Virus record (IMG/VR): IMGVR_UViG_3300045973_000434
Coordinates: 64,001 to 101,116 of that record
Length of the DNA stretch: 37,116 nucleotides
Direction: 5' to 3' (one strand)
Source of the DNA: a virus
Shown here: one piece after another, positions 1 to 37,116 of the stretch
Layout: each line of letters begins with the position of its first letter
Position numbering within the stretch: the stretch's first letter is position 1
The notes under the pieces: generated by a model
What the model was told of the DNA's origin: nothing
Database searches by the model: none
What the model saw: only the letters and a program-made list of their open reading frames with translations
Position numbers and translations under genes: made by a program

Positions 1-1
1 A

Positions 2-2017
2 CAAGTAGATAACCCTGACATTGACAAGATTCCATATGAAGATGTTAATGGTGTAACAAGGGTTATAGAAGTTGCTATGAATCCAAACTCTAAATACGCT
101 CTTGGTTTAAATAGTTCTGGTGAAACTATATATGCACATTTCATAACAATGAAAGATGCTGCTGAATATAATAAACCAACAGCTAAGCAAGAAATGAATT
201 ATATGGAGCAGGGATTAACTGACGAAGCTCCTGTAGAAGAATTTCAAGGCGCAAACACCGCTTTACTTGAATTCGTTGGTATTAATGAAGAAACAGGTTA
301 TCCATTATATGTTCCCACTAATAAAAAAGGGTTCTATGAAATGGGCAACATACTTCGTGAATATGGTGTAAGAGATGAACAATCTGTATTAGCTCAAAAT
401 AATCTAGCGCATCAGTTCACAATGGAACAAACGTTAGCTTTTATAGAAAAAAACATACCTACTTTTAAAAGTATACCATTTGAAACGCAACAAATTGTTG
501 AAAGAGCCGTTTCACAAAAAGAAGAATATGCAGTTAATGTTGGAAGAGATATGTTAGAAGAAGAGATGGCAAATAATGAAGAGTTACGTATACGAATTCT
601 CTATGAACCAATACGTGTTGAACGAATTATAAGTGGTTTACAGTCAGGCATAGACACTGAAGGTTTATTAATAGCTAAAGAACTTGGTTATCAAACTGGT
701 GGTAGAACTACTATAGATTATAAACAAGAGAAGGGTGCAAGTAACGAAGATTTAGCACACGAACTTGATGTTCAAGGCATGTCTATAGAAGATCAAAATG
801 CTTGGGCTGAAGAAATACAAAGAAAAGAAAAAGGTGAGTATGTTAGTGCTTTATTAAAGAATCAAAAATTACATGCTAGAACATATTGGAATGTAAAGAA
901 CTCTGATGCAACTGTATACTTTGCTGAAAATATAGCTACGTCAGATTATAATAATTCAAGTAAAGGTTTTTATTCAACTAGAAAAGCAGCTTCTGCTAAG
1001 TATTACAACAAACCTTTCTTCTTTTATGTGTCTAAAGAAGATATGGATAACGGTTTTAAAGATACATACACAGGTACTGGGATAATTTTCAGTGATGCTA
1101 CAGAACTTAAAAACCAACTTAAGAAGTATCAGGTAAGAGTTTTAAACATAGCAGGTAGTAGATATAGTTCTTTTGCTGAAAGAAATTCACTTGATAAACT
1201 AGAATATTTCAGACAAATACTTAAGGATGCATTAAAAAGAGAATCACCTATAACAGAACAAAAAATAGAAAAAGATAACGCTGATAATAAATCTAATGAA
1301 GATTCTATATCTAGTTTTGATAGGCCTATTAACTTATATGTTGATGGGTCCGTATCTGATCATACTAATAAATATGGTTATGGAGTCTACGCCAACATAG
1401 GGGGTAAGGAATTAGGTTTAAGTGGTATAGAGTCTGACGTTGATGAACAGTTCTTCTCTAAATTTCCAGAGGTTAGGAATCAAGATCAGTTCAGTCCGTC
1501 TGTAGAATTACTTGGTTTAGTGAACGCTCTTAAATTATTTGAGAATACAGCTGAACATTTAGTTATTAGACAAGATAACGATGGTAGTGTTTCTTACGTT
1601 GGTTTAAATGGTAGAGCAAAAGATGATCCTTTTGTTAAGAACTATAGTCCATCAAAACCACACATTAAATATCTAGTTAATGAAGCATTGCAGTTAATCG
1701 AAAAGATTGAAAGCAACGGTGGTTCAGTACGTATATTCTATGTACCTGGACATGCTGACAAAACAAAAATACAAAAATATATTGAGGCTTATTCTGAAAA
1801 GAAAGGTATAACAATAACACAAAAACATATCGATATAATAACAGAAGGTAATGACAAAGCTGACAAATTAGCTAATCATGATAAGAAGATTAATACATTT
1901 ACTAAGTTCATAAATGCAATAGGTAATACTGAAGCAGTTGGTTTGAAACCGGGGTTTGAGAAGACTAGTAAAGAAGACGAAAGAGGTAAAGAAGAAATGT
2001 TAAATTGTAAAAAGTAA
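2..2017 (+). CDS. SLOG (MoCo-carrier/YpsA-like) domain fused to RNase HI, 5'-partial
   Basis: The frame is open from base 2 with no stop before the ATG at 77, and the extra 25 codons look coding, so the gene probably starts upstream. Counting from the ATG at 77, residues about 180-365 resemble the SLOG-superfamily 'molybdenum carrier/YpsA' domain: an N-terminal RIISGLQSGIDTEGL segment (usual form SGGQTGVDR), then ELGYQTGG, then RTYWNVKNSDATVYF, and a closing VLNIAGSRYS. Residues about 416-602 are RNase HI, with the acidic/His set YVDGS (D423), VELLGL (E477), RQDNDG, PGHADK and NDKADKLAN. SLOG domains bind nucleotide-type ligands and RNase HI cleaves RNA in RNA-DNA hybrids. The stop lies 1 nt before the next ATG, so the pair is co-translated. 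I infer a polyvalent protein delivered with the DNA. The RNase H call is firm and the SLOG call is good. Confidence 0.85.
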   Translation, partial: QVDNPDIDKIPYEDVNGVTRVIEVAMNPNSKYALGLNSSGETIYAHFITMKDAAEYNKPTAKQEMNYMEQGLTDEAPVEEFQGANTALLEFVGINEETGYPLYVPTNKKGFYEMGNILREYGVRDEQSVLAQNNLAHQFTMEQTLAFIEKNIPTFKSIPFETQQIVERAVSQKEEYAVNVGRDMLEEEMANNEELRIRILYEPIRVERIISGLQSGIDTEGLLIAKELGYQTGGRTTIDYKQEKGASNEDLAHELDVQGMSIEDQNAWAEEIQRKEKGEYVSALLKNQKLHARTYWNVKNSDATVYFAENIATSDYNNSSKGFYSTRKAASAKYYNKPFFFYVSKEDMDNGFKDTYTGTGIIFSDATELKNQLKKYQVRVLNIAGSRYSSFAERNSLDKLEYFRQILKDALKRESPITEQKIEKDNADNKSNEDSISSFDRPINLYVDGSVSDHTNKYGYGVYANIGGKELGLSGIESDVDEQFFSKFPEVRNQDQFSPSVELLGLVNALKLFENTAEHLVIRQDNDGSVSYVGLNGRAKDDPFVKNYSPSKPHIKYLVNEALQLIEKIESNGGSVRIFYVPGHADKTKIQKYIEAYSEKKGITITQKHIDIITEGNDKADKLANHDKKINTFTKFINAIGNTEAVGLKPGFEKTSKEDERGKEEMLNCKK

Positions 2018-2018
2018 T

Positions 2019-5000
2019 ATGAGTTTATTTTGTCCAAATATAGAATCAGATGATTTTAAAGAAATGCTTGGTGCCTTTGGTGGTGAACAAGAAGCATACA
2101 TATATCATCTATGGAATGAAAACAATGGTAATCCTCTTTACCTTGATCCAAAAGGTAATCCTAGTGAGTTGTTTGAAGATTTACTAGGTTACACAGATGG
2201 TGATAGAAATGAAGCACTTCGTTTAAAGTCTACTGTATATAACTATAAATTTAGGGATTACTTTGGGGACTGGATTAACAACGAACTCTCTCCAGAGACT
2301 AATAATATATATGACAATGGTGAACCTCAAATGGATAATATCTTAGATATTAAACTGTTAGAGAAAAGGAAACCAGGTCATATGGATAAGCGTATCCAAG
2401 ATGCTATAGATAAATATGGTGAAGATACTATAACAGATTTAAACAATCCTAATGTATGGGATATAGAAAACGAACTAGACTTATTAGATAAAGCACATCC
2501 ATTTACTGTAGAAGAAGGTAAGCAATTTAGAAAGAAAAATCTACAAGCTTTTACCAATGCTAAGGCTAAAGTATTAATGGCTAAAGTTGTAGAACTAGGT
2601 GGGTATGCATATCCAATAGATATGCGTATGCCAAACGGTACTATACGTACAGCTATAGGTGTTGGTTATAAAATAGGTAGACCTTCTAATAAAGCTGCAA
2701 GTAGTAAATCTGGCAAAGCTCTTAGTATTGGTGGTATGATATTTGATATAAAAGAAGGAGATAGGCTTCAATTAGCTAATCTAATAAATAAGATAGAAAG
2801 ATATGATGCAACCGGTATGTATCTATTAGATACGCTGTTGTCTGATTATGGTTCCTTTTATCATAACCATCCAGAACTTCTAGAAGCTGCTAATTTATTA
2901 GTTAAACATAGATCTGGAAATAAAAGCTTAAGAGTTAAAGTATCTGAGTCTAATACAACTAGTCCTACAAACTATATGGACTATGATGTAAAGACTAATA
3001 CTATAACTTTATACAGGAAGCGTATATTAGAAGATCCTACAATGGAAGGTTTTCTCACTGCGTTTGTACATGAAGTATATCATGGTTTTACAACTAGTAC
3101 ATTATATACCCCTGTTACAGAAATAGACAAACAATTTGCTACTACCATGAAAGAAATAGTAGCAGACTTAAAGAAGCATGGTATATTAAAAAACATGTAT
3201 GCCATAACTGATGAACATGAGTTTGTTGCTACTTTTAAAACAGATCCTTCATTTGCTGCTTCGTTAAAAAAGTATAGTGCTCCAGGTAGTACTAAAAGTT
3301 TTCTAGATCGTTTTATAGACGCTTTAACTACTCTATTATATAGATTAACTAAATATGATATACGTAAAGAAAAGGGTGAAAATCTATATGATTACGCACA
3401 TAAAGCAATAAACGATTTTATTAATAGCAAAACTGAATACTGGAATGAAGAAAGGTATAAACAGAATGGTGTGTATCGTAGGAAAGCTGCAGAAATAGAT
3501 AGTGAGTATAGTGATATACAGAAGTCTATAGACCCTAAAAATATAGAAAGTATTGGTAAAGCCTTTACAGCAGTCTCTTCTTTTTATAAGAGAGAAAAGG
3601 AAATAAAAGGTAAATACGAAGGTGTTACTTCTAAAATGGCTGAAGCGGGATATGGTATTTCCGAAAAACGTTTAGCTAATATGACTCCTACACAGTTATC
3701 TAACATGAAAAGAAGTGCTACTTTAGGTACTGCTGTTCATAGAGGGTTAGAAGGTATAGCAAAAGATATAGCCGTAGATATTTTACAAGAGACTGGTGTA
3801 AACGTATCAGATGATGCTATAACAATGTTAGAAAGTATCATCAAGGAGATAAAGAAAAGTAAGACAGGTAGAGGTGGTTCTATTACAGCTTTTTCAGAAG
3901 TACGAGTTATCGACCCTTCTTTAAAAATGACCGGTGTAATTGACTTAGTTTTAATAGATAATAATAATAGGATTCATATCTTTGATTTTAAAACCAAAGA
4001 AGGTAATGGTTGGCAGTGGTATGCATCTACTAAATACGGACCTACTGAAAAAGCAAAAGATCATTTACAGTTAGGTATATACAAACACATGCTAGAGAAG
4101 TTTTTAAACATGCCTGTGTTTAGTATGAACGTAGTTATGTTAAAAGCTACTGTAAAGGACAATGTTGTTGGTAGCGTTGCTTTAGATCCAACCCAATTTC
4201 CTAGTGGTATGGATACCTTTACAAAAGAAGAAACAACAGTACGTAAAATTATAGGTGAATCTCCAATCAACTTCCATTGGTCTCGTGCACAAGCTAAATT
4301 AACAGCAGATGCTGAGTATATGAAAAGTATGGAGTATAAACTATCTACTATGGAGAGCGATAAAGTAAGCTCCTTAGATAAGATATATAATGATACTGTT
4401 AAAGTATTAGATGATAAACTTGAGATAATACGTAAAAGATATGCTTATTCTAAAACACGTAGTTTCGAAGAGTTTGTAACTGCTATATCACAGGAATCTA
4501 GTACATCTGCTGCTTTATTGGCTGTTATAAAATATGCAAACGAAACAACAGATCAGTTAGTATCTAGGTATAATAAAATGCTTCAGAAGGGTGAACAGTT
4601 TACTCCTAAGTTATTAATGGAGTGGAGAGATTATATCACATCATATGATACTCTTGATGACTTGCAATTACTATTATCTAATGATAAAACATTATTAGGT
4701 GATCCTACAGCACTTGGTATGTTACGTAGTTTAATAGCAAAGAAGAAACAGATCACACAAATATATGAAACAGAAGGTAAACAAGCAATAGCTCGTAGGC
4801 TAGCTCCTTTTTATAATGAGATTAAAGTTCGTAGAAAAGAAGAGCTAGAAAAGAAATATCGTGTACTAGAGTATAGGTATAAGAAAGGTAAAGGTGAACT
4901 AACGCCGGATGAAAAAGAGATGTTAGATAAAAACACTACAATAAATGAATTTGTAGATACTAACTTATCTAAAGAAAAAGATGCTATTGATAAACTAACT

Positions 5001-7613
5001 TATGAAACTCTATTAAAGGAATTAAGTGTAGCTGCTAATGATGTTAATGAAATAACACGATGGGTTGATAACTTACAAGATGCATCTGATCCGGTTGTAG
5101 CAGGTATTGTTTCTGCTTATAATAAGGCAGATGAGAAATCTAGAATAGAAGCAATTGATAAAAGAGTACAGATAGTTCGTACATTACGTAAACTTGAAGA
5201 AGCTAAAGGTAAGACTGGTATGACATCTGAGAAAGTCTTTTATAAGAGTATTCTTGAAGTAGATGACAAAGGAGATACTACTAATTATATAATACGTCCT
5301 TGGCATTCTATGTTGGACGAAGAAGAAAAGGCTGTTAGGAAAGCTAATAAAACTAAAACTGATGAAAAAGCTGCAGAAGATACGTCTGCTTGGCTAGAAG
5401 CTAACTTACCGTTAGAAAGCCATAGAGATGAATATCTATCAGCATTTGATAAATATTTACAAGTTCTAGTTGCAGATGGTAAGATAAGTGCAGACGAAAA
5501 GGAAATTATAATAGATAATGAATATTTTAAAGGTGCTCCTTTAACATACTTAGCTAAAGATGAATACGATACACATGGTAATCTAATAACCAAAGCTCTT
5601 ATATCAGAAGATGCTTCGGACTTAGCTCTTACATGGAAGGGTAAAAACAAAAAACTATATTCAGATATCGCTGAAAAATGGGTTAATCCACAGTGGAATA
5701 AGTTTCTAAACGAAGTTGGTGTTGATACTAAATTACCAACAGCTAAACAAATGGAAGCTCTCAGGGCATCAGAAAATCCTATGGCTCAGTTCTATACTTT
5801 AATAACTGACATGGCTGCAGAAGGAGATAGTGGTTTACCATATAATTACAGACTAGGATACAGACTTCCTGGTGTATCTAAAACAAAAAATGAATCTATA
5901 AGAGAAGGACAACCTTTGACAACTACTTTTAAAGAAGCAATGTCTATAGGGTTTGTTCGTAGAATAGACGATACAACGTATCAAGTTAGGGAATTTACAG
6001 ATGAGAAAGGTAATCCAAAATACTTCTTACCTATACATTATACAGCTAAATTAAACAACGATCAACAGTCATATGACTTAGCTACTATTTACTATAAGTT
6101 TTGGGAGTCTGCAAACGATTATACAAATAAACGTGAGATACTACCTACTTTAGAAATGGCTAAGTATTTTGTTGAGAATCGTAAAACTGAAAGAAAAGAT
6201 TCTCTAGGTAATAGAGTTATGAGTGTTATACGTGGTAGTAGAGCAGCAACAGAATCAGATGTATCTGTTAACAACACAAGTAACTTAGCCTCTATGTTAA
6301 AGGATTGGTTTGAAGTTTATATATATGGTAACTCAGCTAAACCAGCAGAGATTCGTATAAGTGATGAACTTGTAGTTGATGGTCAAAAACTAGTAGATGG
6401 TTTAAATGCATTTACTTCTTTAAACTTATTAGCGCTTAACGTAGTACAAGGTATAGCTAACGTTGTTGTTGGTGAGGTGTTCTCAGGTATAGACGCTGTA
6501 GCAGGTGAATATATAACTTCTAAAAGTTGGACTCAAGCTAACGTACGTTATAGTAAGTGGTTTCCAAAAATGTTAGGTGATATTGGTACAAGAACACCTG
6601 GTCATGTTAGTTCTTTAATTATAGAATACTTTAATGCATTGAATGAAGATGTTGCTGCATCAGCTAATTTTGCTAATAACACTAAGTTAAAAGCTAAATT
6701 AACAATGAGTGCATTGGGTTTTGCTCAGGAAGGTGGTGAACACTGGTTACGTGCTAGACTTATCTTTGGTTTACTCTTTGAGAAACAAGCATATGATAAG
6801 AACGGTAAGTTACTAGGCCCTATGATTGATCAGTACTATTCAGAACACGGAGAGTTAAAATTAAAACCTGAAGTAGACGCAGTAAAAAGTGGTTGGACGC
6901 AAGATGATATAACTAGATTCACAGTTAAATTTCATGGCATAGCAACACGAATACACGGTGCTTATGGTATGGAAGAAAAGGTAGCTGCACAACGATATAT
7001 AATAGGTAAATTAGCATATATGTATCGTAAGTTTATTATACCTGGTATTAGACGTAGGTATGGTAAAATGGAGTATAGTGAACGTTTACAGCAAACAACA
7101 GAAGGTAACTATGTTACTACTTGGAAATTCTTTGCAAAAATGTTTACTGAGTTAAATGGTATGAAGTTTGCACTTATGGGTGAGAACTGGGCAGCTCTTA
7201 GTCCACATGAAAAAGCAAATATAAAAAGAACGTTAGGTGAAGTGTCTACTTTAATATCTGTTATTATACTTGCTAATTTTGCATACACTAATTGGGGTGA
7301 TGACGATACAGAAGACAAAAGATTTTGGGCTTTACTTGCATATCAATCATATAGACTTAAAGCAGAGTTATTATTTTATTCTCCAAAACTAGATGAATCT
7401 ATGTCTTTACTTCGTTCTCCAGCAGCCTCAATGTCAGTTCTTGAAAATATAATAAAACTAAGTGGTCAAATATTTAATCCATTTGAAGAATATCAAAGAG
7501 GTCCTTGGAAAGGACATTATAAATTAACAAAGGATGTTATTAATTTTATACCAGTATATAAACAATATTATAAATTTCGTGACATCGAAGAACAAATACA
7601 GTGGTTTAGGTAG
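2019..7613 (+). CDS. Giant polyvalent protein with zincin protease motif and PD-(D/E)XK nuclease
   Basis: This 1864-residue protein is probably co-injected or virion-associated. The N-terminal ~90 residues form a module with an AYIYHLWNENNGNPL segment and a YFGDWIN motif, as seen in large phage polyvalent proteins. Residues about 351-355 are HEVYH (zincin HExxH), followed about 45 residues later by DEHEFVATF, matching the downstream glutamate of phage polyvalent metallopeptidases. Residues about 565-740 are a RecB/Cas4-type nuclease: GTAVHRGLEG, then GVIDLVLID and IFDFKTKEG, the D...DxK pattern. Residues about 760-1130 are charged and helical. The C-terminal third has hydrophobic segments near NLLALNVVQGIANVVVG and LISVIILANFAY and ends in an aromatic tail. 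No RNA polymerase DxDGD signature was seen. Whether the two enzymes process virion components or attack host factors is unknown. Confidence 0.85.
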   Translation: MSLFCPNIESDDFKEMLGAFGGEQEAYIYHLWNENNGNPLYLDPKGNPSELFEDLLGYTDGDRNEALRLKSTVYNYKFRDYFGDWINNELSPETNNIYDNGEPQMDNILDIKLLEKRKPGHMDKRIQDAIDKYGEDTITDLNNPNVWDIENELDLLDKAHPFTVEEGKQFRKKNLQAFTNAKAKVLMAKVVELGGYAYPIDMRMPNGTIRTAIGVGYKIGRPSNKAASSKSGKALSIGGMIFDIKEGDRLQLANLINKIERYDATGMYLLDTLLSDYGSFYHNHPELLEAANLLVKHRSGNKSLRVKVSESNTTSPTNYMDYDVKTNTITLYRKRILEDPTMEGFLTAFVHEVYHGFTTSTLYTPVTEIDKQFATTMKEIVADLKKHGILKNMYAITDEHEFVATFKTDPSFAASLKKYSAPGSTKSFLDRFIDALTTLLYRLTKYDIRKEKGENLYDYAHKAINDFINSKTEYWNEERYKQNGVYRRKAAEIDSEYSDIQKSIDPKNIESIGKAFTAVSSFYKREKEIKGKYEGVTSKMAEAGYGISEKRLANMTPTQLSNMKRSATLGTAVHRGLEGIAKDIAVDILQETGVNVSDDAITMLESIIKEIKKSKTGRGGSITAFSEVRVIDPSLKMTGVIDLVLIDNNNRIHIFDFKTKEGNGWQWYASTKYGPTEKAKDHLQLGIYKHMLEKFLNMPVFSMNVVMLKATVKDNVVGSVALDPTQFPSGMDTFTKEETTVRKIIGESPINFHWSRAQAKLTADAEYMKSMEYKLSTMESDKVSSLDKIYNDTVKVLDDKLEIIRKRYAYSKTRSFEEFVTAISQESSTSAALLAVIKYANETTDQLVSRYNKMLQKGEQFTPKLLMEWRDYITSYDTLDDLQLLLSNDKTLLGDPTALGMLRSLIAKKKQITQIYETEGKQAIARRLAPFYNEIKVRRKEELEKKYRVLEYRYKKGKGELTPDEKEMLDKNTTINEFVDTNLSKEKDAIDKLTYETLLKELSVAANDVNEITRWVDNLQDASDPVVAGIVSAYNKADEKSRIEAIDKRVQIVRTLRKLEEAKGKTGMTSEKVFYKSILEVDDKGDTTNYIIRPWHSMLDEEEKAVRKANKTKTDEKAAEDTSAWLEANLPLESHRDEYLSAFDKYLQVLVADGKISADEKEIIIDNEYFKGAPLTYLAKDEYDTHGNLITKALISEDASDLALTWKGKNKKLYSDIAEKWVNPQWNKFLNEVGVDTKLPTAKQMEALRASENPMAQFYTLITDMAAEGDSGLPYNYRLGYRLPGVSKTKNESIREGQPLTTTFKEAMSIGFVRRIDDTTYQVREFTDEKGNPKYFLPIHYTAKLNNDQQSYDLATIYYKFWESANDYTNKREILPTLEMAKYFVENRKTERKDSLGNRVMSVIRGSRAATESDVSVNNTSNLASMLKDWFEVYIYGNSAKPAEIRISDELVVDGQKLVDGLNAFTSLNLLALNVVQGIANVVVGEVFSGIDAVAGEYITSKSWTQANVRYSKWFPKMLGDIGTRTPGHVSSLIIEYFNALNEDVAASANFANNTKLKAKLTMSALGFAQEGGEHWLRARLIFGLLFEKQAYDKNGKLLGPMIDQYYSEHGELKLKPEVDAVKSGWTQDDITRFTVKFHGIATRIHGAYGMEEKVAAQRYIIGKLAYMYRKFIIPGIRRRYGKMEYSERLQQTTEGNYVTTWKFFAKMFTELNGMKFALMGENWAALSPHEKANIKRTLGEVSTLISVIILANFAYTNWGDDDTEDKRFWALLAYQSYRLKAELLFYSPKLDESMSLLRSPAASMSVLENIIKLSGQIFNPFEEYQRGPWKGHYKLTKDVINFIPVYKQYYKFRDIEEQIQWFR

Positions 7614-7640
7614 CTATGTGTATAAAGTTGCTTGAAAGGT

Positions 7641-7678
7641 AAAAAAAGGTCTATGTTTCCATAGGCCTTTCTTTTTTG
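7641..7678. terminator. Bidirectional intrinsic terminator between convergent operons
   Basis: An 11-bp stem (7645-7655 with 7660-7670, one T-G pair) closes a 4-nt loop. A T-run follows on the + strand and an A-run precedes it, so it can stop both the rightward operon ending at 7613 and the leftward operon ending at 7682. Confidence 0.9.
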
Positions 7679-7681
7679 GTA

Positions 7682-8713
7682 TTAATCGTCTATTTCAGAC
7701 AATTCTTCAAGCATCTGTTTTTCAAAATCATCCATGATTTCTCGTAGATTTTCTTGTTGAGCTTTCATGTCATCAAACTTTACAATCTTAGCTTTAGCGT
7801 CTTCTTTATCACCAAGTTTCTCTTCTACAGTAGGTGAAAATCCTACAGTTTTTCCAAAATTAGTTTTTACATTTGCAGTAAAACTATTAAAGGATTTAAA
7901 AGATCCGTGGTTATCAAAGTAAACTACTTCAGCAATAGCATCTCGAATAGCAATCTTTATATGATCAACTGAACGTTTCTTAGCTATAAGAAGTTGTTTT
8001 GTTATATCATCAAGATCTAAACGATCACGATAACTTTTAGGTGTCATACTGGTTACCATTGCTAATATAACTGTATCATCCTTCTCATCAAAGTTATATA
8101 CTTGTTCAAATCTTCCAGGTCTATCTGTTAAGAAATCTTTCATACCAGATGTACTGTTAGCTAATGATAAAATTAACATGTTATCCTGACTCATAGCACC
8201 ATCAAGAAACGAAAGTAATTCCGGGTCTTGTAATTGATATGGTTGACATTTTTCAAACTCGTCCATTATCAATACTATAAATCTATTAGGATCTGTTTCT
8301 CTTATTTGTTGTACTAACTTTGAAAGATTGAACTTCCAAAATTCATTTACTATAAGAGCAACTGCATTTTTTTCTTTGACCATCTTCTCAGCAAGTTGCC
8401 CTGCTAAATAGGTCTTTCCTGTGCCTGGGTCACCTAGGAACATTAAACCGAGTTTATTCAAACCCTTAAGTTCCTTACGTGCTTGTTCCATTTCTGGAGT
8501 AATAAAGTCCTCAACATATCGTTCGATTCTTTTAAAAATACCTGCATCAAGTATACTACTGTCTTTATACTTATCAATTTCATTGAAAAATAATGACACT
8601 GTATACATACTCTTCACCATCTCTATCGAGTATAAGCCCGGTTTTAAATTAGGGGATATACCATCAGGAGTTCCATCAATCAGTTTATATTTGTTACCTT
8701 CTCTTAAAAACAT
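7682..8713 (-). CDS. AAA+ ATPase
   Basis: This is a 343-residue single-domain AAA+ ATPase. Walker A is GDPGTGKT (residues 94-101), Walker B is FIVLIMDE (D151, E152), sensor 1 is the Asn of LSLANSTS (N187), and RPGRFEQV (residues 198-205) supplies the arginine-finger region. The N-terminal ~85 residues are a helical lead-in and the last ~60 are charged, so they may be adaptor surfaces. The gene is the last of the leftward block and is preceded by its own terminator-like hairpin at 8741-8770. AAA+ proteins of this size act in phages as remodelling, loading or chaperone motors. No feature here fixes the substrate. Confidence 0.88.
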   Translation of the reverse strand: MFLREGNKYKLIDGTPDGISPNLKPGLYSIEMVKSMYTVSLFFNEIDKYKDSSILDAGIFKRIERYVEDFITPEMEQARKELKGLNKLGLMFLGDPGTGKTYLAGQLAEKMVKEKNAVALIVNEFWKFNLSKLVQQIRETDPNRFIVLIMDEFEKCQPYQLQDPELLSFLDGAMSQDNMLILSLANSTSGMKDFLTDRPGRFEQVYNFDEKDDTVILAMVTSMTPKSYRDRLDLDDITKQLLIAKKRSVDHIKIAIRDAIAEVVYFDNHGSFKSFNSFTANVKTNFGKTVGFSPTVEEKLGDKEDAKAKIVKFDDMKAQQENLREIMDDFEKQMLEELSEIDD

Positions 8714-8740
8714 ATGCTAAATTTTGTTAAATTAAAATAA

Positions 8741-8770
8741 ATGGGGTGGAACCTTATCGGCACACCCCAT
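8741..8770 (-). terminator. Intrinsic terminator-like hairpin
   Basis: An 8-bp stem (ATGGGGTG with CACCCCAT) closes a 14-nt loop. On the - strand it is followed by a T-rich tract. It lies between the coiled-coil/small TM genes and the AAA+ gene. Confidence 0.75.
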
Positions 8771-8814
8771 TCACTGACTAAATACACACAAATCAAAATC
8801 GACGTAGAGGCCAT

Positions 8815-8943
8815 TTATAAGCGTTTTAAGACACTATCTCCTCTACGATATATATTAGCACCAGAAAGGATTAAGATTCCAAGAATCCATCCAATCAGGT
8901 CTCCAATGATTTTTATTCTTTGGGTAGTTGTTTGATATCTCAT
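8815..8943 (-). CDS. Small single-pass membrane protein, overlapping out of frame
   Basis: This 42-residue ORF begins with ATG at 8943 inside the 3' end of the coiled-coil gene, in the +1 frame, and runs 40 nt past that gene's stop. Its middle is a strong hydrophobic helix (IIGDLIGWILGILILSGA) preceded by a polar N-terminus and followed by basic residues (IYRRGDSVLKRL), which predicts one membrane pass with a positive C-terminal flank. In the host gene's own frame the same DNA gives a Trp/Asn-rich tail with no clear pattern, so the membrane frame may be the selected one. It may start independently at 8943, or arise as a +1 frameshift extension that anchors the coiled coil in the membrane. It could be a phage membrane or lysis-related peptide. 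The ORF is short, so confidence is moderate. Confidence 0.5.
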   Translation of the reverse strand: MRYQTTTQRIKIIGDLIGWILGILILSGANIYRRGDSVLKRL

Positions 8944-9685
8944 CAGTCCTTCTAGACTTTTCAATATCTTTTTGTTTAGCTTCAACTAGAGCTTTCTTAT
9001 CAACCTTTAACCAGTTGTAAATAGAACGTTTAAACCAACCTAAATCTTCACTAAAGTCTTTAGCAGTTTCAAGTTCATGTATACGTTCTTTAAGATCGAT
9101 TATTTCTTTCTTACGTTCGTCTTCTACAAAAGCTTCAGATTTGTCTTTCTTAAGATCTTTCAACTCTTTCTGTAAGTCTTCAACTTCTTCATTAAGACCA
9201 TCTATTAAGCTGGTCATATGTTTACGAATCTTATCTTTTGCACGAGCAACGTCGTCTTCTTTCTCTTTACGTTCAAGAACTAAGTCTTTTTCAAGAGTAC
9301 GATTCTTAAATTCTAGGTCTTTTGTTTTTGTTTCAAGATCAGATATTTCAATACCTAATCTCTTTGCTTCGTCCTTACGGATATCACCGATTACAGTTTC
9401 AAAATTACGATAACCAATTATTTCTTCTTTACCAGGTACTGAATCATAAGTTAGATATCCATTTCTGTCATATCTAGGAACAGATTGTGCCTCTTTGTTT
9501 TTTACTACGATTACTTTTTGGTTTTCTTTAACTTCTTCAATTTTAGATTGAAGTGTTTTTATTTGTTCCTGTAATGCACCAATTGTTTGGTCTTTGTCAG
9601 TAACACTTTTCTCAAGGGCAATTATTTCTTTTACTGAAACTTCTGCCATCCCTGCTAATACTGTTGTTGCGCCTTCTACCTTCAT
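8855..9685 (-). CDS. Coiled-coil protein of unknown function
   Basis: This 276-residue protein is dominated by heptad-like coiled coils: about residues 20-65, and about 100-205, rich in Glu/Lys with regular Leu/Ile. A short globular insert lies between them (PRYDRNGYLTYDSVPGKEEIIGY). A Trp-containing segment (LGWFKRSIYNWLKV, about 215-230) resembles an amphipathic membrane-surface helix. The last 20 residues overlap the out-of-frame 42-residue membrane ORF (8815-8943), and a +1 shift would give this protein a C-terminal membrane anchor. The ATG at 9685 lies 4 nt after the stop of the upstream gene, so the two are cotranscribed. I do not recognise the family; a structural or spanin-like role is only a possibility. 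Confidence 0.75.
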   Translation of the reverse strand: MKVEGATTVLAGMAEVSVKEIIALEKSVTDKDQTIGALQEQIKTLQSKIEEVKENQKVIVVKNKEAQSVPRYDRNGYLTYDSVPGKEEIIGYRNFETVIGDIRKDEAKRLGIEISDLETKTKDLEFKNRTLEKDLVLERKEKEDDVARAKDKIRKHMTSLIDGLNEEVEDLQKELKDLKKDKSEAFVEDERKKEIIDLKERIHELETAKDFSEDLGWFKRSIYNWLKVDKKALVEAKQKDIEKSRRTDEISNNYPKNKNHWRPDWMDSWNLNPFWC

Positions 9686-9689
9686 AGTG

Positions 9690-10235
9690 TTATTTACTTA
9701 TTTTGTTTGTGAAAAATGATTTAATGTCAATAGAATTTACTATCTGTTTCTTAACTTCTGCAAAATCTTTGACGGGAAATACTGAGAGTTTTGCGGTCAA
9801 TTCATATTTTAGAGTTTGTGCTCTATGTGCAATTTTATCTATAAATAAGGACTCTTCTATTAACCTTGTTTTTAGTTCATTAACTTCTTGATCTTTCTTC
9901 ATTTCCTGGGCAGTTAGAGCGTTACGATCGCGGGCTATAGCTTTTGCGAGGGCTACTACTTTACTGTCGTGATAAGAACTAGAGATATTTACATTGGGGT
10001 CTAACGTTTTAACCTGTCTGTATAGTTCTACTAGTGTCAAGGATTCCTTAAGCAGGGTATCATGACTTTCTTGTATTTTTATAACTTCTGCATGAGTATC
10101 AAAGTTATCTTTAATCTCGATCACCTTACCTTTAAGTTTCTCTAAATATTCATTAAAACTTAAAGTAAGTTCTGGTAATAACAAGTCTACAAAATGTTGA
10201 ACTTGTGTCTCATTTAATAATTGAATTTTCGGCAT
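9690..10235 (-). CDS. Hypothetical helical protein
   Basis: This 181-residue protein is predicted to be almost all helix, with mixed charge and no Cys pairs, signal peptide or membrane segment. I see no catalytic motif. It lies 4 nt before the coiled-coil gene and follows the intrinsic terminator at 10266-10286, so it begins a small transcription unit of its own with the two downstream genes. The family is not recognised. Confidence 0.7.
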   Translation of the reverse strand: MPKIQLLNETQVQHFVDLLLPELTLSFNEYLEKLKGKVIEIKDNFDTHAEVIKIQESHDTLLKESLTLVELYRQVKTLDPNVNISSSYHDSKVVALAKAIARDRNALTAQEMKKDQEVNELKTRLIEESLFIDKIAHRAQTLKYELTAKLSVFPVKDFAEVKKQIVNSIDIKSFFTNKISK

Positions 10236-10265
10236 TGAAATATAGTGTTTTATTTGGAAATATAA

Positions 10266-10286
10266 AAGGGGCCTTGTGAGCCCCTT
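10266..10286 (-). terminator. Intrinsic terminator
   Basis: A perfect 7-bp stem (AAGGGGC with GCCCCTT) and 7-nt loop are followed on the - strand by TTTTATATTT. It lies between the genes at 10290-10766 and 9690-10235. Confidence 0.85.
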
Positions 10287-10289
10287 ATT

Positions 10290-10766
10290 TTATTCTAGAT
10301 CATCTTCTGTTTCTTTACTTACTATTTTGTAAAGTTCTTTAAAGATGTCAAAACCATATACCTTACGTAGTTTAGTGTCTGTATATAATAGTACATGTAA
10401 TAAAGATTCTTCATTACATTCCCAGAATTTTAATAATTTCTGTCTATATTCTTCACTAATGTGTTCTATACTATTAGAAAGAATGTAAGCATAATCATCT
10501 TTATATTTATCTGGGATATCGTATACAAATACAAAATCTTCGTCGTTTTTATATTGCGCTGTTGGCGCATTAATAGTTCCACGTGGTACATCATTAATAG
10601 ATTTAACTACTAATAATTGTCCGTCATGTTCTGGTCTATAAAAATCAGATATGAAACTATCTATGAAATGGTCTTTTAAAATATTGGTATATGTAATATC
10701 ATCATTGAATATCATCGGCAACATGAACCTTGTGGTATTAGTTTTCATTAGGTTCAGTGGATTCAT
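10290..10766 (-). CDS. Hypothetical protein
   Basis: This is a 158-residue protein. I chose the ATG at 10766, one base past the exonuclease stop, over a start 60 nt further upstream inside that gene, because tight stop-start junctions are typical of this operon. The N-terminus has a hydrophobic/polar mix (TTRFMLPMIF); the rest is rich in Asp, Glu and Tyr, ending in an acidic tail. No signal peptide, membrane helix or known catalytic motif is visible. Its position after the exonuclease gene suggests a DNA-recombination accessory role, but that is inference from context only. Confidence 0.7.
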   Translation of the reverse strand: MNPLNLMKTNTTRFMLPMIFNDDITYTNILKDHFIDSFISDFYRPEHDGQLLVVKSINDVPRGTINAPTAQYKNDEDFVFVYDIPDKYKDDYAYILSNSIEHISEEYRQKLLKFWECNEESLLHVLLYTDTKLRKVYGFDIFKELYKIVSKETEDDLE

Positions 10767-10767
10767 T

Positions 10768-11748
10768 CTATAATTTTTCTGTTGTTTTACCTTCGTAATA
10801 AGCTTGTGTATGGTCCCATTTATCATTCTTAAAATGCCAATCTAACTGAAGCATTAATGGATCAATTTCATTCAATCCCATATTTAAAGTAGTTTCACTA
10901 ACTTCAAATACTTTAACTTCAATTGGATCTTTAGTACCAATTGCTACTATAAAAGTCTCTTTAATGTATTCGTTTATGTCTTTTGTTGTAAGAGTATTTT
11001 TAAAATACCAGTATATAGCCATCCAGTAAAATGCCATTTGTCTATAATATCTATATTCTAAAAACTTATCTTTGAACTCTGCTAAATGACTTGATGTTTT
11101 TAAATCAACAAGAGTTATTTTTTTATTCTTATGATCGATTATTATCCTATCAATCAAAGACTTACACTCAACTCCAGTATAATGAGTCCACTGTATCTCA
11201 AATTCATTACCAATAAACAAGTCTTCTGTATTTCCAAACAATGAGTGATCATCGTTGTACATTAATTCTCTACCTTTTTCGTGTTCCAGTAAAGCTTTTC
11301 TAGATTCGTTTAATTGTAAATGCATTGAGTTTGGTAATATGCTCACATATATAGGAGAAAGTTTGATATATTTTATATAACTATTGAAAGTTTTTGCTAA
11401 TTCTCTTGCTTTTTCAAGTATCTTTTCATCATTTTCTTTAGTAGTATATGCCTTTTTATATGCTGCTACTAATTTAACATCGCTTGTGCCTTTTTTTGCT
11501 CGTGCAAATGTTTCACAAAATTCTTTTTGTTGTGCGCTTTTTGGTTGTTCATAATCAAGAAAGACATAATTCTTGTCGAACTCCTCAGGTTCTAATATAT
11601 ATTGATGTATCTGTTCACCTTTTTCGTAGAAAGATTTTGTTTCTTCTTCTATCGTCTTATCCAACATCAATTTGAAATACTTTGGAGAATTCTGAAACCA
11701 AGACAATGAGGAATTACTTACTTTTTTTACTTTGTAGTATTCCTTCAT
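10768..11748 (-). CDS. PD-(D/E)XK exonuclease, RecE/Cas4-like
   Basis: This 326-residue protein has the layout of phage exonucleases of the RecB/Cas4/RecE type: a first helical motif GEQIHQYIL (H48), then CKSLIDRIIID (D200) and ITLVDLKTSS (D215, K217), which together form the D...DxK metal site. A Tyr-rich helix follows (FLEYRYYRQMAFYW), matching the QxxxY region of these nucleases. It would resect DNA ends for strand annealing or process replicated DNA. It overlaps the resolvase-like gene by 35 nt, and the Sak4-like ATPase and SSB lie 2-3 kb upstream in the same operon, so it probably works in phage recombination. Confidence 0.82.
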   Translation of the reverse strand: MKEYYKVKKVSNSSLSWFQNSPKYFKLMLDKTIEEETKSFYEKGEQIHQYILEPEEFDKNYVFLDYEQPKSAQQKEFCETFARAKKGTSDVKLVAAYKKAYTTKENDEKILEKARELAKTFNSYIKYIKLSPIYVSILPNSMHLQLNESRKALLEHEKGRELMYNDDHSLFGNTEDLFIGNEFEIQWTHYTGVECKSLIDRIIIDHKNKKITLVDLKTSSHLAEFKDKFLEYRYYRQMAFYWMAIYWYFKNTLTTKDINEYIKETFIVAIGTKDPIEVKVFEVSETTLNMGLNEIDPLMLQLDWHFKNDKWDHTQAYYEGKTTEKL

Positions 11749-12187
11749 GTTTATGTTTTATTATTTGTATTACTTCATCAACTTGTTTCTGATTTCTAGG
11801 CATATAAAGATCAATCATTAAACCTTGATCCATTATATGTTTCTTAAACAGTTTCCATTTAATTGGAAAAGCATCGTTTGGATTACCTTTTGTTTCAATA
11901 ATCCAACCAGTACCAACAAAGTCTGGTGTATATGTCATGCCTCTAACATGTCGTCTCTGTGGTCCAAAGTACCTTAATCCATCTTTTTTGAATAATTCAT
12001 AACTATCGTTTTGAAATTCAAAGGATGGTATCAATTCAAAAGTATGTTCTTCGTATGTGAATATTAAGTTAGTCTCTTTTAATTTTTTATAACAATATAA
12101 CTCTAACTTACTCTTAAAAGTTATTCCATAATAAGACATTGTCGTAGCATTACGAACTTTCTTATTTATAACTTTCTTTAACTTCAT
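11714..12187 (-). CDS. Endonuclease I-like Holliday-junction resolvase
   Basis: This 157-residue protein matches the T7 endonuclease I pattern: FKSKLELYCYKKLKE (E29), YTPDFVG (D89) and WIIETKGN (E98, K100), the PD-(D/E)XK set E...PD...ExK. Such enzymes cut branched DNA such as Holliday junctions and help debranch concatemers before packaging. The N-terminus is strongly basic, which suits DNA binding. It overlaps the primase stop by 26 nt and the exonuclease start by 35 nt, consistent with translational coupling in a replication and recombination operon. Length is close to the T7 enzyme. Confidence 0.8.
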   Translation of the reverse strand: MKLKKVINKKVRNATTMSYYGITFKSKLELYCYKKLKETNLIFTYEEHTFELIPSFEFQNDSYELFKKDGLRYFGPQRRHVRGMTYTPDFVGTGWIIETKGNPNDAFPIKWKLFKKHIMDQGLMIDLYMPRNQKQVDEVIQIIKHKHEGILQSKKSK

Positions 12188-13163
12188 CTAACATTCTTTT
12201 TATGTGATTATCTGCAACTTCTATTCCTAGTTCTTTTACAACATCACTTATATCTTTTACTTTATATAGTATATACATATCTAAAGGTAAGTAGATAAAA
12301 GGAATATCGTATTTTTCTGATAATTTCTTAGCAGCTTCTTTACCAGGAGTATCATTGTCAAATAATATAACGATCCTTTTAAATCGTTCTTTTATATTGT
12401 CTACTATTTTCTTTGGTATAGCGGAATTTTCACTCTGTGGAGCAATTGCATTATATCCTAGTTTATACAATACCATTACATCCTTTAACGATTTAGTTAT
12501 AATAATTGTTTCATCGTTACAAGGAAGTTGTTCCCAACCTTGTATATCATATGGTCCACAATTGTTTCTCCATTTATCTTCCCTATTTGTTGCACAAGGG
12601 CGATATATTTTGAACTTATTGAAGACCTTATATGCATACATTGGACATTCCTTTGTATATTTATAAGGTTGTTGTATATCATTAACCCAGAATGAATCTA
12701 TGGGAGAGACATTAAAATACTTTAAAGTATCTTTGTCAATCCCATATTTAGACCAGTAATCTTCATCGGTTTTAGTAAAATATTTTCTTCTAACTCCAAT
12801 GACTTTTGCTGGTATTTTCAACTCTGGCTCAACTTTAGGTCTGCGTTGCTTTATTTTATTAGTTGCTATTAAGTCTTTCCAAATCTTATTTAAAGATTCG
12901 TGGTACTTAATATCAAATAATATCTGTACAAATTTCACTACATTACCTGTTTCACCTGTTGCAAAATCTTTATACATAATTTGATTTTGTTTAGATCTGA
13001 ATAGACTCCATGATGGATTCTGATCCTTTCTAAAAGGAGATGATATAGGTTTGTTAATGGTCACAGTTTGACCTAAATAATGCGAATAGATATGATATTC
13101 ATCTACTAATTGTAGTATCTTATCTAATGTTACATTATCTGTTACTGTTAAAGTATTGTACAT
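12162..13163 (-). CDS. DnaG-like DNA primase with divergent Toprim
   Basis: This is a 333-residue primase-type protein. The N-terminal part aligns in layout with a CHC2 zinc-ribbon domain (SPFRKDQNPSWSL, then YKDFATGETGNVVKFV), but the zinc-binding Cys/His residues are gone. The Toprim half has the acidic pair IVILFDNDTPGKEA (D269, D271) and an ITKSLKDVMVL motif in place of the usual EGxxD. The Asp is kept (D228), while the catalytic Glu position is Lys/Ser. Its role would be priming at the phage fork with the DnaB-like helicase. It may be a primase of a divergent phage family or a regulatory paralogue. It starts just after the structured terminator at 13173-13230. Confidence 0.78.
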   Translation of the reverse strand: MYNTLTVTDNVTLDKILQLVDEYHIYSHYLGQTVTINKPISSPFRKDQNPSWSLFRSKQNQIMYKDFATGETGNVVKFVQILFDIKYHESLNKIWKDLIATNKIKQRRPKVEPELKIPAKVIGVRRKYFTKTDEDYWSKYGIDKDTLKYFNVSPIDSFWVNDIQQPYKYTKECPMYAYKVFNKFKIYRPCATNREDKWRNNCGPYDIQGWEQLPCNDETIIITKSLKDVMVLYKLGYNAIAPQSENSAIPKKIVDNIKERFKRIVILFDNDTPGKEAAKKLSEKYDIPFIYLPLDMYILYKVKDISDVVKELGIEVADNHIKRMLDEVKESYK

Positions 13164-13172
13164 ATTAAGAAA

Positions 13173-13230
13173 ATAAAAGGGGGTTCCGTCGTACCTGGTT
13201 TACAGCCAGGCCAATCTCGGATAACCCCTT
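13173..13230 (-). terminator. Long-headed intrinsic terminator with anticodon-arm-like hairpin
   Basis: On the - strand a closing stem AAGGGGTT/AACCCCCTT (one bulge) continues, across a 2-nt bulge, into CCG/CGG. It is capped by a 5-bp hairpin CCTGG-CTGTAAA-CCAGG and followed by TTTTATTT. The 7-nt loop and stem copy a tRNA(Tyr, GTA) anticodon arm, but no T arm exists. It separates SSB from the primase. Confidence 0.75.
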
Positions 13231-13239
13231 GAATATATA

Positions 13240-13842
13240 TTAATCGAAAGGTAATGCGTTGATATTGTCTGGTTGTAGGTCAGCAGGAATCTCATCTACT
13301 TTCATTTCGAAAGGATTCGTTTGTGCTGGTGTTTCTACATCAGCTCTTTCTTTTGTCATCTTATCGATAGACAATATTTCGAGCTTAGACTGATTTTTAG
13401 GAATCTCCATTTTTTCAATGAAGGGTACATAGTTAGGCAAGGAAGTAAAGTTATTAAAAGAATAAACTACTTTAATTCTTACTTTCTTTCCTACATATGA
13501 ATTTCCTAAGAGTTTAATAGTTTCTAAGCAGAATGATTTAAAATCACTTGCTTGGAACGTATAAACATCTTCAGAGATAAATTTAGTAACGATGTGCTTT
13601 ACTCTCTTTATCTGATTGTTTGTTTTGTTTTCTAATTTTTCAGGATCTTGGTCTTTAGGTTTCCATTCAGTATGAGAAAGAGTTTTTCCTTCTTTTTCAA
13701 AATGAAATACTATAAACTCATTACCAGCATTAGGGCTTGTTTTATATTCAACTCCCTTTAATTCAACATCTTCGTGTATTCCAACGTCGATAAAATTTGC
13801 TGATCTTCCTTCTGAATCTACTGTTTTATTTACTGTATACAT
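13240..13842 (-). CDS. Single-stranded DNA-binding protein (putative)
   Basis: This 200-residue protein ends in an acidic linker and an SSB-type tip (DLQPDNINALPFD). The first ~150 residues are rich in alternating hydrophobic/basic stretches (VGKKVRIKVVYSFNNF), compatible with an OB fold. An acidic tail ending in Pro-Phe is the hallmark by which SSBs recruit partners. The context agrees: it lies between the Sak4-like ATPase and the primase. The start has one of the clearest Shine-Dalgarno sequences of the window (AAGGAG, 5 nt before ATG), suggesting high expression as expected for SSB. The assignment rests on tail, size and context, so it is probable, not certain. Confidence 0.7.
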   Translation of the reverse strand: MYTVNKTVDSEGRSANFIDVGIHEDVELKGVEYKTSPNAGNEFIVFHFEKEGKTLSHTEWKPKDQDPEKLENKTNNQIKRVKHIVTKFISEDVYTFQASDFKSFCLETIKLLGNSYVGKKVRIKVVYSFNNFTSLPNYVPFIEKMEIPKNQSKLEILSIDKMTKERADVETPAQTNPFEMKVDEIPADLQPDNINALPFD

Positions 13843-13867
13843 TGTACTCCTTGCCTTATTACAGGAC

Positions 13868-14518
13868 TTATTTATTTAACTTATCATTCACTCTCACAAT
13901 GAAAAGATTATAATCATTCATAATCCTCTCTTCTCCTTCATCCAGAAACACAGGTGGTGTTTTAGCTGAATCTTTACCACTATTATTCATACTGATAAAG
14001 TATTCTCTTTTTCCATCTTTGATTGTCATATCTGCGTAATTAACGATAGTGTAGTCTTTTTCAAGCATACCTTTCCATTCCTTACCTTTTACTGCCAATC
14101 GTTTTTCTATTGCACCTTCCTCTACTTCTACCCACTCGTAATGACCTGTCACTACTAAGTGCTTTGGATACTTTCTGATGAGATATTGCAACTTGCCAAT
14201 CTCTTCATTGTAGTAATTCCAAATATCAAACCCTTTTTTTGTATCTCTTGCAGTCTTTAAAAGACTGTCTACATATGCCGAAAAACTATCAAGTATTACT
14301 ACATCAATAGTACTATCTTTTGCATATTCGATAAGTTTCTGATAACATTCTTGCCAATTATTTGGAGTACTATAGTGCTTAAACTTGTTAATGAACGGCA
14401 ATGGTTTACTTTCGATATTAACATAACCAGTGGTATTAGGATTCATATTCCTAAATGCCATAGTTTTGCCTCTACCGGACATACCAATTAATAAAAATTG
14501 ATAAGCTACATTGCTCAT
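13868..14518 (-). CDS. Sak4-like P-loop ATPase (recombination)
   Basis: This 216-residue protein has a RecA-core/AAA_24-type P-loop. Walker A is GMSGRGKT (residues 12-19) and Walker B is IDVVILDSFSAY (Asp about residue 96). A His-containing HLVVTGHYEW strand and a LEKDYTIVNYADMTI segment follow, as in phage 'nucleotide-binding' Sak4 proteins. Sak4 ATPases assist single-strand annealing with a phage SSB, and the SSB-like gene lies directly downstream, 25 nt away. The gene follows the elaborate 14551-14689 RNA element, which may set its expression. Confidence 0.82.
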   Translation of the reverse strand: MSNVAYQFLLIGMSGRGKTMAFRNMNPNTTGYVNIESKPLPFINKFKHYSTPNNWQECYQKLIEYAKDSTIDVVILDSFSAYVDSLLKTARDTKKGFDIWNYYNEEIGKLQYLIRKYPKHLVVTGHYEWVEVEEGAIEKRLAVKGKEWKGMLEKDYTIVNYADMTIKDGKREYFISMNNSGKDSAKTPPVFLDEGEERIMNDYNLFIVRVNDKLNK

Positions 14519-14550
14519 TTTAAGTCTAAATTATTATAGTTCTAAAAATA

Positions 14551-14689
14551 AAAAAATTGAAGTGATACCTAAGCTAGATAACCGATATTGCGTTTGGGAA
14601 TCTTTCGGACCCTCGGTGGCATGACGCTTTCATCCTTGGGGGATTACGTATGTCATTCTAACTTTAGCTGCGCTTGTAAGTATCACTTC
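14551..14689 (-). ncRNA. Multibranched structured RNA ending in a U-run
   Basis: On the - strand a perfect 10-bp closing helix (14680-14689 with 14559-14568) is followed by AATTTTTTT, as in an intrinsic terminator. The enclosed ~111 nt can fold as a junction: helix AGCTA/TAGCT (14665-14669 with 14572-14576), helix ATGAC/GTCAT (14652-14656 with 14621-14625) enclosing hairpin 14632-14644, and a GGGTC-CGAAA-GATTCCC hairpin. It lies between an unknown gene and the Sak4-like gene, with no ORF. It could be a small RNA, a riboswitch-like attenuator for the downstream gene, or a complex terminator. Confidence 0.7.
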
Positions 14690-14690
14690 A

Positions 14691-14711
14691 CCATACAATA
14701 CTATTGTATGG
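14691..14711. other. Near-perfect inverted repeat
   Basis: CCATACAATA and its complement are separated by one base. It sits 15 nt after the stop of the 14727-15452 gene and directly before the multibranched RNA. No U-run follows on the - strand, so a processing hairpin or protein-binding site is as likely as a terminator. Confidence 0.6.
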
Positions 14712-14726
14712 GCTGGTACCTATAAA

Positions 14727-15452
14727 TTATACAGCTAAGTATCTCCGTCCAAAACGGTCTTCTTTAACTAACAATTTCTGTCCATCTTCAAGGATGATAC
14801 ATTCACTTGCATCATTGAGATCGACTAAGATATCATATTGTTTGTAACCAATTTTAACCCAGTATGCGAAGACGGTTATTTCTTCTAATTTCACTTCTGG
14901 TTTCGGCTGTGAATAAACATTAATCAAAGTCCTTTTTGCATTTGCAAGTAAAGGGCATTCAACTTTTGTCTGTCTCTGCTGCCAAACTGAACATGCTGGT
15001 CTTTCTTCGTGAACGTTAATGTTAACCCTTAAGTTTACATCTTCATTACGGTATGCGAATTTACGTTTATTGCCGTTGTTCTTGCAATAAGTAGATAACC
15101 TGCGAACTATTTTAGAATAGTCTTCAACGAGGTCATATACTTTAACGTCCTTTTTCCCGGTTAGGGAAATTATTGTGGTATAATTCATATCAATTCGATA
15201 ATCAAAATTAGGACTGTCTCCGAAGACAATCAAATTACTGGTTTCAATGTCGCTGAACCTTGTGTCACCTGTTTCTGACTTAAGATTCTTGTACTTGGCT
15301 ATTTCCTTTTCAAGATTCTTAATATAAAGTCCGCGATCGTTATCCGTATTAACTATTACAAACGGATTTTTCTTCTCTTTTGCTTCTCCGGTTAATATTG
15401 CGATACCTGAGATATTGTCTGATAATTGTAAAAAAGCAAATTGGTTTTTCAT
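14727..15452 (-). CDS. Hypothetical protein in replication operon
   Basis: This 241-residue soluble protein has mixed alpha/beta character and no signal peptide or membrane helix. The middle is basic (RRLSTYCKNNGNKRKFAYR, about 123-141), which could bind nucleic acid, and there are four scattered Cys without a zinc-finger spacing. It lies 3 nt downstream of the DnaB-like helicase stop, so it is translated with the replisome genes. I do not recognise a family. Slightly higher GC than its neighbours is visible. Confidence 0.72.
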   Translation of the reverse strand: MKNQFAFLQLSDNISGIAILTGEAKEKKNPFVIVNTDNDRGLYIKNLEKEIAKYKNLKSETGDTRFSDIETSNLIVFGDSPNFDYRIDMNYTTIISLTGKKDVKVYDLVEDYSKIVRRLSTYCKNNGNKRKFAYRNEDVNLRVNINVHEERPACSVWQQRQTKVECPLLANAKRTLINVYSQPKPEVKLEEITVFAYWVKIGYKQYDILVDLNDASECIILEDGQKLLVKEDRFGRRYLAV

Positions 15453-15455
15453 TTA

Positions 15456-16421
15456 TTATTTTTGTTGTAGATTAAACGGATTAGCTTCGTCAATCGAATT
15501 ATATTTCAAATTGTTGACGAAACTAAGAATTTTTGACTCCCCCTCCCTTACTTTAAGAAAGTGCATGTAAATCATATTTTCGACAGGTAGTTTGCTTGGT
15601 CCATAACTTGTCAATCCTAAGATTTCGGGACGGTGGAGTACAATTACATAGTCAGAGGCTTGAAATACTGAATCGCCACCAAATACATCTCGTCTCATAG
15701 GATAATGCATCGTGTGATTTGTTATCCTTTCATTCCCTTCAATTTCCCTATTCATTTGGCTTAATTGAATAATAGTAGTTTGTGCTACTTTCTTCGCTTG
15801 CATGAATACTTTCTGTAATTCATATAATGTTTCTCGTTCCTTTTCTCCTGTTTTACTTTTTGTAAGTAACGTATGGTCAAGAATAACGATCAACCATTTG
15901 TCTGAAAACGTTGATTGAAAGTACTGTATTGTTTGATCTATTTCATCAACAGCTCCTGGACTATCTATATAATAGATGGGGTACTGCTTGATTCGCTCTG
16001 CATGTCTTACTGCTACATCATAATCATCGTCTGATAAACCTTTATGATTCTCTTCTAGATTTCCACTATAAAGATCACTGGTTGTCTTTCTCATTTTATA
16101 TGATAGTTTTCTCCCCACTTGACGAGAGGCTAACATTTCAAAATTGAAATTTAAGACTATAAACTCACCTTTTTGATTTAACTCAAAAAGATCTGTCTCT
16201 AGACTATTCACAAACGATGATTTACCACTACCTGAAACTCCCGCAATTGTGTATATAGTGTTGGGTTCGATCCCACCCATACACTGCTTATTAAACTTAC
16301 TCCACCGAGTCTTTAAAGATTTGTTAACTCCTTTACGTCTGTTATCAATATACCGAAGTATCTCGTGTGCTGGCTCGCTAATATGTTTGTAAGAAAGTCT
16401 TTTACTCAACGTCTGTTCCAT
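15456..16421 (-). CDS. DnaB-like replicative helicase (SF4)
   Basis: This 321-residue protein is the RecA-like motor of a hexameric SF4 helicase. Walker A is GVSGSGKSS (61-69), Walker B is WLIVILDHTLL, and the glutamine motif is TTIIQLSQMNREIEG (motif 3). The C-terminal HFLKVREGESK segment holds the basic residues of motif 4, where DnaB proteins place the arginine finger. Only about 40 residues precede the core, so the DnaB N-terminal collar is absent or minimal, as in short phage helicases. It would unwind the phage fork 5'-3'. It overlaps the upstream putative loader by 20 nt. Confidence 0.88.
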   Translation of the reverse strand: MEQTLSKRLSYKHISEPAHEILRYIDNRRKGVNKSLKTRWSKFNKQCMGGIEPNTIYTIAGVSGSGKSSFVNSLETDLFELNQKGEFIVLNFNFEMLASRQVGRKLSYKMRKTTSDLYSGNLEENHKGLSDDDYDVAVRHAERIKQYPIYYIDSPGAVDEIDQTIQYFQSTFSDKWLIVILDHTLLTKSKTGEKERETLYELQKVFMQAKKVAQTTIIQLSQMNREIEGNERITNHTMHYPMRRDVFGGDSVFQASDYVIVLHRPEILGLTSYGPSKLPVENMIYMHFLKVREGESKILSFVNNLKYNSIDEANPFNLQQK

Positions 16422-16995
16422 ATGCCTTACGTTTTTCTTCTAGAGTGGTACTCAAATTGTTCTCAACCTGATCTGCATAAGCTTTCCAAGATTCAGAAGT
16501 TAGCCAGGCAGGCATACGTTTCATATAAGACATCTGTCCCTTAAGACTTCGTTCCTCTATTTCCGATCGTAAACATTTCATGATATGCTCATGTGTTGAA
16601 GGTTTCTTTCTTACAATATTGTGGTATAATTTCCTACATTTGTCCTGGTCCACTCTTAAGTAGTCATACATTCCATCTGGACGTAATGCCTTTATAGGAT
16701 ACAAGGCATAGAATTCATCAAATGGATCGTTTGTAAATGTCGACGCTTTGATGAATTTAGAGGATGTATTTAATGTTTCTAGATTTATGTAATTTCCAGA
16801 ACTATATGTAGATGATAAAAAACCAGCGATGTGCAATTGATCCAAGTCCTTATGCAAGTCATTAAGCGTATTTGTATACGCAATGTACTTCTTGAGTAAT
16901 TGTACTTTGTTCTCACTGATTAGTTTGGCAATGATGTATTGATGTGCAGTTATTTTGTTGTCAAGTAAAAATTGAATATCTATTTCTAATATCAT
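16402..16995 (-). CDS. Putative replication initiation/helicase-loader protein
   Basis: This 197-residue protein's N-terminal ~70 residues look like a winged-helix domain (helices, then GFLSSTYSSGNYINLE as a wing). The C-terminal part has FDEFYALYPIKALRPDG followed by a helical block and MSYMKRMPAWLTSESWKAY. This 'F..F...YP...' to 'aWL....W' layout is that of phage O/DnaD-type replication initiators and helicase loaders. Overlap with the DnaB-like helicase gene supports that role, since loaders are usually adjacent to the helicase. The assignment is by motif layout and context. Confidence 0.6.
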   Translation of the reverse strand: MILEIDIQFLLDNKITAHQYIIAKLISENKVQLLKKYIAYTNTLNDLHKDLDQLHIAGFLSSTYSSGNYINLETLNTSSKFIKASTFTNDPFDEFYALYPIKALRPDGMYDYLRVDQDKCRKLYHNIVRKKPSTHEHIMKCLRSEIEERSLKGQMSYMKRMPAWLTSESWKAYADQVENNLSTTLEEKRKAYGTDVE

Positions 16996-17050
16996 GTTCT
17001 TACCATTTATTGGCCTAGAGATACTAGTTTAGATAAATGTGACACATTAG

Positions 17051-17305
17051 CTAAGGTTTTTTTCTAACCCGCGTTATTTGTATTTGTTGTTTGCCATTAG
17101 CTACCGTTTTGACACCAGAAATTACTTTCTTAAAGAGGAATTGTTTGAAAGGCGCTATTCTCTCAATCTCTTCCACTGGTATGTCAAATGCGAATATATC
17201 CTTTGCAAATTCTGCTTTTGTACGCAGATCGGCTTTTTTATACAAAGGATAATAGAACTCTACCATGTCTATTGCTAGACGGATATCTCCTTTTGATGGT
17301 TTCAT
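17051..17305 (-). CDS. Small basic protein coupled to DNA polymerase
   Basis: This 84-residue protein starts inside the polymerase stop (TAATG overlap), so translation is coupled. The C-terminus is basic (ITRVRKKP), and the body is helical with aromatic residues (MVEFYYPLYKKADL). No known domain is recognised. By position it could be a polymerase accessory or replication factor, but only the coupling supports that. The downstream 55-nt gap shows no clear terminator. Confidence 0.65.
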   Translation of the reverse strand: MKPSKGDIRLAIDMVEFYYPLYKKADLRTKAEFAKDIFAFDIPVEEIERIAPFKQFLFKKVISGVKTVANGKQQIQITRVRKKP

Positions 17306-19164
17306 TAAAATAATGTTAATTGAGGATTGATAATTTCATTGATAATTTTCTGTGTACTGTTGATATAGTAACCATAATCAATATTATAGGGACCTTCCTT
17401 ATAATTATTAAATATAGTTACTAACTTATTTACCTCGTAATCTTCTCTTGGATAAAAAGGCTCTAGATTATGCATAAAATTAGCATATTCTGGAGGAGGC
17501 TCAGTTTTAAATAACTTAGCTCCATTAGTTGATACATAATATCGTACTGATTTTTGTAATATATCCTTTTGTAATTTACCATCTTTTAGATAGTGTAATT
17601 CGTTTGTAAATTTGTTGTCAATCTTTTTCGCTATACAAAAATCATAAATGTCTTTATGTTCTCTAATTGTTTTTTCTACAGGTGTGTTGTTTACAAAGTA
17701 CTCATACAGTGCTATTGAAACAATTGGTTTATCAAATCCTTTTGCAAGATCTGGTTCTGTTATAAAGATACCTTTTACTTTTGTTTTATTATTAGTTTTA
17801 ACTGCAACATAATTATTTACATCACGTCTTACATACTTTTTATAGTATGCATATTCTAATTCAAACTGAGTTTCAAGTTCCCATTTCTTACAAATATCAT
17901 AATATAATGATTCTTTGTTCTTTTCTACAATGGTTGTTACACCATCTGTGTTTGCTGATATTACTTTAAATCCATTCAAGACTAATTGTTCTATCAACAT
18001 TAAAATATATAATTGTCCATTAATTGTAACTCTTAAATTAACAATAGGATCATATAACCATAAATGTTCATTTAAAGTTTTACCTATTGCTGAATTTAAC
18101 ACAATCTTTAGACATTCGTTTTCAGCTTTACGACCTTCATGTTTTGCTCTAATACGTTTATCACGTACTTCACGAAAGTTCTTCATAAACTTAGTACCCA
18201 GATGTTCCGGGGCAAGATTATGATTAATTGCTAAACTAGGATACATACTAGCTATATCACAATCAATAAGATCTGTTGTATCTGTATATTCAAATACAGC
18301 ACCATTATCTACTGAATGAATACCACCAACTCCTAACTTATATTCTACACCACCAAATTTAACCCTCTTCTTAAAGAAAGGTTGATCTTTATAGTAAGTA
18401 TGGTCTCTTACTTCTTCTAGCAGATTCATTAAAGTTTCTGTTTGAAAGTTAATTTCTGGAAAGATCACCCAGTCAAATTTAATAAACTTTCTTACTGTTC
18501 GTAGATCTTTGAAATGTTTCTTTTCAAGACCTGTGGCTTCTGAATAGAACTTCTCTAAAATTCTATTAGCCATCCAACTATCTGATTCTGTATAGACATC
18601 AATTCCATATAAATCAGATATTTCAGCTCTAAGTTTTAATCTGTCAAGTAATCTAATATACAACTGTTCTGTCATTAAGACATCGTTTAAGTTGTAACTT
18701 CGAATTATATTAACATCTTCTAACTTAATTATTTTTTCAATAGGTATTGGTAAATCTTGAATCTTTGGCCATTTCATGCTAACTCCCATGAGTTTTAATG
18801 ATTTTTGGTAACCGCCCATTTTCATTAGGTCTATAGTTCTAAACGGTAGATTATACATATAATCTCTAAAAGAACCTCCAATAATTGTGGTAACTAGGTT
18901 ATGTATAGACATACATATTTCATTTGATGTAGTCATTGAAAAGTCAAAATACTTAACGTGTATAAACTTAAGTATTTGATTATCAAAACTAAATGAATTA
19001 TATCCTACAAACCATTTGTTATGATCACTCATAAAATCGTATAGAGCTGTTAAATCATTTCGTTCTTCAAAAATTATAAACTCTTTTATTTCTTTAGAGT
19101 TTACATTCTTAAATATTACCATAAAGTAATTAACATATGCTTCTATATCAAAAATCCAAATCAT
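17305..19164 (-). CDS. Family B DNA polymerase with 3'-5' exonuclease
   Basis: This 619-residue protein carries the full DEDDy proofreading set: Exo I FDIEAY (D6, E8), Exo II GYNSFSFDNQ (N56, D61), Exo III YNLND (Y157, D161). It also has the family B polymerase motifs: motif A DCDIASMYPSL (D303), motif B KIVLNSAIGKT (K353, N357, G361) and motif C ISANTDGVTT (D407). Motif C departs from the usual YGDTDS: the first Asp is Asn and the Ser is Gly, while the metal-binding second Asp remains. In motif B the usual Tyr is Ile. The length is short, close to protein-primed or small phage enzymes. This is the replicative polymerase. A clean terminator lies upstream at 19178-19212. Confidence 0.93.
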   Translation of the reverse strand: MIWIFDIEAYVNYFMVIFKNVNSKEIKEFIIFEERNDLTALYDFMSDHNKWFVGYNSFSFDNQILKFIHVKYFDFSMTTSNEICMSIHNLVTTIIGGSFRDYMYNLPFRTIDLMKMGGYQKSLKLMGVSMKWPKIQDLPIPIEKIIKLEDVNIIRSYNLNDVLMTEQLYIRLLDRLKLRAEISDLYGIDVYTESDSWMANRILEKFYSEATGLEKKHFKDLRTVRKFIKFDWVIFPEINFQTETLMNLLEEVRDHTYYKDQPFFKKRVKFGGVEYKLGVGGIHSVDNGAVFEYTDTTDLIDCDIASMYPSLAINHNLAPEHLGTKFMKNFREVRDKRIRAKHEGRKAENECLKIVLNSAIGKTLNEHLWLYDPIVNLRVTINGQLYILMLIEQLVLNGFKVISANTDGVTTIVEKNKESLYYDICKKWELETQFELEYAYYKKYVRRDVNNYVAVKTNNKTKVKGIFITEPDLAKGFDKPIVSIALYEYFVNNTPVEKTIREHKDIYDFCIAKKIDNKFTNELHYLKDGKLQKDILQKSVRYYVSTNGAKLFKTEPPPEYANFMHNLEPFYPREDYEVNKLVTIFNNYKEGPYNIDYGYYINSTQKIINEIINPQLTLF

Positions 19165-19171
19165 GTTTTAA

Positions 19172-19212
19172 GTATAAAAAGGGAGTGTCATTGACTTGGT
19201 AACACTCCCTTT
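19172..19212 (-). terminator. Intrinsic terminator upstream of DNA polymerase
   Basis: An 11-bp perfect stem (AAAGGGAGTGT with its complement, 19178-19188/19202-19212) has a 13-nt loop and is followed on the - strand by TTTTTATA. It ends the unit containing the 514-residue protein gene. Confidence 0.88.
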
Positions 19213-19216
19213 ATTA

Positions 19217-20761
19217 TTATTGTTTAAATTCAGAATAGATTTGTTGCCATCTGAATTTACCGGTTTTGTCTTCACTTAACAAATACTTGGTTTGTTGAGT
19301 TCTGACTTTTGGAATTACTGGTGTACCTTCACCTGATGGCTGTTTTTCACTCTTCATCATTTGCTGAAGATCAGTCATTCTCTTGGATGGTATTTGTAGA
19401 ACCTTAATAGTTTTATTGATAACACGAGGTTTTCTTTCAAACTTTATATGTTCATCTTTTAATCCAGTGAAAAATCGTCTCACTACAGGTTCACCACTCT
19501 CTTGTAAGAATGGTATGGTTTCAAGTAATTTTACTTTCTTACCATCTTTCTTCTCCCAAAGTTCCCACACTACTGGACGATATTCATATTGTGGTACTTT
19601 TCGTATTGTTTCAAACTGTTCGAGCTCATCACTCTTAGGTTTTACTTTAATAGTTTGGAAGCGAGTATAAGGACTACTTGCTTGTCCACGTTTCTTTTTA
19701 CGATCAAATAATTCATCACGTTCAACGATACGAGGTCTTCCTTTGTATTCAAGTAGTTGTGCCTCATAGTTTCCCTGAGACATTTCCTTACGTTTGTTAA
19801 ATTTTACTTTTTGTTGGGCACGATACTCTTCTTTCGAAGCATATTCCCACCCGGCTTTGATAAGTTTACCAGCATAAAACGTATTAATACGAATTATATC
19901 TCCTTTGATTGGATCTTTTATACAGATCATTTTCTGTTGATCCGGTGTTGCGTATAACTTAGGAGTTCCTGGTTTACCACGAGATGTTCGCAGCTGTGTT
20001 GTAGTTATACGTTTCCCTTCCTTTTTTGTTTCGTCTTTTGGTTCTTTAACAGTAATTTCAGTATCGATATTTGTGTCTCCTGGAGGAACAATTACTTTTT
20101 CTTTCCAGTCAGCACCATATGTTTCTGTACGATATATTTCTGTTCCTCGTTCAAGATCGACATTCCAATTACTGTCTACATATATACCTTCAAAGTATTT
20201 ATGTAAAACATTTGTTGGACTTAATTCAGGACTGTTTAATTGAAGTAAATATCTCCAATCCTGATCTATTGTCATATCTCTCTCACTACTTGGTTTGAAC
20301 CACTTTTTGTAAAGTTCTGATTCCTGATGTAAAGAATATTGTTCAGTATATAAGTTTCTCGTTGTATTCCAACGAAGATATACTTTGTGTGGATAATCAG
20401 TAAGTTTAGGGAGAACTATTACATGTAAACCATTATCAAAAACAAATTTTAATGGTTTTGTTTCAAGTAATAATCTCAATTCACTGGTTTCTATTTCTAC
20501 TCTTGTACGAACTTCACCTTGTTGCATTTTTTGTTCCATTTCCTTTTTTTGAATATTTGGATCTGTACTACTATTTACCTTCGCCTTCTTCCATTCTTGC
20601 CAATCAATACGATAGCAATCATTGTCCAGCGGTGTTCTTCCTGAAGCTTGAACGTATTCATATTCAAATGATGGAGTATATACTTCTTCCATTGAAGGAC
20701 ATCTATACCTATCATAATCAAGAATACGTGCAAGTCTCAGTAAATCTTCTCTTTCGATCAT
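19217..20761 (-). CDS. Hypothetical charged protein, 514 residues
   Basis: The family is not recognised. The protein is highly charged and rich in Lys, Glu, Arg and Gln. A central low-complexity stretch (about 245-285, with EPKDETKKEGKR and TSRGKPGTPKLYA) separates an N-terminal half with several Trp/Tyr (YFEGIYVDSNWNVDLERG) from a C-terminal half with KR-rich linkers. No signal peptide or membrane helix is visible. The start is 1 nt after the preceding 81-residue gene. Such lengthy charged proteins between replication genes may bind DNA or act as scaffolds; nothing in the sequence proves it. Confidence 0.75.
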   Translation of the reverse strand: MIEREDLLRLARILDYDRYRCPSMEEVYTPSFEYEYVQASGRTPLDNDCYRIDWQEWKKAKVNSSTDPNIQKKEMEQKMQQGEVRTRVEIETSELRLLLETKPLKFVFDNGLHVIVLPKLTDYPHKVYLRWNTTRNLYTEQYSLHQESELYKKWFKPSSERDMTIDQDWRYLLQLNSPELSPTNVLHKYFEGIYVDSNWNVDLERGTEIYRTETYGADWKEKVIVPPGDTNIDTEITVKEPKDETKKEGKRITTTQLRTSRGKPGTPKLYATPDQQKMICIKDPIKGDIIRINTFYAGKLIKAGWEYASKEEYRAQQKVKFNKRKEMSQGNYEAQLLEYKGRPRIVERDELFDRKKKRGQASSPYTRFQTIKVKPKSDELEQFETIRKVPQYEYRPVVWELWEKKDGKKVKLLETIPFLQESGEPVVRRFFTGLKDEHIKFERKPRVINKTIKVLQIPSKRMTDLQQMMKSEKQPSGEGTPVIPKVRTQQTKYLLSEDKTGKFRWQQIYSEFKQ

Positions 20762-20762
20762 A

Positions 20763-21008
20763 TTATCCCTCGGTTACAAGGAACTGCTGAATAGGTGCAT
20801 TTGGGGTAAACCCTATTTGCTTGCCGGCTAAGATTGATTCAATTTCTTCTTTTCTCTGACTTACTTTTGACACACGGGCCATGTAGTAAGAGTGGTTCAC
20901 TTCTGTAAAACTTCTGTCGAGTTCCTGAAGTGTTGCATCAACACCAATAAGTTCGATTATTAGGTCAATGACTGTTGATTCGATTTCTTTAAATTTAAGA
21001 TAACTCAT
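20763..21008 (-). CDS. Hypothetical small helical protein
   Basis: This 81-residue protein shares an ATGA start/stop overlap with the upstream gene, so it is translationally coupled. It is predicted to be mostly helical (ESTVIDLIIELIGVDATLQEL), with amphipathic spacing compatible with a dimeric coil and a short C-terminal tail. No catalytic motif is visible. It is part of the run vWA partner - 150 aa - 81 aa - 514 aa. Confidence 0.65.
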   Translation of the reverse strand: MSYLKFKEIESTVIDLIIELIGVDATLQELDRSFTEVNHSYYMARVSKVSQRKEEIESILAGKQIGFTPNAPIQQFLVTEG

Positions 21009-21439
21009 TTTTTGATTGTTTTTCTGATTTTGACATCTTTTGTTAACTTGTAGATTGGATTTTTTCTTCTTATACCAAAAATTCCTGTTTTGATTATAGT
21101 AATATTGGTTTCCTCAATAGGAATATCCATATCACCATACATTTCAGGTATACCAGTAAAATACCAATCTGAGTTGTTAGAACCTTTTTTTGTATGTCTT
21201 AATGGTAACAACCCCATTAAAGCAAGGATTTGTGGTAATGATTGATGTGGGTTATTATGCCACACTTTTTTTATAGATTCTGATTTGCTTTTCAGTTCTA
21301 ATATCGTACCACTTGCTTCTGCAAAGGTAGGGAATAATCCCCACCTCTTTAGAAGTTTATACCAATTTACTAACTCAAAGAAAGTATCTATCTCTAAGTC
21401 ACGTTTATTAGTATACGTTTTCTTCAACAGTTTCATCAT
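21005..21439 (-). CDS. Hypothetical basic protein
   Basis: This is a 144-residue protein if started at the Met-Met pair at 21439; an ATG at 21457 is possible but increases the overlap with the vWA-like gene to 50 nt. It is basic, with Trp/Leu-rich patches (FFELVNWYKLLKRWGLFPTF) and a Lys/Arg C-terminus (KLTKDVKIRKTIKK) suggesting nucleic-acid or phospholipid contact. The family is not recognised. It is coupled by overlap to the MoxR/vWA pair and to the following 81-residue gene. Confidence 0.65.
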   Translation of the reverse strand: MMKLLKKTYTNKRDLEIDTFFELVNWYKLLKRWGLFPTFAEASGTILELKSKSESIKKVWHNNPHQSLPQILALMGLLPLRHTKKGSNNSDWYFTGIPEMYGDMDIPIEETNITIIKTGIFGIRRKNPIYKLTKDVKIRKTIKK

Positions 21440-22292
21440 ACATTGTTTTGATTTCATTAATAAAACGCTTACTGTCTTCTTCGTCTAAACATTCTCCATT
21501 CTGTATATAAAGTTCACCTGGTTTAGAAGTATATCCTTTAAAAGCAGAACGACCAATACCTTCATATGTATACATATTTCCAGTATATAGGAGAAAATGC
21601 CAATGTCTGAAAGCCCACGGTGATAATAAAGTTAACAACAAACCAATGTTTAATGTTTCATCCCATTTCTTAATAGGTAATTCACTATAACATTGTTTTA
21701 CATGTTTACCATTATATTGACCAATATCATCTATATCTGTTATTGCATATACTTCAACTCTATAGCCTGTACTTTCTAAGTAATCAACTATAGATACTGC
21801 AGTATATGTTTTATTTAACATAGCTGTTTGATCTATATTACAGTTTTCATTTATGCTTATATATAACTTTACAAACTTACCATTTAAAAATCCATGTTTT
21901 CTTATACGTTTGTTCATAAAAGGCATTTCATCATACAAACGTTCCATAGACATTTCTTCACCATCAATATCATCCCATTTATTCTTGAAACAAGAAGCTC
22001 CATCTAATAATAGATCTTCTTTTAATTGTTCAAGTTTTGCAATACCTGGTTGATATGAATATTTATACTTTTCAAGTTCTTCGTGACGTAAACCTACAAA
22101 AGAACTATTAGTATAACTAAGATGTTCAATGTATTCACTTTGATTCCATGCATTTTTATCAGGGTCATGACATGCTGCATAAAAATCATCAATACTATCA
22201 AATTTTAGTTCAATACGTATTGCATCTTTTTCTTCGTAGCGAGGACGACACCACATCATCATGTCCCAAAAACCACCACCAAAATCTTCCAT
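21408..22292 (-). CDS. CobT/vWA-like partner of MoxR-type ATPase
   Basis: This 294-residue protein matches the phage vWA-like family that accompanies MoxR/CobS ATPases: an N-terminal adaptor with SFVGLRHEELEKYKYS, then a Rossmann-like core beginning VKLYISINENCNID and continuing SIVDYLESTGYRVEVYAITDID, a strand-helix-strand typical of a vWA fold. The MIDAS motif DxSxS is not evident, so it probably does not bind metal in the classical way. Its start codon overlaps the MoxR stop by one base, and this strict pairing is the strongest evidence. The pair is homologous in layout to cobaltochelatase CobS/CobT but also to general MoxR-vWA remodelling chaperones. Confidence 0.68.
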   Translation of the reverse strand: MEDFGGGFWDMMMWCRPRYEEKDAIRIELKFDSIDDFYAACHDPDKNAWNQSEYIEHLSYTNSSFVGLRHEELEKYKYSYQPGIAKLEQLKEDLLLDGASCFKNKWDDIDGEEMSMERLYDEMPFMNKRIRKHGFLNGKFVKLYISINENCNIDQTAMLNKTYTAVSIVDYLESTGYRVEVYAITDIDDIGQYNGKHVKQCYSELPIKKWDETLNIGLLLTLLSPWAFRHWHFLLYTGNMYTYEGIGRSAFKGYTSKPGELYIQNGECLDEEDSKRFINEIKTMYDETVEENVY

Positions 22293-23440
22293 TATACTAC
22301 TAGCTCCTTTTTAAATCCGTTTTCAATTTTGTTTTGTCGTAATGCATCAAGTTCAGCTTTAGTCCAGTTTGAGACTAATCTAAACTTCCAATTGTTAACC
22401 TTATGTTCTTTTAATTTACAACCTTCAATTAACATTCGTGTAGATGCAATCCTTCTAAACATATTAGTTTTAATAACAGTACGAACTTGTTGAATAAACT
22501 CAAATACTTCAGGATCATATTGCTTTTCATAAGCAAACGAATAATCCATTTCAAGGATTCCTCCTACAAAACGGTCTATTGTTGAAGCATCTAACTGATT
22601 ATTTGCTACATACTGTCGATTAGCACCTTGTCCAAATGTATTAGAAGTTGCTACAATTATACAATCTGGATGCCTTTCAACTCTACCATTTGTTGTCATA
22701 ATGAAACCATTAGCCAACGCTGAGTTACTGATCTGTGCTACTGCGGGATCAAGAGCTGTAAATTCATCGAGAAGGATTATAGATGGCATTGCGTAATATT
22801 CTGCAAATGCTGTGTTTTCTCGTGCGGGATATTTATATCCAATAAATTCTGAAGCACTGGTACCTAAACCACATGATATAGTATGTATACCAACTTCTAA
22901 GGCTGTTGCTACATTCTTAGTAATAGTTGTTTTACCACAACCTGCTGGTCCTACTAACCATATGTTTTTAATACCTGCTTTTATAAGTTTTAATAACTCT
23001 TCTTCATAGTTATCAGCAACAAAAGCTTCCAATTGAGCTTCAGATTCTTTTCTTTTCTTTATTTCTTCTGCTTTTTCAAGAGCGTTCTGACGTTTTTGTT
23101 GCATACGTTTTTGAAACTCTTCTTTTGTTTCTTCGGGTGTAAAAGGTACTTCTTGATCAGGTCTATCTTCCCTTCTCATTGGCACAGCTTCTTTTTTATC
23201 GTCTTCTTTTTGACTACCTTTTGGTGCTTTTCCTTTAATCCCTACATTTTGAATATTTTGTACATCATCATAACTTATGTTAAGTATAACTCCGTCTTTT
23301 GTTTTTATAGACATTCTTCTAGCACCAGGGTTATTAACCATGATTTTAAAAGTACCTTCAAATGGTTTACCACCTGTTGTTTGTACTCTACCTTTAAAAG
23401 AATCCTCATAATGTAGATCTTTTACTACTGTTAGTTCCAT
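22292..23440 (-). CDS. MoxR/CobS-type AAA+ ATPase
   Basis: In this 382-residue protein the AAA+ core spans about 145-350. Walker A is GPAGCGKT (164-171), Walker B is IILLDEF (221-227), sensor 1 is ATSNTFG (N267), and the arginine finger is in STIDRFVGG (R290). The GLGTSASEFIGYKYP loop is typical of the CobS/MoxR (AAA_5) clade. The N-terminal ~70 residues form a small beta-rich domain (KIMVNNPGARRMSIKTKDG), followed by a charged helical linker to about 140. With its vWA partner it would remodel a protein complex or insert a metal cofactor. It lies directly downstream of the B12-dependent reductase gene. Confidence 0.87.
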   Translation of the reverse strand: MELTVVKDLHYEDSFKGRVQTTGGKPFEGTFKIMVNNPGARRMSIKTKDGVILNISYDDVQNIQNVGIKGKAPKGSQKEDDKKEAVPMRREDRPDQEVPFTPEETKEEFQKRMQQKRQNALEKAEEIKKRKESEAQLEAFVADNYEEELLKLIKAGIKNIWLVGPAGCGKTTITKNVATALEVGIHTISCGLGTSASEFIGYKYPARENTAFAEYYAMPSIILLDEFTALDPAVAQISNSALANGFIMTTNGRVERHPDCIIVATSNTFGQGANRQYVANNQLDASTIDRFVGGILEMDYSFAYEKQYDPEVFEFIQQVRTVIKTNMFRRIASTRMLIEGCKLKEHKVNNWKFRLVSNWTKAELDALRQNKIENGFKKELVV

Positions 23441-23466
23441 GAATATTTGTTAAGTTTGTTAATAAA

Positions 23467-23540
23467 TAAAAATCCCGGACAGTGTGGTTGACTTAATGTA
23501 CCCCAAGGGGTCGCGACGCCAGAGCCTACTATCCGGGACA
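23467..23540 (-). terminator. Long-headed structured terminator between reductase and MoxR gene
   Basis: The closing stem TCCCGGA/TCCGGGA (23532-23538 with 23473-23479), plus a 1x1 mismatch and 3 further pairs, is followed on the - strand by TTTTTATT. The enclosed 44 nt contain a GTCGCGAC palindrome and an ACCCC/GGGGT hairpin and are GC-rich against the background. Confidence 0.75.
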
Positions 23541-23558
23541 ATCTGTCTGGAGGACTGA

Positions 23559-25559
23559 TTATGCTATTTCACACGTATCGTTATTACAATACATTTCAGG
23601 TTTAGAATCTTCACTAATACCATTGAGTTTTAATCCTTTAATTTTTTTCAATATCTTTTTGTATTCTTCTTTTGTTATTTCCTCATATGGCATTTGCTGA
23701 TAAGCAGCTTTTTCCATTTTAGGTAAGAAACTAATACCTTTAAGTTTGTACTGAAAATAATTTAACGCGTGTTTAATTTGGTCTCTTTCTGTTTTATCAA
23801 ATGTGATTGTACATGACACTTGATTATCAGCCCAATGTTCCTGTAAAAATGCAGCTAATGATAGTTGTTCCCACATACTAACTTCTTTAGTAGTACGAAC
23901 ACCTTCTATTGCTACAGGTATTTCTACAACAACTGTATTCTTTGTATCATTTACATCTGGTTCAATTGTATATCCTGCTTCTTTTAAGTAGGGTAATATA
24001 TCAGACATAGCAGATACTCTTATTCTCCTTATATAATAATTACTTTCTGGATAATGCATACCAGGTGTAACACCAGGCAGTAAGGAAACTGTTCCAGAAG
24101 GTTTGATAGATGTGGTTTTTATACTCTTTGGTACAGCAAACCAGTCACTATATATTTCATCGTAATGTTGTATTGTTTGATAGCCATCTTCTAGCCATTG
24201 TCTTAAGGTTTCTATACCTTTAGTATCAACGAATTGGGCTATACCACTTATCGAAGTTCCTATTCTTCGATTACGTAACTGTACTCTATTAGTTTCAACC
24301 CATTGAGTTGTACCTAAAGTTACAGTTTTTGCATACATATAAGCAAATTTTAATGTTCTTAGGAAATCATCTTTGTCTTCATGTCTTGTAGGAAATACTT
24401 CAACTAAACAACACATTTCATATGGTTCAAGACTTTGTTCTAAGCAAGGATTACCTCCTGATACTCTAAAGTCTTTGTTATTATAACCATCTTTGAAACG
24501 TCCATATTCTCGCATGTTTTTTAACCAAGCATAACCAGGTTCACCATTTGATGCAGTTTGTTCTGCAAGTTTGGTATAATCTTGTCCTGCTTCTACGAAA
24601 ACACTATTGTTTGATAACCAACCCCAAGGAGCTCGTTCTGTTTTACTTCCTTTATAAGACTGTGTATCTGTATCCCAACGATAATCTTTAAGTTTTAGGA
24701 ACTCATTACTATTAGGATTACCAAATACTATTTGTGAAGATCGTCTTGCATTACCTGCTACTACACAAACACCTATCATATTCATTATATCAACAATATC
24801 AGTTGCAGTTATTTTCTGACCAATACGTCTATCTAATGTTTCTTTTATATGTTCATGTAATTTCATTAATGGTTCTGGACCAGCTGATTTACCACCAAAT
24901 GTTTTAATAGGAGAACCGTTAGGTCTTATTAATGAATAATCAAAATGTGGTAATGATAAACCTAGAAAATAAGATTCAAGTAGTCTCTTCAAAGAAGCAA
25001 CCCAACCTTCTCTAGTATCTGGTATTTGATTATCAATATTAATTATTGTAACACCTGTTAAATCTAAAGGTTTTTGTATCATTACTTTACCTTCACCTTT
25101 AACATCAAAACCTACACCTACCCCTAACATAGACATGTCCATCATAAACTCAAATGGTTTACTAAGATCAACATCTAAGTGTTCAGTAGAAGTAAATGCA
25201 CAGTTGTTTAATGCTGCAAATAATCCTTTTTCCATTATCAACGGTGTGCCCATTGCCCATAATCCCCTACCAGGTGGTAAGAATTTCATGGTAAACATTC
25301 GGTCATACATTTCTTGAGCAGATTTATAACCATCTTCCTCATTCCATCCTAGACCATTATTTGTTATATGCTTTTTTTGTATTGAATATGTTCCCTCCAC
25401 AACTCTACGAACGGTTTCATACCATTTCTCATTTGTACCATCTTCTTTAATTCTAGAATATGTTCTTAAGTAAACAATGTTACCAAGTCCATTAAATCCA
25501 AAATCAGGTTCAATGTGTTTGTACTTTTCTATAAAACTATCTTTTAATGTAAACTCCAT
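23559..25559 (-). CDS. nrdJ: Adenosylcobalamin-dependent ribonucleoside-triphosphate reductase (class II, monomeric)
   Basis: This 666-residue protein converts NTPs to dNTPs using coenzyme B12. The fingerprint is that of the Lactobacillus leichmannii-type monomeric enzyme: FLPPGRGLWAMGT (93-105), ALNNCAF (C120, disulfide half), SGGNPCLEQSLEPYEMCC (thiyl C372, E374, partner C383 eleven residues on), PSGTVSLLPGVTPGMH, and a C-terminal CNNDTC pair (C658/C663, CX4C) that would re-reduce the active site. All key residues are present. It is about 70 residues shorter than the bacterial enzyme. It makes dNTP supply oxygen-independent but needs host or salvaged B12. It has structured terminators on both sides, so it may be its own transcription unit. 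Confidence 0.93.
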   Translation of the reverse strand: MEFTLKDSFIEKYKHIEPDFGFNGLGNIVYLRTYSRIKEDGTNEKWYETVRRVVEGTYSIQKKHITNNGLGWNEEDGYKSAQEMYDRMFTMKFLPPGRGLWAMGTPLIMEKGLFAALNNCAFTSTEHLDVDLSKPFEFMMDMSMLGVGVGFDVKGEGKVMIQKPLDLTGVTIINIDNQIPDTREGWVASLKRLLESYFLGLSLPHFDYSLIRPNGSPIKTFGGKSAGPEPLMKLHEHIKETLDRRIGQKITATDIVDIMNMIGVCVVAGNARRSSQIVFGNPNSNEFLKLKDYRWDTDTQSYKGSKTERAPWGWLSNNSVFVEAGQDYTKLAEQTASNGEPGYAWLKNMREYGRFKDGYNNKDFRVSGGNPCLEQSLEPYEMCCLVEVFPTRHEDKDDFLRTLKFAYMYAKTVTLGTTQWVETNRVQLRNRRIGTSISGIAQFVDTKGIETLRQWLEDGYQTIQHYDEIYSDWFAVPKSIKTTSIKPSGTVSLLPGVTPGMHYPESNYYIRRIRVSAMSDILPYLKEAGYTIEPDVNDTKNTVVVEIPVAIEGVRTTKEVSMWEQLSLAAFLQEHWADNQVSCTITFDKTERDQIKHALNYFQYKLKGISFLPKMEKAAYQQMPYEEITKEEYKKILKKIKGLKLNGISEDSKPEMYCNNDTCEIA

Positions 25560-25570
25560 ATATATAAATA

Positions 25571-25637
25571 TAAAAAGGACTCTCTTCTATCACACTACAG
25601 TAAACTGAAGGCTTTCGCAGGATATTAGAGAGTCCTA
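25571..25637 (-). terminator. Structured terminator/leader upstream of reductase
   Basis: A perfect 10-bp stem (AGGACTCTCT with AGAGAGTCCT, 25627-25636/25576-25585) is followed by TTTTTATA on the - strand. Inside are a TATC/GATA helix, a GC-GAAA-GC hairpin with a GNRA loop and a CAG-TTTA-CTG hairpin. It ends about 12 nt before the reductase ATG, so it can terminate the upstream gene or act as an attenuator for the reductase. No cobalamin-riboswitch box was recognised. Confidence 0.75.
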
Positions 25638-25646
25638 ATTTAAAAA

Positions 25647-26123
25647 TTATAATGTACCTAGCTTTGTCTTAAATATTGCTATTTCTTCATCTAAATACAC
25701 GGTTACTTTCTTTTTGGAGTTAAAGGCTGATAATTTGTTTTGAAATTTGGTTATTTCCTCCTTAAGTTTCTGATAAACAGTTGTTGCTGTTGGTAAACCT
25801 ATTTGAGCCAATTCGGCTTTTTTAGGTGACCTTTTTAAAGCTGTTATCAATGTCTTGTAAAACATTGATTTTGCAGTAAGGTTTGAAAGATGATAAATGT
25901 GATAATTATTTGTCTTTCCTTCAAATTTACTTAAATTAGCTTCCTGAATCACTTCTTTAAAATGTAGTAGTTGTAATTCTAACTTCTCAATTTGATCCAT
26001 CATCGAATCAACTTTGACTTCTGTGAAGTTATATTTTATAATACTATCATATAATTTAGGAAGTTCTCTTTCAACATCTGTTCTCAACTTCAATACTGTG
26101 TCTAACAGTAATTTTTTCTTCAT
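25647..26123 (-). CDS. Hypothetical coiled-coil protein
   Basis: This is a 158-residue protein. I chose the ATG at 26123 over an in-frame TTG at 26129. It is Lys-rich and mostly helical, with coiled-coil stretches at about 10-70 (VERELPKLYDSIIKYNF, MDQIEKLELQLLHFKEV) and about 115-150. No signal peptide or membrane helix is seen. The family is not recognised. It lies between the exported lysozyme-like gene and the reductase, bounded by hairpins on both sides. Confidence 0.7.
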   Translation of the reverse strand: MKKKLLLDTVLKLRTDVERELPKLYDSIIKYNFTEVKVDSMMDQIEKLELQLLHFKEVIQEANLSKFEGKTNNYHIYHLSNLTAKSMFYKTLITALKRSPKKAELAQIGLPTATTVYQKLKEEITKFQNKLSAFNSKKKVTVYLDEEIAIFKTKLGTL

Positions 26124-26152
26124 ACTCAAAATTTGATTTTAGGAACTTATTT

Positions 26153-26178
26153 AGAACCCTGTCATTTCTAAAGGTTCT
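26153..26178 (-). other. Intergenic hairpin
   Basis: A 6-bp stem AGAACC/GGTTCT with a 14-nt loop lies between the lysozyme-like gene and the coiled-coil gene. No strong U-run follows on the - strand, so it is a weak terminator or mRNA-end stabiliser at best. Confidence 0.45.
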
Positions 26179-26202
26179 TGATTGTAATACATACCAAGCA
26201 TT

Positions 26203-26721
26203 CTAAATTTTTCCAGTATAATCAAAATTGTCTTTCAAAAGGTTTGTAAGATATTCAATGGCTTCTTTTTGGGAATAACACATTACTTTAGGTTTATTAT
26301 TTCCTTGTAGTATATTTTGTATATTCATCCAATAAACAATTGTCATTGGACCAGAGCCATTCCATTGTCGAGCAGCTTGCTCATATGTCTTACCTTTCGC
26401 AAAGTATAAGAAGACTTCTCTTGACTTTTTCGAATCAAACATATCTTGTAATGTATAATTCGCGCCTGTCAGTCGATTGTAATGTTCTATTCTACACTGC
26501 CTTATTTGAGCTCTTCCATAAGCTTGTTCTCTTTCGTTACATAATGTATCATTTTTACCTGATTCAAAGATTGTAACTGCCTCATATAAGGGATCGTAGA
26601 AGTCTTTGTCTATTCTAACTATTTTTTCACTTTCTTTTATATATCCAGTTGGATACGTAGAAGGAGCGAAAGACAATAGGCTTAGAGACAAAAATAAGAA
26701 CATTATTAGTGTTCTTTTCAT
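26203..26721 (-). CDS. Exported lysozyme/transglycosylase-like enzyme
   Basis: This 172-residue protein has an N-terminal signal peptide (MKRTLIMFLFLSLSLLSFA, then a polar region). The mature part has a lysozyme-fold pattern: a Glu in AVTIFESGKND (catalytic-Glu candidate E53), AYGRAQIRQ, an HYNRLTG helix, and QAARQWNGSGP near residue 125, which matches the substrate-binding WNG segment of SLT-type lytic transglycosylases. It would cleave peptidoglycan for lysis, after Sec export without a separate holin gate. It is preceded by a structured leader and a tRNA-like gene. Two Cys pairs could form disulfides in the periplasm. Confidence 0.75.
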   Translation of the reverse strand: MKRTLIMFLFLSLSLLSFAPSTYPTGYIKESEKIVRIDKDFYDPLYEAVTIFESGKNDTLCNEREQAYGRAQIRQCRIEHYNRLTGANYTLQDMFDSKKSREVFLYFAKGKTYEQAARQWNGSGPMTIVYWMNIQNILQGNNKPKVMCYSQKEAIEYLTNLLKDNFDYTGKI

Positions 26722-26726
26722 AAATT

Positions 26727-26814
26727 AAGATTTGGTTTAACAATGTAAGGAATCACACCTTACCCCATAAAGGTCTTTATACGTTTGAAACCATAAAAGG
26801 TTTCGCCAAATCTT
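26727..26814 (-). promoter_or_regulatory. Three-way-junction RNA leader of the lysozyme-like gene
   Basis: On the - strand a perfect 9-bp closing helix AAGATTTGG/CCAAATCTT (26806-26814 with 26727-26735) encloses two hairpins: GAAACC-(6 nt)-GGTTTC (26799-26804 with 26787-26792) and GTAAGG-(7 nt)-CCTTAC (26758-26763 with 26745-26750). The element ends 5 nt before the ATG at 26721, so folding would bury or expose the start region. This placement suggests a translational control element for timed lysis. No known riboswitch consensus was recognised. Confidence 0.6.
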
Positions 26815-26839
26815 GATTATTTTTGATTACTGGTTTTGA

Positions 26840-26909
26840 TGTCTAAGAGGGAATCGAACCCCCGTCCTCTACTTCATAAAGTAGCACTCCGCCCCTGAGC
26901 TATTAGACA
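26840..26909 (-). tRNA. tRNA or tRNA-like gene, anticodon arm irregular
   Basis: On the - strand a perfect 7-bp acceptor TGTCTAA/TTAGACA is followed by TA, a D stem GCTC/GAGT, a 5-nt variable loop and a T arm GGGGG-TTCGATT-CCCTC, all at canonical places. The anticodon arm is 16 nt instead of 17 and self-complementary (CTACT...AGTAG). It folds as 5 bp with a 6-nt loop or 4 bp with an 8-nt loop TTTATGAA, so the anticodon cannot be assigned with confidence (TAT and ATG are readings). CCA is not encoded. It may be a functional unusual tRNA or a decaying one. Confidence 0.65.
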
Positions 26910-26917
26910 AACCAAAT

Positions 26918-26935
26918 ATCTCCTGCTAAGGAGAT
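26918..26935 (-). other. Hairpin between the 192-residue gene and the tRNA
   Basis: A 6-bp perfect stem ATCTCC/GGAGAT with a 6-nt loop is followed on the - strand by ATTTGGTTTG. It lies 27 nt after the stop of the gene at 26962-27540 and 9 nt before the tRNA 5' end, so it may be a terminator or an RNase processing site for the tRNA. Confidence 0.5.
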
Positions 26936-26961
26936 CTTATTCTGTACATGATCGTTGCATT

Positions 26962-27540
26962 TTATGCGTACTGAGGCACATGAATATTAATCACAATACG
27001 TGAAAAACTTTCTATTGCCTTTTTTTGTATTTTTGATATTTTCTCGACCAAACTTTCGACAGACTCATGCTGTCTTACTTTCCTAAACAATTTTTCAATG
27101 CCAGGAATAAAGAAACATGATACTGGTGAGAGCACAGGAAGATAGTCATTATTAACACCTAATGTAAATACATTTGGTATTAGTGTAATAACTGGTACTT
27201 CCCGATGAAGTACATTATACTTATCCCAGATATATTCTGTGATATCAAAATCCTTTTTATAGGCCTTAATTTGTAACATTACGTACAAATCGTTGCTAAA
27301 CAAACGCTCATAGGTATCCCCATACCCTTTACGTTTACAGCTCTCAGCTAATTTTTTAGGTAAGACATCAATAAATAAATCTGTTATATTTACAGTAGTC
27401 TTTTTGAATGACCACCATTTTGTTTTAAGTGTAACTAATCCCCGTTTATTAATAAGGATGTACTTATATTCAGGGATTAGGTCCACTATCATATCTTTCA
27501 CTCTTCTCTTTAGGAGAGGAGTTATTTTGATGAGATTCAT
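26962..27540 (-). CDS. Hypothetical protein
   Basis: This is a 192-residue protein. The ATG at 27540 overlaps the upstream stop (TGATG), giving coupled translation. The N-terminal ~70 residues are basic and beta-rich (YKYILINKRGLVTLKTKWWSF). A hydrophobic stretch (VPVITLIPNVFTLGV, about 116-130) is too polar-flanked to call a membrane helix with confidence. The family is not recognised. Its position next to the exported lysozyme and a multi-hydrophobic protein suggests a morphogenesis or lysis context. Confidence 0.68.
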   Translation of the reverse strand: MNLIKITPLLKRRVKDMIVDLIPEYKYILINKRGLVTLKTKWWSFKKTTVNITDLFIDVLPKKLAESCKRKGYGDTYERLFSNDLYVMLQIKAYKKDFDITEYIWDKYNVLHREVPVITLIPNVFTLGVNNDYLPVLSPVSCFFIPGIEKLFRKVRQHESVESLVEKISKIQKKAIESFSRIVINIHVPQYA

Positions 27541-28133
27541 CAAGGAGACGCGTTTATTATTTTTGTTATTAGATTATAATCCGGTCCATTGAAGATTTGC
27601 CCAAAGAAATAATATATAGCGAAGAGTGTGATAAATATTAAGATTGTATTTATAGTCTTAATTTTATACTCCTGCATACTCATAGCATGAGCCAAACCTG
27701 CAGAATCAAAGTAGAGAAAGATCATATAGAATAAAAACAATAGAAATAATGTATAAAATGATACATCATATATTCTCTTTTTATGTAGTAAGTATTCTAC
27801 TCTACTTTGAGATAGTCCTGACTGTTGAGTTATGCGATCCATTATGGACGCACACCTCCTTTCCTGCAATCTCAGATTCTGATCAAGAACCTCAGCTACT
27901 TTTGATATAGCACTTGCATTTTCAGTGTTAGACTTAGTGTTTCCTTCAATAACAGATGACATTGTACCAGTAGTCCGGTTGTCTTGCACAACTATCCTTG
28001 CTGGTTCAAATTTCATATGCATTGTTTTTGTGCTGTCATCACTACGTACTTCGATAGAAGCGGTTGGTGCAGTATATGATGATAACATCATTACTAACAG
28101 CGGGGCAATTAGGCATGTTAAGTACCTTCTCAT
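27540..28133 (-). CDS. Exported membrane protein with C-terminal two-helix hairpin (holin/spanin-like candidate)
   Basis: This is a 197-residue protein with ATG at 28133; a TTG nine bases upstream was rejected. N-terminal signal sequence: MRRYLTC followed by a hydrophobic LIAPLLVMMLSS core and polar APTAS. A soluble, Ser/Thr/Asn-rich and then coiled region follows (SAISKVAEVLDQNLRLQERR). Two membrane helices come near the C-terminus (FYTLFLLFLFYMIFLYF and INTILIFITLFAIYYFF). With the lysozyme-like gene one gene downstream, a holin or spanin role is plausible but unproven. No lipobox was seen. Confidence 0.72.
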   Translation of the reverse strand: MRRYLTCLIAPLLVMMLSSYTAPTASIEVRSDDSTKTMHMKFEPARIVVQDNRTTGTMSSVIEGNTKSNTENASAISKVAEVLDQNLRLQERRCASIMDRITQQSGLSQSRVEYLLHKKRIYDVSFYTLFLLFLFYMIFLYFDSAGLAHAMSMQEYKIKTINTILIFITLFAIYYFFGQIFNGPDYNLITKIINASP

Positions 28134-28151
28134 AATAATCAAAAATGATTA

Positions 28152-28625
28152 TTAGAAACGACGGTTCTTAAGCTGTTCTTCGTAGAAGTCAGAATTTGCC
28201 TTCTCATCGATTTGTCTCTGAAGAGATCTCTCCAATTCCACTTCGGTGATTACTTCACAAACCTGTTTTGCTGTTTCGAGATCGGTGAAATAGCAGTTGT
28301 CAAGTCCTGTGACACGGCCATTTTCTTTTGGCAGGTCATAGATACCATTAACTGTTATGCAACCCGGTTTTGCTTTGTTGCTGAGAGTTTCAACAACAAT
28401 AGGCTGAATAGCTGTGTGTACAGCTGTGTCCGGGGTTACTTTTGTTCCTTTTTTTATTGGTTGCAATGTGATACCGAAGATCTGGTCTTCACATGATAGA
28501 TCCCTTGGATCTACAATTGGCACCTCAAGTGCAACATCCTGAATTCTGTTAGCATTGCTAGCAGCTGCTTTCACTGCTTCGATATTTAATATCAAAGTCT
28601 TAACGTCCTGATTTTTGTTTCTCAT
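28152..28625 (-). CDS. Hypothetical protein
   Basis: This 157-residue protein is soluble, acidic at the C-terminus, rich in Val/Thr/Asn, with Cys in CEDQIFG, KPGCITV, NCYFTD and KQVCEV. No signal peptide or membrane helix. The middle (IVVETLSNKAKPGCITVNGIYDL) looks beta-rich. Family not recognised. GC is somewhat higher than in neighbouring genes. It is cotranscribed with the membrane-protein gene 19 nt downstream. Confidence 0.68.
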   Translation of the reverse strand: MRNKNQDVKTLILNIEAVKAAASNANRIQDVALEVPIVDPRDLSCEDQIFGITLQPIKKGTKVTPDTAVHTAIQPIVVETLSNKAKPGCITVNGIYDLPKENGRVTGLDNCYFTDLETAKQVCEVITEVELERSLQRQIDEKANSDFYEEQLKNRRF

Positions 28626-28643
28626 TTTTTTGATTTGTTTTGA

Positions 28644-29108
28644 TTAATTTATAATAGTGAACTTTTCTTCGTGCTTACGCAAGAATTTTATTAGAAGAAT
28701 GTTTTCGTTATCATCCAACCGAGTTCTTATAAGTGGAGTAGATCGTGTTATATCCTCGTAATCATACTCCAATTCAACCCATATATTCGTAAGTGGATGT
28801 TCTTTTTTACCCCACAAATGAAAAGGTTCTCTGTCTTTTTTTAATGCCCAATTTTTCTTATAAGGTCTCAAGTAGATAACAGTATCGATCTCACGATCAA
28901 CACCAATACCACCACTTCTTTTTCTATAAAACATAAGGGGAACAGTAATGTTGAATAAACCTAAGATGTTTTTAACCTTAAAAGGCATAGTAACTCGTTG
29001 ATAAACTAGTTTTTCACCTCCAACTCTTGCATCAGTCACAACTCTCCTGCCTTTCATTTCAGGTACATCTTTTTTGATTAAGGTGTAGGTTGTTTTCTTT
29101 TTTATCAT
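28644..29108 (-). CDS. Hypothetical beta-rich protein
   Basis: This is a 154-residue protein. I chose the ATG at 29108, since the upstream in-frame ATG at 29165 adds a Cys/His/Asn-rich tail unlike coding sequence. The body is basic and beta-rich, with repeated Lys/Arg strands (TTYTLIKKDVPEMKGRRVV, YQRVTMPFKVKNILGLF), suggesting a small structural or tail-associated protein, but no family is recognised. It is the first gene after the 2-kb gene-free region. Confidence 0.68.
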   Translation of the reverse strand: MIKKKTTYTLIKKDVPEMKGRRVVTDARVGGEKLVYQRVTMPFKVKNILGLFNITVPLMFYRKRSGGIGVDREIDTVIYLRPYKKNWALKKDREPFHLWGKKEHPLTNIWVELEYDYEDITRSTPLIRTRLDDNENILLIKFLRKHEEKFTIIN

Positions 29109-29183
29109 AATGCATTTGTTTTGGTGATTGAAAGTGTTGAAGCATAGACCCGATTTTGAGTGCATAATTTCGTTATGAAATCG

Positions 29184-31100
29184 TAAACCTATTATTTAAA
29201 CTTGGGTAAATTTGATAATACTCGTAATGCTTTTAGGCAACTTAAGCCTTGCACAGCTTAAGCGTTTACCCCACATGCAACGATTAAGTACACACTGGTA
29301 ATAAACACAGGGGAATCGAGTCTTGATAGCTTCATCTTTTTAGGTTAAATAAGTCTAACCTGGTGTACCGAAATACACGCCAAATAACTTCATTTAATTT
29401 TTGTTGCAACTCTTATATCCGGTTGCAGTCTAGGTATTGTACCTATTTGTAGTGATCAGTTGATAAATTTAAAGTATTGTTTATACTTCTCATAGTCGTG
29501 CTATTGTACCAGATTTCACCCTGGCGTTTACTCCGTCCTCTCATATCTGCTATGTTTGACATTCTCGATAACTTAGAGAAAGGCGGGCTTCGAGGCTAAT
29601 GGAGCGCTTTACAGCGTCTTTTCAACCTTCACATCTTCATATGATTCATATACTTCTTACTATGGCTTAGAATTAAGCGCAAGGCCATCTACGCTCGTTT
29701 ATACCCACCCTGACACCATTTGCATGGTTAGCCCATCAAATGGACTTTATACAGTGTGTTATAAAATCTGTCATGTTAGTTTCTAAGACTTTACGGTCTA
29801 TGTGTTTGTTGTTTGCGGGTTTGACTCGTTGTTGCTCGTTCTCAACTCAATACGTCTACAGACGTTTTCCTCAAAGGCTGTCCAATACTACTCCTCATAT
29901 CGTAAACTCGTTACGTAGTGATTTTGTATGCCACTTTCCGTGTTAATAACTAAACGCTAATACTAAATCGATTATCTGAAATAATATCAATGAGAGTCAG
30001 GGGCAACCTGCTTATCCATGAATTGCTTTTCTAAACGTTTCCGTTATACAATGGGATTTAAACCCATGAAGCCATATACCTTTTTATTACAACCAAGGTC
30101 CCCTACGTGTGAGTAACCATGCCTCGATGCTTTATTTAGTTTTTTAGGCCCCCTATTTACGATAGGGTCTCTTTTGTATCTGTTAGAATATAGATGCCAG
30201 TGCAATACCCTAACCCTTAGAACTATGATATGTTTGTTAGTTTTTAGAAAACTGGCAAAAGCAACAACTTTAATGAGTTTACTACACTTCGTGGTTATTC
30301 CTGTTATTGATTAGTATGCACGGTTGTTTGTTTCCAGTTGTTTCCTGGGACTCGCACGCTATTTCAATATATACCCTAGCCTAGTATTACTAGCTATTTT
30401 ACGTCAATTAACGTGGTCAGGGTTTAGATCCCACTTTTACCGGTGTCTTCCGTAGACACTCCGTAGCCTGATTCGTTGGGTTCTCGTGAATCACACGCCA
30501 CTCCGTTTCACTCTGTTTGTATTATATACCAATTACGGTATTAGGAGAGAGTTTAGGCAATTTGTTGCTCCGTTATCTCACATCTAAAATGTGAACCTCC
30601 GCGATCGTTACCATGGTGTTACGCACGATGCTTAATCGACTTGCCTCCCACTTAACGTGTATCCTAGTACCTAAACCTTTTCATCGATGGCCTTAACAGA
30701 CTTACTTGTTTATTATCCAGGGAATTCCACCCTTTACGCCACTCATTTTGTTTGTAGTAGAACGACTATTGCCTAAATTCATCATTGTCGGCACAGTGTA
30801 CCAAGTTTGCTAATCCAAGCACGTTCTCCATGCATGTTTCGAATCGTGTCGGCATTTAGCATCTGACTCCAGCCTACTGTCTGCTGACATTCTAACTCGA
30901 AGTGAGTGCATCCACAGTCCTATCGGGCGCAATAAACTTCGTTAGACTGCTATGTCTAGAGAGAATGAATAACTTTGCGATGCGATATCGCGGTCACTAT
31001 ATTACTGAGGATCGTCTACCAGTTCCTAAAAGCAATCATTCTATGCTTAAAGTTCCTTAAAGAGTTTGACCTTACGGGGTCTAATTGCAATTCCCAGCAA
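29184..31100 (-). ncRNA. Giant structured noncoding RNA region (new class or GOLLD/ROOL-like)
   Basis: About 1.9 kb without a convincing ORF (longest frames about 60-70 codons, on the opposite strand). Sampled lines run 45-52% GC against roughly a third in the genes. Many hairpins are visible on the - strand: CTTAAGC/GCTTAAG (29241-29262), AGGTTA/TAACCT (29342-29361), TGCAAC/GTTGCA (29405-29427), AGGTA/TACCT (29432-29444), CGCT-GTAA-AGCG with a GNRA loop (29605-29616), CGAT/ATCG (30626-30638), and a perfect 10-bp long-range helix (30768-30777 with 30552-30561). Strand is inferred from flanking genes and the GNRA loop. Phages are known to carry giant ornate RNAs (GOLLD, ROOL) near tRNAs; I cannot confirm membership. 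Exact ends are uncertain and it may hold more than one RNA. Confidence 0.6.
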
Positions 31101-31109
31101 TGTACAAAA

Positions 31110-32690
31110 TCAACTATAATAATAGCGACAAATTTTTCCATCATGTGTTTTCAAAAATGATTCTGTCATTAAAATAACAGTATCAATCTGAATTGGCTGA
31201 TCAAGAGCTTGATTAATCTTCTTACGATAGATTTCCATTAATGATTCGGTGTGAAGGATTCCTAATCCTTTAGCTTCTACGAAATTTATATCTGGATACA
31301 CAAGCAAAATTAGCTTATCCACAGTTCTTTCTTCTTGATCAATAGATCGCCTTAAAAGAATTATAACTTCCTGAATATAGGGAATTGATTTGATTATCCT
31401 TTCTATTTTGTCCAATTGGACAGGAAGTTTGAAGTCGTTGAGTATTATGGCTTTCTTACGGCCATATACAAACAAAACATTTGATTTTGGGTCGGTGACG
31501 CCAATATCTCCTGTTAAATAATTATCTCTGTACCGAACTTCACGTGTGTAACTATCATCACCTACATATCTTTCGAATAAGGTGGTGCCAGAAATTTCTA
31601 ACTCTTCTTCATTAGTAGTATTGAGAAAAATGTTTTGTAGGGCGGTGCCAACTGCAAAAGGCATTCTCTTTACTTTTGTTGAAAAATCGTTTATCGCAAC
31701 TAACTGATTTGTCTCCTGAGAACCATAAGTAGTATAAATTGGAAACTTACCTATCAAAGTTGATAGTATCTCCTCATGAATGGTACTGTTATATACCACA
31801 AGAGCTTCTAACTTCTTACCATAATAACTCTTCATCTTTAGCAGTGCTATTTTCTTAAAGAGCCATTTCATCCAGGTTATCGAAAACAAAAATGAATAAA
31901 CTCGTTTACTATACAAATAGTTAACTTCGTTTCTCCATACACTTTCAATAGAGTTTGTGTCCTCTATAACGACTTCTGCTTGATCTTTAGAACCAACCAG
32001 AATACAACCTTTAACAAATGGTAGTAACACAGTTAAAAAATGAGATTCAGCAAACTCAACATTTGAGTATACTTTATTCATTTCTTTAAACGGTACTGCT
32101 ACTATTGCTTTAGTTAAGAAAGCACCAATAGAACTGTGATGTGATTCAACCCATTTGGGTTCACCATATTCAGTTCCAGAGGTTGCAGTAATTACTGCCC
32201 CATCATCATCTTCATCAAACGTATCTAATATTTTGATGTCTACATTCATGTTTTTCTCTGAACTTACTAAAATTTCAGCAAGAGTTTCATAATTGGTACT
32301 GTTATTACGTTCAAAAATAACACTTAAATCTTCTGTAGAAATTAGTGTTTGAACAAACAACGCTTTACCTAAGTCATCTGATACTAAATCAGGATCAATA
32401 AAGATATGATTTGTGTTGGTTAAGAGTAGGATATGAACAGTTTCTAATTTGTTCATTTTAGGGTGTATAACTAATAAGTTTACACCTTTTAATAAACATG
32501 CAATATAGATGGCGATCCAATTATAGGAGTTTCTACCATATAATGCAATAGTACTATTACTATCCAATTCAAATACATCAAGCACATTATATATTGTAAG
32601 AATCCGTTTAAATAACGTTTTCATAGTAGTGTGCTCAAATACAGGGAGATACCAACAATCTCTTACTGCTTGTAAAATCCGCTTTTTCAT
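31110..32690 (-). CDS. Adenylate-forming (ANL superfamily) enzyme, acyl-CoA synthetase-like
   Basis: This 526-residue protein carries the adenylation motifs in order: an N-terminal NSTIALYGRNSYNWIAIY segment, A3 TATSGTEYGEPKWV (168-181), A5 TTYGSQETN (320-328), A7 YLTGDIGVTD (391-400), A8 YGRKKAIIL (409-417) and a C-terminal A10 THDGKICR with the catalytic Lys (K519). It would activate a carboxylate with ATP to an acyl-AMP and pass it to CoA or another acceptor. The layout is closest to long-chain acyl-CoA synthetases, but the substrate pocket is divergent. No carrier protein is fused or visible next door. Its start overlaps the 126-residue gene by ATGA, so it is coupled to it. Such enzymes are rare in phages, so its substrate is of interest. 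Confidence 0.85.
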   Translation of the reverse strand: MKKRILQAVRDCWYLPVFEHTTMKTLFKRILTIYNVLDVFELDSNSTIALYGRNSYNWIAIYIACLLKGVNLLVIHPKMNKLETVHILLLTNTNHIFIDPDLVSDDLGKALFVQTLISTEDLSVIFERNNSTNYETLAEILVSSEKNMNVDIKILDTFDEDDDGAVITATSGTEYGEPKWVESHHSSIGAFLTKAIVAVPFKEMNKVYSNVEFAESHFLTVLLPFVKGCILVGSKDQAEVVIEDTNSIESVWRNEVNYLYSKRVYSFLFSITWMKWLFKKIALLKMKSYYGKKLEALVVYNSTIHEEILSTLIGKFPIYTTYGSQETNQLVAINDFSTKVKRMPFAVGTALQNIFLNTTNEEELEISGTTLFERYVGDDSYTREVRYRDNYLTGDIGVTDPKSNVLFVYGRKKAIILNDFKLPVQLDKIERIIKSIPYIQEVIILLRRSIDQEERTVDKLILLVYPDINFVEAKGLGILHTESLMEIYRKKINQALDQPIQIDTVILMTESFLKTHDGKICRYYYS

Positions 32691-33067
32691 ATATGAATTC
32701 TTATTAATACATCTCCTGTTGAACTTTGGTAAGCTTCAAAAGACGTATAAGTTTCATCAAGAATTATATGATAAACCAGTGGAATTTTACTTGTTAATTC
32801 TTCAGTGAAATTCTTAAACTTTATGACAATCATTGGATTTTCGATATCCCTTGTCATTGAATCTAATACTTCAATGTTGAATATACCATAAGGATGTGTT
32901 AGGATAAAATCCTGTACATCCTTCATACATTTCTTAATAGCGAGTTGCTTTGAAAAAACAACCTGACCATTATTTTGTTCTAGTGTGAATATCACATCAT
33001 AAAACAAATGCGACAGCAAAGATAATGCTAACTTTGCTACTCTTGGAGTTTCAATTGTACCTTTCAT
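32687..33067 (-). CDS. Hypothetical protein coupled to the adenylate-forming enzyme
   Basis: This 126-residue soluble protein has a helical N-terminus (RVAKLALSLLSHLFYDVIF), then alternating strands (IVIKFKNF, LVYHIILDETYTSF, VLIRIHI). Its stop overlaps the enzyme's ATG (ATGA). No phosphopantetheine-type DSL motif, so it is not an obvious acyl carrier protein. It may be a partner or acceptor of the enzyme. Family not recognised. Confidence 0.68.
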   Translation of the reverse strand: MKGTIETPRVAKLALSLLSHLFYDVIFTLEQNNGQVVFSKQLAIKKCMKDVQDFILTHPYGIFNIEVLDSMTRDIENPMIVIKFKNFTEELTSKIPLVYHIILDETYTSFEAYQSSTGDVLIRIHI

Positions 33068-33072
33068 ATATA

Positions 33073-33354
33073 TTACGTTTTAATTGATTTCAGGTACTCA
33101 TCATAAGGCATTAAACGACTTATCATGACAAGATATGCAGGTACATTATTAACAGTATTTGCATGTGGGTATATAGAATCTTCTTCCATAACCTTACAAA
33201 AAGCAAAGTCCTGTCTTTTATCTTTATGATAACGATGACCTGATAAAAGCATAAGTTTATCATTAAGTTCACCTTTTGATGGTGATGTTAAAACTTTTGT
33301 ACGATGTTTTAACATGGTGTCCCATACTATGGAACCTTTACGAATTTTTCTCAT
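33073..33354 (-). CDS. Hypothetical small basic protein
   Basis: This is a 93-residue protein. I chose the ATG at 33354 because an AAAGGAG Shine-Dalgarno-type sequence lies 10 nt upstream; a TTG nine bases further upstream sits on that sequence. It is basic (MRKIRKGSIVWDTMLKHR) with several His and one Cys in the middle (SGHRYHKDKRQDFAFCKV), not spaced like a known zinc finger. Family not recognised. Confidence 0.65.
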   Translation of the reverse strand: MRKIRKGSIVWDTMLKHRTKVLTSPSKGELNDKLMLLSGHRYHKDKRQDFAFCKVMEEDSIYPHANTVNNVPAYLVMISRLMPYDEYLKSIKT

Positions 33355-33859
33355 TGGGAACAATCTCCTTTTTTGATTTAGTTTGTTCTTTCCTTAGTTC
33401 ATTACTTGCATCAATTCGCTCAAGAAAATGATTGACATGCTTATAAAGCTTTATTTCCCCTTCCTTGACAGATGAACCATCAAAGGTGTCAACATGATCT
33501 CTTAAGAATAATACATGAGTAGCACCTAAAGAATTAGGTTTTCTAAGAAGTACATAACCGTTCCTTATTTCATCAGCTGAAAGCCAATATTTATGTTCCA
33601 TTGTAATACCATGCGCTGCTACAATAGGCTTCATTAATAAAGCCATACTCATTTGTAGTTCGTCTATTGTGTTTTTTATTTCATTTCGCAAATCCTTCAG
33701 TTTATCCTCTGAAGCAAATCGCTTGGAACATTTTAGCATTAACGTATTCGCACTGTCAAATGCTACTAACGTTTTTTTCAACTTAACGACTTCATTAGAA
33801 CGAATTATACAAATCTCGACCACCGATTTTTCTTTTGGATCGTTTGTCTCTTTTTGCAT
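33338..33859 (-). CDS. Hypothetical protein
   Basis: This is a 173-residue protein. ATG at 33859 is preceded by AAAGGA 7-8 nt upstream; an in-frame TTG at 33892 is less likely. The first half contains a helical segment (FASEDKLKDLRNEIKNTIDE) and the second a compact alpha/beta region (EHKYWLSADEIRNGYVLLRK). The C-terminus is Lys/Glu-rich. It overlaps the next gene by 17 nt. Family not recognised. Confidence 0.66.
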   Translation of the reverse strand: MQKETNDPKEKSVVEICIIRSNEVVKLKKTLVAFDSANTLMLKCSKRFASEDKLKDLRNEIKNTIDELQMSMALLMKPIVAAHGITMEHKYWLSADEIRNGYVLLRKPNSLGATHVLFLRDHVDTFDGSSVKEGEIKLYKHVNHFLERIDASNELRKEQTKSKKEIVPNEKNS

Positions 33860-33953
33860 CTCTTTTTCCTTTCTTGTTATTAGTACGTTCAATCTTCTCT
33901 ACTCTTGGAGTAGGTTCGATTTTATCAATTTGATTAAGATTTATCTTTTTCAT
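33795..33953 (-). CDS. Possible small Lys/Arg-rich protein
   Basis: This 52-residue ORF (ATG at 33953) has a very basic core (NNKKGKRDAKRDKRSKRKIGG) and overlaps the start of the 173-residue gene by 65 nt in another frame. It could be a nucleic-acid-binding peptide, or simply an A-rich shadow frame of the leader. It begins directly after the structured terminator at 33961-34072, which favours a real first gene. Low to moderate confidence. Confidence 0.4.
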   Translation of the reverse strand: MKKINLNQIDKIEPTPRVEKIERTNNKKGKRDAKRDKRSKRKIGGRDLYNSF

Positions 33954-33960
33954 GATAATA

Positions 33961-34072
33961 AAAAAAGAGCCCCTCACTCCCAAAATCGCAGACTCTGGTT
34001 AAACATAAATACACCATTAAATAGAGTGGATAATCTCTAAATACAGTATAAATACATAAGCAGTGAAGGGCT
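33961..34072 (-). terminator. Long-headed structured terminator
   Basis: The closing stem AGCCCTTCACT/AGTGAGGGGCT (34062-34072 with 33968-33978, one mismatch) is followed on the - strand by CTTTTTTTATT. It encloses 83 nt of AU-rich sequence with possible small hairpins. It ends the transcript of the 1006-residue protein and starts the 33-kb gene group. Confidence 0.75.
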
Positions 34073-34093
34073 AGATTTCATTATTAAGATTGA

Positions 34094-37000
34094 TTATGCT
34101 TCAACAAGCTCAGGTTCTTCAACCACTACAGGCTCTTTCTTGAACTTACCGATCTTTTCTTTTACGTTATTAATCATGCTATGAATCTCTTTGTCAGGCA
34201 TTTTACCTACCTGGCGTGTGTGAGATCCATTACCTGTTTTAATAGCGGTAAGGATAAGATTTCTCAGTTCTTTGCTATCTTCCTGCTTCTGCAAAATAGC
34301 AGAAATTGATCTTTTTAAAGCTTTACCATCTTTGGCAGACTGTAGAGTTTTATAATCAGGATCATCGGGAATAACAATTGCATCAACCACTTCTTCAGCT
34401 TTAGCTTCTTCTTCTTCTGAAGTTTCAACGGTATCATTTGCAGGTAATATGGTTTTGTTAAACCACATAGTTATTTGTTCCGGCGTCCAATCTTTTGACT
34501 CACCTTCCAATGTTGGCATAATAATAAGACACATTGATAATGCCTCATTAAATTTACTTGGAGTAGCGGTGTTCATTTCCACAGCCATGTTATAGACTTC
34601 ATCCATTGTTTTGAAGTTCTTTATGGTTTCCCACAAAGAAGGATCAACTGACTGGATATCGATTTTTTCAAAAACCTGATGTTCTGCATCAATAGTTTCA
34701 GGTACGATTTCGTCAGCAGGTGTTTCAACAACATCTTCCACAACAGTGGTTTCAGTTGTAACTTCTGCTTTCTTATCGGCTTCAAATTCTATTTCAGGAG
34801 ATGCTTTACGAGCAGCGTCCTGTAATATTTTCCGTTCCTTGCGTTCTTTGAACATTTCCGGGTTAGAGACTTTAATAATCTCATCAGCAATATTTATAAC
34901 CTGTTCACCAACAGTAACTTCACCTTTTCTTTCAAGAACTATGCCATTACGGCCATAAAGTTCACGTAATTCTTTTACAAGATTTATAAAGGCAACATTG
35001 GCTTCTTTGGAATGTTTTGCAACAATTTCATGTACCTGTTCAACAGTCAATTTAGATCCGGCTACAGGCTGTTCCCCAACAACTTTTGTTTCCTTTTCGG
35101 ATTTGACTTCTTTATCGGCAGGTATTGGTAATTTCTTACCAAATGTTTTGTTTGCAAAATTAATAATTGCATCAAGTGTGGTATATTCACCACCAACCTG
35201 TTGTTCTTTTAACTTACGTTTAAACAGATTTGTATATAACCAGGATATAAATGTAGCATCATCAGTTCCTTTGCTAAGTAACTCATGTCCCTTTGTTTTC
35301 AACTCTTTCATTGAATTAACTAAAGGAATATTTGCTTTAATTTTTTCCTGTGCTATATATTGCTCTGCTACCCAATCTTTGAAAGATTGTTCGCTTGTGA
35401 TTTTAACAGTAGTTTTGCTACCCTTATCATCAGCAGGATCGGTCATTGTTTTCCAGGTGTTGTTTTCACCTTTTACCAGGTCAATATTTGCTTTAATAAA
35501 ATCAACCTGTGGAACTGAATTTTTGAATGCAGTTTCAGCAAGTAAAAGCATGTTCTTTAACGAGGTGTTGTTTTCAACAACAGTTATTTCTTTTTTATCT
35601 TCTTCTTTCGGAGTTTCTTTGGCAACTATTTTCTTTGATACTTCATCAAAAATAGTTTTAATCCAGCTCAGTAAAGCTTCCTTTTTACCAAAGGTTAAAG
35701 GAATATTCTTTTCACCGTTCTGAATCTTTTTACCAACTAAACCAAGAATTTCAGGATGACCCTGTGCATCAACAAGTATGCCACCATTTTCAATAATAGT
35801 AGCAAGTAACATCTTGATTTCTGATACATCAATTTTATCATCCACAACATTGAGGATTGGTTTTAAGTCCGGGTCAACACTTGGAGCAGCAGTTTTATGT
35901 ACAGAATATACTCTTTCAAGTAAATCCTTTGCATGTAACTTTGTATAAATACTGGTAGCATCCTTATTGTTAGGATCTTTACCAAGTACTTTCTTATACA
36001 AAATACCTTCTTCAAGAAGGCCAGCTACTTCATCCAATGTTTTATCGTTTGCAACCAATTCTTTTATCCTTGTATTTAACTGTTCAAGTGATATACCTGA
36101 TATAGTTAAAGCTTCAGGATTGATCTCATCTTTTGTTTTTAAATACAGAAAATGATTTACAAGAATATCCTTCATTGTTGCTTCTCTCCATGCTTTAACT
36201 GATTTCTCAGTATATGCACGGTGAGCAAAGAAAACTTTACAGAATTTGTCAGCATCACTGAATAGTTTTGCTAATTCTGCTTCGGGCAATGCGGTATTAA
36301 CATGTCCTTCTGCTATTCTTCTCGATATAGCAGTAAGCATGTTATTCTCAGCTTCCAAAGTATTACCCATACTTAGGTACTGATTGAGTATTTCTCTTCT
36401 TGACTGATAATCACCATGACCTTCAATTGAAGCAGGGATGATAAAGTTCAGAAGACGTAAATTTTCAAGTTCTGTTCCTGTTAAACCGTTGGCGGCAACA
36501 TTCTCATCCTTTACTTCTTTTGTTTCTTCAACTTTAGTATCAACCGGTGCATTCTCTTTCTTGTCAAGTTTCTCATCAGTAAGAGTATTCTGAATATCCT
36601 TTAACCAGCTTTTAACTTTAGCTTCAGACCATTTATCAGGAGTTTGTTTCTCTTTCTTAGGTATATAATTACCTACTGATAAATACTGAGTAGCCATAAG
36701 TTCAGCTGAATCAAAACGACCTTTTTTCATCAAGCTTCTGACTGCTTTTGATAAATCAGAAATCTTAGGTGTTTCAACCTCAATCTGTGTGTCTGCATCA
36801 ACGATGGAGATTACAGGTGCATCTTCTTTGGTAGCTTCAATGACAGCTTCTTCAACTTTACTCTCAGGACTTGCATTAGCGGCAACATCACCAAGAACAG
36901 TTTCAATAGAAGTATCAGCTTTAAAGTTAGCATCTAAATAAGCAGTAGCATCCAAGGAGTAAGCATCCATTGTAAGTGTAAGCATATGCTGTTGTAATGC

Positions 37001-37114
37001 TTCGGCCTTACGAACTTCAATCTCACAAAGTTGAATCACTTCTGCACTTGCACCCTGTTTTTTCGCTGCCCAGCGAGCTGCATATTCTGCAGCTTTACTG
37101 GCAACATCCATCAT
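34094..37114 (-). CDS. Large acidic repeat protein, may be 5'-partial
   Basis: 1006 residues from an ATG two bases inside the window edge; the frame may extend further. The N-terminus is Ala-rich and helical (SKAAEYAARWAAKKQG), followed by acidic, Val/Glu/Thr-rich linkers (about 85-115, 185-210, 760-800, 900-920) and a PVVVEEPELVEA tail. At least six helical modules share a short Trp-centred motif: KWSEAKVKSWLKDI (161-174), YTEKSVKAWREATM (301-314), EALLSWIKTIFDEV, QSFKDWVAEQY, ATFISWLYTNLF, WTPEQITMWFNKTI. This repeat pattern suggests a scaffold or array of protein-binding modules. No enzyme motif. Its GC is a little higher and its strand sense is the same as the block's other genes. Confidence 0.78.
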   Translation of the reverse strand: MMDVASKAAEYAARWAAKKQGASAEVIQLCEIEVRKAEALQQHMLTLTMDAYSLDATAYLDANFKADTSIETVLGDVAANASPESKVEEAVIEATKEDAPVISIVDADTQIEVETPKISDLSKAVRSLMKKGRFDSAELMATQYLSVGNYIPKKEKQTPDKWSEAKVKSWLKDIQNTLTDEKLDKKENAPVDTKVEETKEVKDENVAANGLTGTELENLRLLNFIIPASIEGHGDYQSRREILNQYLSMGNTLEAENNMLTAISRRIAEGHVNTALPEAELAKLFSDADKFCKVFFAHRAYTEKSVKAWREATMKDILVNHFLYLKTKDEINPEALTISGISLEQLNTRIKELVANDKTLDEVAGLLEEGILYKKVLGKDPNNKDATSIYTKLHAKDLLERVYSVHKTAAPSVDPDLKPILNVVDDKIDVSEIKMLLATIIENGGILVDAQGHPEILGLVGKKIQNGEKNIPLTFGKKEALLSWIKTIFDEVSKKIVAKETPKEEDKKEITVVENNTSLKNMLLLAETAFKNSVPQVDFIKANIDLVKGENNTWKTMTDPADDKGSKTTVKITSEQSFKDWVAEQYIAQEKIKANIPLVNSMKELKTKGHELLSKGTDDATFISWLYTNLFKRKLKEQQVGGEYTTLDAIINFANKTFGKKLPIPADKEVKSEKETKVVGEQPVAGSKLTVEQVHEIVAKHSKEANVAFINLVKELRELYGRNGIVLERKGEVTVGEQVINIADEIIKVSNPEMFKERKERKILQDAARKASPEIEFEADKKAEVTTETTVVEDVVETPADEIVPETIDAEHQVFEKIDIQSVDPSLWETIKNFKTMDEVYNMAVEMNTATPSKFNEALSMCLIIMPTLEGESKDWTPEQITMWFNKTILPANDTVETSEEEEAKAEEVVDAIVIPDDPDYKTLQSAKDGKALKRSISAILQKQEDSKELRNLILTAIKTGNGSHTRQVGKMPDKEIHSMINNVKEKIGKFKKEPVVVEEPELVEA

Positions 37115-37116
37115 AA

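Follow-up and report, generated by a model that had tools for sequence, protein, structure and literature searches.

Phage terminators are usually regarded as punctuation. The leftward block of a crAss-like phage raises the question of whether they can be more than that: if functional RNAs reside in the tips of terminators, many RNA genes of phages have been missed so far. A preliminary description of the window, i.e., the whole 37,116-nt stretch analyzed here (positions 64,001–101,116 of IMGVR_UViG_3300045973_000434), had proposed a family of five long-headed terminators on the minus strand at 13.17, 14.55, 23.47, 25.57, and 33.96 kb, with closing helices of 7–11 bp, and had set them apart from ordinary short-loop terminators at 8.74, 10.27, and 19.18 kb. 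We scanned the window for strong stems (at least 8 bp with at least 4 G-C pairs, followed by a T-run), using 20 dinucleotide shuffles as the control. The minus strand has seven such stems versus a mean of 0.1 per shuffle. The same scan identified five on the plus strand; the long-stem feature is therefore not confined to the minus strand. The short-loop terminators proved real, and four of the long-headed sites (14.55, 23.47, 25.57, and 33.96 kb) have a closing helix of 10–14 bp and a U-run. The hairpins are as follows:

8738..8773, minus strand: short-loop terminator, loop of 14
10266..10286, minus strand: short-loop terminator readable from both strands, loop of 5
13177..13230, minus strand: 13.17-kb long-headed hairpin, the weakest of the five, 6-bp closing helix
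14690–14558, minus strand: 14.55-kb long-headed terminator, 14-bp stem, 105-nt head, then a T-run
19181..19209, minus strand: short-loop terminator, loop of 9
23473..23538, minus strand: 23.47-kb long-headed terminator, 3′ of a presumably NrdJ-like gene, 11-bp stem, 44-nt head, T-run
25576..25636, minus strand: 25.57-kb long-headed terminator, 5′ of the same presumed gene, 10-bp stem, 41-nt head, T-run
33968..34072, minus strand: 33.96-kb long-headed terminator, 11-bp stem, 83-nt head, T-run

The NrdJ-like name is our assumption from the sequence of the gene. A G-C-containing stem with a U-run directly 3′, the arrangement of an intrinsic terminator, is present at 14.55, 23.47, 25.57, and 33.96 kb and partly at 13.17 kb, where the short closing helix is interrupted by an internal loop and the hairpin fails the scan. 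The helix at 14.55 kb exceeds the range first proposed. Past eight stems, T occupies 28 of the 32 places at positions 1–4 (6, 8, 7, and 7 of 8) versus a fraction of 0.32 farther 3′. Folding z-scores at the five long-headed sites range from −2.4 to −4.9, and the next gene starts 14–39 nt away (assuming the upstream ATG at 33953 for the 33.96-kb site). The five heads do not form a single RNA family. No relatedness was seen between any two heads of the window, and the term "family" holds for their common architecture only.

The 14.55-kb head, which we designated R1, is laid out as follows:

14568..14677, minus strand: R1 RNA module (CM match of 75.8 bits; covariation), with parts in the order 5′ GCGCAGCUA, P1, P2, P3 (ACCGA/UCGGU), P4, and a conserved CCCAAACGCAAUAU strand
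14677..14690, minus strand: 5′ arm of the 14-bp outer (terminator) helix
14558..14571, minus strand: 3′ arm of the outer helix
14549..14557, minus strand: U-tract past the terminator
13868..14518, minus strand: downstream RecA-like/AAA_24 ATPase gene, 216 aa (Pfam PF13479)

R1 is modeled as a three-way-junction RNA of ~95 nt. Its consensus conserves a 5′ GCGGGUA strand and a CCCRARMGCAAUA strand, the loop of the P2 hairpin is GUCCAAA, and the P3/P4 arm is frequently capped by a GNRA loop. In 25 aligned copies (alignment A4, picked via a core pattern that biases core conservation, the P3 3′ arm, and part of P4 and leaves P1, P2, and the outer helix free of this bias), standard pairs occupy 84.7% of the pair cells, 95 cells are double-changed versus 37.3 ± 5.4 in shuffles, and the pairing score is 0.447 versus at most 0.144 with slid partners. 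P1 and apical P2 covary despite being outside the search pattern. The P2 hairpin is absent, by the rule used, in 4 of 28 copies. The outer helix has a mean score of 23.2 over 30 copies versus 14.9 ± 0.5 with permuted flanks; it exceeds the 99% permuted level in 10 of the 30 and is under the 95% level in 14. U-tracts are poor in several copies outside the crAss-like phages (L064, L068, L070, and L079). A pseudoknot of GCGGG with the UCC loop was dropped, as it offered only invariant GG/CC and no covariation. The window copy belongs to the R1 family by its CM score, its covarying helices, and the outer helix that encloses it.

The scaffold around this fold varies. R1 sits in terminator-type stems in the window and in four other loci (L003, L017, L048, and L066), and in a tRNA-like scaffold with an acceptor stem, a D-arm-like hairpin, and a T arm in three more (L065, L074, and L079), which have neighbor genes in common and may represent one event. 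It also lies in an unannotated gap between tRNA genes arrayed in the genome of Cellulophaga phage phi4:1, found by BLASTN of the L076 module; the L068, L040, and L082 modules had no match among named phages and the L074 module had 24-nt matches only. The candidate RNA region in phi4:1 is 90484–90632 of NC_021788. Most copies do not adjoin a tRNA. There is one strong copy per record, including the 101-kb record of this phage. No convincing R1 was found in the eight named crAss-like genomes searched, and R1 is thus not a core feature of crAss-like phages. Contigs from bacterial genomes gave 54 pattern matches, and the CM gave 14 at E ≤ 1, of which four are strong (L109, L104, L113, and L101). 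We read the remaining ten, headed by L131 at 28 bits, as chance because the 5′ arm of P3 is missing from them. Of the strong four, L109 resembles a crAss-like contig that was binned with Clostridiales. R1 also occurs in two Patescibacteria contigs; a search of 286 Patescibacteria genomes identified it in one, the query genome itself. At the level of sequence comparison, the conserved core, the covarying helices, the outer helix in many copies, the U-tract in the window, and the swapping of scaffolds are all established for R1.

Searches for a known identity were negative. Rfam 15 had no match to the window R1 at E ≤ 10, nor to the module in 12 loci at the gathering threshold or in five loci at E ≤ 10; in eight loci with other heads it identified nothing beyond two tRNAs. 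A cobalamin riboswitch, suggested by a box resembling GCCAC and by the NrdJ-like gene, was dropped given the lack of an Rfam match at R1, whose core also departs from what we take to be the cobalamin riboswitch consensus. We found no prior description of these RNAs in the open-access literature searched. Fremin and colleagues reportedly catalogued candidate structured RNAs of phages, and R1 could be among them. Judged by these searches, R1 is an uncatalogued, single-copy RNA family that is also present in unrelated phages.

We assign a probability of roughly 0.6 to the long-headed terminators being terminator-nested small RNAs, with the terminator making their 3′ end. The preliminary description had offered released, stable 3′-end RNAs as one of three options, next to attenuators and sites for a phage factor. 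It is now the best supported because R1 is a conserved, independent RNA that keeps its fold across terminators, a tRNA-like scaffold, and a tRNA array. Furthermore, its presence in unrelated phages suggests that R1 is probably a small RNA gene, not merely a stop signal. In this reading, structured noncoding RNAs would have come to occupy the tips of intrinsic terminators. The upstream leftward transcript would end at the R1 outer helix, the terminator would supply the 3′ end and protection, and R1 could then be trimmed and act in trans in the infected cell. More tentatively, large phages may maintain a set of structured RNAs that act in trans, each lodged in a protective scaffold that can be swapped (a terminator tip or a tRNA-like fold), with R1 as one that is exchanged between unrelated phages, rare in candidate-phylum bacterial contigs, and directed at a conserved host target (e.g., translation, tRNA metabolism, or a defense system). 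The strong covariation, compact size, single strong copy per record, and cultivated carrier (phi4:1, a phage of Cellulophaga baltica) make the expression and function of R1 directly testable.

Bacterial small RNAs commonly end in an intrinsic terminator, usually as a separate 3′ hairpin. The terminator hairpin would likewise form the 3′ end of R1, but here the conserved fold is inside the terminator tip. T4 RNA C and RNA D are stable RNAs of unassigned function in a phage tRNA cluster, which the phi4:1 copy resembles, by description alone, as a non-tRNA RNA within a phage tRNA array. R1 did not match the ribozyme models of Rfam 15, where theta ribozymes may lack a model of their own. Like the HDV-like theta ribozymes of gut phages, as outlined in PMC10879173, R1 is a small structured phage RNA linked to tRNAs in some copies; unlike them, it has no Rfam ribozyme match, a different modeled fold, and a position mostly away from tRNAs.

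The other heads are conserved to varying degrees. R3, a second RNA whose two loops can pair, recurs among other phages, within terminators and 5′ of two different genes. Its seven sequences have 9 double-changed cells versus 2.7 ± 1.3 in shuffles, although at the loop-loop pairs L043 and L046 are misaligned by one column (we read their UGGC:GCCA pairing by eye) and the two double-changed cells counted for them at columns 35–68 are accidental, leaving 7 by subtraction against a shuffle control run on the full set. The 23.47-kb head (R2; AGGCUCUG ... CAACCACAC, minus strand, within 23473..23538) and the 33.96-kb head (an inner hairpin with a UUAUCC loop and a GUCUGCGAUUU hairpin, minus strand, within 33968..34072) keep loop sequences while their stems vary, with motifs, spotted by eye at syntenic sites, common to three and four phages, respectively. 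R2, the 33.96-kb head, and R3 of related phages are putatively separate RNAs in the same terminator-tip arrangement. The comparison among relatives recommended at the outset, for which heads unconserved in structure were to count against function, thus gave strong covariation and a conserved core sequence at 14.55 kb, motifs kept in few relatives at 33.96 and 23.47 kb, and, so far, an unconserved head at 13.17 kb. The relatives compared at that junction have plain short-loop hairpins and no conserved counterpart of the 13.17-kb head, which looks dispensable.

These comparisons also bear on the alternatives. Ordinary terminators with unselected long loops would explain why relatives can have short-loop terminators where long heads stand here: at the R1 junction, L061 (the closest relative) and others have one, with no R1 in the record examined, and the head is therefore not required for a terminator there. 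As a general account this is very improbable, since R1 and R3 covary and the 33.96- and 23.47-kb heads retain their loops. Covariation refutes it for R1 at the sequence level; it is possible for the 13.17-kb head and for the 25.57-kb heads, which look diverse among relatives. The heads could instead bind a phage or host factor that acts on the polymerase, in the manner of put/nut-like antitermination RNAs. Their location at junctions between leftward-block genes and their conserved unpaired loops are consistent with this role. It is nonetheless improbable, because the head differs at each junction, R1 is found just once per record and lies in tRNA arrays as well, and no common candidate protein was found near its copies.

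A cis-acting attenuator or riboswitch, with the head serving as an aptamer through which a ligand or protein sets read-through into the gene 14–39 nt downstream, is a stronger rival, though still unlikely. That spacing leaves scant room for a promoter, and at 13 of 40 crAss-like junctions the terminator tip 5′ of the RecA-like ATPase gene holds R1, which precedes this gene in every crAss-like copy found. (The automatic junction scan mis-assigns some loci, e.g., L026 and L027, which are short-loop by eye, so we use only the R1 count firmly.) A terminator-embedded aptamer also has a published precedent in the HMP-PP (thiS) riboswitch, which was recognized by abnormal conservation of the loop region enclosed in its intrinsic terminator stem (PMC6478431). 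R1 shares this placement. However, the HMP-PP riboswitch alternates exclusive folds and is linked to thiamin-related genes only (PMC6478431). R1 is larger, and P1–P4 are nested in the terminator stem of the modeled structure, with no mutually exclusive fold seen in a non-exhaustive search of alternatives. Outside the crAss-like phages, the downstream genes (primase, pRha, CHAP lysin, and terminase) are unrelated and no shared downstream or partner gene was found near R1. Its single strong copy per record and its presence in tRNA arrays or tRNA-like scaffolds also argue against attenuation and favor a terminator-nested small RNA. Such RNAs bear on the origin of new small RNAs, as R1 and R3 suggest a route for RNA movement between scaffolds.

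A structure related to the long-headed terminators lies 3′ of a tRNA. When eight window stretches were compared to a set of other loci with nhmmer, it and the 14.55-kb head were the only ones with clear matches:

26727..26814, minus strand: related structure without a U-run, 9-bp closing helix, conserved ACGUAUAA core

A scan of the − strand of the window for terminators (stems of at least 7 bp, a T-run and loops of up to 140 nt) recovered the sites below, the head being the RNA inside the tip of the closing helix.

33.96 kb, − strand: long-headed terminator, 11-bp stem, head of 83 nt
25.57 kb, − strand: long-headed terminator, 10-bp stem, head of 41 nt
23.47 kb, − strand: long-headed terminator, 11-bp stem, head of 44 nt
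14.55 kb, − strand: long-headed terminator with the R1 RNA, 14-bp stem, head of 105 nt
19.18, 10.27 and 8.74 kb, − strand: short-loop terminators
3.2 kb, − strand: weaker terminator site

Strong stems (at least 8 bp with at least four G-C pairs) numbered seven on this strand, where 20 dinucleotide-shuffled sequences averaged 0.1, and five on the + strand. The preliminary description had placed short-loop terminators at 8.74, 10.27 and 19.18 kb, all of which were found; after the eight stems it named, T fills 28 of the 32 positions 1–4, the T fraction farther downstream being 0.32. Its five long-headed sites with closing helices of 7–11 bp fared less evenly: the helices at 33.96, 25.57 and 23.47 kb are of that length (10–11 bp), the one at 14.55 kb is longer, and the 13.17-kb site, missing from the scan, has a closing helix of just 6 bp with an internal loop. 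A start codon lies 14–39 nt past the end of every long-headed site, a spacing that at 33.96 kb relies on the ATG at 33953 opening a 52-codon frame. This small frame (33795–33953, − strand) adjoins the terminator, and relative L095 has a similar start.

On comparative sequence evidence, the 14.55-kb head is a conserved RNA, R1, with a three-way junction and helices P1–P4. The gene downstream is RecA-like (Pfam PF13479), and relatives of its junction with a 241-aa gene were collected via the polymerase (9 loci) and via the RecA-like protein (53 loci). Their upstream regions share a core, CCACCGAGG–hairpin–ACCCGAACGCAAUAUCGGUUA, within terminator stems of very different sequence. A search with the core pattern matched 25 viral contigs, 23 of them also with the P3 5′ arm; L062 and L072, where this arm is missing, were taken as chance matches. 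The preliminary description had proposed comparing heads among related phages for covariation, and this head does covary. In an alignment of 25 copies modeled with P1, P3 and P4, 84.7% of cells pair, both sides have changed in 95 cells versus 37.3 ± 5.4 after shuffling, and the covariation score is 0.447, slid partners reaching at most 0.144. P1, which was not part of the search pattern, is re-formed from new sequence in most copies (e.g., CGAAUUAC/GUAAUUCG, UGGGGCAAG/CUUGCCCCA and CGCACUGC/GUAGUGCG). P2 keeps a GUCCAAA-like tip loop on a variable stem, the hairpin being detected by rule in 24 of 28 copies. At the RecA-like junction of L047, L049 and L028, the heads have a P2-like loop (UCCAAA or UUCCACA) and a different P3 arm, with an R1-like 5′ strand as well in L047 and L049; these are perhaps R1 variants beyond the reach of the covariance model.

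The stem enclosing the module (outer helix) is the terminator stem in the window. Across 30 copies, the best enclosing helix had a mean score of 23.2 versus 14.9 ± 0.46 with permuted 3′ flanks, and it exceeded the 95% permuted level in 16 copies and the 99% level in 10. At least four T occur in the next eight bases in 11 of 14 crAss-like copies (a count that leaves out variants L043 and L046, which have 0 and 2 T) and in fewer of the others. A 21-nt perfect inverted repeat, CCATACAATAGTATTGTATGG (14691–14711), abuts the outer helix in the window and was not seen at the corresponding site in L002.

Covariance-model searches of 69 loci gave 34 matches at E ≤ 1, of which 31 were strong (at least 52 bits), several of them from the same contig; two more, L043 and L046, are weaker variants scoring 32 and 28 bits, and the L059 match is marginal. 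A single strong match was present in each of 16 of 19 whole records, second matches being marginal at most, and G016, G017 and G018 had no match or marginal ones. R1 occupies the RecA-like junction in 13 of 40 distinct loci, the rest having some other head or a plain short-loop terminator. In L061, the locus whose RecA-like protein is nearest to that of the window (85%), a short-loop hairpin occupies the junction, and R1 was not found in the 34.7-kb record. No convincing copy came from eight named crAss-like genomes, crAss001 and phi14:2 among them; three gave marginal matches (E 0.3–0.8). Outside crAss-like phages, R1 is found in terminator-like stems (L066, L068 and L081), within or just ahead of tRNA arrays (L076 and L070), or, replacing the anticodon loop, inside a tRNA-like fold that includes an acceptor-type helix and a T arm (L065, L074 and L079). 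The L076 module is identical to that of Cellulophaga phage phi4:1, which lies between a pseudo-tRNA and tRNA-Trp, in a gap that carries no annotation. Next to the R1-bearing tRNA-like genes, several tRNA matches span 104–134 nt (L074, 5367–6109; L079, 13040–14722; L065, 1050–1155), as though ~30–60 nt had been inserted. Bacterial and archaeal genomes gave 54 pattern hits, only four of them strong by covariance model: two on Patescibacteria MAG contigs carrying cellular genes (L104 and L101), one on a 9-kb Bacillota contig and one on a crAss-like contig. Among Patescibacteria R1 is rare, occurring in 1 of 286 genomes, the already known one.

Most simply, an RNA gene would end in, or sit within, a transcript-terminating hairpin. 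The comparisons show the structure of R1, its conservation, its scaffolds and its distribution; termination, release of the RNA and action in trans we infer. A cis role at the RecA-like gene is suggested mainly by the crAss-like phages, in which every R1 copy found precedes this gene. We regard such a role as rather improbable, since the module is kept across terminator, tRNA-like and array settings, no downstream gene is shared outside crAss-like phages, and the R1 helices are not in competition with the terminator. These same features favor a trans-acting RNA over a switch. The window copy was unmatched in Rfam 15 at E ≤ 10, as was the module in 12 loci at gathering thresholds and in 5 loci at E ≤ 10. 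Neither the literature searched nor Rfam 15 as scanned held a description of R1, R2 (the 23.47-kb head) or R3 (a second RNA recurring in terminators of other phages). The nearest published architecture, a terminator-embedded HMP-PP riboswitch, differs from R1 in mechanism (PMC6478431).

R3 is, by comparison of its copies, a mobile head. It lies ahead of the RecA-like gene in L033 and L043/L046, the latter two with a tandem of R1 variant and R3 terminator, and ahead of an NrdJ-like gene in L187. A pattern scan returned 10 contigs, five of which were accepted (L193, L196 and L198 plus the known L200 and L201). Seven sequences, scored over P2 and the loop–loop pairs, gave nine double-changed cells versus 2.7 ± 1.3 shuffled, two of the nine being accidental from a one-column misalignment of L043 and L046; the score was 0.349 versus at most 0.143 for slid partners. 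Four of the sequences form the loop–loop pairing as GAGC:GCUC and L033 forms it as UAGC:GCUA; in L043 and L046 it reads, by eye, UGGC:GCCA.

The 33.96-kb head has a UUAUCC-loop hairpin in common with L095, L096 and L100, on differing closing stems, and GUCUGCGAUUU in common with L095. R2 shares AGGCUCUG and an AACCA motif with L181 and L180, again on different closing stems; among the eight relatives, L182 is a doubtful case, a short-loop terminator takes its place in L183 and the remaining four show no head of this type. At 25.57 kb, seven of eight relatives have long heads and one a short one, and the heads appear diverse; at 13.17 kb, loops are short in the relatives compared. In L180, a close relative, the NrdJ-like gene and the R2 terminator are separated by what looks by eye like a tRNA sequence, with no Rfam call. 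At 26.72 kb, 3′ of a tRNA, the window has a structure that resembles the long-headed terminators but lacks a U-run; L095, L096 and L099 conserve it. The tRNA gene at 26838–26909 (− strand) has an abnormal anticodon loop whose anticodon ARAGORN could not name.

The window corresponds to bases 64001–101116 of a virus record 101,116 bases long. The best named matches of its DNA polymerase are Crassvirales genomes (about 31–34% identity), and we therefore treat the source as a crAss-like phage far from the named members. The window genes called NrdJ-like, polymerase and primase are presumed to be such from their sequences. A 1.94-kb region (29166–31109, − strand) is a candidate giant structured RNA. 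Neither of its strands carries a long gene, the longest frame free of stops being 89 codons; it has no credible Rfam match and a G+C content of 0.396 versus 0.331. Its blocks are 68–80% identical in relatives, the flanking proteins of distant relatives being just about 22–49% identical, and one block has two-sided changes in 24 of 52 predicted pairs (six sequences).

Follow-up and report, generated by a model that had tools for sequence, protein, structure and literature searches.

A 1,944-nt gene-free stretch in a crAss-like phage genome is conserved in two close relatives, carries compensatory changes on the minus strand and very probably represents a structured noncoding RNA. An initial annotation, made from the sequence of the window (the whole 37,116-nt piece of DNA analyzed here), had read it as a giant phage noncoding RNA. 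That reading is backed by the conservation of the stretch, the lack of a coding signal, the compensatory changes, the pseudoknots of its gut counterparts and the absence of any Rfam match.

Genomic setting of the gene-free stretch

The window comes from a 101-kb IMG/VR record (IMGVR_UViG_3300045973_000434). By its sequence, the source virus is a crAss-like phage, and the AAA ATPase at 22292–23440 shares 56–63% identity with AAA ATPases of Crassvirales (Suoliviridae). The replication genes (DNA polymerase, primase, exonuclease and AAA) form one leftward block downstream of the gene-free stretch, and this block abuts large genes of the opposite orientation, a layout also seen in cr115_1. The stretch and its flanking genes are as follows.

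31110..32690, minus strand: AMP-binding (adenylate-forming) enzyme, upstream flank; PF00501, E 7e-14; precedes the RNA in L002 and L049 as well
29166..31109, minus strand: predicted large structured noncoding RNA gene, maximal extent between the flanking genes; ORF-free, conserved in L002 and L049
28644..29165, minus strand: 173-aa gene with no assigned function, downstream flank; kept in L002 and L049

The limits first given, 29184–31100, do enclose a gene-free region and are slightly narrow, the true extent being 29166–31109. As first described, there is no convincing ORF, with nothing longer than 68 aa from the end of one flanking gene at 31110 to the start of the other at 29165; the genome has few gaps elsewhere, the stretch being ~8 times as long as the next-largest gap between major genes (~240 nt, which holds a tRNA-like gene); and the stretch is richer in GC than its surroundings (0.396 vs 0.331 for the window). 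The tRNA-like gene and the adenylate-forming enzyme also lie in the same leftward block, as had been pointed out, the former at 26838–26909 and the latter, the PF00501 gene, at 31110–32690. The tRNA-like gene (minus strand; 49.8 bits with the Rfam tRNA model; anticodon unreadable by ARAGORN) is located ~2.3 kb downstream of the stretch. The AMP-binding enzyme adjoins the RNA stretch in all three close relatives, namely the window, L002 and L049, and its matches in phage records show only 21–24% identity, in three human faecal phage contigs. No DNA similarity to the stretch was found in phage and plasmid records.

Conservation and compensatory changes in close relatives

Folding of the single sequence stays at chance level. 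The many perfect hairpins described initially were not recovered, since the stretch has one perfect hairpin of at least 7 bp against 1.0 expected, and its folding energy is near chance (z = −1.5 vs dinucleotide shuffles), less extreme than that of coding stretches of the same window (z −4.6 to −9.0). Therefore, the noncoding nature and the RNA structure rest on the relatives. The 10-bp long-range helix claimed earlier was not borne out in that form: the exact 10-bp complementary pairs are two in number (gap positions 76/1873 and 333/549), against about two that we estimate for chance alone, and L049 does not retain the 76/1873 pair. A different 10-bp helix, joining positions 842–851 and 1273–1282, does covary.

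The AMP-binding protein and a downstream protein were used as queries to find relatives of the window, which identified L002 and L049; the search for further relatives via neighboring proteins found only these two. Both keep the AMP-binding gene, the gene-free stretch (L002 11549–13233, 1,685 nt; L049 4646–6318, 1,673 nt) and the downstream genes. The three stretches align with ~70% identity in long blocks, in which the mismatches show no codon periodicity and indel lengths do not fall into multiples of 3. A protein-coding signal in the aligned homologues, named beforehand as an outcome that would speak against the RNA, was thus not found.

Consensus folding of the three sequences yielded 127 doubly compensated pairs, compared with 72.7 ± 7.8 after column shuffling; for the AMP-binding gene from these genomes, taken as control, the figures were 67 and 57.5 ± 7.4. 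We used double compensations as evidence instead of folding energy, because coding controls score on energy too: the consensus-folding energy (z −5 to −20) was dropped as evidence of structure, coding controls also reaching z −4 to −11, and an energy-based strand test shares this weakness. Covariation among homologues, which the initial annotation had proposed as a check, was found by a model-free helix scan (minimum 6 bp and 3 double compensations, with pairing in each of the three sequences), with 4 fully paired covarying helices in this family, 0 in 12 shuffles and 0 in the neighboring coding gene; a letter-permuted control of the scan keeps pairing and is hence uninformative. The covarying helices are commoner on the gene strand than on the opposite strand, both in this family (4 vs 1) and summed over four groups (17 vs 8). 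The elements of the stretch are listed from its 5' end.

30898..30941, minus strand: hairpin arm; 3 double compensations in its outer 6 bp, gap positions 169–174/207–212
30577..30595, minus strand: 8-bp hairpin; gap positions 515–522/526–533, 5 doubly compensated pairs, 0 mismatches in 3 sequences
30259..30268, minus strand: 10-bp long-range helix, 5' strand; gap positions 842–851, 0 in shuffles
30195..30257, minus strand: helix UGCCAG/CUGGCA, 30252–30257 with 30195–30200; 3 double compensations
30051..30067, minus strand: T-arm-like hairpin (tRNA T-loop motif), AUGGG-UUUAAAU-CCCAU; compensatory stem changes in relatives
29828..29837, minus strand: 10-bp long-range helix, 3' strand; gap positions 1273–1282, partner ~430 nt away
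29706..29758, minus strand: outer helix enclosing the invariant hairpin, 29748–29758 with 29706–29715; 4 doubly compensated pairs
29716..29743, minus strand: invariant-stem hairpin CCAUUUGAUGG/CCAUGCAAAUGG

The strands of the 10-bp long-range helix pair as GUUGUUGCUU/GAGCAACAAC, AUUGUUAUUU/GAAUAACAAU and GUUGUUGUUU/GGACAACAAU in the three sequences. Because this covarying helix joins segments ~430 nt apart, one RNA rather than two is favored, at least for the central part. The T-arm-like hairpin is present in the window, L002 and L049, reading GUGAG-UUCGAAU-CUCAC and GUGGG-UUCAAAU-CCCAC in the relatives; over all gaps, 4 such hairpins were found vs 0.15 expected, and the one in L049 matches the T-arm of the tmRNA model at a sub-threshold E of 7e-4.

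Counterparts in Suoliviridae and environmental phages

At the corresponding place, cr115_1 has a 2.2-kb unannotated gap, and the search for counterparts followed the phage sigma factor adjoining it. An ORF-free gap of 1.9–2.5 kb is present ~3 kb past the sigma factor in 12 of 12 Suoliviridae records (11 genera, five subfamilies), if a few small annotated ORFs of spurious appearance are disregarded, and the stretch itself is absent from the annotation of these records. Scanning IMG/VR with the sigma factor gave 23 loci, and all 22 with enough downstream sequence have an ORF-free stretch of 1.6–2.5 kb (standard code), which starts 2.7–3.4 kb after the sigma gene start. The gut gaps are joined by significant, mostly colinear DNA matches, and the gaps as a whole form three linked groups: gut; environmental loci L036–L045; and the window with L002 and L049. 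In Suoliviridae, the ~2-kb RNA sits between a regulatory block (sigma factor, tmRNA, tRNAs and small ribozyme-type RNAs) and the replication block. In crAss001 and crAss002, which belong to other families, no comparable stretch was found, the largest gaps seen being ~0.9 kb.

The 5' end of the gut RNA forms a 190-nt domain of five nested helices and two pseudoknots, as derived from 19 aligned sequences. In pseudoknot 1, the GCGU loop of a GGG/CCC hairpin reaches beyond the next hairpin to pair with ACGC, and the variants GCGU/ACGC, GAGU/ACUC, GGGU/ACCC and GUGU/ACAC occur; in pseudoknot 2, the 5' strand (e.g. GAGUAAU) forms pairs with the loop (AUUACUC) of the hairpin that follows. Double compensation is seen in 34 of the 37 pairs, 91.4% of cells pair, and the covariation score is 0.405 vs 0.138 ± 0.011 when shuffled and 0.05–0.10 when slid. 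A model of this domain (R2) recovers cr10_1, cr125_1 and cr118_1 (E 2e-20, 3e-23 and 5e-10), all three outside its alignment and cr125_1 close to the included cr115_1. The model has no match in the window, the environmental group, crAss001 or crAss002; with filters off, its best score on the window stretch is 8.9 bits (E 0.18), and the whole record has none. G-U cells exceed A-C cells in the helices (22 vs 12) and covarying helices are commoner on the gene strand, which makes the gene strand the most likely one for the RNA.

Small annotated proteins lie inside the RNA stretch at L010 12964–13149, L011 11882–12043, L012 11883–12044, L016 13726–14163 and L020 12379–12861. They look like false gene calls, because the one of cr10_1 overlaps the conserved 5' RNA domain (model match 12918–13104).

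The window agrees with these counterparts in having its ORF-free stretch ahead of the replication block in the same direction of transcription. Comparison of the window, gut and environmental RNAs by profile or model gave no colinear match and no convincing sequence link. The immediate flanking genes of the window show no demonstrable homology to those of the gut phages, an A4-like downstream gene in the window's record matched weakly, and the sigma factor is not seen in that record, which ends just past the upstream gene. By position, the window RNA is a counterpart of the gut RNA, and we infer common descent from their agreement in place, length and type, with sequence homology undetected.

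Two local similarities between groups were also observed. Window positions 29193–29232 (minus strand), at the 3' end of the RNA, match cr6 923–969 (L013 ~13090–13136) with E 6e-4, not colinearly. A hairpin motif, GA..AGG-loop-CCT, occurs at ~470–1070 of the gut gaps (e.g. L008 ~1320–1370), in the first half of the gut RNA, and also in the last third of the environmental RNA (L042 ~9590–9620), out of order and with E 0.009–0.2.

Known RNAs, rival explanations and a possible role

Rfam 15 was scanned at gathering and permissive thresholds and gave no match in the stretch of the window, L002, L049 or the counterparts scanned, apart from the sub-threshold T-arm. This check, which the initial annotation had suggested and which included GOLLD and ROOL, thus spoke for the reading of a giant RNA. 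Identity with GOLLD, ROOL or an intron is ruled out by the Rfam models; no group I or II catalytic core had an Rfam match in the stretch, and the flanking genes are intact. In the flanking regions, the same scans do detect hatchet, RAGATH, permuted tmRNA, tRNA and group I intron RNAs. The region upstream of the sigma factor (L009–L020, L042) is dense in Rfam RNAs, including hatchet, RAGATH-1/7/9/20/22, permuted tmRNA and group I introns.

GOLLD and ROOL are phage RNAs located near tRNAs that form RNA-only cages, the function of the cages being unexplained (PMC12286853). GOLLD is a large, ornate phage noncoding RNA often near tRNAs (PMC12286853), and a similar setting is seen here, with a tRNA-like gene in the window and tRNAs and a tmRNA in the gut counterparts; however, its members, of ~0.8 kb or more, match a known model, whereas the present RNA spans 1.7–2.5 kb, has no Rfam match and keeps to a fixed locus of one phage family. 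ROOL is a phage or prophage RNA with multiple pseudoknots, often near tRNA islands and with no known protein partner (PMC12286853); the solved ROOL measures ~0.66 kb, compared with 1.7–2.5 kb for the present RNA, which has no match to the ROOL model. The T-arm-like hairpin of the window's family recalls tRNA mimics such as YrlA-type Y RNA and tmRNA, but no acceptor stem, D-arm or tag frame was found in the stretch, and the whole tRNA and tmRNA models are unmatched. No large noncoding RNA of Crassvirales is described in the searchable literature, whose coverage leaves out subscription papers and preprints.

Our best explanation, which we advance tentatively, is one large RNA of ~1.7–1.9 kb on the minus strand that is by position the counterpart of the Suoliviridae RNA and may work by a GOLLD/ROOL-like mechanism. 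Two or more adjacent structured RNAs would fit the patchy conservation along the stretch and the self-contained gut 5' domain, but seem somewhat unlikely, as the covarying helix links 842–851 with 1273–1282, every group keeps the overall length and the position as a single block, and no terminator-like site was found on the minus strand. Instead of a free RNA, the stretch could also be a long 5' untranslated leader acting in cis, whose folds control the operon from 28644 on. It directly precedes a same-strand gene block, and the last ~45 nt before the gut downstream gene are well conserved (cr1/cr6 93%, cr130/cr7 91%, cr273/cr7 93%) and resemble a separate leader or promoter. We consider this unlikely, since ~2 kb far exceeds known leaders, the covarying structure sets in at the opposite (5') end, 1.9 kb before the downstream gene, and the long stretch persists while the downstream genes vary between groups.

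The location at one end of the replication gene block would suit a DNA element, such as a replication origin or packaging site with conserved strand folds or inverted repeats; yet the pseudoknots and G-U-containing helices (22 G-U vs 12 A-C cells), the excess of covarying helices on the gene strand and the great length of the stretch make such an element very unlikely. Group I introns do occur nearby in phages of this group, but a degenerate gene or insertion (intron, retroelement) is hardly credible, given that no intron family matches the stretch, no gene is interrupted by it, compensatory changes require active selection, and a stretch of this kind lies at one site in every examined Suoliviridae genome.

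A single large RNA, as preferred here, would be made abundantly during infection, as are GOLLD and ROOL, with early production as a best guess of low confidence. Its transcription would proceed on the gene strand at the border of the regulatory and replication blocks, a place to which published work on other crAss-like phages assigns early and middle transcription by the virion RNA polymerase (PMC10136315), plausibly the enzyme used here as well. The RNA would fold by means of pseudoknots, long-range helices and T-loop contacts into a compact particle, perhaps self-assembling, and this could act as a scaffold or container that helps the phage to control translation or its own tRNAs. Such a self-assembling or scaffold role is a possibility that we favor with reserve, because GOLLD and ROOL are the nearest analogs by size, pseudoknots and tRNA setting.

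We see roughly even chances that a single ~2-kb RNA machine belongs to the core genome of Suoliviridae and of related crAss-like phages from the environment, the gut, environmental and window groups having diverged versions that keep length and place while their sequences are no longer recognizably alike, and that it may act in host takeover as a particle made of RNA only or as a catalyst. The crAss-like phages rank among the most abundant human gut viruses, and to our knowledge ~2 kb exceeds any known structured noncoding RNA from phages. At two to three times the length of GOLLD and ROOL, a conserved structured RNA of this kind would represent a new class of large RNA. Its phylogenetic and genomic context would be clear, there would be many sequences on which to study its structure, and its place in the infection cycle could be tested.

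Additionally, we observed an unannotated tRNA-like RNA in crAss001 (L022 43454–43597, minus strand; record ~96453–96596; 46.6 bits, E 2e-8). It has a full acceptor stem, D-arm and T-arm, and an anticodon arm with a large insert (82 positions). With its place in a 0.9-kb gap immediately behind a Ro60/TROVE-domain gene (PF05731), it is a candidate YrlA-type Y RNA.

Follow-up and report, generated by a model that had tools for sequence, protein, structure and literature searches.

A remodelled adenylate-forming protein encoded beside a probable giant structured RNA in a crAss-like phage

The window, i.e., the whole stretch of DNA that was analysed, comprises 37,116 nucleotides and corresponds to bases 64001-101116 of a virus record of 101,116 bases (IMGVR_UViG_3300045973_000434). 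Its minus strand carries the gene of an adenylate-forming protein of the ANL fold, a small partner gene, several further ORFs and a long non-coding region which probably is a very large structured RNA (Table 1). The range 31110-33354 was described preliminarily as an enzyme gene with one coupled partner; it includes a third small ORF at 33073-33354 (its TTG-started version extends to 33363).

Table 1. Features of the locus in window coordinates
Feature	Position	Strand	Remarks
ANL-fold protein, 526 aa	31110..32690	-	ATG start; ORF, PF00501, tree, model, fold match
Partner gene, 126 aa	32687..33067	-	ATGA overlap with the ANL start; conserved in L001 and L008
93-aa ORF of the ANL gene block	33073..33354	-	96 aa if the TTG at 33363 is used; no family
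184-aa ORF of the ANL gene block	33338..33892	-	no family, no match in the phage collection
Probable very large structured RNA, non-coding, 1,944 bases	29166..31109	-	directly 3' of the ANL gene
R1, best conserved module of the probable RNA	29667..29798	-	covariance model; 132 bases
T-arm-like hairpin within the probable RNA	30051..30067	-	5-bp stem, 7-base loop
173-aa ORF after the RNA	28644..29165	-	start probably nearer 29110; no family; conserved in L001 and L008

The same arrangement exists in two other viral contigs, L001 (IMGVR_UViG_3300020171_000085, ANL gene at 10001-11548) and L008 (IMGVR_UViG_3300002220_000060, ANL gene at 8381-9955). Gene pair, gene order and neighbours are preserved in all three genomes, and so is the four-base ATGA overlap by which the 126-aa ORF ends in the start codon of the ANL gene. 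This agrees with the translational coupling claimed earlier, yet it is an ordinary property here, as 11 of the 30 adjacent gene pairs in the minus-strand block overlap. The 93-aa ORF is 44-48% identical in L001 and L008. The large terminase subunits (TerL) of the window and of the L008 contig share 81% identity; in the L001 contig, a record of 34.7 kb, no TerL was found.

Three proteins of the record, namely TerL, portal and major head protein, have matches among the crAss-like PHROGs (phrog_6681, phrog_6547 and phrog_11589), which mark Crassvirales. The record's TerL has matches in 158 of 50,697 phage records, and the best one is from the crAss-like Suoliviridae (cr118_1, Besingivirus; 57%). 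Because of these three proteins the source virus is assigned as a crAss-like phage, near or in Suoliviridae, and the enzyme gene is phage-borne as originally stated.

Outside of the three genomes, eleven relatives were searched whole: nine whose records assign them to Crassvirales, together with Dulem virus 42 and Flavobacterium phage Fpv3. At E ≤ 1, no match to PF00501 or to the partner turned up in any of them. Further DNA-pattern and protein scans of viral contigs retrieved the same two contigs only, and one DNA pattern scanned across genome contigs gave no match; these scans used short exact or degenerate patterns, which distant relatives may escape. The claim that such enzymes are unusual in phages is supported, although there are precedents. 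BFVD contributes six viral matches to the ANL fold at E ≤ 0.001, and four of these carry names of ANL-type proteins from uncultured Caudovirales phages; acyl-CoA synthetase genes have also been reported from three viral contigs (PMC10401857). The BFVD proteins (A0A6J5L563, A0A6J7WHT9 and others, including one of Hyperionvirus) share viral origin and the ANL fold with the protein reported here, but with at most 14% identity, and as far as tested they stand outside of this phage clade.

The ANL proteins of the three phages are pairwise 66, 59, and 61% identical, with dN/dS values of 0.26, 0.19, and 0.22; for the partner, identity amounts to 60-70% and dN/dS to 0.06-0.42. All of these ratios are rough because dS is nearly saturated. 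The low dN/dS of the ANL gene together with its conservation in two other contigs indicates that it is kept by selection, and the alternative of a decaying or strain-specific gene, which the preliminary description had considered, is rejected on these grounds.

That the protein belongs to the adenylate-forming family is borne out by PF00501 (AMP-binding), which it matches with 51.8 bits (cut-off 29.9; E 7.3e-14); the proteins from L001 and L008 also exceed the cut-off. A PHROG search with the protein gave no match, nor did a PADLOC search for defence genes. Of the roles first suggested, i.e., membrane change, DNA or protein modification and defence, none gained support from the analysis. The structure prediction that had been suggested was carried out with AlphaFold2 on an alignment of 34 rows. 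It yielded a model with pLDDT 82.9 and pTM 0.77, in which the ANL fold extends over the whole chain (1-526). The lowest confidence is at an insertion in the P-loop, residues 173-176. VIA-align gives Z scores of about 36 to several ANL enzymes, and the top structures are tied, i.e., FACL13 (N-terminal domain), feruloyl-CoA synthetase, the amide synthetase McbA and MenE. A fold match of this kind does not by itself choose a substrate. The profile of o-succinylbenzoate-CoA ligase (MenE, TIGR01923) is hit with 71.5 bits, below its cut-off of 330.15.

A different picture emerges when the motifs are examined. The alignment comprises the three phage proteins and 31 bacterial relatives. T170, S171, G172, T173, K179, E326, G394, D395, G410, and R411 are invariant in all 34 rows. 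The phages have preserved the SGT/K of the P-loop, the A5 Glu (E326), the A7 Asp (D395), the A8 Arg (R411) and the A10 Lys. The latter, K519, is present in all three phages, whereas the bacterial relatives frequently have S or N in this column; the argument from A10 therefore leans on the general ANL pattern and not on this clade. In PMC4667280 the A7 Asp and the A10 Lys are described as invariant in adenylating enzymes.

Much of the remainder has changed. The 31 bacteria have 112 columns with a conservation of at least 90%; 41 of these are kept in the phages and 71 are changed, and 44 of the changed columns have one common state in all three phages. In each phage protein the P-loop is one residue longer (SGT-E-[YN]-G). 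Pro and His of A4 are lost (P212E and H215E/D), the adenine loop GGA300-302 has become YNS, and A5 carries T325Q. About 14 residues between A4 and A5 are deleted in common. In the A8 region Y425Q is found, and G421K replaces by Lys a Gly which in other adenylating enzymes contacts pantetheine, according to PMC4667280. On account of the extra residue, none of the phage proteins matches the AMP-binding signature in A3, a PROSITE-type pattern, while 25 of the 31 bacterial relatives do. Since six true bacterial relatives miss it as well, the signature is no strict criterion.

The preliminary description had all ANL motifs intact. This is correct for the catalytic positions listed above and does not extend to the pocket. 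Degenerate motifs in homologues, which had been named as a possible objection, are encountered in part: pocket motifs are altered, but the three phages, although divergent, show identical alterations, and the gene is under purifying selection. For these two reasons the motif pattern, as read from the alignment, is a coordinated remodelling; it is neither an intact set nor decay.

Where did the protein come from? A scan of cellular genomes, one per species for 84,980 species, found at least 380 stretches encoding relatives, of which 80 were kept. These are 22-26% identical and mostly from Bacteroidota and Cloacimonadota, a list biased toward these phyla because the scan patterns were built from an alignment already holding such proteins. 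A tree of 58 rows was calculated from a subset, 35 of the 80 relatives and 20 of 27 PF00501 loci, the latter being ANL proteins from three Bacteroidota genomes. The three phage proteins form one clade (support 100/100), nested inside a clade of acyl-CoA synthetases (LACS) of the Bacteroidota/Cloacimonadota type (99/99, 42 rows). The stem of the phage clade is very long, 3.97 changes per site, and its exact attachment point is accordingly unsure. Among 198 genomes from one phylum, that around a Mangrovibacterium genome, the best profile match reached 116 bits, and thus no close cellular source was seen. The phage protein would be derived from acyl-CoA synthetases found in Bacteroidota and allied phyla, or would have an ancestor in common with them.

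Four records of the phage collection that match the ANL protein, MT836834 and three whose neighbouring ORFs were examined, were rejected as phage relatives. The three examined records (MT835586, MT836920, and MT835965) are filed as 'Bacteriophage sp.' and look like pieces of Bacteroidota chromosomes: a reading of the translations suggests as neighbours glucose-6-phosphate and 6-phosphogluconate dehydrogenases, a GDP-mannose dehydratase, a TonB-type receptor, and tRNA-modifying and glycosidase-type proteins.

With LACS of this type (NF004837/PRK06187-like) the phage protein shares the fold, the order of motifs, the C-terminal tail KT....I.R[YF].Y, the P-loop SGT/K, the A5 Glu, the A7 Asp and the A8 Arg. 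Such kinship, the preserved catalytic Asp, Glu, Arg and Lys, and the viral ACSL genes reported in PMC10401857 would suit an ordinary auxiliary metabolic gene, i.e., a functional long- or medium-chain acyl-CoA synthetase of host origin which supplies the lipid metabolism of the host cell with fatty acids during infection. We regard this as unlikely. Even the nearest bacteria among the matches listed do not exceed the identity range given above, pocket, adenine loop and A8 Gly have all been replaced, and the stretch between A4 and A5 is shortened. The score for NF004837, a subfamily of long-chain acyl-CoA synthetases, is 41.5 bits against a cut-off of 476; four of four bacterial relatives tested score 239-264 bits, well above the phage protein but likewise below the cut-off. 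We consider the gene to be probably a repurposed one.

The losses may be taken further. Without the A4 His, the A5 Thr, the GGA adenine loop and the A8 Gly, with 71 conserved columns changed and with an additional P-loop residue, the protein might be a catalytically dead ANL fold which serves as a binding or regulatory protein, e.g., by sequestering nucleotide or acyl-AMP or by binding acyl-CoA synthetases or carrier proteins of the host. As the extra residue coincides with the site of lowest model confidence, ATP binding itself could be impaired. Against this view, all three phages agree in SGT/K, the A5 Glu, A7 Asp, A8 Arg and A10 Lys, at an overall identity of about 60%. A dead protein appears rather improbable, although by no means far-fetched. 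The earlier statement that the enzyme is probably active is weakened, since A3, A4, A5, A8 and the adenine loop have been remodelled in a consistent manner; adenylation as such remains plausible.

We tentatively favour, at somewhat less than even chances, a remodelled adenylate-forming enzyme which uses an acid other than a long-chain fatty acid and in which transfer to CoA is altered or lost. Because the contacts to ATP and Mg and the A10 lysine are kept, an acyl-adenylate would most likely still be made. A new set of residues, conserved in the three phages, has taken the place of acyl pocket, adenine loop and A8 glycine, and this suggests that a different small carboxylic acid is activated. 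The acyl group may then be transferred to something other than CoA, or its transfer to CoA may have been modified. In working principle this would resemble FadD32-like FAAL and the amide bond synthetase McbA, whose acyl-AMP is delivered to acceptors different from free CoA. One of the top structural matches is indeed McbA, but beyond the superfamily no sequence kinship with FAAL or McbA was seen, and, as stated in PMC4667280, FadD32 keeps the A8 Gly, unlike the phage enzyme.

The 126-aa protein would be made together with the enzyme and is likely to be a folding partner, a regulator or the acceptor. It was described as unknown at the outset, and this characterization stands: neither a family nor a match in the phage collection was found. 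A model from three rows (pLDDT 69.7) predicts two helices followed by four strands; none of its fold matches is convincing (E 0.33 for the best by Foldseek, Z 6.5 for the best by VIA). Two candidates were dismissed. In acyl and peptidyl carrier proteins the phosphopantetheine is attached to a Ser in a DS[LM] motif; the window, L001 and L008 have LDSM, LDAF and LDSL, i.e., L001 lacks the Ser. MbtH-like proteins, which are likewise small and encoded beside an adenylating enzyme, have a signature with conserved Trp residues; the phage partner has 126 aa, begins with helices, and possesses no Trp in any of the three sequences.

We are dealing with a viral ANL enzyme in which the loops of the active site were rewritten together and then held by selection. 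With this locus it can be tested directly to what extent the ANL scaffold tolerates a departure from CoA chemistry, and what advantage a crAss-like phage draws from the activation of a carboxylic acid.

What surprises most at this locus is the probable RNA, which is situated outside of the range 31110-33354 and whose link to the enzyme is adjacency only. The gap between the ANL gene and the next ORF measures 1,944 bases in the window, 1,685 in L001 (11549-13233) and 1,673 in L008 (9956-11628). In all three genomes it follows immediately upon the 3' end of the ANL gene, with the same orientation; it has no long open frames and is 65-67% identical between the phages. A protein-coding region in which TAG is read as sense was considered and rejected: stop-free runs are short, and strand and frame differ between genomes (the L001 stretch was read to a later start in this analysis). 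A group II intron was likewise discarded, given that there is no Rfam match and the flanking genes are intact.

A consensus fold of the three sequences, which has to be taken as a draft, contains 19 clean helices of at least 4 pairs, among them 8 with at least 2 and 4 with at least 3 compensatory pairs. The corresponding numbers are 5, 2, and 0 for the ANL gene, 6, 0, and 0 for the downstream coding block, and 10, 3, and 1 for the opposite strand of the RNA. In 25 column shuffles at most one helix each appeared in the two compensatory classes. Altogether 67 compensatory pairs were observed, compared to 21-36 in a separate set of 20 shuffles. The folding energy per column, -0.113, is only little below those of the coding controls (-0.099 and -0.087), and the antisense strand scores as well (-0.097); the case for an RNA therefore is carried by the clean covarying helices and not by energy. 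On this comparative basis positions 29166-31109 are predicted to be, probably, a very large structured RNA of 1.7-1.9 kb.

A search of 29000-31200 against Rfam, with GOLLD, ROOL and other large RNAs among its families, yielded nothing at E ≤ 1, and blastn of the region against phage records had no match either. The R1 module was found only in the three phages; in the 11 relatives there was no convincing match, two weak ones (E 0.26 and 0.78) being taken as chance. GOLLD and ROOL are giant phage RNAs whose functions are unknown and which often are near tRNA genes, as reported in PMC12286853. The RNA of this locus resembles them as a phage RNA which is very large and highly structured; it differs in its lack of an Rfam match and in size, 1.7-1.9 kb versus more than 800 nt given for GOLLD in the same paper. 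If confirmed, a very large class would be added to the short list of giant structured phage RNAs.

Could enzyme and RNA constitute one system? A repurposed acyl-CoA synthetase might bind the RNA or load its acyl-adenylate onto it outside of translation, or the RNA might scaffold the enzyme. The position of the RNA behind the ANL gene in three of three genomes is compatible with this idea, as is the absence of ANL gene, partner and RNA alike from the 11 relatives searched. Further, the hairpin at 30051-30067 resembles the T-arm of a tRNA, and its stem covaries in the three phages (ATGGG/CCCAT, GTGAG/CTCAC, GTGGG/CCCAC). Yet large RNAs commonly contain T-loop motifs, adjacency says little where synteny extends over the whole neighbourhood of the three phages, and no RNA-binding feature was recognised. 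We therefore consider a two-part system to be very improbable; if true, the RNA would count as one of the largest structured non-coding RNAs in phages.

Several other genes of these genomes deserve mention. A 1006-aa protein is encoded at 34094-37114 (-) of the window; its counterparts have 985 aa in L001 and 857 aa in L008, and it has no significant Pfam or PHROG match. A 172-aa protein at 26203-26721 (-), conserved in L001 and L008, has no significant family match; by eye it displays a signal-like start and a lysozyme-like central stretch. A tRNA-like gene occupies the same place in the three phages (window 26838-26909 (-), L001:15615-15687, L008:13911-13983) and has a conserved AT-rich 3' flank; its anticodon is Lys(ttt) in L001, Val(aac) in L008 and unresolved in the window. 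Finally, a B12-type (class II) ribonucleotide reductase is located at 23559-25559 (-), and its best matches in the phage collection are actinobacterial (Actinomycetia phage DSL-LC01, 47%); Maribacter phage Panino, a phage of Bacteroidota, matches with 35%.
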